Origin: Mycobacterium paraseoulense
Lineage (GTDB): Bacteria; Actinomycetota; Actinomycetes; Mycobacteriales; Mycobacteriaceae
Direction: 5' to 3'
DNA length: 64,000 nucleotides
Assembly (NCBI RefSeq): GCF_010731655.1
Contig: NZ_AP022619.1
Location: 1,860,001-1,924,000 of the forward strand
The position numbers and the translations under genes were made by a program. Numbering within the stretch: position 1 is the first letter of the stretch; the number at the start of each line of letters is the position of its first letter. The notes under the pieces are model-generated. The model was not told the DNA's origin, made no database searches, and saw only the letters and a list, made by a program, of their open reading frames with translations. Of this stretch, positions 1-64,000 are shown piece by piece.

Positions 1-2
1 CA

Positions 3-320
3 CTGAAGCGGCAGTCGGCCAACACTGTCTACCTCAACACCGATGATGCTGCACCACTCGGGATTTCAAGCGGCGATGTCGTGAGGGTGTCCTCCCGCAC
101 CGCAACGTTGGAGTGCACTGCCGAAGTGAGTTCCGCACCGCGTCAAGGGGTGGTGATCCTCGGCCACGGCTGGGGGTCGCGGGTTTTCGACCCGCATGGT
201 GCCGAGCCGCCAGCCGCCTACGGCGTCAATCGCAACGCTTTGGTAGCAGATGCGGACGTCGACCCGCTTTCGGGGACTCCCGCCTTCGGCATCGTCGAAG
301 TCAGGGTAGCCAAGGTTTGA
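3..320 (+). CDS. Molybdopterin oxidoreductase, C-terminal fragment (5' end outside window)
   Basis: About 105 residues in the open frame from the window edge to a TGA at 320. The fragment resembles the C-terminal molybdopterin-dinucleotide-binding barrel of the DMSO reductase family: a short VYLNTDDAAPLGISSGDVV stretch typical of the domain start, then GWGSRVFDP and a closing NALVADADVDPLSGTPAFG stretch before the stop. This domain binds the pterin nucleotide of the Mo cofactor; the catalytic and any Fe-S parts lie upstream, outside the window. It is convergent with the SDR ending at 345. Family assignment is fairly secure; substrate unknown. Confidence 0.75.
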   Translation: MKRQSANTVYLNTDDAAPLGISSGDVVRVSSRTATLECTAEVSSAPRQGVVILGHGWGSRVFDPHGAEPPAAYGVNRNALVADADVDPLSGTPAFGIVEVRVAKV

Positions 321-344
321 CGACGCGGGATCGACCTACGTCGC

Positions 345-1142
345 CTAGGCTAGGAAGCCCGCCATCACCGTGGTTGTCGACCACTGGCCCGCCGTCATCG
401 CACCGTCAACGGTGAGGACGTGGCCGTTGACGAAAGCCGCACCGTCACTGCACAGATAGGACACCGCGGCGGCGATATCCCGTTCACTGGCCAACCTGCC
501 CGCCGGGATGATCTTGCCAATGTCGGCGAGCAGACCGGGCGGGAGCAACTCATAGGTCTTTCCCATGTCGGTGATCCCGGATCCAATGCTGTTGACCCGC
601 ACACCGCTGGCGGCCAATTCCATGGCCGCCGTGCGCGAGATCATGTCCAGCGCGGCCTTACTCGCACCGTACGTAGCCAGGAATGGCGCGGGTTGACTGC
701 CACCGATGCTGCTCATATTGATGATGACGCCGAAGCCACGCTCGCTCATGCCGGGCGCAAACGCGCTGATGAGTCTTACTGCGGCAAATACGTTGACGTC
801 GAAAATCGTTTTCCACGAATCGATGTCGGCCATTGCGACTGGAGAATACTGCTCTTCGGCGGCCGCGTTATTGATCAATATGTCCACCCGACCCACCTCC
901 GCGGCCAACCGTGCCACGTCGGAATCGCTGGACACATCGGCGGCAATAGTTTTGGATCGTCCCCGCGCTGCGTCGATCTCGTCGGCCACCGCAGTTAGCG
1001 CGTCCATGCCACGGCCGACCAGGATCACCGCGGCACCCTCGGATGCAAGCTGCATGGCCGACGCTCGCCCGAGGCCCCGACCCGCCCCGGTCACCAGCGC
1101 AGTACGGCCCTCGTGAGGCAGCGCGGTCTGCGTGTTGGTCAC
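345..1142 (-). CDS. SDR family oxidoreductase
   Basis: 265 residues. Classical short-chain dehydrogenase: cofactor motif TGAGRGLG at residues 18-25, NNAA at about 91-94, catalytic Ser145, Tyr158 and Lys162 (YGASK). Expected role is NAD(P)-dependent oxidation or reduction of a hydroxyl/keto group in the cytosol. The GTG start at 1142 overlaps the TGA of the upstream AveC-like gene (GTGA), so the two are probably translationally coupled. A longer open frame runs upstream through the AveC-like gene, but it lacks family similarity there. Last gene of the unit double CoA-transferase, AveC-like, SDR. Substrate not predictable. Confidence 0.9.
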   Translation of the reverse strand: MTNTQTALPHEGRTALVTGAGRGLGRASAMQLASEGAAVILVGRGMDALTAVADEIDAARGRSKTIAADVSSDSDVARLAAEVGRVDILINNAAAEEQYSPVAMADIDSWKTIFDVNVFAAVRLISAFAPGMSERGFGVIINMSSIGGSQPAPFLATYGASKAALDMISRTAAMELAASGVRVNSIGSGITDMGKTYELLPPGLLADIGKIIPAGRLASERDIAAAVSYLCSDGAAFVNGHVLTVDGAMTAGQWSTTTVMAGFLA

Positions 1143-2074
1143 GGCACGTAGACGCTGTCGTGCAGGAACAACGCGCGACCGAGGCACAGGATCAGTGGCT
1201 GGGCGATGAAGATCGCGATGTTCATCGTGATGATCCACACCGCCAGCCTGGCGGATTCCCGTTGCCATCCCGGCGTCAACGTGTGGACCTTGAACAGCTT
1301 TTCGTTCGGATAGTTTCCATCGGAATCTTCGCGCAGGGTGAGCGAGATGAAGACGGCGAACAGCATAAACGGGATCGCCGGCCAGACGAATGACAGTGTC
1401 CCATGCGCGGATTCCCACTTGGGTCCGACCGCCTCGACATAGGAGTACCAGCCGGCAACAGTCATCAGACGCTCGCCGAGGATGTCGATCGCGTAAAACA
1501 CCGCCATGGCCGATACCACCAGCAGGACCGTCGGGGATGCCTTCGGTACAGCACGCTGCAGGAGGGCGGACACTTTCGGTACCAGCTTCAGCAGGATGAC
1601 GCATTCGACGGCGAAAAAGATTCCGTAGCCGAAAATGGCAATCACCGGCTTGGTGTACGTCTGGTACCAGGTCGAGGTCCAACCAGTGAAGGTCCAGAAT
1701 TCGCGGTTGTAGACCAGGTAAGACCCCCAGTCTGCCGGCCACTCGATCCAGAACATCGTGGTTCCCGCGAGGAACAGCATCGCCGGCATGGAGATCGTCT
1801 TGGCGCGGAACGTCTGGATCGCGAAGAGGATGAACATGGCCGTCCAGATCGCCTGGAATCCGTACCCCCACAACCACGGCAGATGCGGATTGTCGAGATG
1901 ATCATGAGGATACGGCGGCGCGACCACCGTGGCACTGTTGTCTGTGAGCACCAGGGTGCCGACCACGATCGCTGCCAACACTGCCACGACCACCCAAGGC
2001 AACCAAGCGGCGGTACGCGACGGCGGTGATATGACGCTGCCGGACGACGTCTCAATTGGTGTGTCGATAGTCAT
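1139..2074 (-). CDS. AveC-like spirocyclase family membrane protein (copy 1)
   Basis: 311 residues, strongly hydrophobic, with about seven or eight predicted membrane helices (for example near residues 20-43, 60-85, 150-180 and 265-295). It shares with the second copy at 16970-17848 a diagnostic FWxExxxDWGSYLxY segment, the best-conserved part of the AveC-like family. AveC of Streptomyces is a spiroketal cyclase/dehydratase in avermectin synthesis; mycobacterial relatives have no assigned reaction, so cyclase activity here is only an inference. The start is placed at ATG 2074, preceded by GGGGAAGG; an in-frame ATG further up at 2101 lacks such a site. The stop overlaps the start of the downstream SDR. 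Confidence 0.72.
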   Translation of the reverse strand: MTIDTPIETSSGSVISPPSRTAAWLPWVVVAVLAAIVVGTLVLTDNSATVVAPPYPHDHLDNPHLPWLWGYGFQAIWTAMFILFAIQTFRAKTISMPAMLFLAGTTMFWIEWPADWGSYLVYNREFWTFTGWTSTWYQTYTKPVIAIFGYGIFFAVECVILLKLVPKVSALLQRAVPKASPTVLLVVSAMAVFYAIDILGERLMTVAGWYSYVEAVGPKWESAHGTLSFVWPAIPFMLFAVFISLTLREDSDGNYPNEKLFKVHTLTPGWQRESARLAVWIITMNIAIFIAQPLILCLGRALFLHDSVYVP

Positions 2075-2113
2075 TGACTGCCTTCCCCGTTCATACTTCA
2101 TTAGCGAGTACTG

Positions 2114-4477
2114 TTACCAGACAAGGGCTTTGATGTCTGAGCGTCCGATGACGCCCGCCTCACGCAAGCGTCGGTAGTCCCCTTCGGTCACACCGACTTG
2201 TCCCAGCCATACCTCGTCGTCGTGCTCGCCGAGCATCGGCGCGGGACCCACCTGAACCGGACCGGGAATGGAAGACCACCGCACGGGCATGCCCGCGTGA
2301 GTATTTACCCCGGTCTTGGGATGCTGCACCTGCTCGAAGAACCTACGGTGCTCGAGTTGGTCGAGCTCGGGCACCAGATGCCCTAGTATCACTTCGCCAA
2401 CCGGAATGCGCCTTTGCATCATCGCCTCGACGACGGCGTCCACCGTGAGGATCGACGTCCACGCCGCGATGGCGGCGTCGATCTCGTCGTGATGCGCCCT
2501 GCGCTCGGCCTCACTCCAATCTGTCCAATCGGGTCGATCGAGGAGCCCGCACAGTGCCCGCCACCCGTCGTCATCGGTAACGGACAGGCCTACCCAGCGC
2601 CTATCCCCCAGCCCGACGCGGTCCACCTCCGATGTGGGGTAGATACCTTGCGGCGCAGAGCTATTCGAGCGGTTGCCGGACCGGACGCAGTCGACGCCAT
2701 AGGCACTGTGCTCGATGACCACGTTGGCCGCGACGCTGAGCGCCGCCGAGATCATGGGCGCCTCGACCAGAACGCCCTCACCAGCAGCCAGTGCGTGCTC
2801 GAGTGCGAGGATCAACGCCAAAGTGGCATGACTTCCCGCGATGGGATCGCACGGCCCATTAGGGATTTCCGGCGTGGAATCGGGCCATCCGGTGGACCAC
2901 GCCATGCCGGAAGTCATCTCCATGGTCTGGGCGTATCCGCCACGGTCGCGCCACGGCCCGTCCAGGCCGTACGCGGGCATCCGCACCATGACCGCCCGCG
3001 GGTTGATCGCGTGCACCTCGTCCCAGCCCAGGCCCCAGGATTCCATGACATGCGGACTGTAATTCTCGATGACGACGTCACATGTACCGATAAGACGCTT
3101 CGCCAGAGCACGGCCATCCTCGGTCCCCATGTCGACGGTGACCGATCGCTTGCCGGTGTTGGTTCCCGCGAAAATGCCCGAAAACTCCGGCCAGTCAGGA
3201 TCACTCATCGGCTTGCACGTGTTGCTTCTGATCGCATCCGGCCGCTTGCCGCCCTCGACGTGAATGACCTCGGCGCCCAACATCGCAAGCAGATGTCCCA
3301 CGATGGGACCCGCCCAGTTGGCAGTGAAGTCAGCGACGCGGACTCCCGCAAAAGACTTGTCCCGCTTGGGCCGCAGCTCTCCCCCGCTCCACAAAGGCAA
3401 CCCGTGCGCGCCAAGCTCGGGAGCCTCGCCACGCGGCCGTGCCGGCTGCCCGTGTATCCGCCACGGCACGCCCGGCTGAACAAAGTCGCCCGAGGCGTTG
3501 GTCTCGAAGGCCCGTCGCTCCACCAGGTGCGCCAGCTGCGGGATCGTCGCGCCGGTACCGACGTTGGCCGCCGGGACCCGTAGCAAGTCGGCGAGTTCCA
3601 GGATCTCGGCGGTGGTGTGTTCGGCGGACCACGCGTCGATGGCATCCATCAGCTCGTGACGGCGAACGAACCGATTCGCCATGATGCCGAGTTGCGGGTC
3701 GTCCATCCAGTCGCTTCGGTCGATCAACGAGCAGAAGTCCAGCCATTGCTGGCCGGTGACCACCATGAAGCCGACGTAGCCGTCCTTGGTGGGGTGGACA
3801 TCGGGCAGGTTACGGGCACGGATCGGGCGCATTGGCCGGCCGGCGATCGTGAACCACGACACCGGGTGCACGGTTGTGGTCAGGATCAGCGATTCCAGGA
3901 TCGACACGTCGAGAAGTTCGGCTCCCCCGCCGAACAGGGCCGCCGCGGTATGCACCGCGGCGAACATTCCAGCCGTCCATTCCGAAAGCCGGCCCCCGGC
4001 GATCAATGGGGCACGTTCAGGCGCACCGCGCTGTCCGGGGCCACCGGACATCGCCTGCAGCGTGAGGTCGGTCGCCGGGCGATCCACCCACGGCCCGGTC
4101 AGCCCGAAGTTGGTGATCGCGGTGACGACAGCGCGCGGGTTGATGGCGCGAAGCGCGTTGGGCGGCAGGCTACGCGCGATGTCGGAGTGCGGTGACCACA
4201 CGATCACGTCAGCGGCTCGCAGGGTTTCCGTCAGCTCAGCGGGATCGGTCACGACGGCCGACGACGAGCCCGCCGCCAGGAACTTGAACAATGCCCCATT
4301 GGAATCCACGGCGCCCGAGTGCGACCAGCGTCGCAGTGGATCGCCCGCGGGATCCTCCACCCGGAGCACCTGCGCTCCCGCATCGGCCAGGAGTCGGCTG
4401 CAGTACCCGCCGGCAAGTTCTCCGGCGAGACTCACCACCTTGGCCGTGGCCACTGCCGGTGTAGTCACGAGAGTCAT
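2114..4477 (-). CDS. CaiB/BaiF (class III) CoA-transferase, two fused domains
   Basis: About 787 residues, roughly twice a normal class III CoA-transferase (about 400), with two complete family domains. The first begins near VVSLAGELAGGYCSRLLADA; the second near residue 378 (VRVADFTANWAGPIVGHLLA). Each has the LADxGAxVxxVE and NPRAVxxxxxxxGLxGPW elements. Expected reaction is reversible CoA transfer between carboxylic acids. At the column of the catalytic Asp of formyl-CoA transferase the halves seem to carry Glu and Ser. ATG 4477 sits directly after AGGAGGA; GTG three codons later has better spacing and is an alternative. First gene of its unit, divergent from the amidohydrolase with an operator-like site between. 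Paralogue of 29452-31788. Confidence 0.88.
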   Translation of the reverse strand: MTLVTTPAVATAKVVSLAGELAGGYCSRLLADAGAQVLRVEDPAGDPLRRWSHSGAVDSNGALFKFLAAGSSSAVVTDPAELTETLRAADVIVWSPHSDIARSLPPNALRAINPRAVVTAITNFGLTGPWVDRPATDLTLQAMSGGPGQRGAPERAPLIAGGRLSEWTAGMFAAVHTAAALFGGGAELLDVSILESLILTTTVHPVSWFTIAGRPMRPIRARNLPDVHPTKDGYVGFMVVTGQQWLDFCSLIDRSDWMDDPQLGIMANRFVRRHELMDAIDAWSAEHTTAEILELADLLRVPAANVGTGATIPQLAHLVERRAFETNASGDFVQPGVPWRIHGQPARPRGEAPELGAHGLPLWSGGELRPKRDKSFAGVRVADFTANWAGPIVGHLLAMLGAEVIHVEGGKRPDAIRSNTCKPMSDPDWPEFSGIFAGTNTGKRSVTVDMGTEDGRALAKRLIGTCDVVIENYSPHVMESWGLGWDEVHAINPRAVMVRMPAYGLDGPWRDRGGYAQTMEMTSGMAWSTGWPDSTPEIPNGPCDPIAGSHATLALILALEHALAAGEGVLVEAPMISAALSVAANVVIEHSAYGVDCVRSGNRSNSSAPQGIYPTSEVDRVGLGDRRWVGLSVTDDDGWRALCGLLDRPDWTDWSEAERRAHHDEIDAAIAAWTSILTVDAVVEAMMQRRIPVGEVILGHLVPELDQLEHRRFFEQVQHPKTGVNTHAGMPVRWSSIPGPVQVGPAPMLGEHDDEVWLGQVGVTEGDYRRLREAGVIGRSDIKALVW

Positions 4478-4573
4478 TCCTCCTGGTTGGGCGGCGTGGA
4501 CCTTCAATAACGCTGCGCTCGTGTGAGCTTGGCGTGGCACCGAAATCAAGTGAGCCTTGCACCGATCACAAAG

Positions 4574-4589
4574 TCGACGGTATTGTCGA
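4574..4589. promoter_or_regulatory. Candidate TetR operator, motif 1 (site A)
   Basis: TCGAC-GGTATT-GTCGA: an inverted repeat with five-base arms and a 6-bp spacer between the divergent double CoA-transferase and amidohydrolase genes. It belongs to a set of six similar sites in the first 21 kb. Function is inferred from recurrence and position. Confidence 0.5.
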
Positions 4590-4662
4590 ATTTAGCGCAT
4601 TGTGACGCGCGCCTCAATAGGCAGCGTCCAGAAGCCGATCGCCACGGTCAACCGGAGGAATG

Positions 4663-5934
4663 ATGCTCAAACTGTTCAGCGTCGACGACCACATCGTCGA
4701 GCCAGCCGATGTCTGGACCAAGCGGCTGCCGCGGAAGTTTCAGGAGAAGGGTCCGCACGTCATCGACGCCGACGGCCGCCAATTCTGGGTCTTCGAAGAC
4801 CAGCGTTCCGCCACAATGGGTCTCAACGCCGTGGCAGGCAAGGCCCCGGAGGACTGGGGCACCGATCCGGTCCGCTTCACCGACCTGATTCCGGGCTGCT
4901 ACGACGCTGCCGCGCGAGCCGACGACTTCCGTGCCGACGGCATCGTGGGCAGCGTGCTGTTCCCGTCACTCCCGGGCTTCGGCGGCCGAGTGTTCTTCGA
5001 AATGAAGGACAAGGAGCTGGCCGACCTATGCGTGCGGGCCTACAACGACTTCGTGATGGACGAATGGTGTGCTGCCGCCCCGGACATCTTCGTGCCAACC
5101 ATCATCCTGCAACTGTGGGACCCAGACCTCGCCGCAGCGGAGTTGCGTCGGTGCGCAGAGCGCGGCGCTCGCGCGGTCTCTTTCCCCGAGAACCCGAGCT
5201 ACCTGAAGCTGCCCTCACTACACACTGATCACTGGGATCCGGTCTTTCACGCCTTCGAGGAGACCGGTGTGGTCTGCTCGATGCATCTGGGCTCCAGCGG
5301 GCACATCCCCATTCCCACGCCGGACTCGCATTTCAGTGTGGCGATCACGGCCGCGCCCGCCGTGGTGGGCATCGAGACCATCACCGACATGCTGTTCGGC
5401 ACCCTGCCCCGACGTTTTCCAAACGTGCAATTCGTCATGACCGAGGGCGGTATCGGCTACATACCCTACGTGCTCGAACGCGCCGACTTCGTCTGGGGCA
5501 AGCACCGGTTCTGGGCGCCGTTCGGGGATATCAAACCGTCGGAAATCTTCAATCGGCAGTTCGCTGTGTGCGCCGTCAACGAATCATTCGGGCTTAGTGA
5601 GGATTCCATCGATCGCATCGGCATAGACAACATTTTGTGGGAGTCAGACTACCCGCACTCGGAGACCGCCTGGCCATCCAGCCAGACCGAGGTCGCCAAG
5701 GCGCTGGGACACCTCACACCGGAGCAGATCGACAAGATCACCCACAGGAACGCCGAGCGGATCTTCAACTTCCCGGTGACCAAAGAAGCCAAGGCCGCTG
5801 GCATCCAGCATCGCCTCGATAATGCCGAAGCCAACGGCGAGCGCCCCCAAGCCATCAAGGCCTACCCCGTTGACGCCACCCCCAACGGCGACCTACCCGA
5901 CGTCACCCGTGTCGTCGCAGGAACCGCGAAGTAG
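4663..5934 (+). CDS. Amidohydrolase family protein (PF04909-like, TIM barrel)
   Basis: 423 residues. Metal-dependent hydrolase/decarboxylase of the amidohydrolase-2 type: N-terminal VDDHIVEP with a probable metal His, a central MHLGSSGH His segment, MTEGGIGY, and the C-terminal WESDYPHSETAWP containing the conserved Asp. Family members hydrolyse or decarboxylate ring or carboxyl substrates, often CoA-pathway intermediates; the substrate here is unknown. GGAGG lies one base before ATG 4660 and four before ATG 4663; the second matches the N-terminus of the paralogue at 26123-27274 (about half identical by eye) and was chosen. Divergent from the double CoA-transferase, sharing operator-like site A. 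Confidence 0.87.
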   Translation: MLKLFSVDDHIVEPADVWTKRLPRKFQEKGPHVIDADGRQFWVFEDQRSATMGLNAVAGKAPEDWGTDPVRFTDLIPGCYDAAARADDFRADGIVGSVLFPSLPGFGGRVFFEMKDKELADLCVRAYNDFVMDEWCAAAPDIFVPTIILQLWDPDLAAAELRRCAERGARAVSFPENPSYLKLPSLHTDHWDPVFHAFEETGVVCSMHLGSSGHIPIPTPDSHFSVAITAAPAVVGIETITDMLFGTLPRRFPNVQFVMTEGGIGYIPYVLERADFVWGKHRFWAPFGDIKPSEIFNRQFAVCAVNESFGLSEDSIDRIGIDNILWESDYPHSETAWPSSQTEVAKALGHLTPEQIDKITHRNAERIFNFPVTKEAKAAGIQHRLDNAEANGERPQAIKAYPVDATPNGDLPDVTRVVAGTAK

Positions 5935-5973
5935 GCCAAGGGTTGTGGCTGGCCAAGCGAGCTCGCGGGGTTG

Positions 5974-6096
5974 CTATGCATCGCGGCCAAGCTTGGAAGC
6001 TAGCCCGTCGAGAAATACGTCGAGCTCCCATTGGAATCGTTCGGCATCGGTACGTGTCTGCAACGCAGGCCGTCCCGACGCCTTCGCAGCGTCATT
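5974..6096 (-). pseudogene. TetR-family regulator, C-terminal remnant
   Basis: Between the amidohydrolase and LLM genes the reverse strand encodes about 40 residues ending in TAG: a stretch like ERFQWELDVFLDGLAS near the end. This matches the ligand-domain C-terminus seen in some TetR proteins (the pattern xFxxGLDxxLDGL). No HTH part or start codon is left; the upstream side runs straight into the LLM stop. I read it as a stub left by deletion or rearrangement. The identification rests on a short stretch and is moderate only. Confidence 0.45.
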
Positions 6097-6098
6097 CC

Positions 6099-7310
6099 CT
6101 ACTTGAACTCACCGCCGATCCCCAGATAGCCGAGTTGAGGACCGGCGGCCGCGTCCACCGAATTCTGTTCCTTGACAATGGATACCAGTTTCGTGAGGTT
6201 GGCGGCGGCCGTCTCGCCTGTGCTGAGGTCGGCGGCCGTCGAATGGTCGATGACGCACGCGTAATTGAGACCCGCGTCGAAGTAGGCGTTCAGCTCCGAA
6301 GCCACCTTCTCCGCCGATCCACTCATATGACCCATGTCGCGCGATGCCTCCATGGGAACTCGCGAGATAGCCTCACGGACGTACTCCGCCGAGTACGACT
6401 CAGGCTTCATGTGACGGGCATAGGACCACTCGTCGCCGAGCGGATGCTCAAAACCGAAGCGCCGCCAATCCGCGCCGGACACCGCGCCGTAAACGATGGT
6501 GTCCCAACGCAAATATGCCGATCCCGCCAATCTATCGATCTCGTCCGGATCGTCGTTCATCAGGACGAGCACGCTGGCGGCGAAGCGCAGTTCATCAGGA
6601 TCGCGGCCGGCTTGTTCGGCACCTTCCCGCACCAGGGCGACGTCTTTTGCGAATTGCTCAGGTCCGCCTAGGCACATACCGGGCAGGTTCGTCAACAGCC
6701 CGTCGGCATAGCGGCCAACCATCCGCAGCGTTTGTGGACTTCCGCCAGTCGCTACCAACACTTTTGGCGGAGAGTTGCCGTAGGGTGCCAGATCGACGAC
6801 GCCGCCCTTCATCGAGTAATACTCACCGTCGAAGTGAACTGGGCGACCTTCGCTATCGAAGATCAGACGCAGGATCTGCAGCGTCTCTTCGAGTTTCTTG
6901 GCTGACCCCTTCCGACTGTGACCGTATTGAACGACGTTCTTGGCCTCACTTGCGCCGACAGCGTAGATGCCTCGGCCATGGCTGATGTGGTCGAGCGTCA
7001 GGAACTTCTGTGCCAACTTGCTCGGCACTTCCCGAACGACATCGACGGCACCGAAGAACAGCTCGATGGTCGAAGTTGACTGGGCCGCAAGAGCCATTAC
7101 CAGGCTGGCGTCGTAAAAGTTGTGCGCCCGCGGCAGATAGGCGGAGGCAGGAATCTCCGGCCAGATGGACTGCGGCAGGTTGTTCTGGATCTGGTCCGTG
7201 AAGGTTATGACGTCTAATCCCATCGCTTCACACTGACGCGCGTATTCCACACACATCTCGATCGGCGGGAAGAACATTCCGTAGACGCCTATCTTGCGCT
7301 CACTGGTCAC
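6099..7310 (-). CDS. LLM-class flavin (F420)-dependent oxidoreductase
   Basis: 403 residues. Bacterial luciferase-like barrel: IGVYGMFFPP at the start, CEAMGLDVITFTDQ, TIELFFGAVDVV, LDHISHGRGIYAVGASEAKN and the VATGGSPQTLRMVGRYADGL segment typical of F420-binding members. In mycobacteria such enzymes usually use F420 or FMN for hydride transfer to ketones, alcohols or unsaturated compounds. GTG 7310 was chosen because it puts IGVYG at the usual family position; a longer frame from TTG 7346 begins inside a TTGACA promoter-like string. Divergent from the TetR gene at 7438, suggesting local regulation. No clear ribosome-binding site. Confidence 0.86.
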   Translation of the reverse strand: MTSERKIGVYGMFFPPIEMCVEYARQCEAMGLDVITFTDQIQNNLPQSIWPEIPASAYLPRAHNFYDASLVMALAAQSTSTIELFFGAVDVVREVPSKLAQKFLTLDHISHGRGIYAVGASEAKNVVQYGHSRKGSAKKLEETLQILRLIFDSEGRPVHFDGEYYSMKGGVVDLAPYGNSPPKVLVATGGSPQTLRMVGRYADGLLTNLPGMCLGGPEQFAKDVALVREGAEQAGRDPDELRFAASVLVLMNDDPDEIDRLAGSAYLRWDTIVYGAVSGADWRRFGFEHPLGDEWSYARHMKPESYSAEYVREAISRVPMEASRDMGHMSGSAEKVASELNAYFDAGLNYACVIDHSTAADLSTGETAAANLTKLVSIVKEQNSVDAAAGPQLGYLGIGGEFK

Positions 7311-7348
7311 TAGACGAGCATGACTAACAACCCTTACACCTGTCAAGG

Positions 7349-7359
7349 TTGAGTCTCAA
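7349..7359. promoter_or_regulatory. Perfect 11-bp palindrome between LLM and TetR genes
   Basis: TTGAG-T-CTCAA, symmetric around its centre, in the 127-bp space between the divergent LLM and TetR genes. A few bases away ACACCTGTCAA resembles one half of motif 1. Position suits an autoregulatory operator; a short palindrome can arise by chance. Confidence 0.3.
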
Positions 7360-7437
7360 GAAATTGCGACTCACATCACCGGGTCCGGGCACGCCGACCC
7401 ACGCCGACGACGGGGGCACTCGGACGCTTAAGCTTTC

Positions 7438-8100
7438 ATGGTGGCTACGGGGCGTACCGGCCGCTTCAACCGCGCGGCGTTCACGGACGAGATGTTGGCG
7501 TTCGTCTCTGATCGCGGACTCGACCAACTGTCCATGCGGTCGCTCGGCGAGGCCCTCGGCGTCTCCCACATGGCCGTCTACCACCACTTCCCCGGCGGCC
7601 GTGACGAGCTGCTACAAGTGACGACGGACGCGGTCCTCTCCCAGATCGACCTTCCGGAGTTCTCCGACGACTGGATCGAGTGGCTAGTCCAAACCGCGGA
7701 GCGCGTCTTCGACGTGCTGAGCAGATATCCCGGTGTGGGTGCGCATGTATTCGCGCGACATCCGGTGTATTTGACCAGCGGTGTCACGGAAATGATCGAT
7801 ACGATCATGGGAACGCTGCTGAACGCAGGCCTAACGGAAGCCGAAGCGGTCGAAGTGTGGACCGTCGGCGAAACGTGGCTGGTGGGTCAGCTGTGGATAG
7901 CCGAGGCGACTCGGGATCGCCCGCCGTCGGCTCCCGCCGAGATTCGAAAGCTCTTCCCGAACAACCGCGCCGCCGACGGCACCCGCAATTTGCGCCGTGT
8001 GGCACGGCTACTCCTTGAAGAGTCGGCTGGCAAGCACCTCTCGTCCGGGCTTCGAGACTTGCTGACAGGGTTCTCGCGGCGCACAGGCCGGACGCGGTGA
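7438..8100 (+). CDS. TetR/AcrR family transcriptional regulator
   Basis: 220 residues, normal TetR length. The N-terminal HTH covers about residues 12-58: AFVSDRGLDQLSMRSLGEAL, then LGVSHMAVYHHFPGGRDEL, the usual recognition helix with YHHF. The C-terminal ligand domain (about 75-210) is divergent, as expected. The fold at VSHMAVYHHF is close to that of the TetR at 49426 (VSAMALYHHV). Divergent from the F420 enzyme and flanked by catabolic genes, it probably represses one or more of these units and responds to a pathway acyl-CoA or substrate. The ligand cannot be told. Confidence 0.9.
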   Translation: MVATGRTGRFNRAAFTDEMLAFVSDRGLDQLSMRSLGEALGVSHMAVYHHFPGGRDELLQVTTDAVLSQIDLPEFSDDWIEWLVQTAERVFDVLSRYPGVGAHVFARHPVYLTSGVTEMIDTIMGTLLNAGLTEAEAVEVWTVGETWLVGQLWIAEATRDRPPSAPAEIRKLFPNNRAADGTRNLRRVARLLLEESAGKHLSSGLRDLLTGFSRRTGRTR

Positions 8101-8150
8101 ATGTGCCAGCGCCATCGGCCCGCCGGAAGGAATCGGTGTGAAACCGACTG

Positions 8151-8615
8151 TCAGGCCGAAGGTTCGTCGCTGCGGAACCCTGGATTGAAGCTGTTGTTGC
8201 CACGGCCCCAAATGGCGCGAAAGCTGCGACGACGCACTTTCCACCCCTGCCCCGTGCGTACGAACTCATCTTCGTAGATCCCGCCCAAAGTGTGCAGCAC
8301 GCCGCCCGCAGCATCGAGTTTCATATGCTGGGCCTGCATGTAATACCTCCCCTTGGCGCTGTTGCCGTCAACCTCGAACAGGTGGTTGGTGAACATGTGT
8401 TGTGTTGCGTCCATTGCCTCTACAGCTGCCCGCGACGCTTCGATGAACGTGTCGACTCCGCGGATGATGAATTCCGGACCAAGGCCGTAATCCAGCTCAA
8501 CGTCATCGGTGAAGAGGTCGCGGAGTTGGTCCCAGCGTCTGCCGTCGAGGGCAAAGGCATACCGATGTGTGAGCTCTAGAAGCGCTTGGATGTCCTCGAG
8601 TGATGGATCGGCCAT
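8151..8615 (-). CDS. NTF2-like / SnoaL-like protein
   Basis: 154 residues with the cone-shaped alpha+beta (NTF2/SnoaL_4) pattern: N-terminal helix DIQALLELTHRYAFALD, then WDQLRDLFTDDVELDYG, TQHMFTNHLFEVDG and the C-terminal sheet GWKVRRRSFRAIWGRG. The family includes ring-hydroxylating dioxygenase beta-like subunits, ketosteroid-isomerase-like isomerases and dehydratases, so an isomerase or dehydratase role is possible but unproven. Start ATG 8615 has CGGAGA five bases upstream. Divergent from the KstD-like flavoprotein at 8820, with operator-like site B between them. Confidence 0.82.
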   Translation of the reverse strand: MADPSLEDIQALLELTHRYAFALDGRRWDQLRDLFTDDVELDYGLGPEFIIRGVDTFIEASRAAVEAMDATQHMFTNHLFEVDGNSAKGRYYMQAQHMKLDAAGGVLHTLGGIYEDEFVRTGQGWKVRRRSFRAIWGRGNNSFNPGFRSDEPSA

Positions 8616-8667
8616 GGCATTCTCCGTTTCCAGCTGAGTCGCGCGGCGCGCATTACGCCATCTCTAA

Positions 8668-8683
8668 TCGACACACTAGTCAA
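8668..8683. promoter_or_regulatory. Candidate TetR operator, motif 1 (site B)
   Basis: TCGAC-ACACTA-GTCAA in the divergent space between the NTF2-like gene and the flavoprotein gene. Its first 13 bases are identical to site D at 16873. Confidence 0.55.
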
Positions 8684-8819
8684 AAATATGAGTACTGCAC
8701 TCGGACCGGTAAAGACGGCTCTACACTGCGAGGCGCCGGCCTGATCACGTAGGTGGATATCTGCCATAGTGCGATCACGTGGAGCGGTCGGATTCACGTT
8801 GTGCGAAAGGAATACCTAG

Positions 8820-10646
8820 ATGGACGGAACGATTGGTACCGCAACCCAGCTGGGTCTACCCGAGGCGGTCGACGTCGCGGTCGTGGGCTCCGGTGCAGCG
8901 GGGTTGGCCGCCGCTCTGTCGGCTGCTGTGGCGGGAAGGTCGGTGCTGATCGCCGAATCCCAGCCGCTGATCGGCGGCACCACCGCGATCTCGGGCGGCG
9001 CTGCGTGGGTGCCGAATCACGGTCTCTCCTACCGTCAACTCGCGGCTTCGGACAGCGCTGAGGACGCCCGCCGCTATCTGCTGGGTGAGGGGCGCGACGC
9101 CGTACTCGACCACGGCTTGGTCGAGGCATTCCTCGATGGGGCGCCGAAGACGGCGCGGTTCATCGAAGCGCATACCTATTTGAGTTGGCTGCCGACGATA
9201 TGGCCTGACTACCACTCCGAGATCGCTGGCGCCTCCAACGTCAGATCGCTACTACCGGGACTCTTCCCGAGCGATCTGCTCGGGACGTCGGCGTCCATGG
9301 TGCGCTCGCCGGCGGGCACCCTTCGGACCAACCCCATGCCGGCGTGGATGCTAGATCGGCTTCCCGGCATCTGGATCGCCGGCCACGCCCTGGTAGGCGC
9401 CTTGCTGGAGGCATGCCTGCGGCAGGGGGTGGCGGTCCGGACATGCGCGCCCGCCGCTCGACTCGTCGAAGGCGATTCGGGCGTATCGGGTCTGGTCATC
9501 TCGTCTGACCGGGAATTCCGTTCCGTCGCAGTGCGCCGAGGCGTAATACTCGCCAGCGGTGGATTCGAGGGATCGGACGAGTTCACCGACAAATATCTCG
9601 ACGGCAGCTTCGGCGCACAGATAAGCCCCGCTGGCCACGACGGCATCGCCCTGACGATGGCCGCAGAGGTCAACGCCAGCTTGTCCGCGACCGAGGCCGC
9701 GTGGTGGATGCCCGCCGTGCACGTTCCGGGCGACGAGTCGGACTCCCAGCCCACCAGTCGAATCTTGCTCGGCGAACGCGGACTGCCCCACACGATCATG
9801 GTGAACCGCGACGGCGAGCGGTTCGCGAACGAGGCGCGCCCCTACGCCGACATCGGCGCAATCATGCGTCGTGTCGATCCCGGCACAGGGGTGATGCCGA
9901 ACGCAGTGGCGTGGATGCTCTTCGACGACTACTACTGGCGGCGTTACGGATTCTTCGATTGGCCACCCGGCTCGGAACCTCCTTCGTTCCTTGTCCGAGC
10001 GCACAGTCTCGACGAGTTGGCGCGCCGTTGTGGAATCGATGCCGACGGTCTCACACGCACTGTCGCAGCCTTCAACCCACTGGCCAGGCAAGGCCGCGAT
10101 CCGCAGTTCAACCGTGGCGGAACTACCTACGAACGCTTCTTCGGTGACTACCATCCCCGGCTCGGACGGCTGGCGCCCCTTAGTCGGTTCCTATCGGCCA
10201 CGGCACAGGTACACCGCGTCGCCGCAGCCGCGGCCGGCCCGGTCGTCGCACCGCTGGCAGCGCGCGTCGCCCGCCGCCGCGAACCCGACCGACTGCGAGA
10301 GCGAGCTGTCCCGCTACTCGCAAAGTATCTACGCGCCTACCTGAAGAGTCCTGCGAGCAGCGTCCTCGGCCCGATCGATTCGCCGCCTTACTACGCAGTC
10401 CGCGTCGACGCCAGCGCGCTCGCAACTGTCGGGGGTCCGCGCACCGACGCCCACGCACGCGTCCTCGACGAGGGCGGAGCGGTGATCCCTGGGCTTTATG
10501 CGGCCGGCAATGCAGGCGGTGCGGCGACCGGTGGGTTCTACGGCGGAGCGGGATGCACAATCTCGCTCGCGCTCACCTTTGGTCATCTGGCTGGACGCCA
10601 CGCCGCATCCCGATCAGCGGATGGTGCTGACCGTCAACCGGTCTGA
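8820..10646 (+). CDS. FAD-dependent oxidoreductase, 3-ketosteroid-dehydrogenase/fumarate-reductase type
   Basis: 608 residues. N-terminal dinucleotide fold GSGAAGLAAAL near residue 20 followed by LIGGTTAISGGAAWVPNH, typical of KstD-like flavoproteins. The C-terminal FAD-binding end is GLYAAGNAGGAATGGFYGG, then GCTISLALTFGHLAGRHAA. SPPYYAVRV near residue 520 matches the place of the active-site Tyr of ketosteroid delta-1 dehydrogenases. Family enzymes introduce C=C bonds next to a ketone or reduce them. Whether the substrate is a steroid is not known. Length is somewhat above typical KstD (about 510-570), with an extra segment around 460-500. AAAGGAA precedes the ATG. Divergent from the NTF2-like gene. 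Confidence 0.86.
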   Translation: MDGTIGTATQLGLPEAVDVAVVGSGAAGLAAALSAAVAGRSVLIAESQPLIGGTTAISGGAAWVPNHGLSYRQLAASDSAEDARRYLLGEGRDAVLDHGLVEAFLDGAPKTARFIEAHTYLSWLPTIWPDYHSEIAGASNVRSLLPGLFPSDLLGTSASMVRSPAGTLRTNPMPAWMLDRLPGIWIAGHALVGALLEACLRQGVAVRTCAPAARLVEGDSGVSGLVISSDREFRSVAVRRGVILASGGFEGSDEFTDKYLDGSFGAQISPAGHDGIALTMAAEVNASLSATEAAWWMPAVHVPGDESDSQPTSRILLGERGLPHTIMVNRDGERFANEARPYADIGAIMRRVDPGTGVMPNAVAWMLFDDYYWRRYGFFDWPPGSEPPSFLVRAHSLDELARRCGIDADGLTRTVAAFNPLARQGRDPQFNRGGTTYERFFGDYHPRLGRLAPLSRFLSATAQVHRVAAAAAGPVVAPLAARVARRREPDRLRERAVPLLAKYLRAYLKSPASSVLGPIDSPPYYAVRVDASALATVGGPRTDAHARVLDEGGAVIPGLYAAGNAGGAATGGFYGGAGCTISLALTFGHLAGRHAASRSADGADRQPV

Positions 10647-10696
10647 GCGCTGAGCCGAGAATTGGCGCTCGCCCGGATACTTCCGCTATTTGGCGC

Positions 10697-10951
10697 CTAT
10701 CGCTTTTGTAAGGGCGGTTGGGTGCGCTGCCCCCGCAGGCGCTTCTGCACCCGGCCCAGCGCTTCCAATCTGCCCTGCTGAGCCGCGATCTCCTCTTGAT
10801 CAGGTTCCGCGGCCTCCTCGAGTCGTGCGATGAGATCTCTGGTGCGGACCTGCTCGCGGTAGAGGCGTGCGTCGGCCTCCTGAAAGGTGATGAGGTCCAT
10901 CTCTTCGGCAAGTGGGTCGTGCTCGGGAGGCGAGCTATCGTCGCTAATCAA
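10697..10951 (-). CDS. Small charged coiled-coil protein, unknown function
   Basis: 84 residues, highly charged, with heptad-like runs (TFQEADARLYREQVRTRDLI and EEIAAQQGRLEALGRVQKRL). No family recognised. It follows the SDR at 11000-11758 on the same strand, 48 bases downstream, so could be its last co-transcribed gene. The only full-length start is TTG 10951 with AAAGG about eleven bases upstream; ATG 10900 would give 67 residues. Codon composition looks like neighbouring genes, which is the main reason to keep it. It may be a scaffold or accessory subunit, or a spurious ORF. Confidence 0.42.
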   Translation of the reverse strand: MISDDSSPPEHDPLAEEMDLITFQEADARLYREQVRTRDLIARLEEAAEPDQEEIAAQQGRLEALGRVQKRLRGQRTQPPLQKR

Positions 10952-10999
10952 GGGTATGCACCTTTCAGCTCACCACGTTGCCCGAGAGGGCGACCGCGC

Positions 11000-11758
11000 T
11001 CAGACCGCCGTCAGGCCACCGTCGACGACCAGCTCGGAACCGGTCGTATACGACGACGCCTCGGAGGCGAGGAACAACACCATCCTTGCCACCTCGGCGG
11101 GATCGGCCATCCGGTTCATCGGAACGCCCGCCGATATGACGCTACGAGCGTCTTCAGGGAGCACCTGCGCGAGCATGTCGGTCAAGACCCCACCCGGGTG
11201 CACGGAATTCACCCTGATCCCTCTAGGGCCGTATTGCACCGCGGCCGCCTTGGTCATACCGCGGACTGCGAACTTGGCAGTGGTGTAGGCCGCGTTAGGT
11301 GTGAAAGGAGCATGGGACAGGCCACACACCGACGAGATGTTCACGATCGATCCGCCGCCCGCTTGGAGCATCTGCGGGATCACCGCCCGCATCCCGAAGA
11401 ACGCTCCGTGCTGGTCGACGGCAATCACCTTCAGGTAGTCCTCGACGCTGATGTCGGCGACATCGGCGAATGGGCCCGACGTGCCCGCGTTGTTCACCAG
11501 AACATCGATCGAGCCCAGCGTATGGCGGACGGACGAGACCGCGGCAGCCCAGCTGTCCGGATCCGTGACGTCCAACTCGACAAACATCGCGCGCTCGCCC
11601 AAAGCTCCCGCGAGTGCGCGCCCGGCCTCTACCTGGATGTCGGCGACTGCGACCCGGGCACCGGCCGCATGGAGAACCCGCGCGATCTCGGTGCCGATGC
11701 CCTGGGCGGCGCCTGTGACGAGTGCCGTCCTGCCGTCGACCCGGAATGAATCACTCAT
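11000..11758 (-). CDS. SDR family oxidoreductase
   Basis: 252 residues, typical classical SDR length. TGAAQGIG at about 16-23, acidic VADIQ end of beta2 suggesting NAD(H) preference, NNAGTSG near 90, NISSVCG with catalytic Ser, and YTTAK with catalytic Tyr and Lys. The C-terminus TTGSELVVDGGLTAV is standard. Likely oxidises or reduces a secondary alcohol/ketone on a pathway intermediate. It faces the SDR at 11844 across an 85-bp divergent promoter that holds operator-like site C. Confidence 0.92.
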   Translation of the reverse strand: MSDSFRVDGRTALVTGAAQGIGTEIARVLHAAGARVAVADIQVEAGRALAGALGERAMFVELDVTDPDSWAAAVSSVRHTLGSIDVLVNNAGTSGPFADVADISVEDYLKVIAVDQHGAFFGMRAVIPQMLQAGGGSIVNISSVCGLSHAPFTPNAAYTTAKFAVRGMTKAAAVQYGPRGIRVNSVHPGGVLTDMLAQVLPEDARSVISAGVPMNRMADPAEVARMVLFLASEASSYTTGSELVVDGGLTAV

Positions 11759-11804
11759 ATTGCCCCTTGCCCGTTCTTCGATTGTCCGTCACGCTAAGAA
11801 TTAT

Positions 11805-11831
11805 TCGACATACTTGTCAAGTATCTGTCGA
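11805..11831. promoter_or_regulatory. Candidate TetR operator, motif 1, extended (site C)
   Basis: TCGAC-ATACTT-GTCAA followed by GTATCT-GTCGA: three half-sites with an exact 11-bp period. The inner ACTTG-T-CAAGT is a perfect palindrome. Lies between two divergent SDR genes and ends a few bases before the ribosome-binding site of the right-hand one. The spacing would place half-sites on one face of the helix. Confidence 0.55.
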
Positions 11832-11843
11832 GTCATCGGAGGA

Positions 11844-12641
11844 CTGATCATCGACATTCGCGAACGGGTTGTCGTCGTGACCGGAGCCGGTCTTGGCCTG
11901 GGCGCCGCGTTGGCGCGCACGATCAGCGCGAAAGCGCCGGGTGGTCTCGTGATCGCCGACATCGACGAGGAGGCAGCCCACCTGACTGCCGCTAAGTACG
12001 ACAGCTACGGGATTGCTGCGGACATGGGTAGCGAGTCCGGTGTCCGGGCCGTAGTCGACGCCGCAGTCGACCGTTTCGGCAGAGTCGACATGTGGATTGC
12101 CAACGCCGGCACTGGGATAACGTGTGACCCGTTCACGGACGACGCCACCTTCTCCCTCATGTGGAACCTGCATGCGATGTCGCAAGTGTGGGCGGCCAGG
12201 GCATTACTGCCCGGCTGGCTGAAGCGCGGCAGCGGACATTTCGTCGCCGTCGTGTCCTCGAACGCGCTGACCACCAACCCGGTCTCCATGGGCTATGCGA
12301 TGACGAAGCACGCTCAACTCGCGGCCGTGGAATGGCTGGCCATGACCTACGGCGCGGCCGGCGTCACCACTACTGCGTTCTGCCCCAAGGGAATGCGGAC
12401 GCCACTACTGGAGCAGCACGCGCAGACGAATGCCTATGCCCGCGCGGCGCTCGCGGACGCGATCACACCCGAACAGGCCGCATCGATCCTCGTCGCAGCA
12501 ATCGAGGAGGGTCGCAGCATCGCTCACACTCACCCGGCGGTACTGGACGACGCCCGACTGAGGCTGGACGACCATGCCGCGTACCTGCGCACGCTCGAGC
12601 AGTTGCACGCGCTGGTTCCTGAGATCGGCGTTCCGCGTTGA
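11844..12641 (+). CDS. SDR family oxidoreductase with non-standard start codon
   Basis: About 265 residues. TGAGLGLG near 14-21, ANAGTG near 92, SSNAL with the Ser and YAMTK with Tyr/Lys. The C-terminal part (PEQAASILVAAIEEGRS) is that of SDRs acting on lipophilic substrates. No ATG, GTG or TTG lies at a workable distance from the clear ribosome-binding site CGGAGGA at 11837-11843. Candidates are CTG 11844, ATC 11847, ATC 11850 or ATT 11856, with ATC 11850 best by spacing. In-frame GTG codons upstream would start inside the divergent promoter. I place the left end at CTG 11844; the true start may be a few codons later. Overlaps the next SDR by four bases. Confidence 0.82.
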   Translation: MIIDIRERVVVVTGAGLGLGAALARTISAKAPGGLVIADIDEEAAHLTAAKYDSYGIAADMGSESGVRAVVDAAVDRFGRVDMWIANAGTGITCDPFTDDATFSLMWNLHAMSQVWAARALLPGWLKRGSGHFVAVVSSNALTTNPVSMGYAMTKHAQLAAVEWLAMTYGAAGVTTTAFCPKGMRTPLLEQHAQTNAYARAALADAITPEQAASILVAAIEEGRSIAHTHPAVLDDARLRLDDHAAYLRTLEQLHALVPEIGVPR

Positions 12642-13393
12642 CCGGCAACCGATTGGCAGGTCGGTTTGCCGTCGTCATCGGCGGTGGCGCGGGGATCGGA
12701 CGGGCGATCGCGCTGCAGCTGGCCCGCGATGGCGCTCACGTGTCGGTGGTGGGTCGCACAGCTGCCCGGCTGGCCGAGACCGCATCGTTGGCGAGCTCTC
12801 CCATGGCGACGCACGTCTGCGACATCACGGATCATCGAGCGGTCGAGCATCTTGCTGAGAACATCGCGCAGCAAAATGGTGGGCTGGACATCCTGATCTG
12901 CAACTCCGCCATCGGAGTGAATGCGATGCTGCACGAGACATCCGTCGGAGACCTCGACGCCATCATCGCCACCAATATCCGCGGCACATACCTGTGTCTG
13001 CAAATGGGAATTCGACTGATGTCAGCCTCAGGAGGAGGTGCCGTAGTCGTCGTCGGCAGCCTCGGCGCGCTTCGTCCGGCACCCCGAGCATCGGCGTACG
13101 GCATGAGTAAGGCGGCGACCCACGCCATGGCTCGCCACGCCGCGATCGAGTACGCAGACAAAGGAATTCGGGTGAATGTCGTCGCTCCGGGAGCCACTGA
13201 CACGGACTTGCTGAGCACGGCCGACGACGACGTGCGGGCGCAGGTGGCCGCCGCGATTCCGGACGGCCGCATCGCAGCCCCGGAGGAGATAGCCGAGGTC
13301 GCCGTATTTCTTGCCAGCGACGCGTGCACGCACGTGACCGGTCAGGTGTGGAGTGTCGACGGCGGCTCGTCGATAGGTGCGGCGGGCCGCTGA
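12638..13393 (+). CDS. SDR family oxidoreductase
   Basis: 251 residues. Glycine motif in GGGAGIGRAI near 14-23, CNSA in place of the usual NNAG near 85, VGSLGALRP with the Ser and YGMSK with catalytic Tyr/Lys; C-terminal HVTGQVWSVDGGSS. The TTG start at 12638 overlaps the TGA of the preceding SDR, so the two are coupled, giving three SDRs in a row here. The altered NNAG motif is conservative and need not abolish activity. Convergent with the CoA-transferase at 13399, five bases apart. Confidence 0.9.
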   Translation: MTGNRLAGRFAVVIGGGAGIGRAIALQLARDGAHVSVVGRTAARLAETASLASSPMATHVCDITDHRAVEHLAENIAQQNGGLDILICNSAIGVNAMLHETSVGDLDAIIATNIRGTYLCLQMGIRLMSASGGGAVVVVGSLGALRPAPRASAYGMSKAATHAMARHAAIEYADKGIRVNVVAPGATDTDLLSTADDDVRAQVAAAIPDGRIAAPEEIAEVAVFLASDACTHVTGQVWSVDGGSSIGAAGR

Positions 13394-13398
13394 TTCGG

Positions 13399-14595
13399 TT
13401 ACCGGGCAATATCCAATTCCGCGAGGATCTCGTCGGTGTGTTCGCCCGGGGCCGGTGCGTGGCGACGCACCGTAAAGGGTTCGCCGTCAACGATTGCGGC
13501 CGATCCCACGTACGAGATCGGTCCCGCCACCGGATGTTGGCCCTCGACGAAGACGTTGCGGCCGGCGATGTGCGGATCGGCGGCGACCTCGTCGACGCTC
13601 TGATGGGCCGCCCCGAGCGCGAAGCCGTATTCGGCGGCCAGTCTCAGCCACTCGTCCAACGTCTTCGTGGCGATCACCTCGGCAACCAGACGGCGCTCGG
13701 CCTCATCGCCCCAGTCCACCGAATCGTTGGACGTGTCGGCCTGTCGGCCGATCAGGTCGTCGCGCCCTGCAGCCGCCGCCCACTTGTCCCAGAAGCGCTG
13801 CTCGATACAACCGAACAGGACAACCCTGTTATCCGCGGTCTCGTAGAACTGGTAGCGCGAACCCGTCATCTCACCGTCGGATCTGGCGGCCATACCGGAG
13901 CGGTCGGTGATGCGCTCGGCGTTGCGCTGCAACACTATCGGCAACCACGCCGTCATGGCGGTCGCATCCGAACCCGCGACATCGATGTAGGCGCCTACGC
14001 CGGTTTCCCTGGCCCGAAGCAACGCCGCCACGGCCTGCAGTGCGGCATGCAGGCCGCCCACGCTGGTCGCCTCACCACCGAGGTTGGCTCCGTCGTCCTC
14101 GAACGAACCACGCTCGAGCAGACCGTCCTCGCCGCGCTGTACGGCGTGGGCACCGACGAGGGCGTTCATCAGCATCCCGTGGGTCGGAATGCTGGCGTAG
14201 GGGCCGGTGGCGCCGAAACCAGTGTGCTGCACGTACACAAGGCTCGGTTTGCGGGCGCGCATCGCGTCCGGACCCACCCCCAGCTTGTCGCAGACCCCGG
14301 GGCGGTTGCCGTCGACGAAGATGTCCGCGGTGTCGATCAGTCGCCAGAATGTGTCCCGGTCGGCGTCCTCGGTGAGGTCGAGCAGCACCGAGCGCTTGTT
14401 TCTGTTGACCTGGGCGTGCGGCACGCTCACGCCGGGGACGATCTGGCCGAGAAAGTAGCGCAGGTAGTCACCGGCCGGGGGTGACTCGACCTTGATGACA
14501 TCGGCGCCGAGGTCACCGAGCAGCATTCCCACGGTGTCGCCATTGAGCAGCACGGCCGATTCGACCACGCGTACGCCGTCGAGCAGGTTGGGCAC
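13399..14595 (-). CDS. CaiB/BaiF (class III) CoA-transferase, single domain
   Basis: 398 residues, standard length. Opens LLDGVRVVESAVLLNGDTVG, then LLGDLGADVIKVESPPAGDY, NKRSVLLDL, VYVQHTGFGATGPYASIPTH, and AYIDVAGSDATA, where the Asp after GS aligns with the catalytic Asp of the family. Expected to move CoA onto a carboxylic acid intermediate. Clear paralogue of 28206-29459. GTG start with AAGG upstream. Third gene in the unit after two DapB-like dehydrogenases (starts at 16844), downstream of site D. Confidence 0.9.
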   Translation of the reverse strand: MPNLLDGVRVVESAVLLNGDTVGMLLGDLGADVIKVESPPAGDYLRYFLGQIVPGVSVPHAQVNRNKRSVLLDLTEDADRDTFWRLIDTADIFVDGNRPGVCDKLGVGPDAMRARKPSLVYVQHTGFGATGPYASIPTHGMLMNALVGAHAVQRGEDGLLERGSFEDDGANLGGEATSVGGLHAALQAVAALLRARETGVGAYIDVAGSDATAMTAWLPIVLQRNAERITDRSGMAARSDGEMTGSRYQFYETADNRVVLFGCIEQRFWDKWAAAAGRDDLIGRQADTSNDSVDWGDEAERRLVAEVIATKTLDEWLRLAAEYGFALGAAHQSVDEVAADPHIAGRNVFVEGQHPVAGPISYVGSAAIVDGEPFTVRRHAPAPGEHTDEILAELDIAR

Positions 14596-14637
14596 TGTGA
14601 ACCTTCCTTCGATAGTGGTATGCGCGTGGTCGTCCGC

Positions 14638-15747
14638 TCAGCGCATCGCCAAGCCCGAACCGATTCGGCGATGCTGCGGGATGCCGAACACCGGGGCCAG
14701 CAAATGGCCTGGTGGCGCCGCGATCACGCCGGGAATGGCGTTGACGAACGCCGCCACCGACGTCCAGGACTGCGAGTCCATCCAGTGTTCACCGTCGGGA
14801 TCGTCGACATGCCCGCCGTGCCGTATTCCGTTGGCGAACGAAAGTCCCCGGGCATACCGGATCTGCAGTGAAGGCGTGCCCTCCACGGTGATGATCCAGT
14901 CGTTGTCGGCCTCCCAACCGGCGATCTCCAAATCGCACACCCACCGGCAGATGACCGTCACGAACGGCTCCTCGTCAATGATCCCGGTCCAGGAGAACTC
15001 CGTGCCCGCGACCGTTCCCGGCGGGACCGGCGCGCTCGCCCCGGTCAACTCCCGGGTGGTCGTGGCGAAGCGGGCATCCACATCGACCCTGTCGAGCCGC
15101 TGCCCCAGCTGCGCGGCGACGGCATGCGGTGTCTGCCGGTACATGTGGTCGAACATCCCGATGATCTGATCGCGCGGGAAGTCATCGGGTTTCGCGCCGA
15201 AACCCAGAAGCGGATAGACGTGCGCATCGAGGTCGGTGCAGTCCATCCGCTCGAGGACATCGACGTGGGCCACCTCCAACGTATGACCGGCCAAAGTGGT
15301 CGCCAACCGTTCGGCGACGAATCCCGGAGAGGAACCCACAGCCAATACCGACGAGTTTCCACGCCGGCAGGCGTCGTCGACTTCACGCGCGTACCCGTCG
15401 CTGATTCCTGCCGGATAAAAGTAATCGTGCGCGAGCAGGAGATTCTTCCCGCCGGCAAGCAGTCGCAGTGCGTCCGCGTGGCTTTGGGTGGGCTCCAATG
15501 CCACCAGCGGGGTGAAGATCACGACATCAGCGTCCAGCCGGTCGATCTCATCGCGATCGCGGGTGACGGTCACACCGCCGTGCGGGGGCAGGCCGACGAG
15601 TTCCCCGATGTCGCGCCCCTCCTTTTCGGGCGAGAAGGCGAAGACTCCGACCACGTCGAACTCCTCTGGTCGCTGCAGCAGCACCCGTAGCACGAATCCG
15701 CCGAGACGGCCGGGGCCCCAGATGACGACGCGGGTGCGGTTGTTCAT
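14638..15747 (-). CDS. DapB-like NAD(P)-dependent dehydrogenase (copy 1 of tandem pair)
   Basis: 369 residues. N-terminal Rossmann fold VVIWGPGRLGGFVLRVLL and a segment DVVIFTP resembling dihydrodipicolinate reductase and the amine-dehydrogenase-like group (2,4-diaminopentanoate dehydrogenase type). VGSSPGFVAERL in the middle is shared with the next gene (STGLDPGFSSDVL). Expected to oxidise or reduce at a C-N or C-O bond with NAD(P)H; substrate unknown. ATG 15747 overlaps the upstream stop (ATGA), so the two copies are coupled and could form a heteromer. Confidence 0.82.
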   Translation of the reverse strand: MNNRTRVVIWGPGRLGGFVLRVLLQRPEEFDVVGVFAFSPEKEGRDIGELVGLPPHGGVTVTRDRDEIDRLDADVVIFTPLVALEPTQSHADALRLLAGGKNLLLAHDYFYPAGISDGYAREVDDACRRGNSSVLAVGSSPGFVAERLATTLAGHTLEVAHVDVLERMDCTDLDAHVYPLLGFGAKPDDFPRDQIIGMFDHMYRQTPHAVAAQLGQRLDRVDVDARFATTTRELTGASAPVPPGTVAGTEFSWTGIIDEEPFVTVICRWVCDLEIAGWEADNDWIITVEGTPSLQIRYARGLSFANGIRHGGHVDDPDGEHWMDSQSWTSVAAFVNAIPGVIAAPPGHLLAPVFGIPQHRRIGSGLAMR

Positions 15748-16844
15748 TGGCTCACCCGTTGAGCCGTGACGACGTGGCGCGATGGAACCAGCGGCAACTC
15801 AAGTGCGGAGATGAGCCCCGATCGCGCATTCGGCATCTCGCCGATTAGATTGACCAGGCGCATCGCTGTACCGCTGACCGATCCCCACACGTCGCCGGCG
15901 CGCCCGAGGTCGAGATCACACCGCATGTTCGGGTTGCCCGTGATCGTGACGCGATAATTCGATTCACCGACACCGTCGAATGTCGGCCATTCCGGCGCCA
16001 CTTCGGCAGCCATTCGCGTGATGTGCTCGGCGGTGATCACGGCGCGTCCGGCCACCCGGCCTTCACAGGCGACTCGCAGCGCGACCACGGTGCCCGCCTC
16101 CATCAGGCCGACCGAGGTATTCAGATCCTCGTCGTGTACAGCCTTATCCGACGTCCCCACCAGCTCGTCCAGTTCAACGCCAAGGCGGTCGGCCAGCTGA
16201 CGAACCATCGGACCCCAGAAGGCTTCGAAGGCACCGCCGGCGGTGATCGGTGCTTCGTAAGTGGGTGGGCGGCCGAAACCCATGATGTCCCGAATGACCG
16301 GCTCGACGTCGTAGTGGTCGTAGATCCCGATCTCCTGCACAAGCACATGCTCGACCTCATCCGACATCGTCAGTAGTGCAAGCGGCAGAACGTCGCTGGA
16401 GAAGCCGGGGTCCAGTCCCGTCGACAGGAATGTCGAACCACCCTGAGCCGCAGCCTCCTCCAATGGCTTTCGCAAATTCTCGGGCGCAGCGGGCGGGTAC
16501 AACAGGCCCAACAGCGAGATCGTGATGACGTTGACGCCGGCCGACAGCGCCCGCGCGATCTCGGCGACCACCTCAACTTCTCGACCGAGCCCGTTCGCAC
16601 AGTAGCTCACGACGTCGGGCGTCGTCGCCAGCAGTTCGTCGAACGACCCGACAGCGGCGACACCGACAGGGTCGACCCCGATGAGCTCGCCTGCGTCGCG
16701 ACCGATCTTCTCCTCTGACGACACCCAGAGGGCCGTCAACTCCAGGCGATCGTTCGCGAGTATCCCGCGCAATGCCTCCCGACCCGTGAGTCCGGTACCA
16801 ACATGTGCAACTCGGATCCTGGCGCCGACGCCGTCTGAGGTCAT
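15744..16844 (-). CDS. DapB-like NAD(P)-dependent dehydrogenase (copy 2 of tandem pair)
   Basis: 366 residues. Same family as the downstream gene: N-terminal VAHVGTGLTGREALRGILAN Rossmann motif, VSSEEKIGRDAGELIG shared in pattern with the partner, PDVVSYCANGLG, STGLDPGFSSD, and a C-terminal sheet domain with WPTFDGVGESNYRVTITG. Catalytic residues are not clear by eye. First gene of the three-gene unit ending with a CoA-transferase. Site D lies 29 bases upstream of its start, a position suited to repression. The pair suggests a two-step or heteromeric oxidation before CoA transfer (inference). Confidence 0.82.
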   Translation of the reverse strand: MTSDGVGARIRVAHVGTGLTGREALRGILANDRLELTALWVSSEEKIGRDAGELIGVDPVGVAAVGSFDELLATTPDVVSYCANGLGREVEVVAEIARALSAGVNVITISLLGLLYPPAAPENLRKPLEEAAAQGGSTFLSTGLDPGFSSDVLPLALLTMSDEVEHVLVQEIGIYDHYDVEPVIRDIMGFGRPPTYEAPITAGGAFEAFWGPMVRQLADRLGVELDELVGTSDKAVHDEDLNTSVGLMEAGTVVALRVACEGRVAGRAVITAEHITRMAAEVAPEWPTFDGVGESNYRVTITGNPNMRCDLDLGRAGDVWGSVSGTAMRLVNLIGEMPNARSGLISALELPLVPSRHVVTAQRVSQ

Positions 16845-16872
16845 CCTCTACTCCATTCACGTCGGCACTTTA

Positions 16873-16888
16873 TCGACACACTAGTCGG
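16873..16888. promoter_or_regulatory. Candidate TetR operator, motif 1 (site D)
   Basis: TCGAC-ACACTA-GTCGG, 29 bases upstream of the DapB-like/CoA-transferase unit. The first 13 bases match site B exactly; the last base of the right arm departs from the palindrome. Confidence 0.5.
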
Positions 16889-16969
16889 TTTATACCCGAC
16901 AGGAGCCCGCGGGCTTCGCCTGGCGCGAGCGGCGGCGGCACACACGCTCCCGACCCGAACAACGCTGAC

Positions 16970-17848
16970 TCATGGGATGGTCAGACTGGCCGGGCCCGCT
17001 AGCCAGCGCAAAGCCATCAAGGGCAGGATGGTGGTCAACAGGAACGTGACGTTGAGGGTGACAATCCACGACACCAAAATCGCAAGCTGCCCGGGCCGCC
17101 GCTTTACCACTTTGCGCGCCAGCAGTTCGAACACGTCCTCGCCGTTGCCATTTCGCCAGGTGGCGGCGAATACGACCAGCGCCATGAACGGCACCTGCTC
17201 CAATATCGGCCACACAAGTGGGAAGTGTCCGTCACCGACGGCGATGGTCGGGCCGAAGGCAAACTGATAGTGCCACCAGCCGAAGCCGTGTGCGGCGCCT
17301 TCGACGATTAGATCGAAGAGGTAGAACATCGGAAACGAGACGATCGTCGTCGTCATGTATGGATTGGAGTTGGGCCAGCGATCCTTGACGACGTAGAACG
17401 CCTTCTCGAGCGCTAGAAAAAAGCTGACGTAGAAGAAAACGTAGCCAGCGATGAACCACCAGCACCGCACCGGCGACGTCCAGATAGTTTCGCCCCATCC
17501 GTACCTGGCGAATCTCGGGCTGTAGAGCAGGTAGCTGCCCCAGTCCCCATAGGTTTCTTGCCAGAATGCCGAGCCGGATGCCACCGTCAGCAGGAAGACG
17601 CGGCTCAACTTTCGTTCGTGAAAAGATTGCAGGACACCGATTGTCAGGAACACGGCAGCGACTGCCCACATGGCGGTCTCCCACATGCGCGCGCCCACCG
17701 GATCAGTGAGAGTGCCTCCGCTACGCCCCGCGACGAAGAGAACCACGGCCATGAGCGCAATGCCACTGACGACTGTCGCGGCAGTCGGGATCAGTCCTCT
17801 GGCCGAAAGCCGGCGTGCAGGCGGTACGGTGCGCGCTCCAGTGACCAC
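16970..17848 (-). CDS. AveC-like spirocyclase family membrane protein (copy 2)
   Basis: 292 residues, seven or so membrane helices (about 20-42, 55-75, 78-100, 120-145, 165-185, 210-235, 260-285). Shares FWQETYGDWGSYLLY with the DWGSYL segment of copy 1 at 1139-2074. Family role: AveC catalyses spiroketal formation in Streptomyces; here no polyketide pathway is present and the reaction is unknown. GTG 17848 was chosen since GGAGGAGA sits about five bases upstream; the open frame continues to TTG 17914, but that TTG is part of operator-like site E. Monocistronic or the second gene after the TetR at 17963. Confidence 0.72.
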   Translation of the reverse strand: MVTGARTVPPARRLSARGLIPTAATVVSGIALMAVVLFVAGRSGGTLTDPVGARMWETAMWAVAAVFLTIGVLQSFHERKLSRVFLLTVASGSAFWQETYGDWGSYLLYSPRFARYGWGETIWTSPVRCWWFIAGYVFFYVSFFLALEKAFYVVKDRWPNSNPYMTTTIVSFPMFYLFDLIVEGAAHGFGWWHYQFAFGPTIAVGDGHFPLVWPILEQVPFMALVVFAATWRNGNGEDVFELLARKVVKRRPGQLAILVSWIVTLNVTFLLTTILPLMALRWLAGPASLTIP

Positions 17849-17898
17849 AGCGATTCTCCTCCACTCCAGAGGTGCCCTGAGGCTGAGGCAAGCAAAAG

Positions 17899-17914
17899 TC
17901 AACGCTATTGTCAA
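17899..17914. promoter_or_regulatory. Candidate TetR operator, motif 1 (site E)
   Basis: TCAAC-GCTATT-GTCAA, 50 bases upstream of AveC-like copy 2 and between it and the TetR stop. The reverse strand reads TTGACA, so the site could overlap a -35 element. Confidence 0.5.
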
Positions 17915-17962
17915 GAATGCACGACCATCGCGCGACTTAACGGCTAGACTGTTCGCAGCGTC

Positions 17963-18616
17963 TCAGTTCGCAGGATCACTGTGCGCGCTTGCCCAAATGA
18001 TCTGGGCGATACTGCGGCAGACTGCCGCTCCCTTCACCGGAGCGCCCGCGACGCGCCAGTGGTACCAGAAGCGTTCGATCATCGACTGTATTGCGAGCCC
18101 TTGCACCATCGGATCGATACCCGGCAGGCGCTTGCCGCCGCGGAGCTTGATCAGCGCTTGAGACAAGATCTTGGCGCCGGTCATCTCGGCAGTAATGCTC
18201 CATTCCCGTAGTTCCGCGTGAGCGTACGCAGCTTGGAACGCGGCGTGGACGAAGGATCCGTGTTCGTCCCAGAAGGCGAGGTACTCCTCCACCCAGCCCG
18301 CAACGTCGTCGATGGTGGCCGCGTGGTCCATCTGCCGCAAACCCTCGGCGGCGACGATGCCAGCTTCCTCGGCATCGTGTCCGATGGTGAGAAGCACGTC
18401 CTGCTTGCTGGTGAAGTACGTGTAAAACGATGCACGTCGGATGCCGCTCGCCTCAGTGATGTCGCTGATCGACGTGGCGTCGTAGCCTTTCTCCAGCAGT
18501 AGGCGCTTGGTCTCGACCATGATGCGCATCTTCGTCCGCAGTCCTTTACGGCCGATGTCCGATGCCGGTCCGGTTTGTCGGACGCTGGTCTGCGGCCGCG
18601 GGGAGGTCCTAGGCAT
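17963..18616 (-). CDS. TetR/AcrR family transcriptional regulator
   Basis: 217 residues. After a basic N-terminal tail, the HTH covers about residues 28-75: AxSISDITEASGIRRASFYT, then YFTSKQDVL. The C-terminal domain contains EEYLAFWDEHGSFVHAAFQA and MIERFWYHW, as in mycobacterial TetR proteins near catabolic operons. ATG 18616 was preferred to the longer frame from 18730, which is out of pattern and runs through the promoter. It faces the ALDH/P450 operon across a 192-bp gap holding site F, and site E lies just past its stop. It is therefore my preferred candidate for the motif 1 regulator. Confidence 0.88.
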   Translation of the reverse strand: MPRTSPRPQTSVRQTGPASDIGRKGLRTKMRIMVETKRLLLEKGYDATSISDITEASGIRRASFYTYFTSKQDVLLTIGHDAEEAGIVAAEGLRQMDHAATIDDVAGWVEEYLAFWDEHGSFVHAAFQAAYAHAELREWSITAEMTGAKILSQALIKLRGGKRLPGIDPMVQGLAIQSMIERFWYHWRVAGAPVKGAAVCRSIAQIIWASAHSDPAN

Positions 18617-18627
18617 ATCTAGATTTT

Positions 18628-18635
18628 GACATGTC
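18628..18635. promoter_or_regulatory. Short palindrome upstream of TetR gene
   Basis: GACATGTC, 12 bases upstream of the TetR start codon on the reverse strand, inside TTTTGACATGTCCGG. It resembles motif 1 arms with a shorter spacer, so it could be an autoregulatory half-site pair. Weak evidence. Confidence 0.22.
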
Positions 18636-18723
18636 CGGGCAGTATGCGACGGCAACCGCGCCCGACACTGCCCTACACACCAACACCCGAACCACACAGG
18701 TTTTCGCCATCCGGCAGAGGGAA

Positions 18724-18739
18724 TCGACACTCTTGTCAG
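18724..18739. promoter_or_regulatory. Candidate TetR operator, motif 1 (site F)
   Basis: TCGAC-ACTCTT-GTCAG, 70 bases upstream of the ALDH start and about 108 bases upstream of the divergent TetR start. Links the TetR gene to motif 1. Confidence 0.55.
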
Positions 18740-18808
18740 GAAACCTCGATTGGCGGTAGCGTGGGCTGCGGTCCGAATGCGAGAGCCACGCCGTACTCAG
18801 GAGGCCCA

Positions 18809-20272
18809 GTGCCCATCATCGCTCCGCCGGTTGAGAAGCTGCCCAAGCCGACGCTTCTCATCGGTGACCGGCGAATCGACGACAGCTCCGGCGGGGCTGT
18901 CGATCACGTCTACGGCGCGACCGGCAAGACCACAGGCAATGTGACACTGGCGGGGGCTCGGGAGATAGACATCGCGGTTCAGGCAGCGAGATCGGCGCTG
19001 CCGGCTTGGCGCGCGACCACCCCCGACCAACGCCGCGAGCTGCTGTTTCGCGCAGCTCAAGTCTTCCGCGAGAACTCAGAGGAACTGGTGGCGATCTCCC
19101 AGATCGACAACAGCATGCCGGTATTCGCCGCTGCCGGTGGGCCGGCGAACGCGGCGGACGCCTTCTCGTATTACGGGGGGTGGGCCGACAAGTTGGTCGG
19201 CGATGTCATTCCGACCTGGCCGACACCATCACTCGACTACGCCACGCTCAACCCGTACGGCGTCGTCGGCATCATCATTCCCTGGAACGGCCCGATCTAC
19301 GCCGTCGGCATGACCGTGGCGCCCGCGCTTGCCGCGGGCAACTGCGTACTGCTCAAACCGCCGGAGTTGGCCCCCTATGCGGCGATCCGCATCGGCGAGC
19401 TATTCCTAGAGGCCGGATTTCCTCCTGGCGTCCTCAACGTGGTGACAGCCGGTCCCGAGGGCGGCCAGGCGATGGTCGCGCACCCCGGCATCGACAAGAT
19501 TCACTTCACCGGCAGCGGCACCACCGCCAAACGCATCCTCGACACGGCGAAAGACGTGCTCAAGCCCGTAGGCCTGGAACTCGGAGGGAAGTCGGCCAAC
19601 ATCATCTTCGCCGATGCCGACCTCAACAACGCCGCCATGCAGGCGATAATGGGCATGCAGGGCAGCGGCCAGGGTTGCATAAACGGTACCCGGGTACTGG
19701 TAGAACGACCGGTCTACGAAGAGGTGCTGGCCTTGGTGCAGGGGGTGCTGGGAACTCTCGAGGTCGGCGACCCACTGGTTGCTTCGACCTTCTTCGGACC
19801 CGTCATCAATGCTGCTGCGGCGGAACGCATCGTACGGGTGATCGACACCGCCAAGAGCGAGGGGGCGCGCGTCGTGGCCGGCGGCGAGCGACTCGGCGGT
19901 GAACTCTCAGACGGCTACTTCATCGCACCTACCGTGTTCGCGGACGTCGACAACTCCTCGCCATTGGCCCGAGACGAGATCTTCGGTCCCGTCGTCGCCG
20001 TGATTCCGTTCGACACCGAGGAGGAGGCCGTGCGGATCGCGAACGACTCCCCGTTCGGGTTGGCCGCCTACGTCCAGACGTCGAACCTCAAGCGCGCCCA
20101 CGCGGTGGCCCAGCAATTGGACGTCGGATTGATCTGGATTAACGGCTTCCTTGGCATTCCCACATCGGTGCCGTTCGGTGGCGTCAAGCAGAGCGGGTGG
20201 GGACGGCTGGGCGGATTCGACGGGATCCGCGAATTCACGCAGCCGAAAAACGTTTTCGTCAACCTGATGTGA
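18809..20272 (+). CDS. NAD(P)-dependent aldehyde dehydrogenase
   Basis: 487 residues, standard ALDH length. IIPWNGP (catalytic Asn) near residue 150, LELGGKSANI with general-base Glu near 256, and catalytic Cys290 in GQGC. C-terminal PFGGVKQSGWGRLGG is typical. Oxidises an aldehyde to acid in the cytosol, probably the product of an alcohol made by the adjacent P450. GTG 18809 was chosen because AGGAGG lies four bases upstream and the frame before it lacks ALDH similarity. Sits 16 bases before the P450 in one operon, downstream of site F. Paralogue of the ALDH at 31912. Confidence 0.93.
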   Translation: MPIIAPPVEKLPKPTLLIGDRRIDDSSGGAVDHVYGATGKTTGNVTLAGAREIDIAVQAARSALPAWRATTPDQRRELLFRAAQVFRENSEELVAISQIDNSMPVFAAAGGPANAADAFSYYGGWADKLVGDVIPTWPTPSLDYATLNPYGVVGIIIPWNGPIYAVGMTVAPALAAGNCVLLKPPELAPYAAIRIGELFLEAGFPPGVLNVVTAGPEGGQAMVAHPGIDKIHFTGSGTTAKRILDTAKDVLKPVGLELGGKSANIIFADADLNNAAMQAIMGMQGSGQGCINGTRVLVERPVYEEVLALVQGVLGTLEVGDPLVASTFFGPVINAAAAERIVRVIDTAKSEGARVVAGGERLGGELSDGYFIAPTVFADVDNSSPLARDEIFGPVVAVIPFDTEEEAVRIANDSPFGLAAYVQTSNLKRAHAVAQQLDVGLIWINGFLGIPTSVPFGGVKQSGWGRLGGFDGIREFTQPKNVFVNLM

Positions 20273-20288
20273 CCTGAATCGAGAGAAC

Positions 20289-21548
20289 ATGACTGAGACC
20301 GAGAATCCGACCGCACGCCCGACCGTCGATTTCGATCATCATTCGGCCGCATTCGCCGACAACTGGCGCGAAGTCACCAAGGACCTCCGGTCCAGATGCC
20401 CCGTCGCGTGGACCGAGGCGCACGGCGGCTACTGGGTGGTGTCCCGCTACGACGACGTGAAGAAGGTTGCGCTGGACGATCACACCTTCTCATCGGACAA
20501 CGACTTGATGGGCGAGCGCAAGGGGTACAAGGGAACCGCCATCCCGTCGCCCCCAATGCAGCTGATCCCACTCGAGGTCGACCCGCCACGGTTCAACGAA
20601 TACCGCGAGTTGTTGAATCCTAAGTTCTCGCCAGGCGCGGCCGAGCAATGGCGCCCGTTCATCGAGCAGGTTTCCAACGCTCTTATCGATCGATTCTGCG
20701 AAGCCGGCGAATGCGACATCGTCAAGGACCTCGCCAGCCCCGCGCCAGCGATGCTCACGATGAAGCTGCTCGGACTACCACTGGCCGACTGGGAGGATGT
20801 TGCCACTCCCTTTCACGAGATTTCCTGGGCTGTGCCGGGCTCTGAAATGTATCAACGCGCGATTGAGGGCATATTCCGTGTCCTCGGGCGGCTGTCCGAG
20901 GAGCTGAGCAAGCGCCGCGACACGCCCGCTGAGGACCTGCTGACGTTCCTTTTGGACTCGAAGATCAATGATGAACCGCTGTCCGAGGAGGAAATCCTCA
21001 AGATCTGCTTCCTGCAGCTAATCGGTGGTGTGGACACCAGTACTGGCCTGCTCTCTCACGCGTACGCCTGGCTATCGGAGCATCCGGCGGAAAAGCAGCG
21101 GCTCATCGATGAGCCGGAGCTATTGAAGCGCGCCACCGAGGAGTTCCTCCGGTGGGCGTCGCCGGCACCTGCGCTGGCCCGGACGGTGACGACCGAAACC
21201 GAACTTGGCGGCCAACGCTTGTGCCCCGGTGACCGGTTACTGCTGTCGTGGGCTTCGGCGAACCAGGACGACTCGGTGTTCGAAAATCCCGACGAGGTCA
21301 ATCTGGAGCGCTGGCCGAACCGTCATCAGGCCTTCGGGCTTGGTGCACACCGCTGCCTCGGCTCGAATCTGGGCCGGGTGCAGTTTCAGGAAGTTTTGAA
21401 GGCCACGCTACGCCGGCTGCCGGATCTCAAGGTAGACCTTGCGGCGGCACAACGGTATCCGTCACTCGGTCAGGTGAACGGATATTCGACGTTGCCAGTG
21501 ACTTTCAGCCCGACCAGTCCAGTCGGGGAACAGCTTCCCCTCGACTAG
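20289..21548 (+). CDS. Cytochrome P450
   Basis: 419 residues. I-helix GGVDTS near residue 250, ExxR in EEFLRW, and heme loop FGLGAHRCLGS with Cys356. Soluble class I type needing a ferredoxin and a reductase. Begins near the DFDHHS pattern shared with the P450 at 34282 (414 aa), its clear paralogue. Probably hydroxylates a substrate whose alcohol or aldehyde is then taken by the upstream ALDH. Second gene of the ALDH-P450 operon. No ferredoxin gene adjoins; the nearest in this window is at 62607. Confidence 0.95.
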   Translation: MTETENPTARPTVDFDHHSAAFADNWREVTKDLRSRCPVAWTEAHGGYWVVSRYDDVKKVALDDHTFSSDNDLMGERKGYKGTAIPSPPMQLIPLEVDPPRFNEYRELLNPKFSPGAAEQWRPFIEQVSNALIDRFCEAGECDIVKDLASPAPAMLTMKLLGLPLADWEDVATPFHEISWAVPGSEMYQRAIEGIFRVLGRLSEELSKRRDTPAEDLLTFLLDSKINDEPLSEEEILKICFLQLIGGVDTSTGLLSHAYAWLSEHPAEKQRLIDEPELLKRATEEFLRWASPAPALARTVTTETELGGQRLCPGDRLLLSWASANQDDSVFENPDEVNLERWPNRHQAFGLGAHRCLGSNLGRVQFQEVLKATLRRLPDLKVDLAAAQRYPSLGQVNGYSTLPVTFSPTSPVGEQLPLD

Positions 21549-21737
21549 CGCGTCACAGGTGTCCAAGCGGTATGAACCGCGCGAAGTGAAATCCATACTC
21601 CGGCAAAACCGGCCGAGGCTGTAACCGGAGACGTGACGCGATATCTCGGAGAACCGCGGGAATCGCGTCCACGTAGTTCCACCGCCTCGCAATGGTGTCG
21701 CCGGATTCACGGTCTAGAGACGATGCGCCCGCCTAGG

Positions 21738-21747
21738 TACTAGTACG
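21738..21747. promoter_or_regulatory. 10-bp palindrome before the broken MarR gene
   Basis: GTACTAGTAC, 16 bases upstream of the GTG of the MarR pseudogene. It may be a surviving autoregulatory operator; alternatively chance. Confidence 0.25.
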
Positions 21748-21762
21748 AGTATCTAGCGCGCT

Positions 21763-22196
21763 GTGAAACAGCGCACTAGAAGGGGTTCGCGATACGAGTT
21801 GGGCCGGCAGCTGTCGTTCGCGTTGTACGGGGCGGCGAACCGAATGATTCGTTTCCACAAACCCATTCTCGAACCGCCAGGCCTGACGTCTCCCAGTAGC
21901 TCGTCATCCTGGCGCTGGTTGACGGAGCGCCGCAGACCGTGGGGCGCATTGGGCGCGCGCCCGGATATGGATACCGGCACCATCACGCCTGTCGTTAAAC
22001 GGCTGGAAGCCGCCGGAATGGTCACACGCCAACGTGACCGAAACGATGAACGCCGCGTCCTGGTCGACCTCACCGGTCGGAGCAGGGCACTAGAGGCCGA
22101 GGTTCGCAGCGACCGGGTGTGCCTGCAAGTGGTGACCACGGATGACGAGGGGTTCCCACGCGATCAGTGCGCCAGCTCGCGGCTGCACTTCTCTGA
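21763..22196 (+). pseudogene. MarR/OhrR-type transcriptional regulator, frameshifted
   Basis: Frame 1 encodes LGRQLSFALYGAANRMIRFH and later MDTGTITPVVKRLEAAGMV followed by RQRDRNDERRVLVDL, the winged helix of OhrR-like MarR proteins. Between them the expected recognition region (LVILALVDGAPQTVG) is in another frame and preceded by a TAG. One base seems lost near 21892 and one gained near 21942, restoring the frame. After about 22105 similarity fades and a third frame (VRQLAAALL then TGA at 22196) looks like the C-terminus. So at least three lesions; non-functional. From 22197 to 22485 I see no further gene. Confidence 0.65.
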
Positions 22197-22485
22197 ACCG
22201 TCGGCTCAGCAAGCCCAGCGACGTTTTCGCCCAACGGTTGCCGGTGCTACGACGCGACGCGCTGGCCAAGTCCGTGCCGGCGAAGCCGAACCGGGAGCAG
22301 ACGCGAAACTGCCTAGTTCAGGGCGAAATCGGGCACTGTTGCATCTGCTCACCAGTGGCCGTGACCCTCAGTGCGACAGCGCCATTGTCGCCGCTCCGGT
22401 TCGGGCGGGCAGATTGTCGCGACGATACGAAGCGGCCGCTCAATATTGCAGGCGAGTGTCACATCGACGGTGATATCGGCCTTGA

Positions 22486-23700
22486 TCAACTACTTGCAAC
22501 CGCTGGCACCGGGAAAGTGATCGGCAGGTGCTTGACCATCCGCACCGCTACGTTGTCGTAAACCAGCGAATCCTCCGGCCCCACCGTGTAATTGGGAATG
22601 CGGTCGAGAAGCTCTTCTAGAGCCAGCCGCATTTCCAAACGCGCGAGATGCGACCCCAAGCACCGGTGGGTGCCGCTCGCGAAGACCAGGTGGTCCTTGC
22701 GTGCACGGTCGAAGTTCGTCGTGAGTGGATCGTCGTAGAAGGTGGGGTCGACGTTGGCCGCAGCCCAACTCGCGTGAACCACCTCGCCGGCCTTGATCAC
22801 GAGGCCGTCGCCGAGATCGATATCCTCCTCCGCATACCGAAAGCCCTCCGGAACCGGCGACTCAAAGCGCATGATCTCCTCGACGGCTGCCGGGATCAGA
22901 GACTTGTCTTTGACGAGCCGGTCGCGTTCGGACGGGTGCTGCCCCAGCCATGCGAAAGCGAGTGACATCGACGATGTCACGGTGTCGAGTCCCGCGAACA
23001 TGAACAAGAACAAGATATTGACCAAGTTGAGGTCCGGCATGGGCTCGCCATCGACCTCGGACTTGATGAGGCTGGCGATAACGTCGTCCTCGTGTTCGGC
23101 CGTCTTGCGCTTTTCGGCGAGGAACCCGACGAAGTACTCGTAGATCTTTCCCGCGGCGATCGCCATGTTGGCCTGCATCTCTTCCATCGTGGCCCCTTGG
23201 GGATGGATGACGCCATCTTTGAACTCGAGGAAGAAGTCCAGGTCGCTGACGGGAGCACCGACGAGTCGCAGAAACGTCAGGCATGGAAGCGGTACACAGA
23301 AGTCGTTGTACAACTCGGCCTGGCCCTTGGGCAGGAACTCGTCGACGAGTTCTCTGGCCAACTGACGAACCGAATTCTCCAGCAGCGCTACACGTTTCGG
23401 CGCGAACAGCGGATCAAGCAACCTTCGCCATTTCTTGTGTTCCTCGCCGTCGATCTCCAGCGGAATCAACGGATTGTCGTTGCCGAAGCTGCCGCCGCGG
23501 CCGCCCGCGCCCGTGACTCCGGGGTGACGATTGATCGCCACGATGTCGTTATGTCGGTACAGCCAGAGGACACCGTCCGGCGAACGCTCGGCACGCACAT
23601 CCCGCGCCTTGTCGTGGTAGTGCTGCTGCGGGTGTGGTTCGCTGGCCATGGCCAGCACCCACTCCGAGAGCCGAGGGTCGTAACGCTCGCCCTTGTCCAT
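22486..23700 (-). CDS. Cytochrome P450 (tandem copy 1)
   Basis: 404 residues. I-helix MFAGLDTVTSS, ExxR in EEIMRF, heme loop FASGTHRCLGS with Cys347. Begins GERYDPRLSEWV and contains HKKWRRLLDPLFAPKRV, nearly as in the neighbour at 23711, so the two arose by tandem duplication. Ends in VASS without extension. GGAGG directly precedes ATG 23703; ATG 23700 has better spacing. Ten bases downstream of the other P450, hence an operon. Needs a ferredoxin and reductase from elsewhere. Substrate unknown. Confidence 0.94.
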   Translation of the reverse strand: MDKGERYDPRLSEWVLAMASEPHPQQHYHDKARDVRAERSPDGVLWLYRHNDIVAINRHPGVTGAGGRGGSFGNDNPLIPLEIDGEEHKKWRRLLDPLFAPKRVALLENSVRQLARELVDEFLPKGQAELYNDFCVPLPCLTFLRLVGAPVSDLDFFLEFKDGVIHPQGATMEEMQANMAIAAGKIYEYFVGFLAEKRKTAEHEDDVIASLIKSEVDGEPMPDLNLVNILFLFMFAGLDTVTSSMSLAFAWLGQHPSERDRLVKDKSLIPAAVEEIMRFESPVPEGFRYAEEDIDLGDGLVIKAGEVVHASWAAANVDPTFYDDPLTTNFDRARKDHLVFASGTHRCLGSHLARLEMRLALEELLDRIPNYTVGPEDSLVYDNVAVRMVKHLPITFPVPAVASS

Positions 23701-23710
23701 CATCCTCCAA

Positions 23711-24916
23711 TCATCTCGTAGAACTCGGCGGGAACGAGATCCACAGATTCTCCACAGCCCGCACCGCGCAGTTGTCGTACGTCAGTGCCGCGGTATCGAC
23801 CGTGTAGTCGGGGATCCGCTTGAGCAGCTCCTCGACGGCCAATCGCAGCTCGAGCCGTGCCAGATGGGAGCCAAGGCATCGGTGGGTACCGGTGGCGAAC
23901 ACCATGTGATCTTTGCGCCCGCGGTCGAGCTTGACCGTCAACGCATCGTCGTAGAAGGTCGGGTCAACGTTGGCCGAGGCCCAGAACGCGTTGATGTCCT
24001 CCCCCGCCCGGATCACCAGGCCGTCGCCGAGGTCGATGTCCTCTGTGGGATATCGCATTCCGGAGGGTACGGGCGACTCGTATCGCAGCAGTTCTTCGAC
24101 CGCCGCGGTGATCAATGACATGTCCTGCGCGAGCCGTTTGCGCTCCTCCGGGTGCCGGCCCAGCCAGCCGAAGATGCACGACATGGATGAGGTGACGGTG
24201 TCGAGCCCCGCGAACATGAACAGGAACAGGATGTTGACGAGGTCCAACTCTGCCAGTGGCTGCCCGTCGATTTCTGACCTGATCAGGTTGGCGATGACGT
24301 CGTCCTCGCTGTCGGCATTCTTGCGTTTCTCGGCGAGAAACCCGACAAAGTACTCCATCAGTTTGCCGCCTGCAGCGGCCATGTCGGCGTCGATCTCTTC
24401 GGTGGTTTCGCCCTTCGGATGAACGACGCCTTCCTTGAATTCGAGGAAGAAGTCGAGATCCTCGACGGGCGCGCCGACGAGGCGCAGAAAGATCAGGCAC
24501 GGCAGTGGTGTGCAGAAATCCTCGTACAGTTCCGCCTTGCCAGTGGGCGCGAAGCCGTCGATGAGTTCCCGTGCCAGGTCGCGCACCTGCGCCTCCAGGC
24601 GCGCAACTTGCTTCGGCGCGAACATCGGGTCGAGCAGGCGTCGCCACTTCTTGTGGTCCTCGCCGTCGATCTCCAACGGGATCAGCCGCGCATCGTGCCC
24701 GAAGCTGCCGCCCTTGCCGCCGTTGCCGAGCACGGCTGGATGGCGGTTGATACGCAGGATGTCCTGGTGGCGGTACAGGTGCAGCGCCCCGTCGATGTGT
24801 TCGGCGCGGACGTTTCCGGCCTTGTCGTGATACACCCTCTGCGGCTCCGCCATACTCTTCACGACCTGCGAGAGGCCTGAAACGCGCGGGTCATACCGCG
24901 CGGCTTGGGTCATCAT
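23711..24916 (-). CDS. Cytochrome P450 (tandem copy 2)
   Basis: 401 residues. I-helix MFAGLDTVTSS, ExxR in EELLRY, heme loop FATGTHRCLGS with Cys347. Very similar along its whole length to the downstream P450 (for example FFLEFKxGVxHPxG and LVNILFLFMFAGLDTVTSSM). Belongs to a different subfamily from the P450s at 20289 and 34282, which have GGVDTS/GGFDTT helices. First gene of the pair; ATG 24916 is followed at once by ATG 24913, and GTGAGA precedes both. Upstream is the broken phosphotransferase gene. Confidence 0.94.
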   Translation of the reverse strand: MMTQAARYDPRVSGLSQVVKSMAEPQRVYHDKAGNVRAEHIDGALHLYRHQDILRINRHPAVLGNGGKGGSFGHDARLIPLEIDGEDHKKWRRLLDPMFAPKQVARLEAQVRDLARELIDGFAPTGKAELYEDFCTPLPCLIFLRLVGAPVEDLDFFLEFKEGVVHPKGETTEEIDADMAAAGGKLMEYFVGFLAEKRKNADSEDDVIANLIRSEIDGQPLAELDLVNILFLFMFAGLDTVTSSMSCIFGWLGRHPEERKRLAQDMSLITAAVEELLRYESPVPSGMRYPTEDIDLGDGLVIRAGEDINAFWASANVDPTFYDDALTVKLDRGRKDHMVFATGTHRCLGSHLARLELRLAVEELLKRIPDYTVDTAALTYDNCAVRAVENLWISFPPSSTR

Positions 24917-24997
24917 TTCTCACCGTCCACATATGAACCTTACCCTGTAACGTGACGTATACCACAACGCCATAGCTGACTCAATTATTTATCTGAT

Positions 24998-25335
24998 TTA
25001 GGGCGAGCTCTCCAGTGTGTCGAGCTCTTCCATCGCGATGGCGAAACGGGTGGCGCCGATGAGCCAGGAACGCGTCCTCGAGGTGGGGAAGCTCGTCGGC
25101 ACCGTTTTTTGTAGTTCGTCGAGGTACAGCGACAGCAGATCTCGCTCGGACGCGAGGCGATCCGCCGGGTCCATCGCACCGGTCATGAAGTAAGTGACAT
25201 CCCAGATGTATTACCCTCGGCCCATCGCCTGAATATCACAGAAGCCGAGGCGGCCTTCGGTGTCCCGGGACGTGTTGCCCAGGTGGGCATCGCCGTGCAC
25301 GAACGCAGTCGGTAGCGCAGCGCCGACATCGACGG
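24998..25335 (-). pseudogene. Phosphotransferase (APH/kinase-like) family remnant
   Basis: Reverse strand encodes PTAFVHGDAHLGNTSRD, the catalytic HGDxHxGN loop of APH-type kinases, then GFCDIQAMGRG, an in-frame TAA (25212-25214), and on in the same frame YIWDVTYFMTG and ASERDLLSLYLDEL to a stop at 24998. The N-terminal lobe is missing: similarity starts right at the end of the alpha/beta hydrolase gene. So the gene is both truncated and interrupted by a nonsense codon. Mycobacterial relatives of this C-terminal pattern are often annotated phosphotransferases; substrate unknown. Confidence 0.62.
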
Positions 25336-25339
25336 GCTG

Positions 25340-26119
25340 TCACGTCGCCGATTCCCCATCCGCCGGTAGATGCTCGGTAGCCGTTGATGCAGATGAAAAC
25401 GCCAGTTGCACAAGGGCATGCGCCAGCTCCGCTGGATGCGTGATCATCGCTTCGTGTCCGGCATCGACCTCGACCACCTCGTCGACACCGCCGAGGTTGC
25501 CGATGAAGCTCCGTTGCTTGGCTGGCGGCAACGCGCGGTCGCGGCGGGTCAGTACCCAGCTCCTGCGCACCGATTCGGGCAGCGCCACCACCGACGGCTG
25601 AGTCACAAGTGCCGCGCTTTCCGGCACGATGTTCACCATGACCGCCGCGCGTTGTTCCCGCGTGGCCGCATTGGCGAAGACGTGGCGCACCAGCCAAGGC
25701 GGAGACCGGATCACCGGTGACCGGTTCACTATCCGCCGCACGACCTGCCGGAATCCGAACGCCAGTGAGTCAATGACACATTCGCCGTTGCGCGGCACAC
25801 AGCACGCTACGAAGATCACGTGCCGCACCCGGCCCCCGCCCAGGCGGTCCACCACACCGGCCAGGACTACACCGGCCAGTGAGTGCCCCACGAGCACCAC
25901 CGTTCCGTCGCAGCGCGAGCTGATCTGCTCTGCCACCGAGCTGACACAGTCCTCGATCGTCAGAGTAGTCAGATCCCCTGGGACATGCCGTCTTCCGGGA
26001 AGATCAACGACCACGCTCTCGATGTTCGGCCGAAGAGCCGCAATCGCGATCAGGGTGTCGCGCCAGCAGCGGCCGGTATGTGCGCCGCCGTGAACTAAGA
26101 CGAGCCGGGCGGCGGTCAT
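25340..26119 (-). CDS. Alpha/beta hydrolase
   Basis: 259 residues. N-terminal LVLVHGGAHTGRCW with the HGG oxyanion loop, nucleophile elbow GHSLAG (Ser near residue 80), acid region near LTRRDRALPP and catalytic His in VDAGHEAMITHP near 228. Small size suits an esterase/lactonase/hydrolase of the MEST or salicylate-esterase type. The ATG lies three bases after the stop of the upstream amidohydrolase, so the two form an operon. Its C-terminus abuts the phosphotransferase remnant, and a rearrangement may have set its last residues. Confidence 0.86.
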   Translation of the reverse strand: MTAARLVLVHGGAHTGRCWRDTLIAIAALRPNIESVVVDLPGRRHVPGDLTTLTIEDCVSSVAEQISSRCDGTVVLVGHSLAGVVLAGVVDRLGGGRVRHVIFVACCVPRNGECVIDSLAFGFRQVVRRIVNRSPVIRSPPWLVRHVFANAATREQRAAVMVNIVPESAALVTQPSVVALPESVRRSWVLTRRDRALPPAKQRSFIGNLGGVDEVVEVDAGHEAMITHPAELAHALVQLAFSSASTATEHLPADGESAT

Positions 26120-26122
26120 CTG

Positions 26123-27274
26123 TCAGACGGGTGATCCGGCGTATGCGTCGGCCAATTCCTGCGAGATCGGGAAGCGGAATAGCTTTTCGGCGTTTTTGTG
26201 GGTGATGAGGTCGATCTCCTCCTGGGAGATGCCGTCGAATACTTGCTTCGCGGCATGCTGAGTCTTCGGAAACGGCGTGTCGGCGTGCGGATAGTCCGAC
26301 TCCCACAGGATCCGATCGACACGGAAGTCGTGCCGGTATTTGATGCCGACGGGTTCCTCGATCATGCAGAAGTACATGCTGCGCCCCGCGACCTCGGAGG
26401 GCTTGATGTGAGCATTGGGGAGGTGGCTCCAGTACTGGTGGCGCTCCCACTGTCGGTCCGCACGCTCGATCGCCGCCGGAATCCAGCCGATACCCCCCTC
26501 GGACCAAACAACTTTGGCGTCGGGGTACTTGCGCAGCAACGGACTGACCATCAGGTTGACCGATGAACGGGCGGCGTTGGCGAAGGCCGCGGCGATCTCG
26601 GTCATCGGGTTGAGTCCTTCCAACGTCACCTGAGCACCGCCCGACCCGATGTGCATACAGATCGGAGTCTCGTCGGCCTGCGCGGCGGCGAACAGGGGCT
26701 CCCAGTAGCCGGCGTGGAAGTTGGGCAATCCGACGACCTGGGGGTCTTCGATGAAGCAGATGGCCTTGCTGCCGAGGCCTACGCAGCGCTCATGCTCCTT
26801 GACCGCGAGGTCGACGTCCCACACCGGCAGGATGTGCATCGGCACGAAGACATCGGGGGCGGTGCCGCACCATTCCTCGAGCATGAAGTCGTTCCACGCC
26901 TGGACGCAGACGAGCGCGAGTTCCTTGTCCTCGAAGGTGGCGAACTTACGGCCGCCGAACCCCGGCAGCGTCGGGAACGAGACCGACGCGAAGATGCCAT
27001 TTGATAACAGATCCTTGCGCCGTTCTTCGGGGTTGTAGCAGCCGGGGATCATGTCCTCGAACCGGGCGGGCTCCATGCCCCACTCCTCGCGCGGCTTGCC
27101 CGCGACGGCGTTGAGCCCCATCGTGATTTCCATGCCGCCCTCCCACTGCCACATCTGGCGGCCGTCGACCTCGACGACGTGGGGCGCGCGATCCTTGAAC
27201 TTCGACGGTACCCGGTCGGACCACACGTGCGCCGGTTCGACGATGTGGTCGTCGACGCTGAACAATGTGAACAC
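26123..27274 (-). CDS. Amidohydrolase family protein (paralogue of 4663-5934)
   Basis: 383 residues. N-terminal LFSVDDHIVEPAHVW, MHIGSGG mid-region, WSEGGIGWIP and C-terminal WESDYPHADTPFP, all at the spacing of the Region A paralogue; about 50 percent identity by eye. Probably a metal-dependent hydrolase or decarboxylase of the amidohydrolase-2 group. Followed after three bases by an alpha/beta hydrolase. It is divergent from the MDMPI-like gene at 27438 with a 163-bp gap. I found no motif 1 site there, so the two paralogues appear to be regulated differently. Confidence 0.88.
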   Translation of the reverse strand: MFTLFSVDDHIVEPAHVWSDRVPSKFKDRAPHVVEVDGRQMWQWEGGMEITMGLNAVAGKPREEWGMEPARFEDMIPGCYNPEERRKDLLSNGIFASVSFPTLPGFGGRKFATFEDKELALVCVQAWNDFMLEEWCGTAPDVFVPMHILPVWDVDLAVKEHERCVGLGSKAICFIEDPQVVGLPNFHAGYWEPLFAAAQADETPICMHIGSGGAQVTLEGLNPMTEIAAAFANAARSSVNLMVSPLLRKYPDAKVVWSEGGIGWIPAAIERADRQWERHQYWSHLPNAHIKPSEVAGRSMYFCMIEEPVGIKYRHDFRVDRILWESDYPHADTPFPKTQHAAKQVFDGISQEEIDLITHKNAEKLFRFPISQELADAYAGSPV

Positions 27275-27437
27275 AGGGCCTCACCTCTTCTGTCCCGGAA
27301 AACGCCACGGCATCCTTCGGACATGATGGCACTGCGCCGCGGTGATTTGGGGGGTGCTGACCCGGAACGCCGTTTGCGCTTGAACCGGTTGCCTCGCCCT
27401 TCCGACGCCGCGGTCGACTCCAATACGCTGCGAGATC

Positions 27438-28184
27438 ATGCGCTCCGACACCTCACCCGCGGGTGCGAGGGATCTGTCCGCGATCTGGCGCGCGACCAGC
27501 GACCGCATCACCGAAATCGTCCGGACGCTGCCGGATACTGCGGCGTACACGCCGGTGCCAACGGTGCCCGGAATCGCGGTCCGCGACGTGATCGCGCACT
27601 TGATCGACACCGCGCGGCTCGCGGGGGACGACCCCGCAGGGGCCGCACGGGAAAGTGTTGCCTTGCCGGCACCAGGTGCCGCTGGCGGCGCGAGGCTCGC
27701 CGAACTCGTGGTCGGGTGGGAAAAGGCCACCGCCGCGCTCGACGCGTCTGTCGCCGCCGATGCGGGCCTCGCGTCGTTGTTGATCACCATCGCGGTGATG
27801 AGCGAGCACGACTTGCGCAGTGCCCTCGGGGTGCCCGGTGCGCGCGACGACATTGCCGTCAAAGTCGCGCTCGACGAACTGTCGGGCCGCTTCTCGGACC
27901 GGGTCGCCGCGGCTGGGCTGTCGCCGCTGCGAGTGACAGTCGAACAATGGGGAACGATCGCAGGCGACGGCCGGGCGATCGCGTGTGTGGTCGCCGACCG
28001 CTTCGAGTTCGTGCGGGCGATGTCCGGTCGCCGGTCCGCGGATGAAATTGGCCGGTGGAATTGGGGGGTCGAGCCGAACACCTACCTGTCGGTGATATCC
28101 GAGGTGGGACTGCCCGCGAACGAAATTCGTGAACGAGACCCGCGAATCCCCGAGCACATGCGCGACCGCGAGTTTGTGCTGTAA
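27438..28184 (+). CDS. Maleylpyruvate isomerase / DinB-fold (mycothiol-dependent) family protein
   Basis: 248 residues. Matches the TIGR03083-type pattern: N-terminal four-helix DinB-like domain with VRDVIAHLIDTARL (a metal-ligand His position) and MSEHDLRSALGVPG, then a C-terminal domain ending VVADRFEFVRAMSGRRSADE and RIPEHMRDREFVL. Founding member isomerises maleylpyruvate with mycothiol; most relatives have unknown thiol-dependent functions. The usual metal-binding His in the second motif seems shifted, so activity is uncertain. Immediately precedes the CoA-transferase at 28206, 21 bases apart, so probably co-transcribed. Confidence 0.72.
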   Translation: MRSDTSPAGARDLSAIWRATSDRITEIVRTLPDTAAYTPVPTVPGIAVRDVIAHLIDTARLAGDDPAGAARESVALPAPGAAGGARLAELVVGWEKATAALDASVAADAGLASLLITIAVMSEHDLRSALGVPGARDDIAVKVALDELSGRFSDRVAAAGLSPLRVTVEQWGTIAGDGRAIACVVADRFEFVRAMSGRRSADEIGRWNWGVEPNTYLSVISEVGLPANEIRERDPRIPEHMRDREFVL

Positions 28185-28205
28185 CCGACCAGGAAGGGTC
28201 ACGAC

Positions 28206-29459
28206 ATGGGATTGCTCAGCGGTGTCAGGGTGCTCGAATCCGCCCAGCTGTTCAATGGCGACACCCTCGGGGCCCTCCTCGGCGACCTCGGCGCCGACGT
28301 CATCAAGATCGAAAGTCCCTTCCGCGGTGACTATCTGCGCGACATGCTCGGTCAGATCGCACCGCACAACAGCCCGGCCCACATGCAGATCAACAAGAAC
28401 AAGCGCAGCGTGGCGCTCGATCTGCGCAAAGATGCGGGCCGCGAGGTGTTCTGGAAGTTGTTGGCGACCGCCGACGTCTTCGTCGACGGCAACGCCGCCG
28501 ATGCCATGACCAAGCTCGGCGTCGGATACGAGGCGCAACGGGCCCGCCGCCCCGCGATCGTCTACTGCCAATACAGCGGATACGGCGCGACCGGACCGTA
28601 CGCCACGATTCCCACCCACGGTCAGATGATGAACGCGGCGGCGGGCGGAACGCCGATGGAGATGGGCGAGGACGGCCTGGTGCATCCCTACCGAGGCCGG
28701 CAGTCCTTCAACGGAATCGCCTCCGGCGGGGAGGGGACGGCGGCCGGTGCTACGTTCGCCGCCTATCACGTCGCCGCGGCGCTGTTCCAACGTGAGCGCA
28801 GCGGCGAGGGCTGCTACATCGACGTTTCGGGATCCGAGGCCGTCATTTCCTCGGCATGGATCGCCGCGACATATATCCTCAACGACGAACGGGTTGTCGA
28901 CCGTCGCTCGCTGCCCGCCCCACAGGATCCCGCGGGTACGTCGTCTGCGAAGTATCAGTTCTACCGCACCTTGGACAAGCGCTACGTCCTGTTCTGCTGC
29001 ATCGAGCCGAAGTTCTGGGCGAACTTCTGCAAGCTCGCCGAACGCCCGGACCTCATCGGCGAATCGGACAGCGGTCCCGTCGATTTCGCGGTCTCCGGCG
29101 ATCCCAGTCAGACGCTGCGCCGCGAGATTCAGAAGATCATCGAAAGCCGTACCCAGGCCGAGTGGACCCGGCTGGCCGCCGAACACGACCTGGCGATCGG
29201 ACCCGCCCTACAAGAGGACGAACTCCGCAGTGATGTGCAACTGAGTGCCCGAGGAGCATTCATCGATGCGGTACATCCGGTCGCAGGGCCCTTCACACAC
29301 GTGACACTGCCCGCGCTGGTCAACGGAAAGCGCTCGACGGAGATCCGCCACCACGCGCCCGCGCTCGGTGAGCAGACCGCAGAGATTCTCGGTGAGATCG
29401 GGTTGACCGACAACGAGATCGGCGTCTTGCGCGACGCAGGGGTCATTGGCACTACCTGA
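28206..29459 (+). CDS. CaiB/BaiF (class III) CoA-transferase, single domain
   Basis: 417 residues. Starts LLSGVRVLESAQLFNGDTLG, followed by LLGDLGADVIKIESPFRGDY, NKRSVALDL, and YSGYGATGPYATIPTH. CYIDVSGSEAV carries Glu where the paralogue at 13399-14595 has Asp. Strong AGGAAGGG upstream of ATG. Expected to transfer CoA to an acid substrate. Its last eight bases overlap, tail to tail, the end of the double CoA-transferase. Part of the gene set that duplicates Region A. Confidence 0.9.
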   Translation: MGLLSGVRVLESAQLFNGDTLGALLGDLGADVIKIESPFRGDYLRDMLGQIAPHNSPAHMQINKNKRSVALDLRKDAGREVFWKLLATADVFVDGNAADAMTKLGVGYEAQRARRPAIVYCQYSGYGATGPYATIPTHGQMMNAAAGGTPMEMGEDGLVHPYRGRQSFNGIASGGEGTAAGATFAAYHVAAALFQRERSGEGCYIDVSGSEAVISSAWIAATYILNDERVVDRRSLPAPQDPAGTSSAKYQFYRTLDKRYVLFCCIEPKFWANFCKLAERPDLIGESDSGPVDFAVSGDPSQTLRREIQKIIESRTQAEWTRLAAEHDLAIGPALQEDELRSDVQLSARGAFIDAVHPVAGPFTHVTLPALVNGKRSTEIRHHAPALGEQTAEILGEIGLTDNEIGVLRDAGVIGTT

Positions 29460-31788
29460 TCGAACCGCGCCCCCGCAGTTCGGCGATCTTGTCCGCACTG
29501 TAGCCATGATCGAGGAGCACCGCTTCGGTGTCCGCGCCGAGCTCGGGGGCAAGGCGGTGCGGTGGCGTCGTCGCGCCGGTCACCCGTACCATGACCGCGG
29601 CCTCCCGCACGAATCGCCCACTGCTGTCTTGCACCTGCGCGATCCGGCCGATCGCCTGGTTGGCCGGATCACGGTGGAACGCTTCGTTATTCGTAGCAGT
29701 CTTGGGGATCATCGCCGCCACGCCCGCTGACCGAAGCAGTCGCAACCACTCCTCGCTATCGCGCGTCAGGAACACTTCGGACAGCATGTCCGACAGATCG
29801 TAGCTGTTCTCCGAACGAAGCTCGGGCGTCGCGAAGCGCGGATCGTCGAGAATGGTGACTGTCAAGGCCGATTCGAGCAGGCGGATCTCGGCGTCGCTGA
29901 TCGCGACGACGCACAGCCAGCCGTCGTGGGTCTCGTAGAGCTTGTCGAGGGGGCCTATTCCGGTCTGTAAGGGATCGAGACGCTCAGCCCCGAGGACGGT
30001 TCCGTCGGGCCGCCGGACAATGTGTGCTGCGTGCGTCATGGTGGCGTTCAATTGCGGGTTCTCGACGTAACAGCCGCCCCCACCACGGGTTTGATGCAGC
30101 AGCGCCATGAGGATCCCCACTGCGCCGGTGAGGCCGTTGCCGGGATCTTCATTGCCGACCGGCCACATCGGCGGATTGAATTGACCGCCCACCTCGTACC
30201 CGATGCCCACATATCCGGACATCAGCGGCGCGAAGGACTGCCGCATCGAGTCGGGGCCGGTGCTCCCCCACCCAGGCGCGTACAGATAAATCGCATCCGG
30301 ATTAAGTTGCCGCACATCGTCGTAACCGAGGCCGACGCGATCCGCGGCACCTGGGCGCATGTTGTGCATGACGACGTCTGCCCACTCGATCAGGCGTTCC
30401 CTCGCTGCTTGCAGATCCGGGTCCTTGAGGTTCAGCGAGATCGCGCGCTTACCCGCTGACGCGGATCTGAATGGGCGTTGGATTCCGCGTAGTTGGTCAC
30501 CCAGCGTGGTCTCGAGCTTGATCACGTCCGCGCCGAGGTCGGCCAGTAGCCGGGAGCTGAAGGGGCCCGCGTAGTAAGCACCCGCGTCCAGGATGCGCAG
30601 ACCGTGCAGCAGGCACGCCTCGTTATCGTCGCCTTCTTCGGCAGCCGTGTTTTCGTGATTCGAAAGCACTGCCGGCCAATGGTCGTCGTGCTGTCCGACG
30701 ATGGGGGCCCCGAGGGTCGGGCGGTGGTCAAGTCCGCTGAATCTGATCGCGGGCGCCACCTGTTCGAGTGGTCCCAACACCGGGTCTTCGATGCGGCTGA
30801 CCATGTCGTTGTGGCGCACCTGAGGTTCCTCGAAGATCTGCCCCGGATGCAGTTCCGGAATCGCGGCGACGTCGGCGTCGAGCAGCCGTTTGAGCCAGAC
30901 GTCCCTCGGCTGGGATTCGAATATTGCCGGGATTTCCGCCGCAACGATCTTGTGTTCGTCTTCGTTCAGCGGGAAGCGCATGTCCGAGCCGTCCTCGGCA
31001 ACGGGAATCCGGTCGCCGAGTCCCAGTTCCCGGATCAGGCGGCCGAAAGCACCGACGGCGCCGGTGTGGATGCCGATGTACTCGTCGTCGGCGCACCGGA
31101 ATGACCGGGAAATCAACCGGATGCTGCCGGGTACGACCGGTGGCGCGGCGTTGGCGTCGTCGGCATCGCCCCACATCATGCCCAGATAGCTCAGAGCGCC
31201 GTCGACGAGCGACGTCTGTACCAGCCTGCCGCGATTGTCGTCGGCGCGGCGGTAGAGCGCCGCGAGCGAACCGATGACGGCGAGATAGGCAGCGCCGATA
31301 CTCGCAAACGGCAGCCCTTCATAAATCGGTGCGGGTCGCGCGCCGACCTGTTCGGCGGTGACCCCGACATACGATTGGACGACGGCTTCGTGGCCGGGCA
31401 CCTCGGCGAGCGTGCCGTCCTCGCCGAAGCCCGATATCGATGCGTAGACCAGCCGCGGATGCCCCTCGTGCAGCGTGGCCCAGTCGACCCCGAGCCGTTC
31501 GGCGACCCCGGGGCGCCAGCTGGTGAGGAAGATGTCGGCGGATGTCAGCAGCCGGGACAACCCATCGCGGCCCTCGACCGTTTTCAGGTCCAGCTGAACG
31601 CTGCGCTTACCTCGGTTGAAGACGGCGTACTCCGTCGCAAGTGCGCGTCGGAACGGATCGCCGCCCGGCGGCTCGACCCACCAAACCTCGGCGCCGTAGT
31701 CGGCGAGCAGGCCGGTAGCGCGGGGTCCCGCAAGCCCCCGTGAGCAGTCGATGACCCTGAACCCTTCGAGCGGCCCGCCCACGTGCAT
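29452..31788 (-). CDS. CaiB/BaiF (class III) CoA-transferase, two fused domains (paralogue of 2114-4477)
   Basis: About 778 residues. First domain opens GPLEGFRVIDCSRGLAGPRA; second near residue 395 with LHGLRILDAGAYYAGPFSSR. Each half has LADxGAxVxxxE and NKR/GKRxxxLxL elements. By eye the first half keeps Asp (SLVDGAL) at the column of the formyl-CoA transferase catalytic Asp, whereas the second has Asn (PQLNAT), so the halves may differ in role. GGAGG is one base before ATG 31788 and seven before in-frame GTG 31782; GTG may be the true start. Divergent from the ALDH at 31912. Confidence 0.88.
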   Translation of the reverse strand: MHVGGPLEGFRVIDCSRGLAGPRATGLLADYGAEVWWVEPPGGDPFRRALATEYAVFNRGKRSVQLDLKTVEGRDGLSRLLTSADIFLTSWRPGVAERLGVDWATLHEGHPRLVYASISGFGEDGTLAEVPGHEAVVQSYVGVTAEQVGARPAPIYEGLPFASIGAAYLAVIGSLAALYRRADDNRGRLVQTSLVDGALSYLGMMWGDADDANAAPPVVPGSIRLISRSFRCADDEYIGIHTGAVGAFGRLIRELGLGDRIPVAEDGSDMRFPLNEDEHKIVAAEIPAIFESQPRDVWLKRLLDADVAAIPELHPGQIFEEPQVRHNDMVSRIEDPVLGPLEQVAPAIRFSGLDHRPTLGAPIVGQHDDHWPAVLSNHENTAAEEGDDNEACLLHGLRILDAGAYYAGPFSSRLLADLGADVIKLETTLGDQLRGIQRPFRSASAGKRAISLNLKDPDLQAARERLIEWADVVMHNMRPGAADRVGLGYDDVRQLNPDAIYLYAPGWGSTGPDSMRQSFAPLMSGYVGIGYEVGGQFNPPMWPVGNEDPGNGLTGAVGILMALLHQTRGGGGCYVENPQLNATMTHAAHIVRRPDGTVLGAERLDPLQTGIGPLDKLYETHDGWLCVVAISDAEIRLLESALTVTILDDPRFATPELRSENSYDLSDMLSEVFLTRDSEEWLRLLRSAGVAAMIPKTATNNEAFHRDPANQAIGRIAQVQDSSGRFVREAAVMVRVTGATTPPHRLAPELGADTEAVLLDHGYSADKIAELRGRGSIR

Positions 31789-31911
31789 ACCTCCATCAAC
31801 GGCAAGTTCTTGACTGCCAATGTAGGAAGCGGCCGGGCGCCTGCGAACCGTTCGGACACGCAAACGCCGCTTTCACTCGATCCATTGCCCCGCGGTCCTG
31901 GCCCACGAAAA

Positions 31912-33384
31912 ATGACCAGCGTGCAGCGGACATTGCCAGACAGCCTTCCGCAGCCCCGACTCATCGTCGGTTCTGACGAACTGACGACAAGCGGCGGCGG
32001 CAGCTACGAGCACCATTACCCGGGGACCGGCGAGGTTCAGGCCGTCGTTCCGCTGGCGGGTACGGACGACGTCGACGCGGCCGTCGCGGCCGCCCGCGCA
32101 GCATTCCCCGGTTGGCGCGGTCTGGATCTCAATGGCCGTCGCGACATTCTGCAGGAGATCGCGCGGCGGTTGGTCGCTGACAGTGAGCGTTTCGCGGCCA
32201 TCGCGACCCTCGAGATTGGCACACCGAACATGTTGGCCGGGATCGCCGCGCAGATGGCGGCGGACTGGTTCGACTACTACGCGGGCTGGATCGGTAAATC
32301 CGGCGGTGAGGTCGTGGCCGTACCTGCGGGCGGGGCCTTCGACTACGTCCTTGACGAACCGATCGGCGTGATCGGCGCCATCATCCCGTGGAACGGCCCA
32401 CTTGTGGCGATGGGGATGAAGGTCGCCCCCGCGTTGGCAGCGGGCAACTGCGTGGTGCTCAAGCCGCCCGAGAACGCTCCCTTCAGTGCGCTGCGCTTCG
32501 CCGAGATCGCCGCGTCGGCGGGGCTGCCGGCGGGTGTTCTCAACGTGATCCCCGGTGACGGCACTGCGGGTGCCGCGCTATGCGCGCACCCAGGCGTCGA
32601 CAAGATCACCTTTACCGGCGGCGGTGAAACCGCCCGGAAGGTGTTGACCGCCGCGGCCCAGGCGCTCACTCCGGTCGTTCTGGAACTGGGCGGGAAGTCG
32701 GCCAACATCGTCTTTCCCGACGCGGATCTGGACGCGGCAGCGCAGATGGCGGTCGGGGCCGGGCTGATGACGTTGTCGGGTCAGGGCTGCATGCTGCCCA
32801 CCCGATTGCTGGTGCACGGCGACGTGTACGACGACATGGTTGCCCGAGTCGTCGCGGGCACGGAGACGCTCAGCGTCGGCGATCCGTGGGATCCGACCAC
32901 CCTGATGGGACCATTGGCCACCGCAGCTCAACTCGAACGAGTTACTGCGGCAGTCGATTCCGCGATCGCCGGCAAGGCCGGCAAGCTGCTCGGAGGTGGC
33001 GCACGGCCGGCGGCCCTGGATAAGGGATACTTCTACCGGCCGACCGTGTTCGGCGACGTCGATCCCTCGAGCGACTTGGCCCAAAAGGAAATCTTTGGCC
33101 CGGTGCTGAGCGTCCTGCGGTTCGACACCGACGATGAGGCCATCGAACTGGCCAACAACACCCCGTACGGCTTGGCGGCGTACGTACACACGCGCGACCT
33201 GCGGCGCGCCCATGTCATCGCCGGCGCACTCGACGCGGGTGGCGTTGCGGTCAACGGCTTTCCGATCGTGCCGAGCAGCGCCCCGTTCGGCGGCGTCAAG
33301 CAGAGCGGGTTCGGCCGCGAAGGCGGGATCTGGGGTCTGCGCGAGTTTCAACGCACCAAGAACGTCTATATCGGTCTGCAGTAA
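31912..33384 (+). CDS. NAD(P)-dependent aldehyde dehydrogenase
   Basis: 490 residues. IIPWNGP near 158, LELGGKSANI with Glu near 259, and catalytic Cys293 in LSGQGC. C-terminal APFGGVKQSGFGREGG. Same subfamily as the ALDH at 18809. First of three genes ALDH, mycofactocin-coupled SDR and P450, a logical alcohol-to-aldehyde-to-acid series. The ATG at 31912 has only a weak upstream purine run; the open frame extends to 31783 through non-conserved sequence. A 123-bp gap separates it from the divergent CoA-transferase. Confidence 0.92.
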   Translation: MTSVQRTLPDSLPQPRLIVGSDELTTSGGGSYEHHYPGTGEVQAVVPLAGTDDVDAAVAAARAAFPGWRGLDLNGRRDILQEIARRLVADSERFAAIATLEIGTPNMLAGIAAQMAADWFDYYAGWIGKSGGEVVAVPAGGAFDYVLDEPIGVIGAIIPWNGPLVAMGMKVAPALAAGNCVVLKPPENAPFSALRFAEIAASAGLPAGVLNVIPGDGTAGAALCAHPGVDKITFTGGGETARKVLTAAAQALTPVVLELGGKSANIVFPDADLDAAAQMAVGAGLMTLSGQGCMLPTRLLVHGDVYDDMVARVVAGTETLSVGDPWDPTTLMGPLATAAQLERVTAAVDSAIAGKAGKLLGGGARPAALDKGYFYRPTVFGDVDPSSDLAQKEIFGPVLSVLRFDTDDEAIELANNTPYGLAAYVHTRDLRRAHVIAGALDAGGVAVNGFPIVPSSAPFGGVKQSGFGREGGIWGLREFQRTKNVYIGLQ

Positions 33385-33411
33385 GAACTTACAGAAGGGG
33401 TGAACGCCGCG

Positions 33412-34263
33412 ATGGGCAGGGTTCAGGACAAAGTCGTCTTCATCACCGGCGCAGGCGTCGGGCAGGGACGCTCGCACGCTGTCGCGTTGGCGAAAGAAGG
33501 CGCCGACATCGTCGCGGTGGATGTCTGCCATCAGGTCAGCGACAGGGTGCAATACTCCTACGCGACGGAAGCCGATCTCGACGAGACGCGAAAGCTGGTC
33601 GAGAACACCGGACGTCGCTGCCTGACAGTCGTCGCCGACGTGCGGGACAGCACGGCGATGAAAGATGCTGCTGCGCGGGCGGTCCGCGAGTTCGACCACA
33701 TCGACGCCGTCTGCGCAAATGCCGGCGTCTGCACGTTCCACAAGGAAGGTTCCCTGAGCATCACCGAGGACGTATACGACCTCATCGTCGACACCAATCT
33801 GAAAGGTGTGTGGAACACAATCCAGGCGACCGCACCTCGCCTGATCGAGGCGGGTGGCGGATCGATCGTCATCACCAGTTCCGCAGCCGGAATCCGCGGA
33901 CAGGTGCCCTACGCGCACTATGTGGCCGCCAAGCATGGAGTGGTCGGGCTGATGAAAGCGTTCGCCAATGAGCTTGCGCCTCATCGCATCAGAGTCAACA
34001 CGATCCACCCAACCGGCGTGCTCACCGCCATGGGCGGAGACCCCAGCGCATTCGAATGCGCCGAACCGCAGCCGCTGTTCATTCAGGGTGCCGCGAACGT
34101 CCTGCCGGATCTCGATGCGCCTGCCGGTCACCCTTATTCGCCCATTCCTGTTCTTGCCGCGGAAGAGATCTCCAAGACGGTGCTATTCCTGTTATCCGAT
34201 GATGCGCGTTACATCACAGGTGTCCAGCTGCCCGTCGACGCGGGAAACGTCAACAAGCCCTAG
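33412..34263 (+). CDS. Mycofactocin-coupled SDR family oxidoreductase
   Basis: 283 residues, longer than a classical SDR. TGAGVGQGRSHAVALA with the GRSHA signature of the TIGR03971 group, IVAVDV, a long insert before DVRD, ANAGV, SSAAG with Ser, and YAHYVAAKHGV with Tyr and Lys. Group members hold NAD tightly and pass electrons to mycofactocin, a peptide-derived redox cofactor. GAAGGGG precedes ATG 33412; GTG 33400 is a possible earlier start. Lies between ALDH and P450, likely oxidising the alcohol the P450 makes. A second member of the group is at 58072. Confidence 0.9.
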   Translation: MGRVQDKVVFITGAGVGQGRSHAVALAKEGADIVAVDVCHQVSDRVQYSYATEADLDETRKLVENTGRRCLTVVADVRDSTAMKDAAARAVREFDHIDAVCANAGVCTFHKEGSLSITEDVYDLIVDTNLKGVWNTIQATAPRLIEAGGGSIVITSSAAGIRGQVPYAHYVAAKHGVVGLMKAFANELAPHRIRVNTIHPTGVLTAMGGDPSAFECAEPQPLFIQGAANVLPDLDAPAGHPYSPIPVLAAEEISKTVLFLLSDDARYITGVQLPVDAGNVNKP

Positions 34264-34281
34264 ACCGCAAAGAGGTAACAG

Positions 34282-35526
34282 ATGACGACGTTCGATGACC
34301 GCGCGATCACGGACTTCGACCACCACTCCCCGGAGTATGCGGAGAACTCGCGGTCGATCAACGCGAGTCTGCGCGCGCAGTGCCCCGTCGCGCATACCGA
34401 TGCCCACGGCGGCTTCTACGTCATCAGCCGGTACGAGGATGTCGTCGCCGCGGCGAAGGACGACGAAACCTTCGCGTCGGGCCATGAGGTGAACGGGATC
34501 GGCCCGCTCGGCGTCACCATCCCTCCGTCACCGGTCCCGATGTTCCCGATCGAGATGGACGCGCCGGACTACCTGCCCTATCGCAGGCTCCTCAACCCGC
34601 TCTTCTCGCCCGCCGCCAGCAAGGCTTGGGAACCGCGCGTTGAGAAGTGGATCGACATCTGCCTGGACCAAGTCATCGAAACGGGCTCCTTCGACATCGT
34701 CGACGACCTCGCGAACCCGGTTCCATCGCTATTCACCTGCGAGTTCCTCGGCCTGCCCGTTGAACATTGGCGCGACTACGCCGAAGTGCAGCACGAGATC
34801 ATCTACACGCCGCCCGAGGAGCAGGAACAGGTGCTCGTTCGGTACCTGGAAGTGATCGGTCGAGTGTTCGGCATGATCACCGAGCGTCGAGCCAAGCCCG
34901 AGAAGGACGGCCTCATCAGCACACTGGTCACCACCGAGATCGACGGTGAGCCAGTTCCCGACGAGATGGTGCTGTCGATGGTCAACCTTGTGATGGCCGG
35001 CGGGTTCGACACCACCACCGCGGTCACCGCCAATGCGCTCATCTACCTGGCGGATAATCCCCAAGCACGTCAGCAGCTGATCGACAACCCCGACATGATC
35101 CCGCAGGCATGCGAGGAATTCCTCCGGTATTTCACACCGCAGCAGGGCCTGGCGCGCACCGTCACGAAGCCGGTGACCGTCGGTGAGGTGGAGCTCAAGC
35201 CCAACGACAGGGTCCTGCTGAGTTGGGCATCGGCAAACCAGGACGAATCGGCCTTCGACAATCCAGACGAGGTAGTTCTGGATCGATTTCCCAACCGGCA
35301 CACCACATTTGGCATCGGAATCCATCGCTGCCTGGGTTCACATATCGCACGCATCGAGTTGGCCACCATGGTGCGCAGGGTGCTGGCGCGCATGCCCGAC
35401 TACAAGGTGAACCATGATGGTGCCCGTCGCTATCCGAGCATCGGCGTGATCAACGGGTGGATCAACGTGCCCGCGACCTTCACGCCGGGCGAACGGCTGA
35501 GCAACGAGCGTCTGCCCGGCGCCTGA
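34282..35526 (+). CDS. Cytochrome P450
   Basis: 414 residues. I-helix GGFDTT near 237, ExxR in EEFLRY, heme loop FGIGIHRCLGS with Cys350. Paralogue of the P450 at 20289: both start ITDFDHHS/VDFDHHS, have AHGGF/YxVISRYEDV-like text and FSPxAxxxW. Last gene of the ALDH-SDR-P450 operon, 18 bases after the SDR with AGAGGTAACAG before the ATG. Converges with the frameshifted SDR at 35530. Confidence 0.94.
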   Translation: MTTFDDRAITDFDHHSPEYAENSRSINASLRAQCPVAHTDAHGGFYVISRYEDVVAAAKDDETFASGHEVNGIGPLGVTIPPSPVPMFPIEMDAPDYLPYRRLLNPLFSPAASKAWEPRVEKWIDICLDQVIETGSFDIVDDLANPVPSLFTCEFLGLPVEHWRDYAEVQHEIIYTPPEEQEQVLVRYLEVIGRVFGMITERRAKPEKDGLISTLVTTEIDGEPVPDEMVLSMVNLVMAGGFDTTTAVTANALIYLADNPQARQQLIDNPDMIPQACEEFLRYFTPQQGLARTVTKPVTVGEVELKPNDRVLLSWASANQDESAFDNPDEVVLDRFPNRHTTFGIGIHRCLGSHIARIELATMVRRVLARMPDYKVNHDGARRYPSIGVINGWINVPATFTPGERLSNERLPGA

Positions 35527-35529
35527 GCA

Positions 35530-36299
35530 CTACTTCGCGGTGAATCCGCCGTCGAACGGAATCACGGCGCCGGTCAGCGCTCTACCGTTGGGCCCGACGA
35601 GCACCAGCAGGAATTGCGCGACTTCACCAACATTGGCAAGACGGTCCAACAGCGGTCCGCCGGAGAGGCTTACGGCGTCGCGTAGTTGCTCGAGCTGCTC
35701 GTCGGTGAGGTTGCCGTACTCGACCGGCTCCATTCCACCGGGGCACACACAGTTCGCGCGAATACCGTACGCCGCGTAGTCGACCGCAGTGGTCCTCGTC
35801 ATCGAGACCAGGCCGCCCTTGGCGGCTGCGTAGGCGGCACTGCCCTTGAAGCCCACCAACGCCACCATGGAACCGACATTGACGACGGCACCGTTTCGCG
35901 GCGTTGCATCATCGACGGCAGCACCGCCCGGGTGAATAGAAAGGGGCCAGTGAGATCGACGGCCAGGAAGCTGTCCCACTCGTCGAGCGGCGTCTCGTGC
36001 AGCGGATGGGGCGCCGCGTGCAGCCCGGCGTTGTTGATCAAAATGTCGACGCCGCCGAACGCTTGGATCGATTGCGCGGCAGCGCGGTTCGCGGTGTCGG
36101 GCTTGGCCACGTCACCGGCCACGACCAGCACGCGCCCACCGTTCACTTCGATGACCCCGGCGACCTCCTCGAGCTTCTCCGCACGTCTGCCGACCAGTGT
36201 GACCGCAGCGCCTTCCCGCGCGAACAGCGTCGCGGTCGCCGCCCCGAGTCCTGTTCCTGCACCGGTGATCACGGCCACCTTGCCGTCAAGCTGCCCCAC
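35530..36299 (-). pseudogene. SDR family oxidoreductase, frameshifted
   Basis: N-terminal part (36299 to about 35905) has TGAGTGLG, NNAGLH and ends VLPSMMQRR. The C-terminal part (from about 35910 to 35530) continues in another frame with NGAVVNVGSM, YAAAKGGL and LTGAVIPFDGGFTAK. Together they make one normal SDR of about 256 residues with Ser, Tyr and Lys intact. A single missing base in the CGCCGCGAAACGG region would explain the break, for instance a lost G. So either a recent pseudogene or a sequence error. Follows the acyl-CoA ligase by two bases in the NPD operon. Confidence 0.8.
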
Positions 36300-36301
36300 G
36301 T

Positions 36302-37735
36302 TCAGCTGCCACCTTTCAACTGACCTCGGACGACCTTTCCCATCGGGTTGCGTGGCAGCCGGGTGATGACGAACTCGTCCGGAACCTTGCTGTGAGACAG
36401 CACCTCACGGGCTTGCAGACGCACCTGGGCGATGTCCACGGTGCCCCCTGGCGCCGTCTCGACGTATGCGACGATGCGTTGGCCCAGCCTCTCGTCGTCC
36501 TCCCCGACCACGGCAACGTCGCGCACTCCAGGCAGCTGGCCGAGCACGCTCTCGAGCTCGGCCGCGTTGACGTTCACCCCGCCGCGGACGATCACATCGG
36601 CGGTGCGTCCGTTCACGTGCACCGCCCCATCGGCATCTACCCAGCCGTAATCCCCTGTACGGAGACACCTTTCAGCGCCCGGCCGGGGTGCGAACCCGTC
36701 CGGCGTCCACGTGCCCGCGGCCGGCAGGTACATGTTGGCCCAGGCTCCACTTACGGCGGCGGACACCGTCAGTGCGCCCTGCTGACCAACGACCAACCGG
36801 CGGCCATGCTCGTCGCACGCGTGGACCGCGAGGTGTGGCAGTGGCTTGCCGGCTGAGCCCGCGGCATGCGGTACCTCGGGGTCCTCGATGCATACGACTC
36901 CCGGCGCTTCGGTCATGCCGTAGGAGCCGATGAGCCGACGACCGAACTTCGATTCGAAAGCACTGCGCAGCGGTTCCGAGAGTCCCGCGGCCCCCGTCCC
37001 TGCCACCCGCAGTGAGGCCAGCATGTCCGCGGTGATCTCGTCGTCGTGGACCAGGTCGTAAATAGTTGCCGGAACGAGCGCGTTCACCATGGTCAGCTTA
37101 CGGTCGCGGCACGCGTAGGCGACGCCACGCGCGTTCATTCGCTCGACCGCCACGCAGGTGGCTTGGGCGAACAGCGCGGGCAGCGCGCCAACGGCGATCA
37201 GATTGTGGATGCTCATCGGAAGGACGACGCCGATCCTGTCGTCCGCACGCAACTGGGCTTCAGCCAGCACCGCGGCGAGGAGGGACACTGCTGACCGGCT
37301 GTGCACGAACGCCTTTGGTGTGCCGGTGGTTCCGCTGGTGAAGCCAATCGCGCACGGCACCGAGGGATCGGGAGGTGGGGCGTCGAACGTCTCGTCGGCC
37401 GCCAGCGACGGCAGGTCCTGCTCGGTGATCGTCAGCGTGGGCGTGACGAGCGCGCGCTGCCGTTGACGTTCGGCCTCAGGAGCGGCGGGGTTGACACCTA
37501 CCCAGATCGCGCCCGTCATCGCGCACGCGAGGTAAACCTCCACCGAAGCAACCGAATTCGGCAGCATCACCGCGACACGATCTCCCAGGTCCACCCCGAG
37601 CCGAGCCAGACCGGCCGCCATCTGTTGGACCGAGGTTGCGAGCTCTTGGTAACTCATCGATCGCCGAGAGTCCTCCAGCGCAACGCCGCGTGGGTCGGGC
37701 CGGTCCAGGAGCGCAAGGAAGTCGGGCGCCGTCAT
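36302..37735 (-). CDS. Acyl-CoA synthetase / AMP-dependent ligase
   Basis: 477 residues. ANL superfamily: P-loop-like FTSGTTGTPKA near 153, GSYGMTEAPG near 290, LRTGDYGWVD near 375, GGVNVNAAELE hinge, and C-terminal catalytic Lys in NPMGKVVRGQL. Converts a carboxylic acid to acyl-AMP, then acyl-CoA. Shorter than most FadD proteins (about 500-550). Downstream of an enoyl-CoA hydratase by six bases and followed by the frameshifted SDR, in the four-gene NPD operon. Confidence 0.92.
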   Translation of the reverse strand: MTAPDFLALLDRPDPRGVALEDSRRSMSYQELATSVQQMAAGLARLGVDLGDRVAVMLPNSVASVEVYLACAMTGAIWVGVNPAAPEAERQRQRALVTPTLTITEQDLPSLAADETFDAPPPDPSVPCAIGFTSGTTGTPKAFVHSRSAVSLLAAVLAEAQLRADDRIGVVLPMSIHNLIAVGALPALFAQATCVAVERMNARGVAYACRDRKLTMVNALVPATIYDLVHDDEITADMLASLRVAGTGAAGLSEPLRSAFESKFGRRLIGSYGMTEAPGVVCIEDPEVPHAAGSAGKPLPHLAVHACDEHGRRLVVGQQGALTVSAAVSGAWANMYLPAAGTWTPDGFAPRPGAERCLRTGDYGWVDADGAVHVNGRTADVIVRGGVNVNAAELESVLGQLPGVRDVAVVGEDDERLGQRIVAYVETAPGGTVDIAQVRLQAREVLSHSKVPDEFVITRLPRNPMGKVVRGQLKGGS

Positions 37736-37741
37736 CGTTGG

Positions 37742-38539
37742 CTAATCGGTCTTCCAGTTCGGCGCTCTTTTCTCGGCGAACGCACGGAACCCTTCGGTGA
37801 AATCCGGGTGGTGCCATTGGGTTTTGACCAAACCGAAGCCATACTCGACGGCCTGCGAGTAGGGCATCTCGAGCGAAGCCCAGACCGCCTGCTGCGACAG
37901 TGACACTGCGTGCGGCGAGTTGAGGGTGATGTCGTGGGCGATCTGCCGCGCGGTCGCAAGCAGTTCCCCCGGCTCGGTCAGCTCATCTACCAGCCCGAGA
38001 TCGTATGCGCGTTGGGCAGAGAGCCGGAAGGCTCTGCCCTGCAGGGTCATTCGCAACGCGGTGCCCAGTGGCAACCGTTTAGCCAACCCCACGTTTTCAG
38101 GACCACCGACCATCCCGACATTGACGTGGCTGTCCAGAAAGACCGCGTTCGTGGAGGCGACGATGATGTCCGCGTCGACGACAAAATGCAGTCCGGCGCC
38201 CACCGCCATGCCGTTCACCGCGCACACCGTGGGCTTCCAGACGTTGTTGTGGCGCGATGTCAGTCCGACGTCTTCGCTCATTCGTCCGAGTCCCACGCCG
38301 ACACCGCCGCGCTGGTTGACGCCGTTCAGATCGGCACCGGTGCAGAAGTGTCGTTCACCGGCCCCGGTGATCAGCACGCAACGGATGGCGGGATCCTCTG
38401 CGATATGCCGCCACGCCTGCTGGAACCACTTCAGGATTGCCGGTGTTAGGGCGTTGCCATGGTCGGGCCGATTCAGTGTGATGTGGGCGATGTGGTCCGC
38501 AACGTGGAACAAGACCTCACCTTCGGGTGGCGCATCCAT
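37742..38539 (-). CDS. Enoyl-CoA hydratase/isomerase family protein
   Basis: 265 residues, standard crotonase length. HITLNRPDHGNALTP, oxyanion segment HFCTGADLNG, NGMAVGAGLHFVVDADI, and C-terminal EGFRAFAEKRAPNW. The usual second catalytic Glu position falls in GMVGGPENVGLAKRL, where Pro-Glu is present. May hydrate, isomerise or hydrolyse an unsaturated or ring acyl-CoA. ATG 38539 has AGAGGAG five bases upstream; the longer frame to 38641 overlaps the NPD gene. Second gene of the operon. Confidence 0.92.
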   Translation of the reverse strand: MDAPPEGEVLFHVADHIAHITLNRPDHGNALTPAILKWFQQAWRHIAEDPAIRCVLITGAGERHFCTGADLNGVNQRGGVGVGLGRMSEDVGLTSRHNNVWKPTVCAVNGMAVGAGLHFVVDADIIVASTNAVFLDSHVNVGMVGGPENVGLAKRLPLGTALRMTLQGRAFRLSAQRAYDLGLVDELTEPGELLATARQIAHDITLNSPHAVSLSQQAVWASLEMPYSQAVEYGFGLVKTQWHHPDFTEGFRAFAEKRAPNWKTD

Positions 38540-38549
38540 CGTGCTCCTC

Positions 38550-39548
38550 TCAGGCCAGCGCTTCGTCGACCAGTCGCGCGACGTCAGCCATATCGGGGGT
38601 TCTGCATGCCGCGACGTACTCACGCCGTAGCCGGGCGACAAGCTCTGCGACCGTAGGGATGTCGTCGATGAGGTCGATACCCTGCCCCGCCGACCAAAGG
38701 TTCTTCCAGGGCTTCACACCGTCGGGTAGGTGTGTGTGATTGATCTTGCCCGCTACGGCAGGCTTGGGAAGAGCGGACGGGTCGAGCCCCACCGTGGTCA
38801 TCGATTCCGTCATCCAGTTGGCCCCCACTCCGGCGATGTCTGGGGTGTACAGCAGGTCCGTGGAGGAGGCGCGCAAGATCATGGCCTTGTACTCGTCCGC
38901 GGCCATCGACTCCCTGGTGGCGATGAAACGCGTACCGAGATACGACAAGTCAGCACCGAGGATCTCTGCGGCGCGAATCACCGCGCCATTGGAGACCGCG
39001 CCAGCCATCACGATGACGCCGTCGAACATGCTTCTTATCTTGGGAATCAGCACGAGGTGGCTGATCGTCCCGGAATGCCCGCCTCCGCCGGCGCCGATGC
39101 AGGTCAGTCCGTCGACGCCAGCCGCGATCGCCTTCTCCGCGAATCGAATCGTCGTCACGTCGTGGAAGATCACTCGGCCCATGTCATGCACCCGTCGCGC
39201 GAGCGTCGCGGGATTGCCGGTCGCCGAGATGATGATCTCGACGCCGTAGCGCTCGCACACGCCCAGATTCTCGGCCAGCTCGTCCTCATCGAGGAACGTC
39301 GCGAGGTTGACCGCCAGCGGCCCGACCCGCGCTGTCGGATTCGTTTCCGAATACACGTCGAGTTCCTCGCGGATGGCGCGCAACCAGGCGTCGAAAACCT
39401 CGATCCCGCGTGCATTCTGCCTCGGCAGCGCGCCGACGATGCCCGCCTTGCACGCTTCGGTGACCAACTGCGGGCCCGATACCAGAAACATGGGTGCGCA
39501 GATCGCGGGCAGCGTCAGATTCTGCCGTAACCGGTGGTCGAGGGCCAT
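38550..39548 (-). CDS. Nitronate monooxygenase / 2-nitropropane dioxygenase-like FMN protein
   Basis: 332 residues. TIM barrel with LPAICAPMFLVSGPQL, GADLSYLGTRF for phosphate binding, and IGAGGGGHSGT, where the His is the family's catalytic or FMN-near residue. In mycobacterial catabolic operons such proteins may act as trans-2-enoyl-CoA reductase-like or nitronate oxygenases; true substrate unknown. First gene of the operon NPD, enoyl-CoA hydratase, ligase, SDR. Divergent from the TetR at 39647 across a perfect inverted repeat. Confidence 0.9.
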   Translation of the reverse strand: MALDHRLRQNLTLPAICAPMFLVSGPQLVTEACKAGIVGALPRQNARGIEVFDAWLRAIREELDVYSETNPTARVGPLAVNLATFLDEDELAENLGVCERYGVEIIISATGNPATLARRVHDMGRVIFHDVTTIRFAEKAIAAGVDGLTCIGAGGGGHSGTISHLVLIPKIRSMFDGVIVMAGAVSNGAVIRAAEILGADLSYLGTRFIATRESMAADEYKAMILRASSTDLLYTPDIAGVGANWMTESMTTVGLDPSALPKPAVAGKINHTHLPDGVKPWKNLWSAGQGIDLIDDIPTVAELVARLRREYVAACRTPDMADVARLVDEALA

Positions 39549-39612
39549 GACGTCACGTTATCGCCGGAAAAAGCCCCTCAGCCAGTGCCGTAGCTGAAAA
39601 CGGGACTTCGGG

Positions 39613-39629
39613 TGGCTACCCTGTAGCCA
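39613..39629. promoter_or_regulatory. Perfect 17-bp inverted repeat, probable TetR operator
   Basis: TGGCTAC-CCT-GTAGCCA: two exact 7-base arms around a 3-base centre, in the 98-bp space between the NPD operon and the TetR gene. Size and position fit an operator shared by the divergent promoters. I found no second copy in the window. Confidence 0.6.
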
Positions 39630-39646
39630 AGAATGGCGATCGGAGA

Positions 39647-40261
39647 ATGACGATGGCGTCGGCCACCGTGACCACACAGAAGGCTCAGGACGAACGCAGT
39701 AGACTGCTGACGGCGGCGATGGAGGTGCTCCAGCGCAGCGGCTGGTGGGGGTTCAAAGTCGAAAGCGTGCTTCGGCAGGCGAAGCTCTCGACGCGAAGCT
39801 TCTACCGGTATTTCGACAAGAAGAGCGACCTGTTGCTCGCGCTGCTCGAATACGAAGTCGGTGGGGCGGCCATTCACCTGCGCCGAGTTGCCGACGCAGC
39901 GAGTACCCCGCCGGAGAAGGTCCGCGCATGGTTGGCCGCGACCATCGACATGGCGTACCTGGAAGACCTAGCGAAGCCGTCGTCGCTGTTCGCGTCGCAT
40001 TGGCGGGAGCTGCTGCCCGAGTATCCCGACGAACTCGAGCGCGTCACCGAGCGCCTGATCGCACCGCTGGCCGAGGCCATTCGGGCAGGCAAGGACGGCG
40101 GCGACTTTCACTCAGACGACCCCATCGCCGATGCGAAGGCGATCTATTTTTTGGTCGCAGGCATGACCGCCGACCAGGCTGCCGCGGGCGGCCCCATTCC
40201 CCGCGAAGAGTTGGAGCATATCGTGATGCCGTTCATCAGCCGCGCCCTCGGCATGCATTAG
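39647..40261 (+). CDS. TetR/AcrR family transcriptional regulator
   Basis: 204 residues. HTH at about 14-62: LTAAMEVLQRSGWWGFKVES, then VLRQAKLSTRSFYRYFDKKS. C-terminal ligand domain with SSLFASHWRELLPEYPDEL and a MHC-like end. GGAGA precedes the ATG. Divergent from the NPD operon, with a perfect inverted repeat between: very likely its autorepressor and the repressor of that operon. Its stop overlaps the acyl-CoA dehydrogenase stop, sharing the four bases TTAG. Confidence 0.92.
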   Translation: MTMASATVTTQKAQDERSRLLTAAMEVLQRSGWWGFKVESVLRQAKLSTRSFYRYFDKKSDLLLALLEYEVGGAAIHLRRVADAASTPPEKVRAWLAATIDMAYLEDLAKPSSLFASHWRELLPEYPDELERVTERLIAPLAEAIRAGKDGGDFHSDDPIADAKAIYFLVAGMTADQAAAGGPIPREELEHIVMPFISRALGMH

Positions 40262-41376
40262 ATTCCGACCAGCGCCGCCAGCCGTTCGCGTTGCCATGCC
40301 GGGTCGCCGAAGAGGATCTCCGACGTCTTGGCACGCTTGAAGTACAGGTGGGCGGGATGTTCCCAGGTGAAGCCGATCCCACCGTGGATTTGGATGTTCT
40401 CCCCCGCGACACGGGTATAGGCCGCCGAGCAGTGTGCCTTGGCCAGCGCCGCGGCTACTAACGCCTCGTCGTTGCCGTCATCGAGAACACCGGCCGCGTA
40501 GTAGGCCGCCGATCGGGCCGATTCCACGTCCACGAGCATGTCGGCGCACTTGTGCTTGATGGCCTGGAAACTTCCTATCGGCCTGCCGAACTGGATGCGG
40601 ACCTTCGCATACTCAACCGCCATGTCCAGGCAGCGCTGGGCTCCGCCAACCTGTTCGGCGGCCACTAAGATCGCCGCGATCGCCATGGCCCGCTCGAACA
40701 CGGCCTCACCGTCGGCGTCGCCGGCCAACGGGCGAGCCGGAGCGGAGGCGAGCTCGACGCGTGCCTGGGGCCGCGTCATGTCCAGCGTGCTCAGCGCCGT
40801 GACAGTCACCTCCGGTGAGTTTGCCTCCACTACGTAGAGATTGACAGTGCCGAGCGGCGACCGCGCCGAGGTGATCAATATATCGGCGTGCTGTCCGTCG
40901 ACGACGTACATCTTTACGCCTGTCAATCGGACCCCGCCGCCAACGCCTGCCTCCGCAGTCACCTCCGCCGCGGATGCACCCCAGCTTCCGGACTGCTCGG
41001 CGATGGCCAACGTCCCGATGCAATCGCCCGAGGCCAACCCCGGAAGGTACTGGGTCTTGAGTTCGTCGTCCTCGGAAAGCATGACCGCGCCTGCCGCCGC
41101 CACAGTCGACACCAACGGCGCGACCAGCAGCGCCGCGCCGGCGCGCTCTGCGACCAGCGCGAAATCGAGGAATCGGAAACCACCGCCACCGTATGCCTCC
41201 GGCACGATCAGACCCGGGAGGCCCAGTTGCCCGGCCATCTGTGACCACACCGCCGGATCCGCTGCGCCGCCTTCGGCCATCAGGCGCCGCACCTCGGTTT
41301 CTGGCGAGCGCTTGTCGAAGAACGCCGCGGCGGCGCCGGTCAACTCGTGTTGTTCCTCGGTAAGCGTGAAACTCAT
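40258..41376 (-). CDS. Acyl-CoA dehydrogenase family protein
   Basis: 372 residues. FadE-type domains: N-terminal helices (TLTEEQHELTGAAAAFFDK), beta domain with AIAEQSGSWG, and C-terminal VRIQFGRPIGSFQAIKHKCA, IQIHGGIGFTWEHPAHLYFK. The Glu base of classical enzymes is not obvious, as is usual for the beta-like chain of paired mycobacterial FadEs. ATG 41376 was chosen (GGAGGG ahead) over upstream text overlapping the hydratase. Last gene of the 45712-40258 operon; partner may be the chain at 47320 or 43509. Confidence 0.9.
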   Translation of the reverse strand: MSFTLTEEQHELTGAAAAFFDKRSPETEVRRLMAEGGAADPAVWSQMAGQLGLPGLIVPEAYGGGGFRFLDFALVAERAGAALLVAPLVSTVAAAGAVMLSEDDELKTQYLPGLASGDCIGTLAIAEQSGSWGASAAEVTAEAGVGGGVRLTGVKMYVVDGQHADILITSARSPLGTVNLYVVEANSPEVTVTALSTLDMTRPQARVELASAPARPLAGDADGEAVFERAMAIAAILVAAEQVGGAQRCLDMAVEYAKVRIQFGRPIGSFQAIKHKCADMLVDVESARSAAYYAAGVLDDGNDEALVAAALAKAHCSAAYTRVAGENIQIHGGIGFTWEHPAHLYFKRAKTSEILFGDPAWQRERLAALVGI

Positions 41377-41389
41377 CATCCCTCCGCGC

Positions 41390-42190
41390 TCAGTTGCCGG
41401 TGAAATCCGGCTCGCGTCGTTCGACGAACGCACGGAGGCCTTCTTTGAAATCGGCACTCCGCACGGTGGCTTCGACAGATTTGGTCTCCTGCGACAGCGC
41501 CGCGTCCAGCCCGCCTGACGCGGGGTTGTTGAGCAGCTTTTTGGTGTGACCGAGCGAATACGTCGGCCCCGAGGCCAGTTCCGTCGCCAACTCTTCGGCC
41601 ACCTGCTCAAGGGCATCCGGCGCGACGGCGGCATCGATCAAACCCCATTCCACGGCCGTCGCCGCATCGATTGCGGTGCCCCGGAAGAGCATCTGGCGGG
41701 CCCTGCGCAAACCCACCAACCGGGGCAGCAGGAACGACCCGCCGCTGTCCACCGAAAAGCCACGTTTGCAGAATGGTTCGACGAACGCGGCATCGGTGGC
41801 CGCGACGACGAAATCGCACACCACGGCCAGATGCAGACCCAGTCCGATCGCCTTGCCCTGCACGGCGCTGATGGTCGGCACGGGGCAGTTCCACACCGCA
41901 GAGATGAGTCCGTGGGCACCGGCCTCCAACGAGCGGGTCAAGTGGCCGGTGCGGGGTTTGCCCTGATCGGCGTTCGCAGAGACCAGATCCGCGCCTGCGC
42001 AGAAGTTGCGACCTTCCGCGCGAATCAGAATCGCGCGCACGTCGCCACCACCATCGACCGCCCGGATCTCGCCGAGCAACGCCGCGCATTCCTGTTGCCG
42101 CAACGCATTTCCCTTGTCTGGCCGGTTCAACGTCAGGATCAACGCGGAACCGACCACCGCCGCCGTGATCCCCGCGGAAGCGTCACGCAT
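41390..42190 (-). CDS. Enoyl-CoA hydratase/isomerase family protein
   Basis: 266 residues. LILTLNRPDKGNALRQQE, oxyanion segment RNFCAGADLVSA, VQGKAIGLGLHLAVVCDF, RGFSVDSGGSFLLPRLVG, and C-terminal EGLRAFVERREPDF. In the last segment an Asp stands where many hydratases have the catalytic Glu, as in hydrolase/isomerase members. Overlaps the MaoC-like gene upstream by eight bases and lies 13 bases before the acyl-CoA dehydrogenase: tightly packed operon. Confidence 0.92.
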   Translation of the reverse strand: MRDASAGITAAVVGSALILTLNRPDKGNALRQQECAALLGEIRAVDGGGDVRAILIRAEGRNFCAGADLVSANADQGKPRTGHLTRSLEAGAHGLISAVWNCPVPTISAVQGKAIGLGLHLAVVCDFVVAATDAAFVEPFCKRGFSVDSGGSFLLPRLVGLRRARQMLFRGTAIDAATAVEWGLIDAAVAPDALEQVAEELATELASGPTYSLGHTKKLLNNPASGGLDAALSQETKSVEATVRSADFKEGLRAFVERREPDFTGN

Positions 42191-43469
42191 TGTTGGACTT
42201 CAGTAGTTCGCCGTGGCGCTCGAAAATGCGCACGGCGTCCCGCTGCAGATCCTTCGGCGCATCCGGCAGCATGGCGGCGCCGAGTTCTCGGCTGGGGAGG
42301 CTGATGGTCGCATCGGCTTGCGCCGTGGTGTCACCGCGCTGGTTCTGCACCTCGACGGCGACGTCGATCAGCATCAGGCCATCCTCTTGCCGCTTGCCGT
42401 CGACCTTACCGGTGAGGTACTGAATGTCGCCCTGGTAGTTGAACTTCCGGATCTCGTCGTGCTGACGGACCACGAAGCCGCCATCGCCCATCCAGTCGGT
42501 GAGGAAGTGGTGAATCCAGCATTCACGCAACACGCCGTAGTCGTAGGCCCTTGGGTTGCCGATGGCCTTGGCCCATTCGGAATCCCAGTGCACGCGCTGT
42601 GCGACGTCGGGCACGCCGTACTCGTTGTCGATGTAAAACGCCGGGATTCGGCGGCGGTTCTGGTACGCCAACCTACCCGTCTTCAGCCCATAGGGCACAA
42701 AACCGTAACCGCCGGCATGGAATACCACCATGTCGGTGGTAGTGAGTGGTCCTTTGGCCATCGTCCCCATCTCCTCGCCGACGACGACGTCCTCCCAGTA
42801 CCGCGGTTCGGCGCCACGCACCTTTTCGGCGGCGTAGATCTCGTCCAGCGCGGCGATGTCCTCTTTGGTGTAGGACGGATCTTCGATCGCGCTGTACTTG
42901 CCCTTCTCGCGGGCTTTCTTGCGTTCGGTGTAGATCACCAAGGTTCGGTAGACGCCCACGACCTCGGCGTGCTGGTTCATCTTCACGTCTCGCAGCACAC
43001 GTATCACCGATCGCCCGGCGAAGTCCGACGTTTTCTCCTCGACGGACTCCAGCCCTGAGAAGCTGTACAGGGTGTCACCGGGATAGACGGGGCGATACCA
43101 CTCCCATGTCCCGCCGGACACGAAGGCGTGTATCCCGCGATAGCTGCCGCCACGCAGTTCTTTCGGCAGCTTGTCGCCGCGTAGCGGCGCGTTGAGGACA
43201 GCGGCCATGATTTGCGGCGCGATCTGGCCGCCCCATCGCGTCGCCCGGCCGTAGTCCGGGTCGGTGTAGAGCGGATTGTCGTCGCCGTAGCCGTGCGCGA
43301 AGTTGCGGATCGCCTCGGGGGTAGCGGTCGCGATGAGCTCCTGACTGCGCGCGGCAGCCCACACCCTTAGCGCCGCACGGTCTTTGGCGATATCGGCGTC
43401 GTCGATCTCGGCCGACGTCGCTTCCTTGAACTTTTCCGACGTGGTGTCCGTGTTCGTGGCTTGGGTCAT
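42183..43469 (-). CDS. MaoC / FAS1-like dehydratase (double hotdog) protein
   Basis: 428 residues. First hotdog has RNFAHGYGDDNPLYTDPDYG, resembling the Asp-His hydratase-2 motif, followed by WGGQIAPQIMAAVL. Second hotdog from about residue 225 (YWEDVVVGEEMGTMAKGPLT) with DYGVLRECWIHHFLTDWMGD. Double-hotdog hydratases of this kind act on enoyl-CoA with bulky acyl chains (steroid side chain degradation in mycobacteria is the known example). The usual active-site His appears as Tyr in LYTDPD, so the second domain may hold catalysis. In the operon between two FadEs and a hydratase. Confidence 0.86.
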   Translation of the reverse strand: MTQATNTDTTSEKFKEATSAEIDDADIAKDRAALRVWAAARSQELIATATPEAIRNFAHGYGDDNPLYTDPDYGRATRWGGQIAPQIMAAVLNAPLRGDKLPKELRGGSYRGIHAFVSGGTWEWYRPVYPGDTLYSFSGLESVEEKTSDFAGRSVIRVLRDVKMNQHAEVVGVYRTLVIYTERKKAREKGKYSAIEDPSYTKEDIAALDEIYAAEKVRGAEPRYWEDVVVGEEMGTMAKGPLTTTDMVVFHAGGYGFVPYGLKTGRLAYQNRRRIPAFYIDNEYGVPDVAQRVHWDSEWAKAIGNPRAYDYGVLRECWIHHFLTDWMGDGGFVVRQHDEIRKFNYQGDIQYLTGKVDGKRQEDGLMLIDVAVEVQNQRGDTTAQADATISLPSRELGAAMLPDAPKDLQRDAVRIFERHGELLKSNNA

Positions 43470-43508
43470 GGAGGGCTCCTGGTTGGCGGGTGAAGGATGT
43501 GGCTCGTG

Positions 43509-44663
43509 TCAGGCGTTCGCACCGACGATGTCGTCGCGCGGCAGCCCCAGTACTTGCTCGGCGATGGTGTTGCGCTGGATCTCTGCGGTACCCGCACCGA
43601 TCGTGGAGGCTCTGGTGGCGAGGAAACCGGTTACCCAGCGGCCACGCTGCACCGAGTGCTTGTCATCCGGCGACAGCATCGCGGGTGCACCGATCAGGTC
43701 GACGGCCAGTTCGTGCAGCCGTTTTTCGAACTCGGTGAACATCAACCGGCCGATCGAGGACACCGGCCCTGGGTCGGACCCGGCGAGTACCGTGCTCAGC
43801 GTCCGGGTGTTGTTAAGGACGACCAGCCGCACGTCTATCTCGATGCCGGCCAACAGTTGGCGGACCCGTGGGTCGCCTGTGCGGCCCAGTTCCGCTGCCA
43901 GAGCGTGTATTTCGTCGACGATCCGGCGATATCGCATGCCTTGCGCGACACCTGCCGTCGATCGCTCGTGGCCCAAACTCGTGCGGGCGATCTTCCAGCC
44001 TTCGTTTTCCTGCCCGACTCGATTCGCGACGGGAACACGGACTTGGTCGAGGAATATCTCGCAGAACGACGAGCCGCCAGTCATGTCACGAAGGGGGCGC
44101 ACCGTGACACCCGGTGATGCCATGTCGATCAGCAGGTAACTTATCCCGTCTTGGCGCGATTCGCGCGACCCGGTGCGCACCAAGGCGAACAACCAATCGG
44201 CGTTGCGCGCATTGGTGATCCAGATCTTCTGCCCGGAGACGACGTACGCGTCGCCGTCGCGATCGGCACGAGTGCGCAGACTGGGCAGGTCCGAACCCGC
44301 CTCTGGTTCGGAAAAGCCTTGCACCCAGATGCTATCGCCGCGTAGACCAGCGCGCAGGAATCGTTCGCGTTGCTCGTCGGTGCCGTGCTGGATGATCGTC
44401 GGGCCCACCACGAAGATTCCTGCCCCCGGGTGCGCGGGCCGTCGCACCTTGGCGAATTCCTCGTGATAGATCACCTGCCCGGTCAGCGACAGTTCCATGC
44501 CGCCCCAGCGCTTTGGCCACGACGGCGCAGCGATACCCTCGTCGACCAGCAATGCCGACCACCGACGCTGCCAGGCCAGCCGCTCTGCGGGATCCTTCGG
44601 TGCGCGCCCAGGGTCGTTCGCCCGAAGAAAAGCGCGCAGCTCTTCCCTGAACCCTGACATCAC
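43509..44663 (-). CDS. Acyl-CoA dehydrogenase family protein (alpha-like chain)
   Basis: 384 residues. WGGMELSLTGQVIYHEEFAK, FSEPEAGSDLPSLRTRA, and VSGQKIWITNARNADW carry the flavin and substrate contacts. C-terminal GAGTAEIQRNTIAEQVLGLP is the usual FAD adenine/dimer end. Probably forms an alpha2-beta2 dehydrogenase with the 350-residue chain encoded just upstream, as known for mycobacterial ChsE pairs. Start ATG 44663 overlaps that gene's stop (ATGA). Followed 39 bases on by the MaoC-like gene. Confidence 0.92.
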   Translation of the reverse strand: MMSGFREELRAFLRANDPGRAPKDPAERLAWQRRWSALLVDEGIAAPSWPKRWGGMELSLTGQVIYHEEFAKVRRPAHPGAGIFVVGPTIIQHGTDEQRERFLRAGLRGDSIWVQGFSEPEAGSDLPSLRTRADRDGDAYVVSGQKIWITNARNADWLFALVRTGSRESRQDGISYLLIDMASPGVTVRPLRDMTGGSSFCEIFLDQVRVPVANRVGQENEGWKIARTSLGHERSTAGVAQGMRYRRIVDEIHALAAELGRTGDPRVRQLLAGIEIDVRLVVLNNTRTLSTVLAGSDPGPVSSIGRLMFTEFEKRLHELAVDLIGAPAMLSPDDKHSVQRGRWVTGFLATRASTIGAGTAEIQRNTIAEQVLGLPRDDIVGANA

Positions 44664-45712
44664 ACCGCCTCCACGAGTGGTGAAAGAGCTCCTATTGCAA
44701 GCAGTTTCGATCTATCGAAGTCATGTCGGGTGGTCAGTGCACGTCGCAAATGCAGGTGCACGCCGGTCTCCCAGGAATACCCCATCGCCCCGTGAAGGTG
44801 AATTGCGGTCTCAGCGACCTCGATCGCGGCACGCGGCACCCAGCGCGCGGCCGACGCCACGGTGGCCGAGGCGGTGTCGGCACCGTCTTCACAGGCGACC
44901 GCCGCCAACTGCACGGCCGCACGCGCCTGTTCGGTCGCGATGTACATGTCGGCGAGCCGGTGCTTGATGGTCTGAAAACTGCCGATCGGACGGCCAAACT
45001 GCTGACGGCCCTTGGCGTGATCGATCGTCTTGGTCAGGAGGGCCTGCATGCCGCCCACGAGTTCGGCCGCGGTGAGCAACGCCAGTTCACGCCGGTGTGC
45101 GGTCCAGTCGCCGATCCGCAGGATGTCGACCGGGCGCGCGCCTTCCAGATCGACCGTTGCGGTGGGTCTCGTCGGGTCCGCAGCCGACCGGCGGACCGGC
45201 GGCGGCAGCGCCGCCGTGTCCAGCACGACGATCGCCGACTCGCCTGCGCCACAGTCCCGCGCCGGCAGCGCGACCGCGTCGGTCTCGTCGTCGTCAGGAA
45301 CACAGGCTCGTCCGCTCACGACCCCCGTTTCGGATAGTTCGACCGTGTCGAAACCGCACAGTGCGGTGATCCTCGAGCCACCGCACAGCGCATCGAGAAA
45401 GCCCGTGGATTGCTCATGAGCACTCCACGCCGAGGCAAGGACGATCGTCGCCGCGGCAGGCTCGGGTACCAGGACCGCGCCCACCTTCTCGGCGACGACA
45501 GTGGCTTCTAACAGGCGCGCGCCGATTCCGGCGGGTTCGGGTACCCGCAAGGCCGGCAGGCCCATCTCACACAGGGCCGCCCACCGCTGACGATCGGCGG
45601 TTCGAGACGTCATCGACGCTGCGGTGATCGCCTCGGCATCGCTCCGCCGCGCGAAGAACTCCGCAATGGCGTCGGCGAGCGCCAGGACGTCGCCATCCAT
45701 TTCGAAATTCAC
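44660..45712 (-). CDS. Acyl-CoA dehydrogenase family protein (beta-like chain)
   Basis: 350 residues, short for the family. C-terminal part KGRQQFGRPIGSFQTIKHRL, then LHGAMGYSWETGVHLHLRRA is well preserved; the middle domain is poorly conserved and lacks the SEPxAGSD flavin motif. This fits the non-catalytic or half-site chain of heterotetrameric FadEs. First gene of the six-gene-sized unit running to 40258. Divergent from the acyl-CoA ligase at 45860, gap 147 bases, holding a 9-bp palindrome CGGTAACCG and CAACGTTG. Confidence 0.88.
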   Translation of the reverse strand: MNFEMDGDVLALADAIAEFFARRSDAEAITAASMTSRTADRQRWAALCEMGLPALRVPEPAGIGARLLEATVVAEKVGAVLVPEPAAATIVLASAWSAHEQSTGFLDALCGGSRITALCGFDTVELSETGVVSGRACVPDDDETDAVALPARDCGAGESAIVVLDTAALPPPVRRSAADPTRPTATVDLEGARPVDILRIGDWTAHRRELALLTAAELVGGMQALLTKTIDHAKGRQQFGRPIGSFQTIKHRLADMYIATEQARAAVQLAAVACEDGADTASATVASAARWVPRAAIEVAETAIHLHGAMGYSWETGVHLHLRRALTTRHDFDRSKLLAIGALSPLVEAV

Positions 45713-45859
45713 GCATTCCAGGGAACTAGGCCGGTAACCGTGAGCGCAATATCTACGGGCGTTTTGGCGGGCAAATGCCGTTCTCAGTTCTGGACCGGCG
45801 CAAACGGGTCCGGAGCTCGTACGGTCGTCTTAGCGACAACGTTGCGAGGAAGGGCAAGC

Positions 45860-47323
45860 ATGAGCGCGGCGCCGGTATCAGGCCAGACGGGCGTGGAGGA
45901 CATCCTTGGCCGGCTGGCGAGACTGGCACCGGCGAGCACGGCCCTGATCGTCGACGGGTTGGAGTACCCGTTCGGGCAGCTCGCCGAGGCGTCCGAGCGG
46001 GTCTCCAAGCAGCTGACCCCGGGCACCAGGGTGCTGGTGCGGTTGGGCAACAACGCGGCCTCGGTCGTCGCGATCCACGCGGCGTGGCGCGCGGGGTGTT
46101 CTGTCGTCGCCGCAAGCACGATGGTGCCGGAGTCCGAAGTGCGGCGGCGGCTGGCCGAGACGTCGGCGGCCGCACTGGTGACGCCGGCCACCTGCGGTGG
46201 TCTGGATGTCGACTTCGCCGACACCGAGGTTCGTGACGGCGCACCGGTCGGCGAGGCGGTGGTCATGTTCACGTCGGGCACCACCGGCACGCCGAAGGGC
46301 GCGTCGTTGACGTTCTCCGCCTTGCGCGGATCGGTGGCGGGGATCGCTACGGGCAATGGGCTCGACGGTGACGGCCGCCCCCCGCGACAGCCTGCACGTG
46401 GACCGCGCATCGTACTGGTACCAATCGCTCACATGGGCGGCTTCCTTGGCATGCTCACCGCATGGTGGCTTGGTAAACCGGCGCTGCTCGTCGAAAAGTT
46501 TTCGCCCGAGCGGGTATTCGACCTGGTCGAGCGGTATCGCCTCGGTGTGCTGGGCCTGACGCCAGCGATGGTGTGGGAGCTGGCTGCGTCCGACGGTGCG
46601 AGCGGGCTGCCTGGAGTGGACTACGTGATCGTCGGTACCGCAGCGATTCCCGAAGCGACGCGTCTTGCATTCGAACAGAAATACGGCGTACCCGTGCTGC
46701 GTAATTACGGGCAGACCGAGTTCGCCGGGGCGATTGCCTTCGAGCGGCCCGCCGACGTCGCCGCGGGTAAGCGCCCCGACGGCACCGTAGGCCGGGTCGC
46801 ACCCGGAGTAGAGGTCGCGATCCTCGGCCCCGACGGCGCACCGGTGCCGGTCGGTGAGGTCGGCGAGATATCGGCGCGCGCCGCATCGGCCATGTCGGGT
46901 TATCTGGGTGCCGACGGTCAACCCGCTAGCCCCGGAACTTGGCTGCGCACCGGCGATCTCGGATTCATCGATGACGGCGGATTCCTGTTCGTCGTCGGCC
47001 GGGTACGAGACATGGTGGTGTGCGGAGGATTCAACATCTATCCCGCCCAGGTGGAGGCGGCCCTCAACGATCTCGCGCAGATCGCAGATTCCGCGGTTGC
47101 CGGTGTTCCCGACGAGAGGCTGGGCGAGGTTCCGGTCGCAGCTGTCGTGCTGCAGCCCGGCGCAACCGCTGACGCTGAGACGATCCGGCGGGCGCTGCGC
47201 GCCGTGCTTGCCGCATATGAGTTGCCTCGTCGCATCGCATTCGTCGACGCCATCCCGCGCCTTGATTCGGGCAAGGTCAACCGCGAAGAGGTCGCACGAC
47301 TCGTGGAAAGCCGGCGGCAATGA
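45860..47323 (+). CDS. Acyl-CoA synthetase / AMP-dependent ligase
   Basis: 487 residues. MFTSGTTGTPKGAS near 137, RNYGQTEFAGA near 290, LRTGDLGFID near 362, CGGFNIYPAQVE near 393, and C-terminal LDSGKVNREE with the catalytic Lys. Activates a carboxylic acid to its CoA thioester. GGAAGGGCAAGC leads into ATG 45860; the earlier open frame is not conserved. ATGA overlap with the following acyl-CoA dehydrogenase, so the ligase and dehydrogenase are coupled. Confidence 0.92.
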   Translation: MSAAPVSGQTGVEDILGRLARLAPASTALIVDGLEYPFGQLAEASERVSKQLTPGTRVLVRLGNNAASVVAIHAAWRAGCSVVAASTMVPESEVRRRLAETSAAALVTPATCGGLDVDFADTEVRDGAPVGEAVVMFTSGTTGTPKGASLTFSALRGSVAGIATGNGLDGDGRPPRQPARGPRIVLVPIAHMGGFLGMLTAWWLGKPALLVEKFSPERVFDLVERYRLGVLGLTPAMVWELAASDGASGLPGVDYVIVGTAAIPEATRLAFEQKYGVPVLRNYGQTEFAGAIAFERPADVAAGKRPDGTVGRVAPGVEVAILGPDGAPVPVGEVGEISARAASAMSGYLGADGQPASPGTWLRTGDLGFIDDGGFLFVVGRVRDMVVCGGFNIYPAQVEAALNDLAQIADSAVAGVPDERLGEVPVAAVVLQPGATADAETIRRALRAVLAAYELPRRIAFVDAIPRLDSGKVNREEVARLVESRRQ

Positions 47324-48459
47324 CGGTATCTGACACGGTAGCTCTGACCGATCTGGACGACAACGAATTTCGCGATCGCTTACGTCGATGGTTCATGGCG
47401 AACCCGGCTCCTGAGCTCGCGGCCTGCGCGTCGGTCGGCGACGACCGCGACGCGGACTATCTAGCGGCCCAGCGGCTGTGGCAAAAGCGGCTTGCGGGAG
47501 CCGGCCTGGCTTGTATCGCATGGCCGACCGCATATGGCGGCCAGGACGCGACCCCGATGCAGCAGTTGATTTTTCACGAGGAACACCAACGCGCGGGCGG
47601 GCGTGGTGGCGAACCGTTCTTCGTCGGGATCGGCCACGCCGGCCCCACGATCATCTCCGAAGGCACTGAGGAGCAACGCCGCCGCTGGCTGCCCGGCATC
47701 CTCACGGGCGATCTGATTTTTGCTCAATGCTTCTCCGAACCCGGCGCCGGGTCTGACCTCGCGGCCATCACGACCAGGGGTGTGGTCGACGACGACCATG
47801 TGGTAGTAACCGGACAGAAGATCTGGAACTCCCGCGCCCACAATGCCGATATGTGTGAACTGCTGGTGCGTACTGATGCCTCGAATCGGTACGGCGGGCT
47901 GACGTATCTCATCGCCGACATGCGCACACCGGGAATCACCGTGCGTCCGATCACAGCGATCACCGGCAGACCCGAATTCTGCGCGGTGTTCTTCGACGGC
48001 GCGCGCATCCCGCTGGAGAACGTCCTCGGAAAAATCGGCGCGGGATGGAAGGTGGCGACCACCACGCTGCTGTTCGAGCGCAGCACGGCATTCGCGGCCA
48101 CCGTCATCGGATTGCAGCGGATCGTGGCGCAGCTGGCCGAAACCCATGCGGACAATCCTGCCCTGATGGATCGCCTACAGGAGCTCGCCGACGACGTGTT
48201 CGCCGTTCGGGCGCTGCTGTACAAGACCGTCTCCGAGCAACAACAGGGCGGCGAGCCCGGCCCTGCCAGCAGCGCGCTGAAGTTGGTCGCCACCGAGCTG
48301 AACCACCGGATCCGCAAATTCGGTGTGCTGGCGAATCTCGACGAGGTCGAGCAGTATTTCGAATCGTTCGGATTGCGGATCGGCGGCGGGACATCCGAGG
48401 TGCAACGCAACATCCTTGCCGAGCGCGTACTCGGCTTGCCGAAAGAGGCCCGGCGGTAA
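47320..48459 (+). CDS. Acyl-CoA dehydrogenase family protein
   Basis: 379 residues. CIAWPTAYGGQDATPMQQL, FSEPGAGSDLAAITTRG, VTGQKIWNSRAHNADM, GGLTYLIADMRTPGITV, and C-terminal GGGTSEVQRNILAERVLGLP. This has the full flavin motif, so it is an alpha-like chain. Coupled to the ligase upstream by ATGA. May pair with the beta-like chain at 40258. Followed by a 65-bp gap and the convergent enoyl-CoA hydratase. Confidence 0.92.
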   Translation: MTVSDTVALTDLDDNEFRDRLRRWFMANPAPELAACASVGDDRDADYLAAQRLWQKRLAGAGLACIAWPTAYGGQDATPMQQLIFHEEHQRAGGRGGEPFFVGIGHAGPTIISEGTEEQRRRWLPGILTGDLIFAQCFSEPGAGSDLAAITTRGVVDDDHVVVTGQKIWNSRAHNADMCELLVRTDASNRYGGLTYLIADMRTPGITVRPITAITGRPEFCAVFFDGARIPLENVLGKIGAGWKVATTTLLFERSTAFAATVIGLQRIVAQLAETHADNPALMDRLQELADDVFAVRALLYKTVSEQQQGGEPGPASSALKLVATELNHRIRKFGVLANLDEVEQYFESFGLRIGGGTSEVQRNILAERVLGLPKEARR

Positions 48460-48524
48460 CGAGTCTGGACTCCCGGGCGGTGGACAAGCTAGCTCGACGA
48501 CGCACAGATCACGAAGTGGACCGG

Positions 48525-49310
48525 TCAGCTGTTCGTCCATTTGGGTGGCCGCTTCTCGGCGAAGGCTACCGCGCCCTCTTTGGCGTCGTTTGACGCGAAA
48601 ACAGGTCCAATGATTTCGAATTGGCGGCGCCATACCTCATCGGCCGGCCATTCGCGCGACTCGATCATCACCCGCTTGGTCGCCGCGACGGCGAGCGGCC
48701 CGTTGGCGGTGATCTCCTCGGCCAGCGCGATCGCTCCGCCCAGGGCGCCACCCGGTCCGGTCAGCACGTTGACCATCCCCAACTCGTGCGCGCGGCGCGC
48801 CGGGAGGTTAGCGCCGGTCAGCGCCAGTTGCATGGCGATCGCCGCCGGTATCCGCTGCGGCAACCGGATCAATCCCCCGCCGCCCGCCACCAGGCCGCGC
48901 TTCACCTCGGGAATGCCGAAGGTGGCGTCATCGGCCGCGACGATCAGATCGGTGGCCAGGGCCACCTCGGTGCCACCCGCGAGGGCGTAACCTTCGACCG
49001 CGGCGATCAGCGGTTTGACCGGAGGCCGTTCCGTGAAGCCGAGGCCCCGGCCTTCCACCGCGACGCTCTCCCCGCGCGCGAAGGCCTTGAGATCCATTCC
49101 GGCACAGAATGATCCGCCAGCACCCGTGATGATGCCGACCGACAACGCGGGATCGCCGTCCAGCCGGTCGGTGGCCGCGGCGAGACCATGGCTCACCGCG
49201 GCGTCGATCGCGTTCTTCGCATGCGGGCGATTGATCGTGATTATGAGGATGCGGTCGCGTTGCTCAACAAGGACTGGATCGTTGGCGTCTGAATTCACGG
49301 CTAACAGCAT
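48525..49310 (-). CDS. Enoyl-CoA hydratase/isomerase family protein
   Basis: 261 residues. IITINRPHAKNAIDAAVSHG, oxyanion segment GSFCAGMDLKAFARG, VEGYALAGGTEVALATDL, and VKRGLVAGGGGLIRLPQR, with C-terminal EGAVAFAEKRPPKW. ATG 49310 is placed at a family-like N-terminus; GTG four codons on is also possible. No ribosome-binding site is visible. A candidate motif 2 site (49308-49319) overlaps the start, and TACTAT there could be a -10 element, so transcription probably starts inside or just before the gene. Divergent from the TetR at 49426. Confidence 0.88.
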   Translation of the reverse strand: MLLAVNSDANDPVLVEQRDRILIITINRPHAKNAIDAAVSHGLAAATDRLDGDPALSVGIITGAGGSFCAGMDLKAFARGESVAVEGRGLGFTERPPVKPLIAAVEGYALAGGTEVALATDLIVAADDATFGIPEVKRGLVAGGGGLIRLPQRIPAAIAMQLALTGANLPARRAHELGMVNVLTGPGGALGGAIALAEEITANGPLAVAATKRVMIESREWPADEVWRRQFEIIGPVFASNDAKEGAVAFAEKRPPKWTNS

Positions 49311-49319
49311 AATAGTATG
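49308..49319. promoter_or_regulatory. Candidate TetR operator, motif 2 (site 1)
   Basis: CATAATAGTATG, which on the reverse strand reads CATAC-TA-TTATG, a weak form of the YATAC-N2-KTAW pattern. It overlaps the start of the enoyl-CoA hydratase gene. Confidence 0.35.
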
Positions 49320-49404
49320 ACTGATAGTGACGGCGGCGGCCTCGTGGCAATGCACCTGGCGACAACCCGATTGCCGCCCTCGGCGTAATCCACCGACATG
49401 CCTC

Positions 49405-49418
49405 CTATACGCGTATGG
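49405..49418. promoter_or_regulatory. Candidate TetR operator, motif 2 (site 2), overlapping -10 of TetR gene
   Basis: CTATACGCGTATGG with perfect core ATACGCGTAT (49407-49416). The -10-like TATGGT (49414-49419) ends six bases before the GTG of the TetR gene, the layout of a mycobacterial leaderless promoter. The site therefore suits autorepression. Confidence 0.55.
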
Positions 49419-49425
49419 TCATTGA

Positions 49426-50034
49426 GTGGCCAAGCGGCTAACCCCAGTCGAGCGGGCACCGCTCACACGCGAACTGATCGCCTCCGTCGCGGCGGACCTC
49501 ATCCGGACCGAGGGCATCGAGTCGCTCACGATGCGCACGGTCGCCGCGAAGCTCGGCGTGTCGGCAATGGCCCTCTACCACCACGTGGATGACAAGGACG
49601 AAATCGTGCGCCTGGTCGGCGATCAGATCCTCGCCAAGATCAAACTCCCGGACCCCGACACCGGCGACTGGCGTCAGCTGCTCATCGACACGGCCATCGA
49701 CACTCACGAGGCGCTGCGCAGCGTGCCGGGCATGACAACCGTTCTGCTGACGCGCAAGATGCTTCCCAACGCGCGGCGAATCGTGTCGTTCTGCCTGAGG
49801 CAGTTCGAACGTGCCGGCCTGACCAGGGCGGAAGCGAATGTCGCCTATGCCGGATTGCATCAGCTCAGCGTGGGCCGGCTCCTGATCGAGACGAGTCCGA
49901 ACTTCGAGGTGCACTCGGAGCTGGCCGACGATGCGGAACTCGCCGCCTATATGAAGGCGCTACACGACCGATCGTCGTTCGAGCAGGCGGTATCGGCACT
50001 GCTCGATCATTACGACCACAAACGGCGGGCGTGA
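49426..50034 (+). CDS. TetR/AcrR family transcriptional regulator, probably leaderless
   Basis: 202 residues. HTH at about 15-65: IASVAADLIRTEGIESLTMR, then TVAAKLGVSAMALYHHVDDK. C-terminal domain with PGMTTVLLTRKMLPNARRIV and YAGLHQLSVGRLL, the TetR_C type in which the pocket binds a small molecule or acyl-CoA. The GTG start at 49426 has no ribosome-binding site but a TATGGT six bases upstream. Flanked by hydratases, amidohydrolase and acyl-CoA dehydrogenases, each preceded by a motif 2 site, so it is the likely regulator of that set. Confidence 0.9.
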   Translation: MAKRLTPVERAPLTRELIASVAADLIRTEGIESLTMRTVAAKLGVSAMALYHHVDDKDEIVRLVGDQILAKIKLPDPDTGDWRQLLIDTAIDTHEALRSVPGMTTVLLTRKMLPNARRIVSFCLRQFERAGLTRAEANVAYAGLHQLSVGRLLIETSPNFEVHSELADDAELAAYMKALHDRSSFEQAVSALLDHYDHKRRA

Positions 50035-50046
50035 TATACACCTAAA

Positions 50047-50060
50047 CTATACGTCGTAAG
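50047..50060. promoter_or_regulatory. Candidate TetR operator, motif 2 (site 3)
   Basis: CTATACGTCGTAAG, 25 bases upstream of the enoyl-CoA hydratase ATG. The right arm is shifted by one base from the symmetric form, so it is a degenerate site. Confidence 0.4.
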
Positions 50061-50084
50061 AGCCTGCTACCGACGAGGAGACCG

Positions 50085-50888
50085 ATGCCCACCTTCGAAG
50101 AAGTGGACTACGGACTCCCTAAGGGGATCCTCGTGAAGGCCGCCGGACCGATCCGGCTGGTGACCCTCAACCGTCCCGACGACCTCAATGGCGCCAACCG
50201 GCCCATGCACCGAGCGCTCGCGAAGGTGTGGGGTCACCTCGATGAGGACGCCTATGCGCGCGCCGTCGTCCTCACGGGTGCCGGGCAGGCATTCAGCGCT
50301 GGAGGCGACTTCGGCTACATGCAGGAGAACATCGACGACGAGGCGATGCGCGCGCAGACCATGGCCGAGGGCAGGGCCATCATCGAGGGAATGGTGCGTT
50401 GCCGCCTCCCGGTGGTGGCGGCCGTGAACGGGCCCGCGGTAGGCCTCGGGTGCAGCCTCGCCGTCCTCTCGGACATCGTGCTCATCGCCGAGGGCGCCTT
50501 CCTCGCCGATCCGCATCTGCGTATGGGCCTCGTCCCCGGGGACGGGGGCATGTCGTGGCCGACTCTCATCGGCTTGTCGCGGGCGAAAGAGTACCTGTTT
50601 CTCGGGGGCCGTATCCCCGCGGACGAGGCAGTCCGGCTCGGCTTGGCGAGCCGCACGGTAGCGGCGCAGTCCCTGCTGGACGAAGCGCTCACTCTCGCAA
50701 CGAAACTGGCGAGCATGCCGCCGGCCGCGCTCAGGCAGACGAAACGGGCGCTGAACTCCTATCTGGAGGTCCAGCTCGAGCACGCGTTCGCGCGCGGGCT
50801 GGACGGCGAACTGGTGAGCATGGGCTCCGACGAACACCGGGATGCGGTTGCGCGCGCCCGAAACAAGGCCGCTGGCCGGAGCCGCTGA
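50085..50888 (+). CDS. Enoyl-CoA hydratase/isomerase family protein
   Basis: 267 residues. RLVTLNRPDDLNGANRPMHR, oxyanion segment QAFSAGGDFGYM, VNGPAVGLGCSLAVLSDI and LRMGLVPGDGGMSWPTLIGL. GDGG in place of the usual second Glu suggests a non-hydratase role such as ring hydrolase or isomerase; it ends with basic residues instead of the common EKRxPxF tail. GAGGAGACCG precedes the ATG. Preceded by motif 2 site 3 and convergent with the broken ligase gene. Single-gene unit. Confidence 0.92.
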   Translation: MPTFEEVDYGLPKGILVKAAGPIRLVTLNRPDDLNGANRPMHRALAKVWGHLDEDAYARAVVLTGAGQAFSAGGDFGYMQENIDDEAMRAQTMAEGRAIIEGMVRCRLPVVAAVNGPAVGLGCSLAVLSDIVLIAEGAFLADPHLRMGLVPGDGGMSWPTLIGLSRAKEYLFLGGRIPADEAVRLGLASRTVAAQSLLDEALTLATKLASMPPAALRQTKRALNSYLEVQLEHAFARGLDGELVSMGSDEHRDAVARARNKAAGRSR

Positions 50889-50904
50889 GACCGCGGCCGG
50901 CAGC

Positions 50905-52450
50905 TCAGGCCCGCTCGGAGCGCAGGACGCGCCGCATGATCTTGCCGGTCGCCGTTTTCGGTATCTCGTCGACGATCGCGACGCTGCGTGGGTACTTGTA
51001 GGCGGCCATGCGCTGTCGGCAGAACTCGATCAATGCATCGGCGTCCACGATGTGGCCCTCGCGCAGGGAAACGAATGCCTTGACCGTCTCGCCTCGATAG
51101 GGATCGGGTTGACCGACGACAGCAGCCTCCCGGACGGCGTCGTGCGTGTACAACACGTCTTCGACCTCGCGCGGCCAGACCTTGTATCCGCTGGCCACGA
51201 TCATGTCCTTCGTGCGGTCCACCAAATAGAACCAGCCCGCGTCGTCGACGTAGCCGACGTCGCCCGTCAACAGTCGCCCATCTCGGAACGCCGCTGCCGT
51301 CTGATCCGGCTGATTCCAGTAACCCGGCACGACCTGCGGTCCGGACACGGCAATTTCGCCGATTCGACCGGGCGGCAGCTGCCGGCCCTCGTCATCGAGC
51401 ACGACGACGTCGACGCCCGGCATCGGCTTGCCGACTGCCAGCGCACCGGTCTGGGGATCGACCGGTGCTTGTTCGCCCATGGGCACAGCGAGCACCGGGC
51501 AGGTCGTCTCCGTCATCCCATAGACGTTGTGGATGTTAGGTGCCGAAGCGATCCCGGAAGCGCTCCAGCACACCGGCAGCCACGGGCGCCCCGCCCGAGG
51601 CGATGGTGGTCAGGCTGGCCAGATCCGCCCGTGTCGCGTCGGACTCGACGAGGGCGATGAACGCCGTGAGCGCACCCACCGTGAACGTAGGCCGGTGACG
51701 GCGAACCGCGTGCAGGACGACGTCGGGACGAAATCGGTTGCACAGCACCAGCGCACCGCCCGCGGCGATCGCAGCAGCGATGTGTCCGGTCAGCCCCGTC
51801 ACATGGAACAACGGGGCGATTCCGAGCACCGAGTCGCGGTCGGCGAGCGCAAACCATTCACGGTAACTCTTCCCACCCGTGGCAATGTTGCCGTGAGTGT
51901 TCATGGCGCCCTTCGGCTTTCCCGTCGTACCCGAGGTGTACGTGATGGCCGCGACGTCCGAGCACACCGGAACCCGACGATCTGGGCACTGACCCGGGTG
52001 TTCGGCGATGAGGGCGTGCAGGTCGTCGCTCGGATGCTGCCAATCGACTGCGCTGGTGGTGATCACCTGCTCGACCGACCGTCCGGCGAGGGCATCCGCA
52101 AGCTCTCCTGTGTACAACTCGTCGAGCGCGATCAGCACCCGGGGCGTGGCATCGTCCGTGAGTTTCACGACCTCGCCCGGCGTGAGCATCGGGTTGATCG
52201 GCACCGCCACGCCGCCGAGCTTCCAGATGGCCAGCAGCGCGATGACGTACTGGGGCACGTTCTGCAGACACAGCGCCGCGCGGTCACCAAAACCGAAACC
52301 TTGCTGCGCGAGCGCAACCGCCAAACCGTCGCTGGCAGTGTCGACTTCACCGTACGTCAGCACCGTGTCGAAGTACGTCAGCGCCGGTCGGCCCGGCGCA
52401 TCGGAGGTCCACCGCCAAAAGGCGTCGAGCAACGTGAGTTCGTTGTTCAC
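50905..52450 (-). pseudogene. Acyl-CoA synthetase / AMP-dependent ligase, frameshifted
   Basis: N-terminal part (52450 to 51536) has TYTSGTTGKPKGAMNTHGNI and ends VLERFRDRFGT, then a TAA. The C-terminal part (from about 51535 to 50905) continues in the next frame with IHNVYGMTETT, LLTGDVGYVDD, SGYKVWPREVE and TATGKIMRRVLR. Together they make a complete ligase of about 514 residues. One extra A within CACCTAACATCC (reverse strand) explains the break. Could be a natural lesion or sequence error. Nine bases downstream of the amidohydrolase, same operon. Confidence 0.8.
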
Positions 52451-52458
52451 ACAAACGC

Positions 52459-53667
52459 CTAATTGGTGCCCTCGGTCAGCTTGATGCCGTTCTCCCGCAG
52501 GAAATTGCGCTTCTTCACATCATCGAGGCCCTCGACCTTATTGTAGAAGTCGGCGGGCTCGCGCAGACCTTCCGCGTGCGGCCAGTCCGACCCCATCAGC
52601 AGGGTCTCGTCGGTGCCGAGCTTTTCGATCATCGCCATGGTGTCGTCCTCGGGGTAGGGCACCACCCGAACATGCTTCTTGAAGATCGCGCTGGGGCGCT
52701 CCGTCAGCTGGCCGCCGAGCCACCGGCCGTTGCGCGCCATCCCACGACTCTTGTCCATGTGGCGGATGAAGTGCGGCACCCATTCGGCGCCGAACTCGCT
52801 GACGAGCACCTTGATATTGGGGTAGCGACCGAAGATGTTGTCGAAGATGAGCGCCGAGATCGTATCGGTGATCGGTCGCTCCCCGTACGTGTTCTGCCAC
52901 TGCCACGCCGAGAACTGGAACGGCGGAACCAGGCCCCAGCCCCAATCGGAGGCGATGTTGTCCTGATAGTAGAACTCCGCGATGTGATAGCACACAACGG
53001 CTTTGGCCTCATTGACCCGCGCCCAGAACGGATCAAAGTACGGATCACCCGGCGAGCGTCCGTACGCCGGCCCAGCCGGCAGCACGATGAACCGCGCGCC
53101 CGCGTCGAGAACCCGGTCGAGTTCCTCGCATGCGCGGTCCAGGTCGCGCATGGACATAAGCGCGGGGGCATAGATCCGATTCTTGAAGTTGAAGCCCCAG
53201 TCCTCGTTGATCCACTTGTTGAAGGCTTCGATGTTGTCGTAGAGCGGATCGATGCCGCGCAGGTATTGCTCGGCCATGAGCGTCCAGCCACCGGGGTACA
53301 TGATCGCCCGTTCTATCTGCTGTTCGGTTAGTTGCGCCAGCCGCGCATCCCGGTCCAGGTACTCGATTTGCAAAGGTTCGTAGAAGCGGTCGGTGTCGGC
53401 GGCGTCACCAGCGGCGCGATGTTTGAGCATCTCGATAAGTGAGCCCGGCACATAAGCCTGATTCAGATCGTTCTCGAGCGCGGTGACGATCTGATCGTTG
53501 GCCAGCAGCACCTTGCGTCCCGATGGCGCGACGATCGGCCGAACAGCGGTGTCCAATTTGGCCTTCGGCATGAAGCGGGTGAAGCAGTCCTCCGCTTCGT
53601 ACGAGTGCTGGTCGAAGTCGGTCAGCTGGTAGGGCAGTTCGCCGACCGTGTTCTCGATGAGTGCCAT
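52459..53667 (-). CDS. Amidohydrolase family protein (third, divergent copy)
   Basis: 402 residues. N-terminal LTDFDQHSYEAEDCFTRFMP, central CYHIAEFYYQ, LVSEFGAEWVPHFIRHMDKS and C-terminal LMGSDWPHAEGL. The PF04909 pattern is clear; it differs from the paralogues at 4663 and 26123 by lacking VDDHIVEP and by an extra segment at 60-110. Substrate unknown; metal-dependent hydrolysis or decarboxylation is likely. GAAAGGA lies nine bases before ATG 53667. Preceded by motif 2 site 4 and followed by the broken ligase gene. Confidence 0.86.
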   Translation of the reverse strand: MALIENTVGELPYQLTDFDQHSYEAEDCFTRFMPKAKLDTAVRPIVAPSGRKVLLANDQIVTALENDLNQAYVPGSLIEMLKHRAAGDAADTDRFYEPLQIEYLDRDARLAQLTEQQIERAIMYPGGWTLMAEQYLRGIDPLYDNIEAFNKWINEDWGFNFKNRIYAPALMSMRDLDRACEELDRVLDAGARFIVLPAGPAYGRSPGDPYFDPFWARVNEAKAVVCYHIAEFYYQDNIASDWGWGLVPPFQFSAWQWQNTYGERPITDTISALIFDNIFGRYPNIKVLVSEFGAEWVPHFIRHMDKSRGMARNGRWLGGQLTERPSAIFKKHVRVVPYPEDDTMAMIEKLGTDETLLMGSDWPHAEGLREPADFYNKVEGLDDVKKRNFLRENGIKLTEGTN

Positions 53668-53710
53668 GGCGGATGTCCTTTCGCCGTCCGATTTCTTCCA
53701 ATGTCTTCGA

Positions 53711-53724
53711 CTATACATGTATAC
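53711..53724. promoter_or_regulatory. Candidate TetR operator, motif 2 (site 4)
   Basis: CTATACATGTATAC with a perfect 12-bp palindrome TATACATGTATA at 53712-53723. It lies 44 bases upstream of the amidohydrolase start. Most symmetric member of the motif 2 set. Confidence 0.6.
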
Positions 53725-53765
53725 CTGACGCCGTAAAGTAGGCTCCTCACGCCGGCGTGGGTTGG

Positions 53766-54572
53766 TCAGTGTCCGGTGAAACTCGGCGGACGGCGCTCCA
53801 AGAACGCCGCCTTGCCCTCCTTTGCGTCGGCACTGGGTCCCACCCACAGGACGGCCTGCTGAGCGTCGCCGAGCGAGGTCTGCAGGGTGTTCTCGAGCGC
53901 CCGCCGCATCATGAACTTGACCGCGCGCACGGCCAGTGGCGCAGCAGCTCTGAACTGGCGGGCGAGTTCCATCGTTCGCGGCCACAACCGCTCGTCCTCG
54001 ACCACTTCCGTCGCGAGGCCAAGCCGCTGCGCCTCTCCGGCATCGTAGATCTCGGAAAGCGCGACCATCCGAAATGCGTTGTCGTACCCCATTGCCCGCG
54101 GGAAAAGCCATGCTCCGCCTTCATCCGGGAGCAAGCCAGCGCACGCGCTGGTGTCGCCCAGTCGCGCACTAGCGGCGACGATCCGGAGATCGCAGGCGAG
54201 GGCAAAGGCGAGCCCACCATTGACCGCTATGCCGTTCACGGCGCAGATCACCGGCTTGTCGAGCTGGTTCAGCGCGGTGATGACGGCGTGGGCGTCCTCG
54301 CGTAGCTCCCGCGCCCGCCCGATCTGGTGCGCCAGTACGTCGGCGAAGCCGGCATCGGGAGATACGTCGCCGCCCGTGCAGAAACCCCGGCCCTTGCCTG
54401 TCAACACGAGGACGCGGATGTCGTCATCGAGCCGAACCCGCCGAATGGCCTCCTGGAGCTCGGCGCACATCTGCGGCGTGTACGCGCCAAGCCGGTCGGC
54501 ACGGTTGATGGTTACGACGGCGACGGCGTCTTCGGGTGTCGAGAACTCGGCGTGCGGTGCGGAGCTGCTCAT
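53766..54572 (-). CDS. Enoyl-CoA hydratase/isomerase family protein
   Basis: 268 residues. VVTINRADRLGAYTPQMCAE, oxyanion segment RGFCTGGDVSPD, VNGIAVNGGLAFALACDLRI, and CAGLLPDEGGAWLFPRAMGY, with C-terminal EGKAAFLERRPPSF. The DEGG segment has the Glu at the usual catalytic place. ATG 54572 overlaps the stop of the acyl-CoA dehydrogenase upstream (ATGA), so it is coupled. The longer open frame extends far upstream but is not conserved. Last gene of the dehydrogenase pair operon. Confidence 0.92.
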   Translation of the reverse strand: MSSSAPHAEFSTPEDAVAVVTINRADRLGAYTPQMCAELQEAIRRVRLDDDIRVLVLTGKGRGFCTGGDVSPDAGFADVLAHQIGRARELREDAHAVITALNQLDKPVICAVNGIAVNGGLAFALACDLRIVAASARLGDTSACAGLLPDEGGAWLFPRAMGYDNAFRMVALSEIYDAGEAQRLGLATEVVEDERLWPRTMELARQFRAAAPLAVRAVKFMMRRALENTLQTSLGDAQQAVLWVGPSADAKEGKAAFLERRPPSFTGH

Positions 54573-55498
54573 AGCCGGGCCTGGGGTGGTAGGCATCCCG
54601 AGGCGACGAATTGTCCACCGATGTCGGTCATCGAGTCGGCCCAGCCGCCGTACATGGCGTCCAGGATGCGGCTGCGGGCGACGTGGCCGGACAGGGGGTG
54701 CTCGGCGGTCAATCCGATGGCACCACAAACCTGAACGCAAGCGCGGCTCGCCGCGTCGACCGCGTAGCCGGCGTAGGCCTTGGCCGTTCGCGCATCTGCG
54801 CCGCTGCCCGTGCGCCACGCCACCGCGCTCAACTCGGCGGCGCCGCGCAGCAGCGCGTAGCTCTCGGCCAGCCGATGTCGAGGGCTCTGGTTCGCAGCGA
54901 TCGGCCGTCCGAACTGAAAGCGCCCGGTGATCTGATCGGCCGCGAGGCGCACCATCGCCGAACCGTTGCCGACGAGTTCTGACGACAGCGCTCGCTCGGC
55001 CGCCGCGACGATAGGCGTCCAATCGAGGTCGGTCTCCGTCACGCCGTCGCATGCCATCGTGAGCCGAACTCGCCGGAGGCCGGAGCGGGCATCGAACCCG
55101 GCCACGGCTGTTACGGCGGACTGCTGCGCGGCGAGGTCGACGAGGAAGCCGGTGTCGTGCGTTGCCACGCCGACCGGTCCGTGGGGGTTGGCGAGGAGCA
55201 CTCCGTCGATCTCGATCCGGTCGTCGATGACGCGAGCCGACGCGCGGGAGTTAATCGGGTGCACGACGGGGATTTTCACTCCGTCGTACTCGGCGAAAGC
55301 GACCGTGTCCAGAATCGCCGACGCCCGCCCGAGCAAGCCCTGCTCCGTGAACAGCATGTCGAGCGCCGCCGCGGGATCGTCTGCGACAACCTCACTCCAG
55401 CCCAGCTCGTCTAGTCCGGCGACGACATCGCCGCCTGCATCGGTTTCGAAGAGGTCGTGAATGGAGCCCCTGAGCAGCTCCCTCGTCTCAGCGTCCAC
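54569..55498 (-). CDS. Acyl-CoA dehydrogenase family protein (beta-like chain)
   Basis: 309 residues, short. Only the C-terminal domain matches well: ITGRFQFGRPIAANQSPRHR, VQVCGAIGLTAEHPLSGHVA. N-terminal half is degenerate, without the flavin motif, as in the smaller chain of paired FadEs. GTG 55498 was chosen (GGGAGAAC ahead) and overlaps the preceding gene by eleven bases; a longer frame to 55780 exists inside that gene. Pairs probably with the 396-residue chain upstream. Confidence 0.85.
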   Translation of the reverse strand: MDAETRELLRGSIHDLFETDAGGDVVAGLDELGWSEVVADDPAAALDMLFTEQGLLGRASAILDTVAFAEYDGVKIPVVHPINSRASARVIDDRIEIDGVLLANPHGPVGVATHDTGFLVDLAAQQSAVTAVAGFDARSGLRRVRLTMACDGVTETDLDWTPIVAAAERALSSELVGNGSAMVRLAADQITGRFQFGRPIAANQSPRHRLAESYALLRGAAELSAVAWRTGSGADARTAKAYAGYAVDAASRACVQVCGAIGLTAEHPLSGHVARSRILDAMYGGWADSMTDIGGQFVASGCLPPQARL

Positions 55499-56678
55499 GT
55501 TCGTTCTCCCTCGGCAGCTTGAGGATTCGATCGGCGATGATGCTGTATTGCACCTCGCGCGCACCGCCGTAGATCGAGGCGGCGCGGGAGTACCACCAGC
55601 GTTCCCGCCACGCCGCCGATGCGTCGTCGTCACCGACCAGGATGTCCGGTCCGAGCAGAGCCATGGCGGCGTCGAGCACATCCTGCTTCGCCGTCGACAG
55701 AAGAAGTTTGTCCACGCTGGTCTCCGCGCCCACCTCCTCGCCCGCTGCGAGCCGGCCCAATGTGGTTGCCGTGCGGGCACGCAACGCCATGAGGTTTAAA
55801 TAAGCCCGTCCGACGATCGCGGCACGACGCGAGTCCGGTGCGCCTTCCTCGCGGTCCAGGGCGCGCACGAGCTGCTGAAGATAGGCGGTCGCGATCGCCA
55901 TCCGCATCCATGCGTAGGTTCCGCGCTCGTACTGCAGCAGATCCATGGCGACCGCCCACCCGGCGCCATCCCCGCCGATCACCCGGTCCGGCTTGACGAG
56001 GACGTCGGTGAAGAAGATTTCGGCGAGCTCTTCGCGGCCGCTGGCCAACGCGATGGGTCGGCGATCGACACCGGGTGAGTCGAGATCGACCAGGAGCATC
56101 ACCAGGCCGCGGTGGCGGTCGGCCACCGCGCCACTGCGCGCCAGCAGCACGATGCGGTCGGCGAAGGCGCCGTAGGACGTCCAGATCTTCTGCCCGTTGA
56201 CGACGTAGGTGCCGTCGTCCCTGGCGACGGCTTTGGTGCGCAGGGCCGCGAGGTCGCTGCCCGCCTCGGGCTCGGAGAAGCCCTGGGACCACAGCTCGTC
56301 ACCGCGTAGCGCTGCGGGAAGTCGCGCCGCTGCTAACCGCGGCGCGTGGTTCGCGACCGCCGGCCCGACCACTTCCAACACGAGCAGGTGTTCCGGAATC
56401 GGGTAACCCGCCAGTGCCAGTCGTTCCAGAATCTGGCACCGGACGAGCGGCGAACCGCCAATGCCGCCAACCGCTTCGGGCCAGCCCCATCGACTCCAGC
56501 CCCCGTCGTAGAGCCACTTCATCATGCGCCGCGACTGCTCGAGCGCATGGGCCATATCGGCTGCGGGCTCCCGTAGCGGGGCCAACCCGTCGGCCGCGAG
56601 CAACGCGACATCGAATTCGTCGAGAATGCGCTCGGAATCGGGCGCGGAAACGGCGATCTCGCTGGTGTTCACAGCCAC
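55488..56678 (-). CDS. Acyl-CoA dehydrogenase family protein (alpha-like chain)
   Basis: 396 residues. GGWSRWGWPEAVGGIGG, FSEPEAGSDLAALRTKA, VNGQKIWTSYGAFADR, LVMLLVDLDSPGV, and C-terminal YGGAREVQYSIIADRILKLP. Full flavin and substrate motifs, so likely the catalytic chain of a heterotetramer with the next gene. Start is GTG 56678 with GTG again two codons on; no clear ribosome-binding site. First gene of the operon ending with the hydratase at 53766. Motif 2 site 5 begins nine bases upstream. Confidence 0.92.
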   Translation of the reverse strand: MAVNTSEIAVSAPDSERILDEFDVALLAADGLAPLREPAADMAHALEQSRRMMKWLYDGGWSRWGWPEAVGGIGGSPLVRCQILERLALAGYPIPEHLLVLEVVGPAVANHAPRLAAARLPAALRGDELWSQGFSEPEAGSDLAALRTKAVARDDGTYVVNGQKIWTSYGAFADRIVLLARSGAVADRHRGLVMLLVDLDSPGVDRRPIALASGREELAEIFFTDVLVKPDRVIGGDGAGWAVAMDLLQYERGTYAWMRMAIATAYLQQLVRALDREEGAPDSRRAAIVGRAYLNLMALRARTATTLGRLAAGEEVGAETSVDKLLLSTAKQDVLDAAMALLGPDILVGDDDASAAWRERWWYSRAASIYGGAREVQYSIIADRILKLPRENERGR

Positions 56679-56687
56679 GGCCTTGAA

Positions 56688-56701
56688 CTATACATGTAAA
56701 G
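56688..56701. promoter_or_regulatory. Candidate TetR operator, motif 2 (site 5)
   Basis: CTATACATGTAAAG, nine bases before the acyl-CoA dehydrogenase start. Its left ten bases are identical to site 4. Confidence 0.55.
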
Positions 56702-56772
56702 GTCGCTCGCCCGAAGCAATTCGTCGTGATACATCGCCCCGCGCACGCATCGCATATGGTTAGATTATTTTG

Positions 56773-57855
56773 ATGGAAGAAATGGCCCAGACGCCCTCTG
56801 CTGCCGCCAAGGTCTCGCTGCTGCTCGAACGGGTGGCGCTCGAGGTGACGGACGGACGACTTCCCAGCGCGCAAGTGGCGGTCGGATATGGTGGCGGGCT
56901 CGTCGCCTTCGAGACGTTCGGCGATGCCGACCCGACCACTCGCTACCGGCTGCAGTCGGCGAGCCGACCATTCGTGGCCGGCGCGCTCTGGAAGGTCATC
57001 GACAAATATGGCGTCGACATCGGCACACCGGTGTCGACATGGATACCAGGCTTCTGCGACGGAATAACGCTGCGAGACATCGCAACTCACCGGGCGGGCC
57101 TCGCCTATGCACCGTTAGGCGCCAAGCGGATGGCAACGCGGGCGTCGCGCCTTGAGGCCATGGCGCGGTGGCGGCCCGATCCCGAAACCCGCGGACACCT
57201 GCAGTTCGCGCTGACGTCGTCGGGTTGGGTGATCTGGGAGGTGATCGAGTCGCTTACTGGGCTGCCATTGCCGGAGTATCTGGACAAGCACATCGTGGGA
57301 CCGCTCGGACTGACAGCGCAGCTCGCGGTGCCGATCGAAGAGCAGGGCGACGTGGCGCCCATGGTTCTGCTCGGTGATCCATCCGAGGAACTGGACCCCT
57401 GGGGTCCGTGGTACCTCGACCCCGCCGAAGTGCTGGCCAGGGGCGAGCCATCGCATAGCGTGGTCGCCACGGCGGCGGATGTCGCGATGCACTATCAAGG
57501 CATGTTGCACTCCGACGTGTGGTCGCGAGCGGCCGTCGCCGAAGGTTGCCGCGCACATGTCACCGAACCGGTGCACGGTCCAATCGAACACGGGGGGACC
57601 GACTATCCGGTGTCCATCGGGCTGTTCGTCACGGTCCGCGGTGAGTCGTGGCAAACCGGATGGATGCCGGCGACCGGATCCCCGGCGACGTTCGGACACG
57701 GTGGCGCGCCGCTGCAGCAGTCCTTCTGTGATCCCACCACCGGCCTGAGCTTCGCCTTCCTGACCAACGGGTATCCCGCGACGGGATACGCCCTGGACCG
57801 GTGGGGCAGGAATCTCTCGGCCGTCGTGCTGGATCTGGCCGGCGACATCGCCTGA
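56773..57855 (+). CDS. Serine hydrolase / beta-lactamase-like protein with altered active-site motifs, probably leaderless
   Basis: 360 residues. Overall pattern of the class C beta-lactamase/EstB family: ITLRDIATHRAGL, LDKHIVGPLGLTAQLAVPI, FGHGGAPLQQSF near the C-terminus. The SxxK motif appears as SASR near residue 60 (QSASRPFVAG), that is Arg in place of the general-base Lys, and the YxN loop reads LTSSGWVIW, lacking Tyr. Catalysis is therefore doubtful unless the alignment is shifted. ATG 56773 has TAGATT six bases upstream and no ribosome-binding site, a leaderless layout. Convergent with the P450 stub. Confidence 0.8.
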   Translation: MEEMAQTPSAAAKVSLLLERVALEVTDGRLPSAQVAVGYGGGLVAFETFGDADPTTRYRLQSASRPFVAGALWKVIDKYGVDIGTPVSTWIPGFCDGITLRDIATHRAGLAYAPLGAKRMATRASRLEAMARWRPDPETRGHLQFALTSSGWVIWEVIESLTGLPLPEYLDKHIVGPLGLTAQLAVPIEEQGDVAPMVLLGDPSEELDPWGPWYLDPAEVLARGEPSHSVVATAADVAMHYQGMLHSDVWSRAAVAEGCRAHVTEPVHGPIEHGGTDYPVSIGLFVTVRGESWQTGWMPATGSPATFGHGGAPLQQSFCDPTTGLSFAFLTNGYPATGYALDRWGRNLSAVVLDLAGDIA

Positions 57856-57890
57856 CCGTCTTCAAGAACACACGCCGCCGACGTCTCGGC

Positions 57891-58071
57891 TCAGACGGCA
57901 GCGGCCGCCGACGGTTCGAACACGTTGGGCAAGTAGATGACGCTGCGCACCGAGATGTTGTCGTACACCAGCGTCTCGTCCGGCGCGATCGAGAAATTCG
58001 GAATGCGCGCGAGCATTTCATCGATGGCCAGCCGCATTTCGGGTCGCGCCAGATGCGACCCCACGCAGCGC
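57891..58071 (-). pseudogene. Cytochrome P450, C-terminal remnant (heme Cys to end)
   Basis: About 58 codons: RCVGSHLARPEMRLAIDEML and ARIPNFSIAPDETLVYDNIS, ending VFEPSAAAAV and TGA. This is the heme-Cys loop and the C-terminal L helix and sheet of a P450. Similarity starts one or two codons before the Cys, immediately after the SDR stop at 58072, so the first six-sevenths were deleted. It has no start codon. The remnant resembles the tandem P450s at 22486/23711 more than those at 20289/34282 (LVYDN). Confidence 0.78.
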
Positions 58072-58890
58072 TCACATTTTAGTGGCGCCCATGTCCACGG
58101 TGAGCTGAGTTCCGGTGACCGCGCGGGAGAGCTCGGACGCCAGATAGACGACCGCGTCGGAGATGTCGTCCGGTTCGGCCAAGGGAAGGCCGGGCAGCGC
58201 ACTGGCGTAGGACATCCCGTAGTTGGGGTGCGCGGACAACAGTTCACCCATGTGAGTGTCCTCGGTCGCCATCACTGTGGAAACTCCCCAGGGATGAATG
58301 GAGTTGACCCGGATGCCGTACTCGCCCAACTCAATTGCGGCCGACTTCGTCAACCCCACGACTCCGTGTTTGGCTGCGCTGTAGTGAGCTTGTCCAGGAA
58401 GGGATTTCAACCCAGCCACGGAGCTGATGGTGATGATCGACCCGCCGTTGCCCGCGGCCAGCATATGCGGAACCGCTGCCTTCAAGGTGCGCCAGACGCC
58501 GGTGAGATTGACGTCGATCATGGACTTCCACTGCTCGTCGGACATCTCCCAGAAGCGGCCCCAACTCACGACGCCCGCATTCGCCACGACCACGTCCAAC
58601 CGCCCACCGAATTCCGCAACGCCCTGCCCCAACACCTGCCCGAGCGCCTCCGAGTCCCGGACGTCAGCGGTCCCGGCGACGATGCGCCCGCCGTTCTTCT
58701 CGACGAGCTTGACCGTCTCCTTGAGATCCGCTGCCGTTGCAGGTGGATATCCCTCGTGCTGTGACACCCGGTCGGCGACGTCGACGGCGATGATCGCCGC
58801 ACCCTCCTGAGCGAGTCGCTGAGCGTGGCTGCGTCCCTGCCCGCGCGCAGCGCCGGTGATGAAGGCCACCTTGCCGTCGAGTAATCCCAT
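58072..58890 (-). CDS. Mycofactocin-coupled SDR family oxidoreductase
   Basis: 272 residues. TGAARGQGRSHAQRLAQEGA carries the GRSHA signature; IIAVDVADR, a long insert, ADVRDSEAL, ANAGVVSWGR, SSVAGLK with Ser, YSAAKHGV with Tyr/Lys and HPWGVSTVM follow. Same group as 33412-34263. Predicted alcohol dehydrogenase with non-exchangeable NAD that delivers electrons to mycofactocin. Starts 19 bases after the NTF2-like gene. Its stop borders the P450 remnant, so the deletion endpoint lies within a few bases. Confidence 0.9.
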   Translation of the reverse strand: MGLLDGKVAFITGAARGQGRSHAQRLAQEGAAIIAVDVADRVSQHEGYPPATAADLKETVKLVEKNGGRIVAGTADVRDSEALGQVLGQGVAEFGGRLDVVVANAGVVSWGRFWEMSDEQWKSMIDVNLTGVWRTLKAAVPHMLAAGNGGSIITISSVAGLKSLPGQAHYSAAKHGVVGLTKSAAIELGEYGIRVNSIHPWGVSTVMATEDTHMGELLSAHPNYGMSYASALPGLPLAEPDDISDAVVYLASELSRAVTGTQLTVDMGATKM

Positions 58891-58909
58891 TGTGGTCGCG
58901 TGCCTTTCG

Positions 58910-59371
58910 TCAGAGAGCGATGTCGTGTAGCCGACCGGTCAGGAATTCGGGGCGGCCCACCATCCGGGGTAGCAGCCGGCGCCGGGCGAATCGCCAGCCG
59001 GCAGCGGTGCGTATGACGTCGTCGCGGTAGACGCCGAGAAACAAGATGCCGCGGCCATCCGCTGTGCGTCGCGCCCACTCCGTGATGGTGAAGTAGGTCA
59101 TCGCGGTGTCGCCGTGGACCTCGACGAGACCCTGGTGCAAAGTCTGGAACACGAAGTCCAACCCCGAGACGGTGCGCCCGATCGTTTCGGCGATGGCCGT
59201 GCGACCGACCGCGTCCTCGGTGGTGGGTGTCGACAGAACACCGTCTTCGGCATAGGTTTCGACGGCCTCTTCGACGGCGAAGCGGCACATCGCCTCCGAG
59301 TAGGAGGCCGCGAGGTGGTTGATCGCGATGATGTCGGCGACCTGCTGTGGGTCGGGCTGGCCGATGATCAC
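58910..59371 (-). CDS. NTF2-like / SnoaL-like protein
   Basis: 153 residues. N-terminal VADIIAINHLAASYSEAMCR, then EEAVETYAEDGVLSTP, TAIAETIGRT, TLHQGLVEVHGDTAMTYFTI, and GILFLGVYRDDVIRTAAGWR, a standard NTF2 fold. May be an isomerase, dehydratase or hydroxylase-associated small subunit. GTG 59371 overlaps the stop of the hotdog gene (GTGA), so translationally coupled. The longer frame to 59917 is not conserved. Confidence 0.8.
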   Translation of the reverse strand: MIIGQPDPQQVADIIAINHLAASYSEAMCRFAVEEAVETYAEDGVLSTPTTEDAVGRTAIAETIGRTVSGLDFVFQTLHQGLVEVHGDTAMTYFTITEWARRTADGRGILFLGVYRDDVIRTAAGWRFARRRLLPRMVGRPEFLTGRLHDIAL

Positions 59372-60174
59372 GCGACGACCCGCAGGAGTGCCGTGGCGAC
59401 GACATTGGCCTCGTCGTCGCCCTGGTGCAGCCGGGCACTGACCAGAATGGAGCCCGCTACGTCGGACTCGACCGACGCGTTCGCCACGAACGGACCGGTC
59501 CGACCCGCCTTCACGATGCGCACGTCGAGGCTCTGCACGCGTCGAACCCGCCCCGCCGCGTGAAGCGCGGCGGCCTCGAGCGCGACAATGATGGGACCGT
59601 GGTGCAGCAGCACGCCGCCGAGTTCGGGCGTGAGCTCCTCGATGACAAACCGTCCATCGCCCTTTAGCCGGGCACTGTAGGCGCTGGCGAGCGGCGGGAG
59701 GTCGCCGGTGTCGGGCACCCCGGGGCCGGGGTCGATGTACTCGAAACCCGTACCGGTAGGCGAGATCATCGTCCAGTCGGCGGTCCCGAGGCCGAGGAGC
59801 CGGTGCGGATCGTCTTCCGCGGTGATCCGCGCCTCGGTGAAGATCTGGCTGCGCGCCCGCCGTGTCATCGTCCCGCACACGGCCACGGCGTCCACATCTT
59901 CGCCCACCGGTCCACACAACTGGATCCCGATGTGTGTGAGTGCCAGTTGCCAGTGCCGATCCACCGCAATACCGGCCGTGTCGAGCATGGCAATCGCGAC
60001 CGGTGCCGCCAGCAGGCCTTCGCCATGCCGAAGATCGCTGCGCACCGGCATCCGACCGAGTGCGTCGTAGCCCTCACCCAGCACCGACCGGCATCCGAGA
60101 TACCGATAGCTCATCAAATTCTCGACAGCTTGCGCCCATACCCCGTATGCCTGGGTGTTCACATGCACTCCCAA
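59368..60174 (-). CDS. Hotdog-fold (acyl-CoA thioesterase-like) protein
   Basis: 268 residues in two hotdog-like halves. First half: MPVRSDLRHGEGLLAAPVAI and LALTHIGIQLCGPVGEDVDA; second half: LGGVLLHHGPIIVALEAAAL and QSLDVRIVKAGRTGPFVANA. This fits a PaaI/4HBT-type thioesterase or MaoC-like pair, with HGEG and HHG as possible active-site places. Assignment to thioesterase rather than hydratase is a guess. TTG 60174 gives the longest form; GTG 60162 has GGGAG five bases before it. First gene of the unit hotdog, NTF2-like, SDR. Confidence 0.68.
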   Translation of the reverse strand: MGVHVNTQAYGVWAQAVENLMSYRYLGCRSVLGEGYDALGRMPVRSDLRHGEGLLAAPVAIAMLDTAGIAVDRHWQLALTHIGIQLCGPVGEDVDAVAVCGTMTRRARSQIFTEARITAEDDPHRLLGLGTADWTMISPTGTGFEYIDPGPGVPDTGDLPPLASAYSARLKGDGRFVIEELTPELGGVLLHHGPIIVALEAAALHAAGRVRRVQSLDVRIVKAGRTGPFVANASVESDVAGSILVSARLHQGDDEANVVATALLRVVA

Positions 60175-60195
60175 CGGTCGACAATGACCTAAATG

Positions 60196-60207
60196 AACTA
60201 ACTATAT
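60196..60207. promoter_or_regulatory. Candidate shared promoter motif 3 (site 1)
   Basis: AACTAACTATAT in the 53-bp gap between the LLM stop and the hotdog start. It matches 10 of 12 positions of AACTAATTAGAT (reverse strand) before the ferredoxin operon. The TATA run could also be part of a -10. Confidence 0.28.
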
Positions 60208-60227
60208 ACCGGCGCTGGCGCACACGG

Positions 60228-61238
60228 TTATTCGCCTTCGGCCCCGGCGCCGGCCAGCAGCGGAGCCAACCGCGTGCAGATGGTTTGGACATTGCGCGCG
60301 ACATCGGCTTCCGCCATGCCACCGATCGACGCCCACAGAAACACGGTCTGTACCGGCGCGCCCGCGGTCAACTCCCGGATCTGGCCCGCCACGGTCTCGG
60401 GCGTGCCGTACATGAACGAGTTGAGAGGGCCGTCGCGGCCCTGCCGCACCAAACGTTCGACATCGACCGGCCTGGGCGTCGGGGCGCCGGTTCCCTCCAC
60501 CATGTGTTTACGATACGAGTCGAGTTGGTGGGCGAGGTGTTTGGACACCATCGGCCAGTCACGTTCGGGATCCTCTGTCACGCAGCCCTGAATCCCGCCG
60601 GCCATCACACCCGACGAGACGGGGTGACCGCCCTCGGCGAGACCCTCGGCGTACGGTCTCCACAGCGCGCCATTTGCCGACAGCAGCCGCTCTCCCAGCA
60701 GGCCTGCTCGCCGCGCCCCTTTGGGCCCCTGGTAGCCCATCCAGACCGGCACCGGTTGTTGCACAGGCGACGGGCGAACCCCGCCCGGCCCCCATAGCTG
60801 ACGTAGGCGCCGCACCGCGTCGTCGGTCTGCTTGTAACGCGCCACCATTGACGCCTCGAAGAGATCAAACTCCGGAACGCGGTAACCGGTACCCACCCCG
60901 AGATCGAGTCGCCCACCGGACAGGATGTCGACAACGACGCTCTGCTCGGCGATCTCGGCAGGGTGGTGCAACGGGGCGATCAGGATCGCGGTGCCCAACC
61001 GGATGCGCCGAGTGCGTGCGGCGGCCGCCGCCGCCATCGTCAGCGGGCTGGTCAGATAGCCGTCGTCGAACAGGTGGTGCTCGGAAAACCACGCCGACGA
61101 GGCGCCCAGGCGTTCGGCCTCTTCGCACATCTCGAGTGTGAAACCGTAGAGCCTCGACGGGTCCTGCGCCCACTGCGCCGGATTGCGCAGGTCGAAGTAC
61201 ACGCCTACGTCGATCGCCGAGCGTTGAGGTGAACCCAT
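60228..61238 (-). CDS. LLM-class flavin (F420)-dependent oxidoreductase
   Basis: 336 residues. Luciferase-like: DVGVYFDLRNPAQW, AERLGASSAWFSEHHLFDDG, LGTAILIAPLHHPAEIAEQS, VVVDILSGGRLDLGVGTGYR, PVWMGYQGPKGARRAGLLGE. Expected F420H2- or FMNH2-dependent oxidation or reduction. ATG 61238 was chosen at the family N-terminus, five bases before the SDR stop; the preceding GGTGTAG is a weak ribosome-binding site. Last gene of the ferredoxin-NTF2-SDR-LLM operon. Different subgroup from the LLM at 6099. Confidence 0.88.
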   Translation of the reverse strand: MGSPQRSAIDVGVYFDLRNPAQWAQDPSRLYGFTLEMCEEAERLGASSAWFSEHHLFDDGYLTSPLTMAAAAAARTRRIRLGTAILIAPLHHPAEIAEQSVVVDILSGGRLDLGVGTGYRVPEFDLFEASMVARYKQTDDAVRRLRQLWGPGGVRPSPVQQPVPVWMGYQGPKGARRAGLLGERLLSANGALWRPYAEGLAEGGHPVSSGVMAGGIQGCVTEDPERDWPMVSKHLAHQLDSYRKHMVEGTGAPTPRPVDVERLVRQGRDGPLNSFMYGTPETVAGQIRELTAGAPVQTVFLWASIGGMAEADVARNVQTICTRLAPLLAGAGAEGE

Positions 61239-61243
61239 GGCTG

Positions 61244-62044
61244 CTACACCGAGCCCTTTACATCGGCCAAATACGGTTGATGGGAGCCCAAGCCACCGTC
61301 CACGCTGATGACCTGTCCGGTGATGAACCCCGCTTGTGCCGAGCACAGGAAAACGACGAGTGCCGCGATGTCGTCCGGCTGCCCGAGTCGGGGTGTGAGG
61401 TGATGGCGGAGCATGAACTCCTTCATCGGGCCCGCATAGGTCTCTTCCGTTGCCGGCGTGACCACCAACCCGGGCGCGATTGCGTTGCACCGCACCCCGG
61501 CATTGCCGTATTGCGCAGCCGTGTAGAGCGTTAGCGCGTTGATGCCCGCCTTCGAAACGCCATACGCGGTGTGCCCGATGTCGCCCGCCAGGCCGGCCCC
61601 GGAGGAGGTGTTCACGATGCTCGACTCACCCGCAGCGATGAGATACGGCAGAGCGAGTTTCGTCGCCAGCATGGTGCCCGTCAGGTTGATCCGCAGGCTT
61701 TGATCCCACACCTGTGGGTCCATGTCGGCGACATTGAGGTCCCTGGTGCTCGCCAGGTGCGTGGCGGCGGCGTTGTTGTGCAGGATGTCCAAGCGCCCGA
61801 ACAGTGAAACGGCTCGCTCGATCATCGCCGCAATCTGGCCGGCGTCCCCGAGGTCGACAGCCACCGGTTCGGCTCGGCCGCCCTCCGCGATGATTTCGCT
61901 TGCGACCGCCCCGGCGCCGCCAAAGTTGACATCCGCCACCACGACTGCGGCTCCCGCACGTGCCAAAGCCCGCACGCATACGCGTCCGATTCCCGAGGCG
62001 GCACCTGTGACGACGGCGACCTTGCCATCCAACAGCTTCGTCAC
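61244..62044 (-). CDS. SDR family oxidoreductase
   Basis: 266 residues. TGAASGIGRVCVRALA near 14, VVADVNFGG, NNAAATHLA near 90 (NNAG variant), NTSSGAGLAG with Ser, and YGVSKAGINALT with Tyr/Lys; C-terminal ITGQVISVDGGLG. GTG 62044 overlaps the preceding stop (GTGA) and yields a normal length; the longer frame is not conserved. Third gene of the ferredoxin operon. Substrate unknown, but co-transcription with a ferredoxin and LLM enzyme implies redox modification of a common intermediate. Confidence 0.9.
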   Translation of the reverse strand: MTKLLDGKVAVVTGAASGIGRVCVRALARAGAAVVVADVNFGGAGAVASEIIAEGGRAEPVAVDLGDAGQIAAMIERAVSLFGRLDILHNNAAATHLASTRDLNVADMDPQVWDQSLRINLTGTMLATKLALPYLIAAGESSIVNTSSGAGLAGDIGHTAYGVSKAGINALTLYTAAQYGNAGVRCNAIAPGLVVTPATEETYAGPMKEFMLRHHLTPRLGQPDDIAALVVFLCSAQAGFITGQVISVDGGLGSHQPYLADVKGSV

Positions 62045-62606
62045 TTCGCCTTCACTCCGGGCGCGACGGGCTGGGAGGTCAGCTGACTGGTGTCGACACC
62101 GGCCCAGAAGTCCGTCCACGATGTGGCGCGGGGCAGGTTCGGCGCACCTGCGACCGACCATCCCTCGAAGGCGACCGCCTGCGGTCGCTCGATGTGGTCC
62201 GCCGCGTACCAATGGTTTTCGCGCCGGCGAGTAAACAACCACCGCCCGTCGACGCGCTGGTACTCGTCGTCGTACCGGATCGCCATGACAATCCACCGCG
62301 CTCCGACCTCGTGCTCGGCACGGCAGTAGACGTTGCCGACTGCATGCGTATCGTCGAGGAGTTCAACGCGATGGCCGACGATCTGGTGCATCGACCGATA
62401 GAACTGGCTCACCATCGAGACCAGCGCATCGCGAAGCGCGTCCCGACCGTAGCGATCGCGCCCTACCCGCACGTCGGGAACGAACAGTTCCACCCACGCA
62501 TCGACGTCGCGATCATCGATGGCCATCGCGTAGCGGATGGGCAACTGCTGGATCTCCAGGGTGTCCTCGATCCGGCGCAGCCGGTCCTCGATTGTCATCC
62601 GGCTCA

Positions 62607-62607
<1 letters not shown>
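62041..62607 (-). CDS. NTF2-like / SnoaL-like protein
   Basis: 188 residues. RLRRIEDTLEIQQLPIRYAM, DDRDVDAWVELFVPDVRVG, FYRSMHQIVGHRVELLDD, HAVGNVYCRAEHEVG and YQRVDGRWLFTRRRENHWY give the NTF2 fold with a 35-residue C-terminal tail. Function could be ring isomerase or dehydratase. ATG 62607 shares its A with the TGA of the ferredoxin (TGATG), and the GTGA overlap at the other end couples it to the SDR. A third NTF2-like protein in the window. Confidence 0.82.
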
Positions 62608-62837
<230 letters not shown>

Positions 62838-62855
62838 TTAATAAGGTGACGATAC

Positions 62856-62867
62856 ATCTAATTAGTT
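62856..62867. promoter_or_regulatory. Candidate shared promoter motif 3 (site 2)
   Basis: Reverse strand AACTAATTAGAT, with perfect palindrome CTAATTAG at 62858-62865, 55 bases upstream of the ferredoxin start. The rest of the 62802-62979 gap shows no ORF. Confidence 0.3.
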
Positions 62868-62979
62868 GAGCTGAATAGTCGCCAGCGTAACGCGTCGACG
62901 CCGCGACGAGAACACCGACACCACCGCCGCGGGCGTGTGCCGAACGGTCCGCCCAAAAAGCTGTAGTGGCCGCCCGGGA

Positions 62980-64000
62980 TCAACTTGCCTGATTCCCATA
63001 GGCTGCCAGCTCGGTCCGCAACCGCTTCTTGTCGAACTTTCCGCTCGCGAGCACCGGTAGTTCGGTTGCGACAACCAGACGCCGCGGCACCTTGTAACCG
63101 GCGAGGCTCAGCCGAACCGCCGCCTGAAGCTGTTCCAGCGTCACGGTTGCCCCCGGCCTGGGCACGACAACGGCGCACACCGCCTCGCCCCACCGCGGAT
63201 CCGGTACGCCCACCACGGCGCAACCGGCGACTTCGGGCAGCTCGCCGATCGCGTTCTCGACCTCAGGCGAGTACACGTTCTCACCGCCGGTGATGATCAC
63301 GTCCTTCTTGCGGTCGACGAGATAAAGCAGTCCGCGCTCATCGAACCTGCCGACGTCCCCGGTATGGCACCAGCCGTCCCGTAGCGTCGCGAGCGTCGCG
63401 GCCGCGTCGTCCCAATAGCCGCGGAACAACGCGTCGGACTGGACCACGATCTCGCCGGGAGAGCCTGGATTCACGTCTTGTCCGTCGTCTCCGACGATTC
63501 GTACCCGCACACCCGGGAACGGATAGCCGACGGAGCGCAGTCGATTGTCGGTCGCTTCCGGGTCGTGCAGCTCGCGCGGCAACCCCGAGACGATGGCCTC
63601 GGTCTGACCGTAGAGGTTCAAAAATCCCGCCTGGGGCATCACCGCCATCGCCCGCGCCAGTGTGGCGCCGTTCATCGGCGCGGCCGAATAGACCACCGTG
63701 CGAACGCTCTCCAGTGCCCTGCTGCCATCTGGAAGCGCCTCGAGCAGCGCCTGCAGCATGACGGGAGCGAGGTGGAGCACACTGATCCGTTCGGTGGCGG
63801 CCAGTTGAACCGCGCCGGCGATGTCGAACTGGTCTTGCAGCACCACCGTTCCGCCCCGCGCGTGCAGCCCACCGATGATGCCGAGGGCACCGACATGGCA
63901 CATCGGCATGTTGATCAGCCCACGATCGTGCGAGCCCGTCGCCATCTCGGCGTTCATCGCATACAAGACCCGACGGAGCTCGCGTTGGCCCAGCACACAG
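62980..64000 (-). CDS. Acyl-CoA synthetase / AMP-dependent ligase, partial (N-terminus outside window)
   Basis: About 340 residues visible, from near the substrate-binding region to the end. MCHVGALGIIGGLHARGGTV, NLYGQTEAIVSGLPRE near 140, CHTGDVGRFDERG near 213, KKDVIITGGENVYSPEVEN near 232, and C-terminal LASGKFDKKRLRTEL with catalytic Lys. The frame runs open to 64000, so the adenylation P-loop lies beyond the window. Activates an acid to acyl-CoA. Ends 178 bases before the ferredoxin operon start, same strand. Confidence 0.92.
   Translation of the reverse strand, partial: CVLGQRELRRVLYAMNAEMATGSHDRGLINMPMCHVGALGIIGGLHARGGTVVLQDQFDIAGAVQLAATERISVLHLAPVMLQALLEALPDGSRALESVRTVVYSAAPMNGATLARAMAVMPQAGFLNLYGQTEAIVSGLPRELHDPEATDNRLRSVGYPFPGVRVRIVGDDGQDVNPGSPGEIVVQSDALFRGYWDDAAATLATLRDGWCHTGDVGRFDERGLLYLVDRKKDVIITGGENVYSPEVENAIGELPEVAGCAVVGVPDPRWGEAVCAVVVPRPGATVTLEQLQAAVRLSLAGYKVPRRLVVATELPVLASGKFDKKRLRTELAAYGNQAS

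Follow-up and report, generated by a model that had tools for sequence, protein, structure and literature searches.

The window analysed here is a 64,000-nt stretch of the Mycobacterium paraseoulense genome, and coordinates below are window positions unless genome positions are indicated. Gene calls were made anew, with three start codons re-set and one spurious ORF removed. The genes of the predicted regulon and their neighbours are listed below.

1139..2101, minus strand: AveC-like membrane protein (copy 1), with orthologues at 75-82%; identity to copy 2 is 28%
2114..4477, minus strand: fused double CoA-transferase; start re-set to ATG 4477; orthologues at 76-85%
4660..5934, plus strand: amidohydrolase-superfamily protein; DitZ and PtmU3 are the closest solved structures; orthologues at 86-90%
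8151..8615, minus strand: SnoaL-like protein, by site 8668
8820..10646, plus strand: 3-ketosteroid-dehydrogenase-like (KSTD-like) flavoprotein, by site 8668
11000..11758, minus strand: SDR, by site 11805
11847..13393, plus strand: SDR pair next to site 11805; start codon of the first SDR uncertain
13399..14595, minus strand: family III CoA-transferase
14638..15747, minus strand: DapB-like oxidoreductase 2
15744..16844, minus strand: DapB/2,4-diaminopentanoate dehydrogenase-like oxidoreductase 1
16970..17848, minus strand: second AveC-like membrane protein (copy 2), read from GTG 17848 after start revision
17963..18616, minus strand: TetR-family regulator (TetR_N), candidate repressor; start re-set to ATG 18616, 217 aa
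18809..20272, plus strand: aldehyde dehydrogenase (ALDH), predicted regulon member; start from a codon-model caller; orthologues at 87-88%
20289..21548, plus strand: cytochrome P450, predicted regulon member; orthologues at 83-86%

Each half of the fused CoA-transferase matches a different subunit of benzylsuccinate CoA-transferase, and the nearest solved relatives of the P450 are named CYP125MRCA and P450cin. Homologues of AveC-like copy 2 are named spirocyclase AveC-like, some of them with PF17198. The amidohydrolase scores 226 bits against DitZ and 133 bits against PtmU3, and DxH, H, E and DYPH blocks align. The metal ligands of AibH2 and Glu313 of PtmU3 have been described (PMC7782822); judged by eye in the alignment with PtmU3, the blocks DDH, MHLG, TEGG and SDYPHSE coincide with those of PtmU3 and hold the metal-ligand set Asp-x-His, His, Glu, Asp, His plus the PtmU3 Glu.

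Six 16-bp near-palindromes, reported by a first-pass annotation to precede most units of this region, were all verified at their positions, together with the five different centres read from them (ACACTA is common to sites 8668 and 16873). They do lie upstream of transcription units: all six are intergenic by the revised gene calls, 26-70 bp from the nearest start codon, and four (4574, 8668, 11805 and 18724) stand between divergent genes, as had been described. Predicted operators are given below in a 22-bp frame with the 16-mer core, along with counterparts in two relatives, G318 and G413.

4571..4592 (core 4574-4589, TCGACGGTATTGTCGA), plus strand: predicted operator 1, between the fused CoA-transferase (minus) and the DitZ/PtmU3-like amidohydrolase (plus); counterparts G318 5133029 and G413 C17:16079
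7350..7373, no strand: separate dyad TGAGTCTCAA-N4-TTGCGACTCA, between the LLM oxidoreductase gene and the TetR gene 7438
8665..8686 (core 8668-8683, TCGACACACTAGTCAA), plus strand: predicted operator 2, between the SnoaL-like gene (minus) and the KSTD-like flavoprotein (plus)
11802..11823 (core 11805-11820, TCGACATACTTGTCAA), plus strand: predicted operator 3, between SDR 11000-11758 (minus) and the SDR pair (plus)
16870..16891 (core 16873-16888, TCGACACACTAGTCGG), plus strand: predicted operator 4, upstream of the DapB-like/DapB-like/CoA-transferase operon (minus); counterparts G318 5130076 and G413 C17:21309
17896..17917 (core 17899-17914, TCAACGCTATTGTCAA, one mismatch to TYGAC-N6-GTCRR), plus strand: predicted operator 5, upstream of AveC-like gene 2 (minus); counterparts G318 5127466 and G413 C17:22407
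18721..18742 (core 18724-18739, TCGACACTCTTGTCAG), plus strand: predicted operator 6, between the TetR gene (minus) and ALDH/P450 (plus); counterparts G318 5124085 and G413 C17:28926

The TetR and ALDH promoters share site 18724, which lies 107 bp upstream of ATG 18616. Between the LLM oxidoreductase gene (6099-7346) and TetR 7438, no site of the six-site kind was found.

Shape, rarity and conservation of the operator motif

The formula originally proposed for the motif, TYGAC-N6-GTCRR, proved too loose and too short. It has 507 forward matches genome-wide and was rejected as a genome-wide predictor; in the window it occurs at 15 places, six of them intergenic (five of the original sites and one other), in DNA that is 8.2% intergenic. 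The union of the six sites including their centres, TCRACRBWMTWGTCRR, has ten matches in 6.09 Mb (one for the reversed control), and a total of 25 in 17 genomes of the same genus that have no close relative of the regulator. Since the loose formula is common and the pattern including the centres is rare, the specificity is carried by the site centres. Eight of the ten matches are intergenic, namely the six sites and two others to the left of the window, at distances of 2.3 and 30.6 kb; the remaining two are intragenic.

A 22-bp matrix was built from these eight intergenic sites of the genome under study only. Over 304 kb of that genome, nine matches scored above 20, namely the eight sites and genome position 1829343. 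Left of the window there are at least three more predicted regulon sites, at genome positions 1829343, 1829439 and 1857700, with a weak tandem site at 1857787 (matrix score 16.6) that was retained in a 24-site set. The 24 aligned sites give a 9-4-9 dyad, TAAYCGACA-N4-TGTCAAGTA, of about 22 bp, with the consensus TAATCGACACACTTGTCAAGTA and symmetry in 14 of 22 columns. A pattern fitted to them matches nowhere outside the cluster in the three genomes that carry the regulator, and once in the 17 controls.

Comparison with related species was based on G318 and G413, whose orthologues of TetR 17963 are 84% and 80% identical, respectively. The best seven matrix matches are all intergenic in 120 kb of G318 (6.6% intergenic) and in 100 kb of G413 (9.5% intergenic), where the seventh is tied with one coding match at a score of 17.7; all adjoin orthologues of regulon genes. 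The union pattern recovers two of the seven cluster sites in G318 and none in G413, so that it is too strict as a cross-species detector and the matrix is required. In G318 the TetR gene has a site upstream of it at 5124085; in G413 its upstream site is weak (C17:23243, score 12.7). For the units at 8668 and 11805 no clear orthologues were found in either stretch, so these two sites seem to have been added recently to an older core.

An orthologue of TetR 17963 was present in two of 395 other genus genomes searched, which limits the cross-species test to three genomes. Of 79 related loci from named genomes, only that of Mycobacterium sp. URHB0044 is clearly orthologous (80%); the remaining 78, at 50% identity or less and often short matches, were left out. 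Extending the search to 248 genomes around G413, of which many had already been covered, added only two relatives (35-37%), both in G428. Orthologues at 60-80% are also present on metagenome contigs.

Some of the sites also overlap predicted promoters. In 11 of the 24, the site supplies a -35 hexamer (TTGACA or TTGTCA) 17-18 bp before TANNNT, as in operator 3 (minus-strand TTGACA, 18 bp before TAGCGT) and operator 6 (TTGTCA, 18 bp before TAGCGT); these 11 represent only five distinct promoters. Shuffling the flanks (n=5000) gave a mean of 0.74 and a maximum of five sites with such a pairing. No TANNNT was found at 17-18 bp in the other 13 sites.

Candidate regulators and alternative readings

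The suggestion that one TetR protein, encoded at 17963, controls the sites is supported: it is by far the best candidate, with an orthologue in both clusters that keep the sites and the same operator class in most relatives. It matches Pfam TetR_N at 7.9e-13, and its N-terminus after start revision agrees with most aligned orthologues. The predicted model (mean pLDDT 89.4) has nine helices, and a fold search ranked EthR best, with FasR, PfmR and FadR lower. A dyad of the TTGACA-N4-TGTCAA type occurs within 300 bp upstream of eight of ten relatives (scores 11.0-14.0); TetR 17963 itself scores 11.5, and 27 distant TetRs reach 10.0 at most, with a scoring template picked after the relatives' sites had been inspected. 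No such dyad was found in the 300 bp scored upstream of relatives 1613808 and 1597659 (8.0 and 8.5). Scoring whole 3-kb loci separates relatives from controls less well than scoring upstream regions only (locus L151 11.5, best control 11.0). A literature search, mostly without subscription journals, found nothing on TetR 17963, its operator or its cluster.

Among the regulators identified, TetR 17963 and TetR 49426 (31 kb away; about 50% and 79%) are the two that are clearly conserved in both relatives' stretches. It is quite improbable that the sites belong to another regulator such as TetR 49426 or TetR 7438, despite the conservation of the former and the location of the latter within the region. 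The promoter of TetR 49426 bears a different element, CCTATACGCGTATGGT, shared with G413 and in part with G318, and no dyad of the 17963-regulon kind. TetR 7438, named earlier as the alternative, has a 67% relative on another contig of G413, and G318, which keeps seven sites, lacks any TetR 7438 match at E<=1e-15; the TetR 7438 promoter carries the different dyad at 7350..7373, proposed from sequence as its operator, outside the 17963 regulon. MarR 21763 was rejected, having no tblastn match at 1e-3 in either relative's stretch. The GntR gene at genome position 1826540 (64% and 41% matches in two relatives), or genes without a family scan, may be the regulator instead.

An activator role, or a dual one as activator and repressor, is unlikely for TetR 17963. 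Such a role would suit the 13 sites without a recognisable -35/-10 overlap, and FasR is a precedent for TetR-family activators (PMC7382501). However, wherever a promoter is readable the site covers the -35 element, which fits occlusion. Divergent autoregulation, moreover, is the usual layout for repressors. The -35/-10 pairing could also mean that the motif is a strong sigma-A promoter, with TTGACA as a mere -35 consensus and no operator. This is very improbable: conservation extends to the arm farther from the -10, the consensus is largely symmetric, 13 sites lack such a -10, and the fitted pattern is missing from the remainder of three genomes, where many promoters must exist. As for coincidence, in which an eye-selected pattern, G+C-rich and codon-biased, would match by chance, the abundance of the loose formula would favour it; the tight pattern, the control genomes and the cross-species matrix oppose it, the last as far as sequence can, and its probability is negligible.

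Proposed regulon and comparison with known systems

Based on these analyses, the six sites are very probably operators of one catabolic regulon under autoregulated repression by TetR 17963. A dimer of the 217-aa protein would bind the 22-bp sites and, without inducer, cover the -35 box and block RNA polymerase; through the shared site 18724 it would repress its own gene, and a pathway intermediate, plausibly a CoA thioester, would release it. Less certainly, the P450 and ALDH may oxidise a terpenoid- or steroid-like compound, the fused and single CoA-transferases may attach CoA, and the DitZ/PtmU3-like amidohydrolase may hydroxylate the CoA ester, the substrate being perhaps terpenoid-like. 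The strain may have gained the KSTD-like flavoprotein, SnoaL protein and SDRs bearing the same operator.

The first-pass annotation had inferred that its Region A might be a single pathway. The region does appear to hold one regulon, but it is not wholly one unit, because there is no site between the LLM gene and TetR 7438 and no clear orthologue was found in the stretches of the two relatives for the genes at 8668 and 11805; the regulon would thus reach beyond the region, left of the window, yet omit part of it. What began as a motif picked by eye becomes a defined regulon that has a named candidate regulator, a member list past the window and exact operator coordinates. It also offers a handle on the substrate: the compound releasing the repressor should be a pathway intermediate.

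It is possible, though somewhat doubtful, that TetR-repressor paralogues within a single catabolic island share an ancestral operator, ACTTGACA-N4-TGTCAAGT, and that their regulons were split by few base changes. In the 17963 branch, TTGACA would have become YCGACA in one arm with the other arm ancestral, along with a recognition-helix change from ISRAGFYTYF (seven relatives) to IRRASFYTYF. If true, this would be a natural series for the joint divergence of a TetR protein and an asymmetric operator, controlling an undescribed terpenoid-CoA pathway. Paralogous TetR/operator pairs in one genome are a test case for the divergence of repressor specificity.

The regulon would be another TetR-family local repressor regulon of the KstR/BkaR kind. 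The mycobacterial KstR regulon likewise has a TetR-type repressor, a short palindrome at many lipid-degradation genes, a bound own promoter and operator-promoter overlap (PMC1995591), binding and promoter overlap being predicted in the 17963 regulon. The KstR core TnnAACnnGTTnnA has a 2-bp spacer and lies partly over the -10, whereas in 11 of 24 sites the 9-4-9 dyad lies over the -35, and its consensus does not fit the KstR motif; the 17963 regulator was found in just 3 of 396 genus genomes. BkaR is also comparable: this autoregulated TetR-type repressor has a palindrome of 24 bp, and its regulon is small and local, but the core is GTTA(N)T(N4)A(N)TAAC and the genes controlled are those for branched-chain keto acids (PMC3920632). 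FadRSa of Sulfolobus acidocaldarius, a TetR-family repressor of a 30-kb fatty-acid cluster with few semi-palindromic sites and a lauroyl-CoA-bound structure (PMC6449355), is among the solved relatives of TetR 17963 (6el2/6en8; about 20% identical over the fold), although it is archaeal. Of the TetR proteins with solved structures, PfmR of Thermus thermophilus (3vpr) gives the best profile match; it also matches well by fold, at 25% identity. On the enzyme side, amidohydrolase 4660-5934 resembles the PtmU3/DitZ group in its aligned blocks, being closest to DitZ and then to PtmU3.

Specificity and conservation of the sites

The window lies on a single contig of 6.09 Mb (positions 1860001-1924000; seven-digit coordinates are those of the genome, smaller ones those of the window), and named homologues of its proteins are supplied by Mycobacterium and Mycolicibacterium records. 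The six 16-bp near-palindromes that the first-pass annotation had placed at 4574, 8668, 11805, 16873, 17899 and 18724 are all present and exact. The formula given for them, TYGAC-N6-GTCRR, is not specific: it has 507 forward-strand matches genome-wide and 15 in the window, six of them intergenic (five of these sites and one other) at an intergenic share of 8.2%. The information of the sites is held in their centres, which that annotation had also written down. The union of the six, TCRACRBWMTWGTCRR, matches the genome at 10 places (reversed control, one), namely the six training sites, two places inside genes (1624910 and 2468325) and two further intergenic places, 1829439 and 1857700, which lie to the left of the window at distances of 30.6 and 2.3 kb. 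Seventeen control genomes of the same genus, in which the best match to the regulator was weak (E 3e-27 or worse), gave 25 matches altogether, 0-5 per genome. On these counts, the real motif does not strike coding and intergenic DNA equally often; the loose formula would fare badly in such a comparison.

Before the searches, the start of the proposed repressor, TetR 17963 (17963..18616, minus strand), was re-set to the ATG at 18616, giving 217 aa and the start MPRTSPRP that most of the aligned orthologues share. At E<=1e-30 the protein was found in 3 of 396 genomes of the genus: M. paraseoulense, Mycobacterium sp. NBC_00419 (G318, 84%) and Mycobacterium sp. URHB0044 (G413, 80%). A 22-bp matrix was built solely from eight M. 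paraseoulense sites, one of which was flagged as coding solely owing to a spurious ORF. In 304 kb of that genome nine places scored above 20, the eight and 1829343. The comparison with related species that had been proposed bore the sites out, as the best seven matches were intergenic both in 120 kb of G318 (intergenic share 6.6%) and in 100 kb of G413 (9.5%), the seventh in G413 being tied at 17.7 with a coding match. These sites precede orthologues of SDR 1829544 (90-94% identical), Peripla_BP_6 1856504 (77-78%), the fused CoA-transferase with the amidohydrolase, the DapB-like genes, AveC-like gene 2, the TetR and ALDH/P450. Gene order varies among the three genomes, most in G318, and the sites therefore follow the genes. 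As a point against, of the seven cluster sites in each relative the six-site pattern finds only two in G318 and none in G413.

Proposed operator architecture and predicted promoter overlap

Alignment of 24 sites (10 + 7 + 7) gave the consensus TAATCGACACACTTGTCAAGTA, symmetric in 14 of 22 columns. The operator consists of two 9-bp arms flanking 4 bp, the left TAAYCGACA and the right TGTCAAGTA, the reverse complement of TACTTGACA. The fitted pattern WDYCRACDBWMTWGTCRDNWW recovers 20 of the 24 sites with no other match in the three genomes; it matches once in the 17 control genomes (in G026, in a stretch without a called gene), and the reversed control three times in 20 genomes.

In 11 of the 24 sites one arm contains a -35 hexamer (TTGACA or TTGTCA) 17 or 18 bp before TANNNT, and every such predicted pair faces the adjoining gene; 13 sites have no such pair. 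When the flanks were shuffled 5000 times, the number of such sites averaged 0.74 and never exceeded 5. The 11 sites represent five distinct promoters: SDR 1829544, Peripla_BP_6 1856504, SDR 11000, ALDH and, in G413, a second Peripla_BP_6 gene. Since the arms read as -35 elements this much more often than in the shuffles, the data support repression in which the bound regulator would cover the predicted -35.

The probable regulator and its relatives

Two of the regulator genes identified, 17963 and 49426, show clear conservation in the stretches taken from each relative. TetR 17963 lies within the cluster in all three genomes; TetR 49426 is 31 kb away. The promoter of the latter (49301-49440) carries no dyad of the 17963-regulon kind and shares CCTATACGCGTATGGT with G413 C17:33641-33790, and part of it with G318; CCTATACGCGTATGGT is likely the operator of this second conserved regulator. 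A GntR gene, 1826540, has matches at 64% and 41%. For TetR 7438, the second candidate of the first-pass annotation, G318 yielded no match at E<=1e-15, and G413 has a 67% relative on a different contig. The promoter between the LLM gene and TetR 7438 bears the dyad TGAGTCTCAA-N4-TTGCGACTCA (7350-7373), probably the operator of TetR 7438 itself. The earlier proposal of one TetR, 17963, governing one regulon is very probably right.

The closest relatives of TetR 17963 (25-37% identical) are five M. paraseoulense paralogues at 1.57-1.65 Mb, two proteins in G020, one in G013 and two in G428. When the 300 bp before each gene were scored against TACTTGACA-N4-TGTCAAGTA (maximum 15), eight of the ten reached 11.0-14.0, TetR 17963 itself 11.5, 1613808 and 1597659 8.0 and 8.5, and 27 more distant TetRs 10.0 at most; the score serves as a consistency check, because the template was picked after such sites had been inspected. 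The helix-3 sequence is ISRAGFYTYF in seven relatives, all with a TTGACA-type dyad; TetR 17963 has IRRASFYTYF, and YCGACA in one operator arm. Some more distant 17963 orthologues lack the first Arg, so this apparent pairing of helix-3 and arm changes is suggestive only. The five paralogues lie within 75 kb (1573606-1646631, L041-L045); three are preceded by a TTGACA-N4-TGTCAA-type dyad, and a fourth, 1613808, has a similar one at its 3' end. In G020, one open frame (L055:10408-12717), in which a TetR domain is fused to an apparent acyl-CoA synthetase (so judged by eye), follows two tandem TTGACA-type sites.

Proposed regulon content and putative ligand

The conserved core comprises a P450, an ALDH, a fused and a single CoA-transferase, two DapB-like oxidoreductases, two AveC-like membrane proteins, an SDR, one or two Peripla_BP_6 proteins and an amidohydrolase. 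The nearest solved relatives of the P450 are named CYP125MRCA and P450cin, and the halves of the fused CoA-transferase match both subunits of benzylsuccinate CoA-transferase. The amidohydrolase, in which metal-binding blocks were found by eye, is closest to DitZ and PtmU3. The name DitZ presumably points to the Pseudomonas diterpene degradation cluster. The dit cluster is described in PMC13063091, a text that lacks the term DitZ. PtmU3 is described as a non-heme diiron beta-hydroxylase of diterpenoid biosynthesis accepting CoA-ligated substrates (PMC7782822) and is placed among amidohydrolase-related dinuclear oxygenases (PMC10811679). From the core enzymes and this likeness, the best guess, a tentative one held at somewhat under even chances, is a CoA-bound, terpenoid- or steroid-like substrate.

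For Region A, read earlier as a single pathway, one regulon very probably exists; the extent proposed for it falls short on the left and takes in too much within. Sites 8668 and 11805 serve SnoaL, the KSTD-like flavoprotein and three SDRs, for which the G318 and G413 stretches gave no clear orthologue (best matches at most 37% identity for SnoaL and the SDRs, none for the flavoprotein); these genes therefore resemble an extension specific to the strain. No site of the regulon kind accompanies the LLM oxidoreductase or TetR 7438, which probably form a unit of their own. Leftwards from site 1857700 read a VWA protein, a CbbQ/NorQ-type AAA, an enoyl-CoA hydratase, a COX3-like protein and a Peripla_BP_6 gene (1849530-1857664, L050), with partial synteny to G413. 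At 26123-35526 lies a paralogous set (amidohydrolase, CoA-transferase, fused CoA-transferase, ALDH, SDR and P450) without a match to the tight site pattern; its amidohydrolase, CoA-transferase, ALDH and P450 are 44-50% identical to the regulon orthologues in G318 and G413.

The six-site observation is confirmed and strengthened. By profile and fold, TetR 17963 resembles EthR, FasR, PfmR and FadR proteins, and a CoA thioester is a plausible putative inducer. FadRSa, as described in PMC6449355, has four genomic binding sites only and represses a 30-kb cluster. The proposed TetR 17963 regulon is new and well defined, and belongs to a kind of system that is already common.
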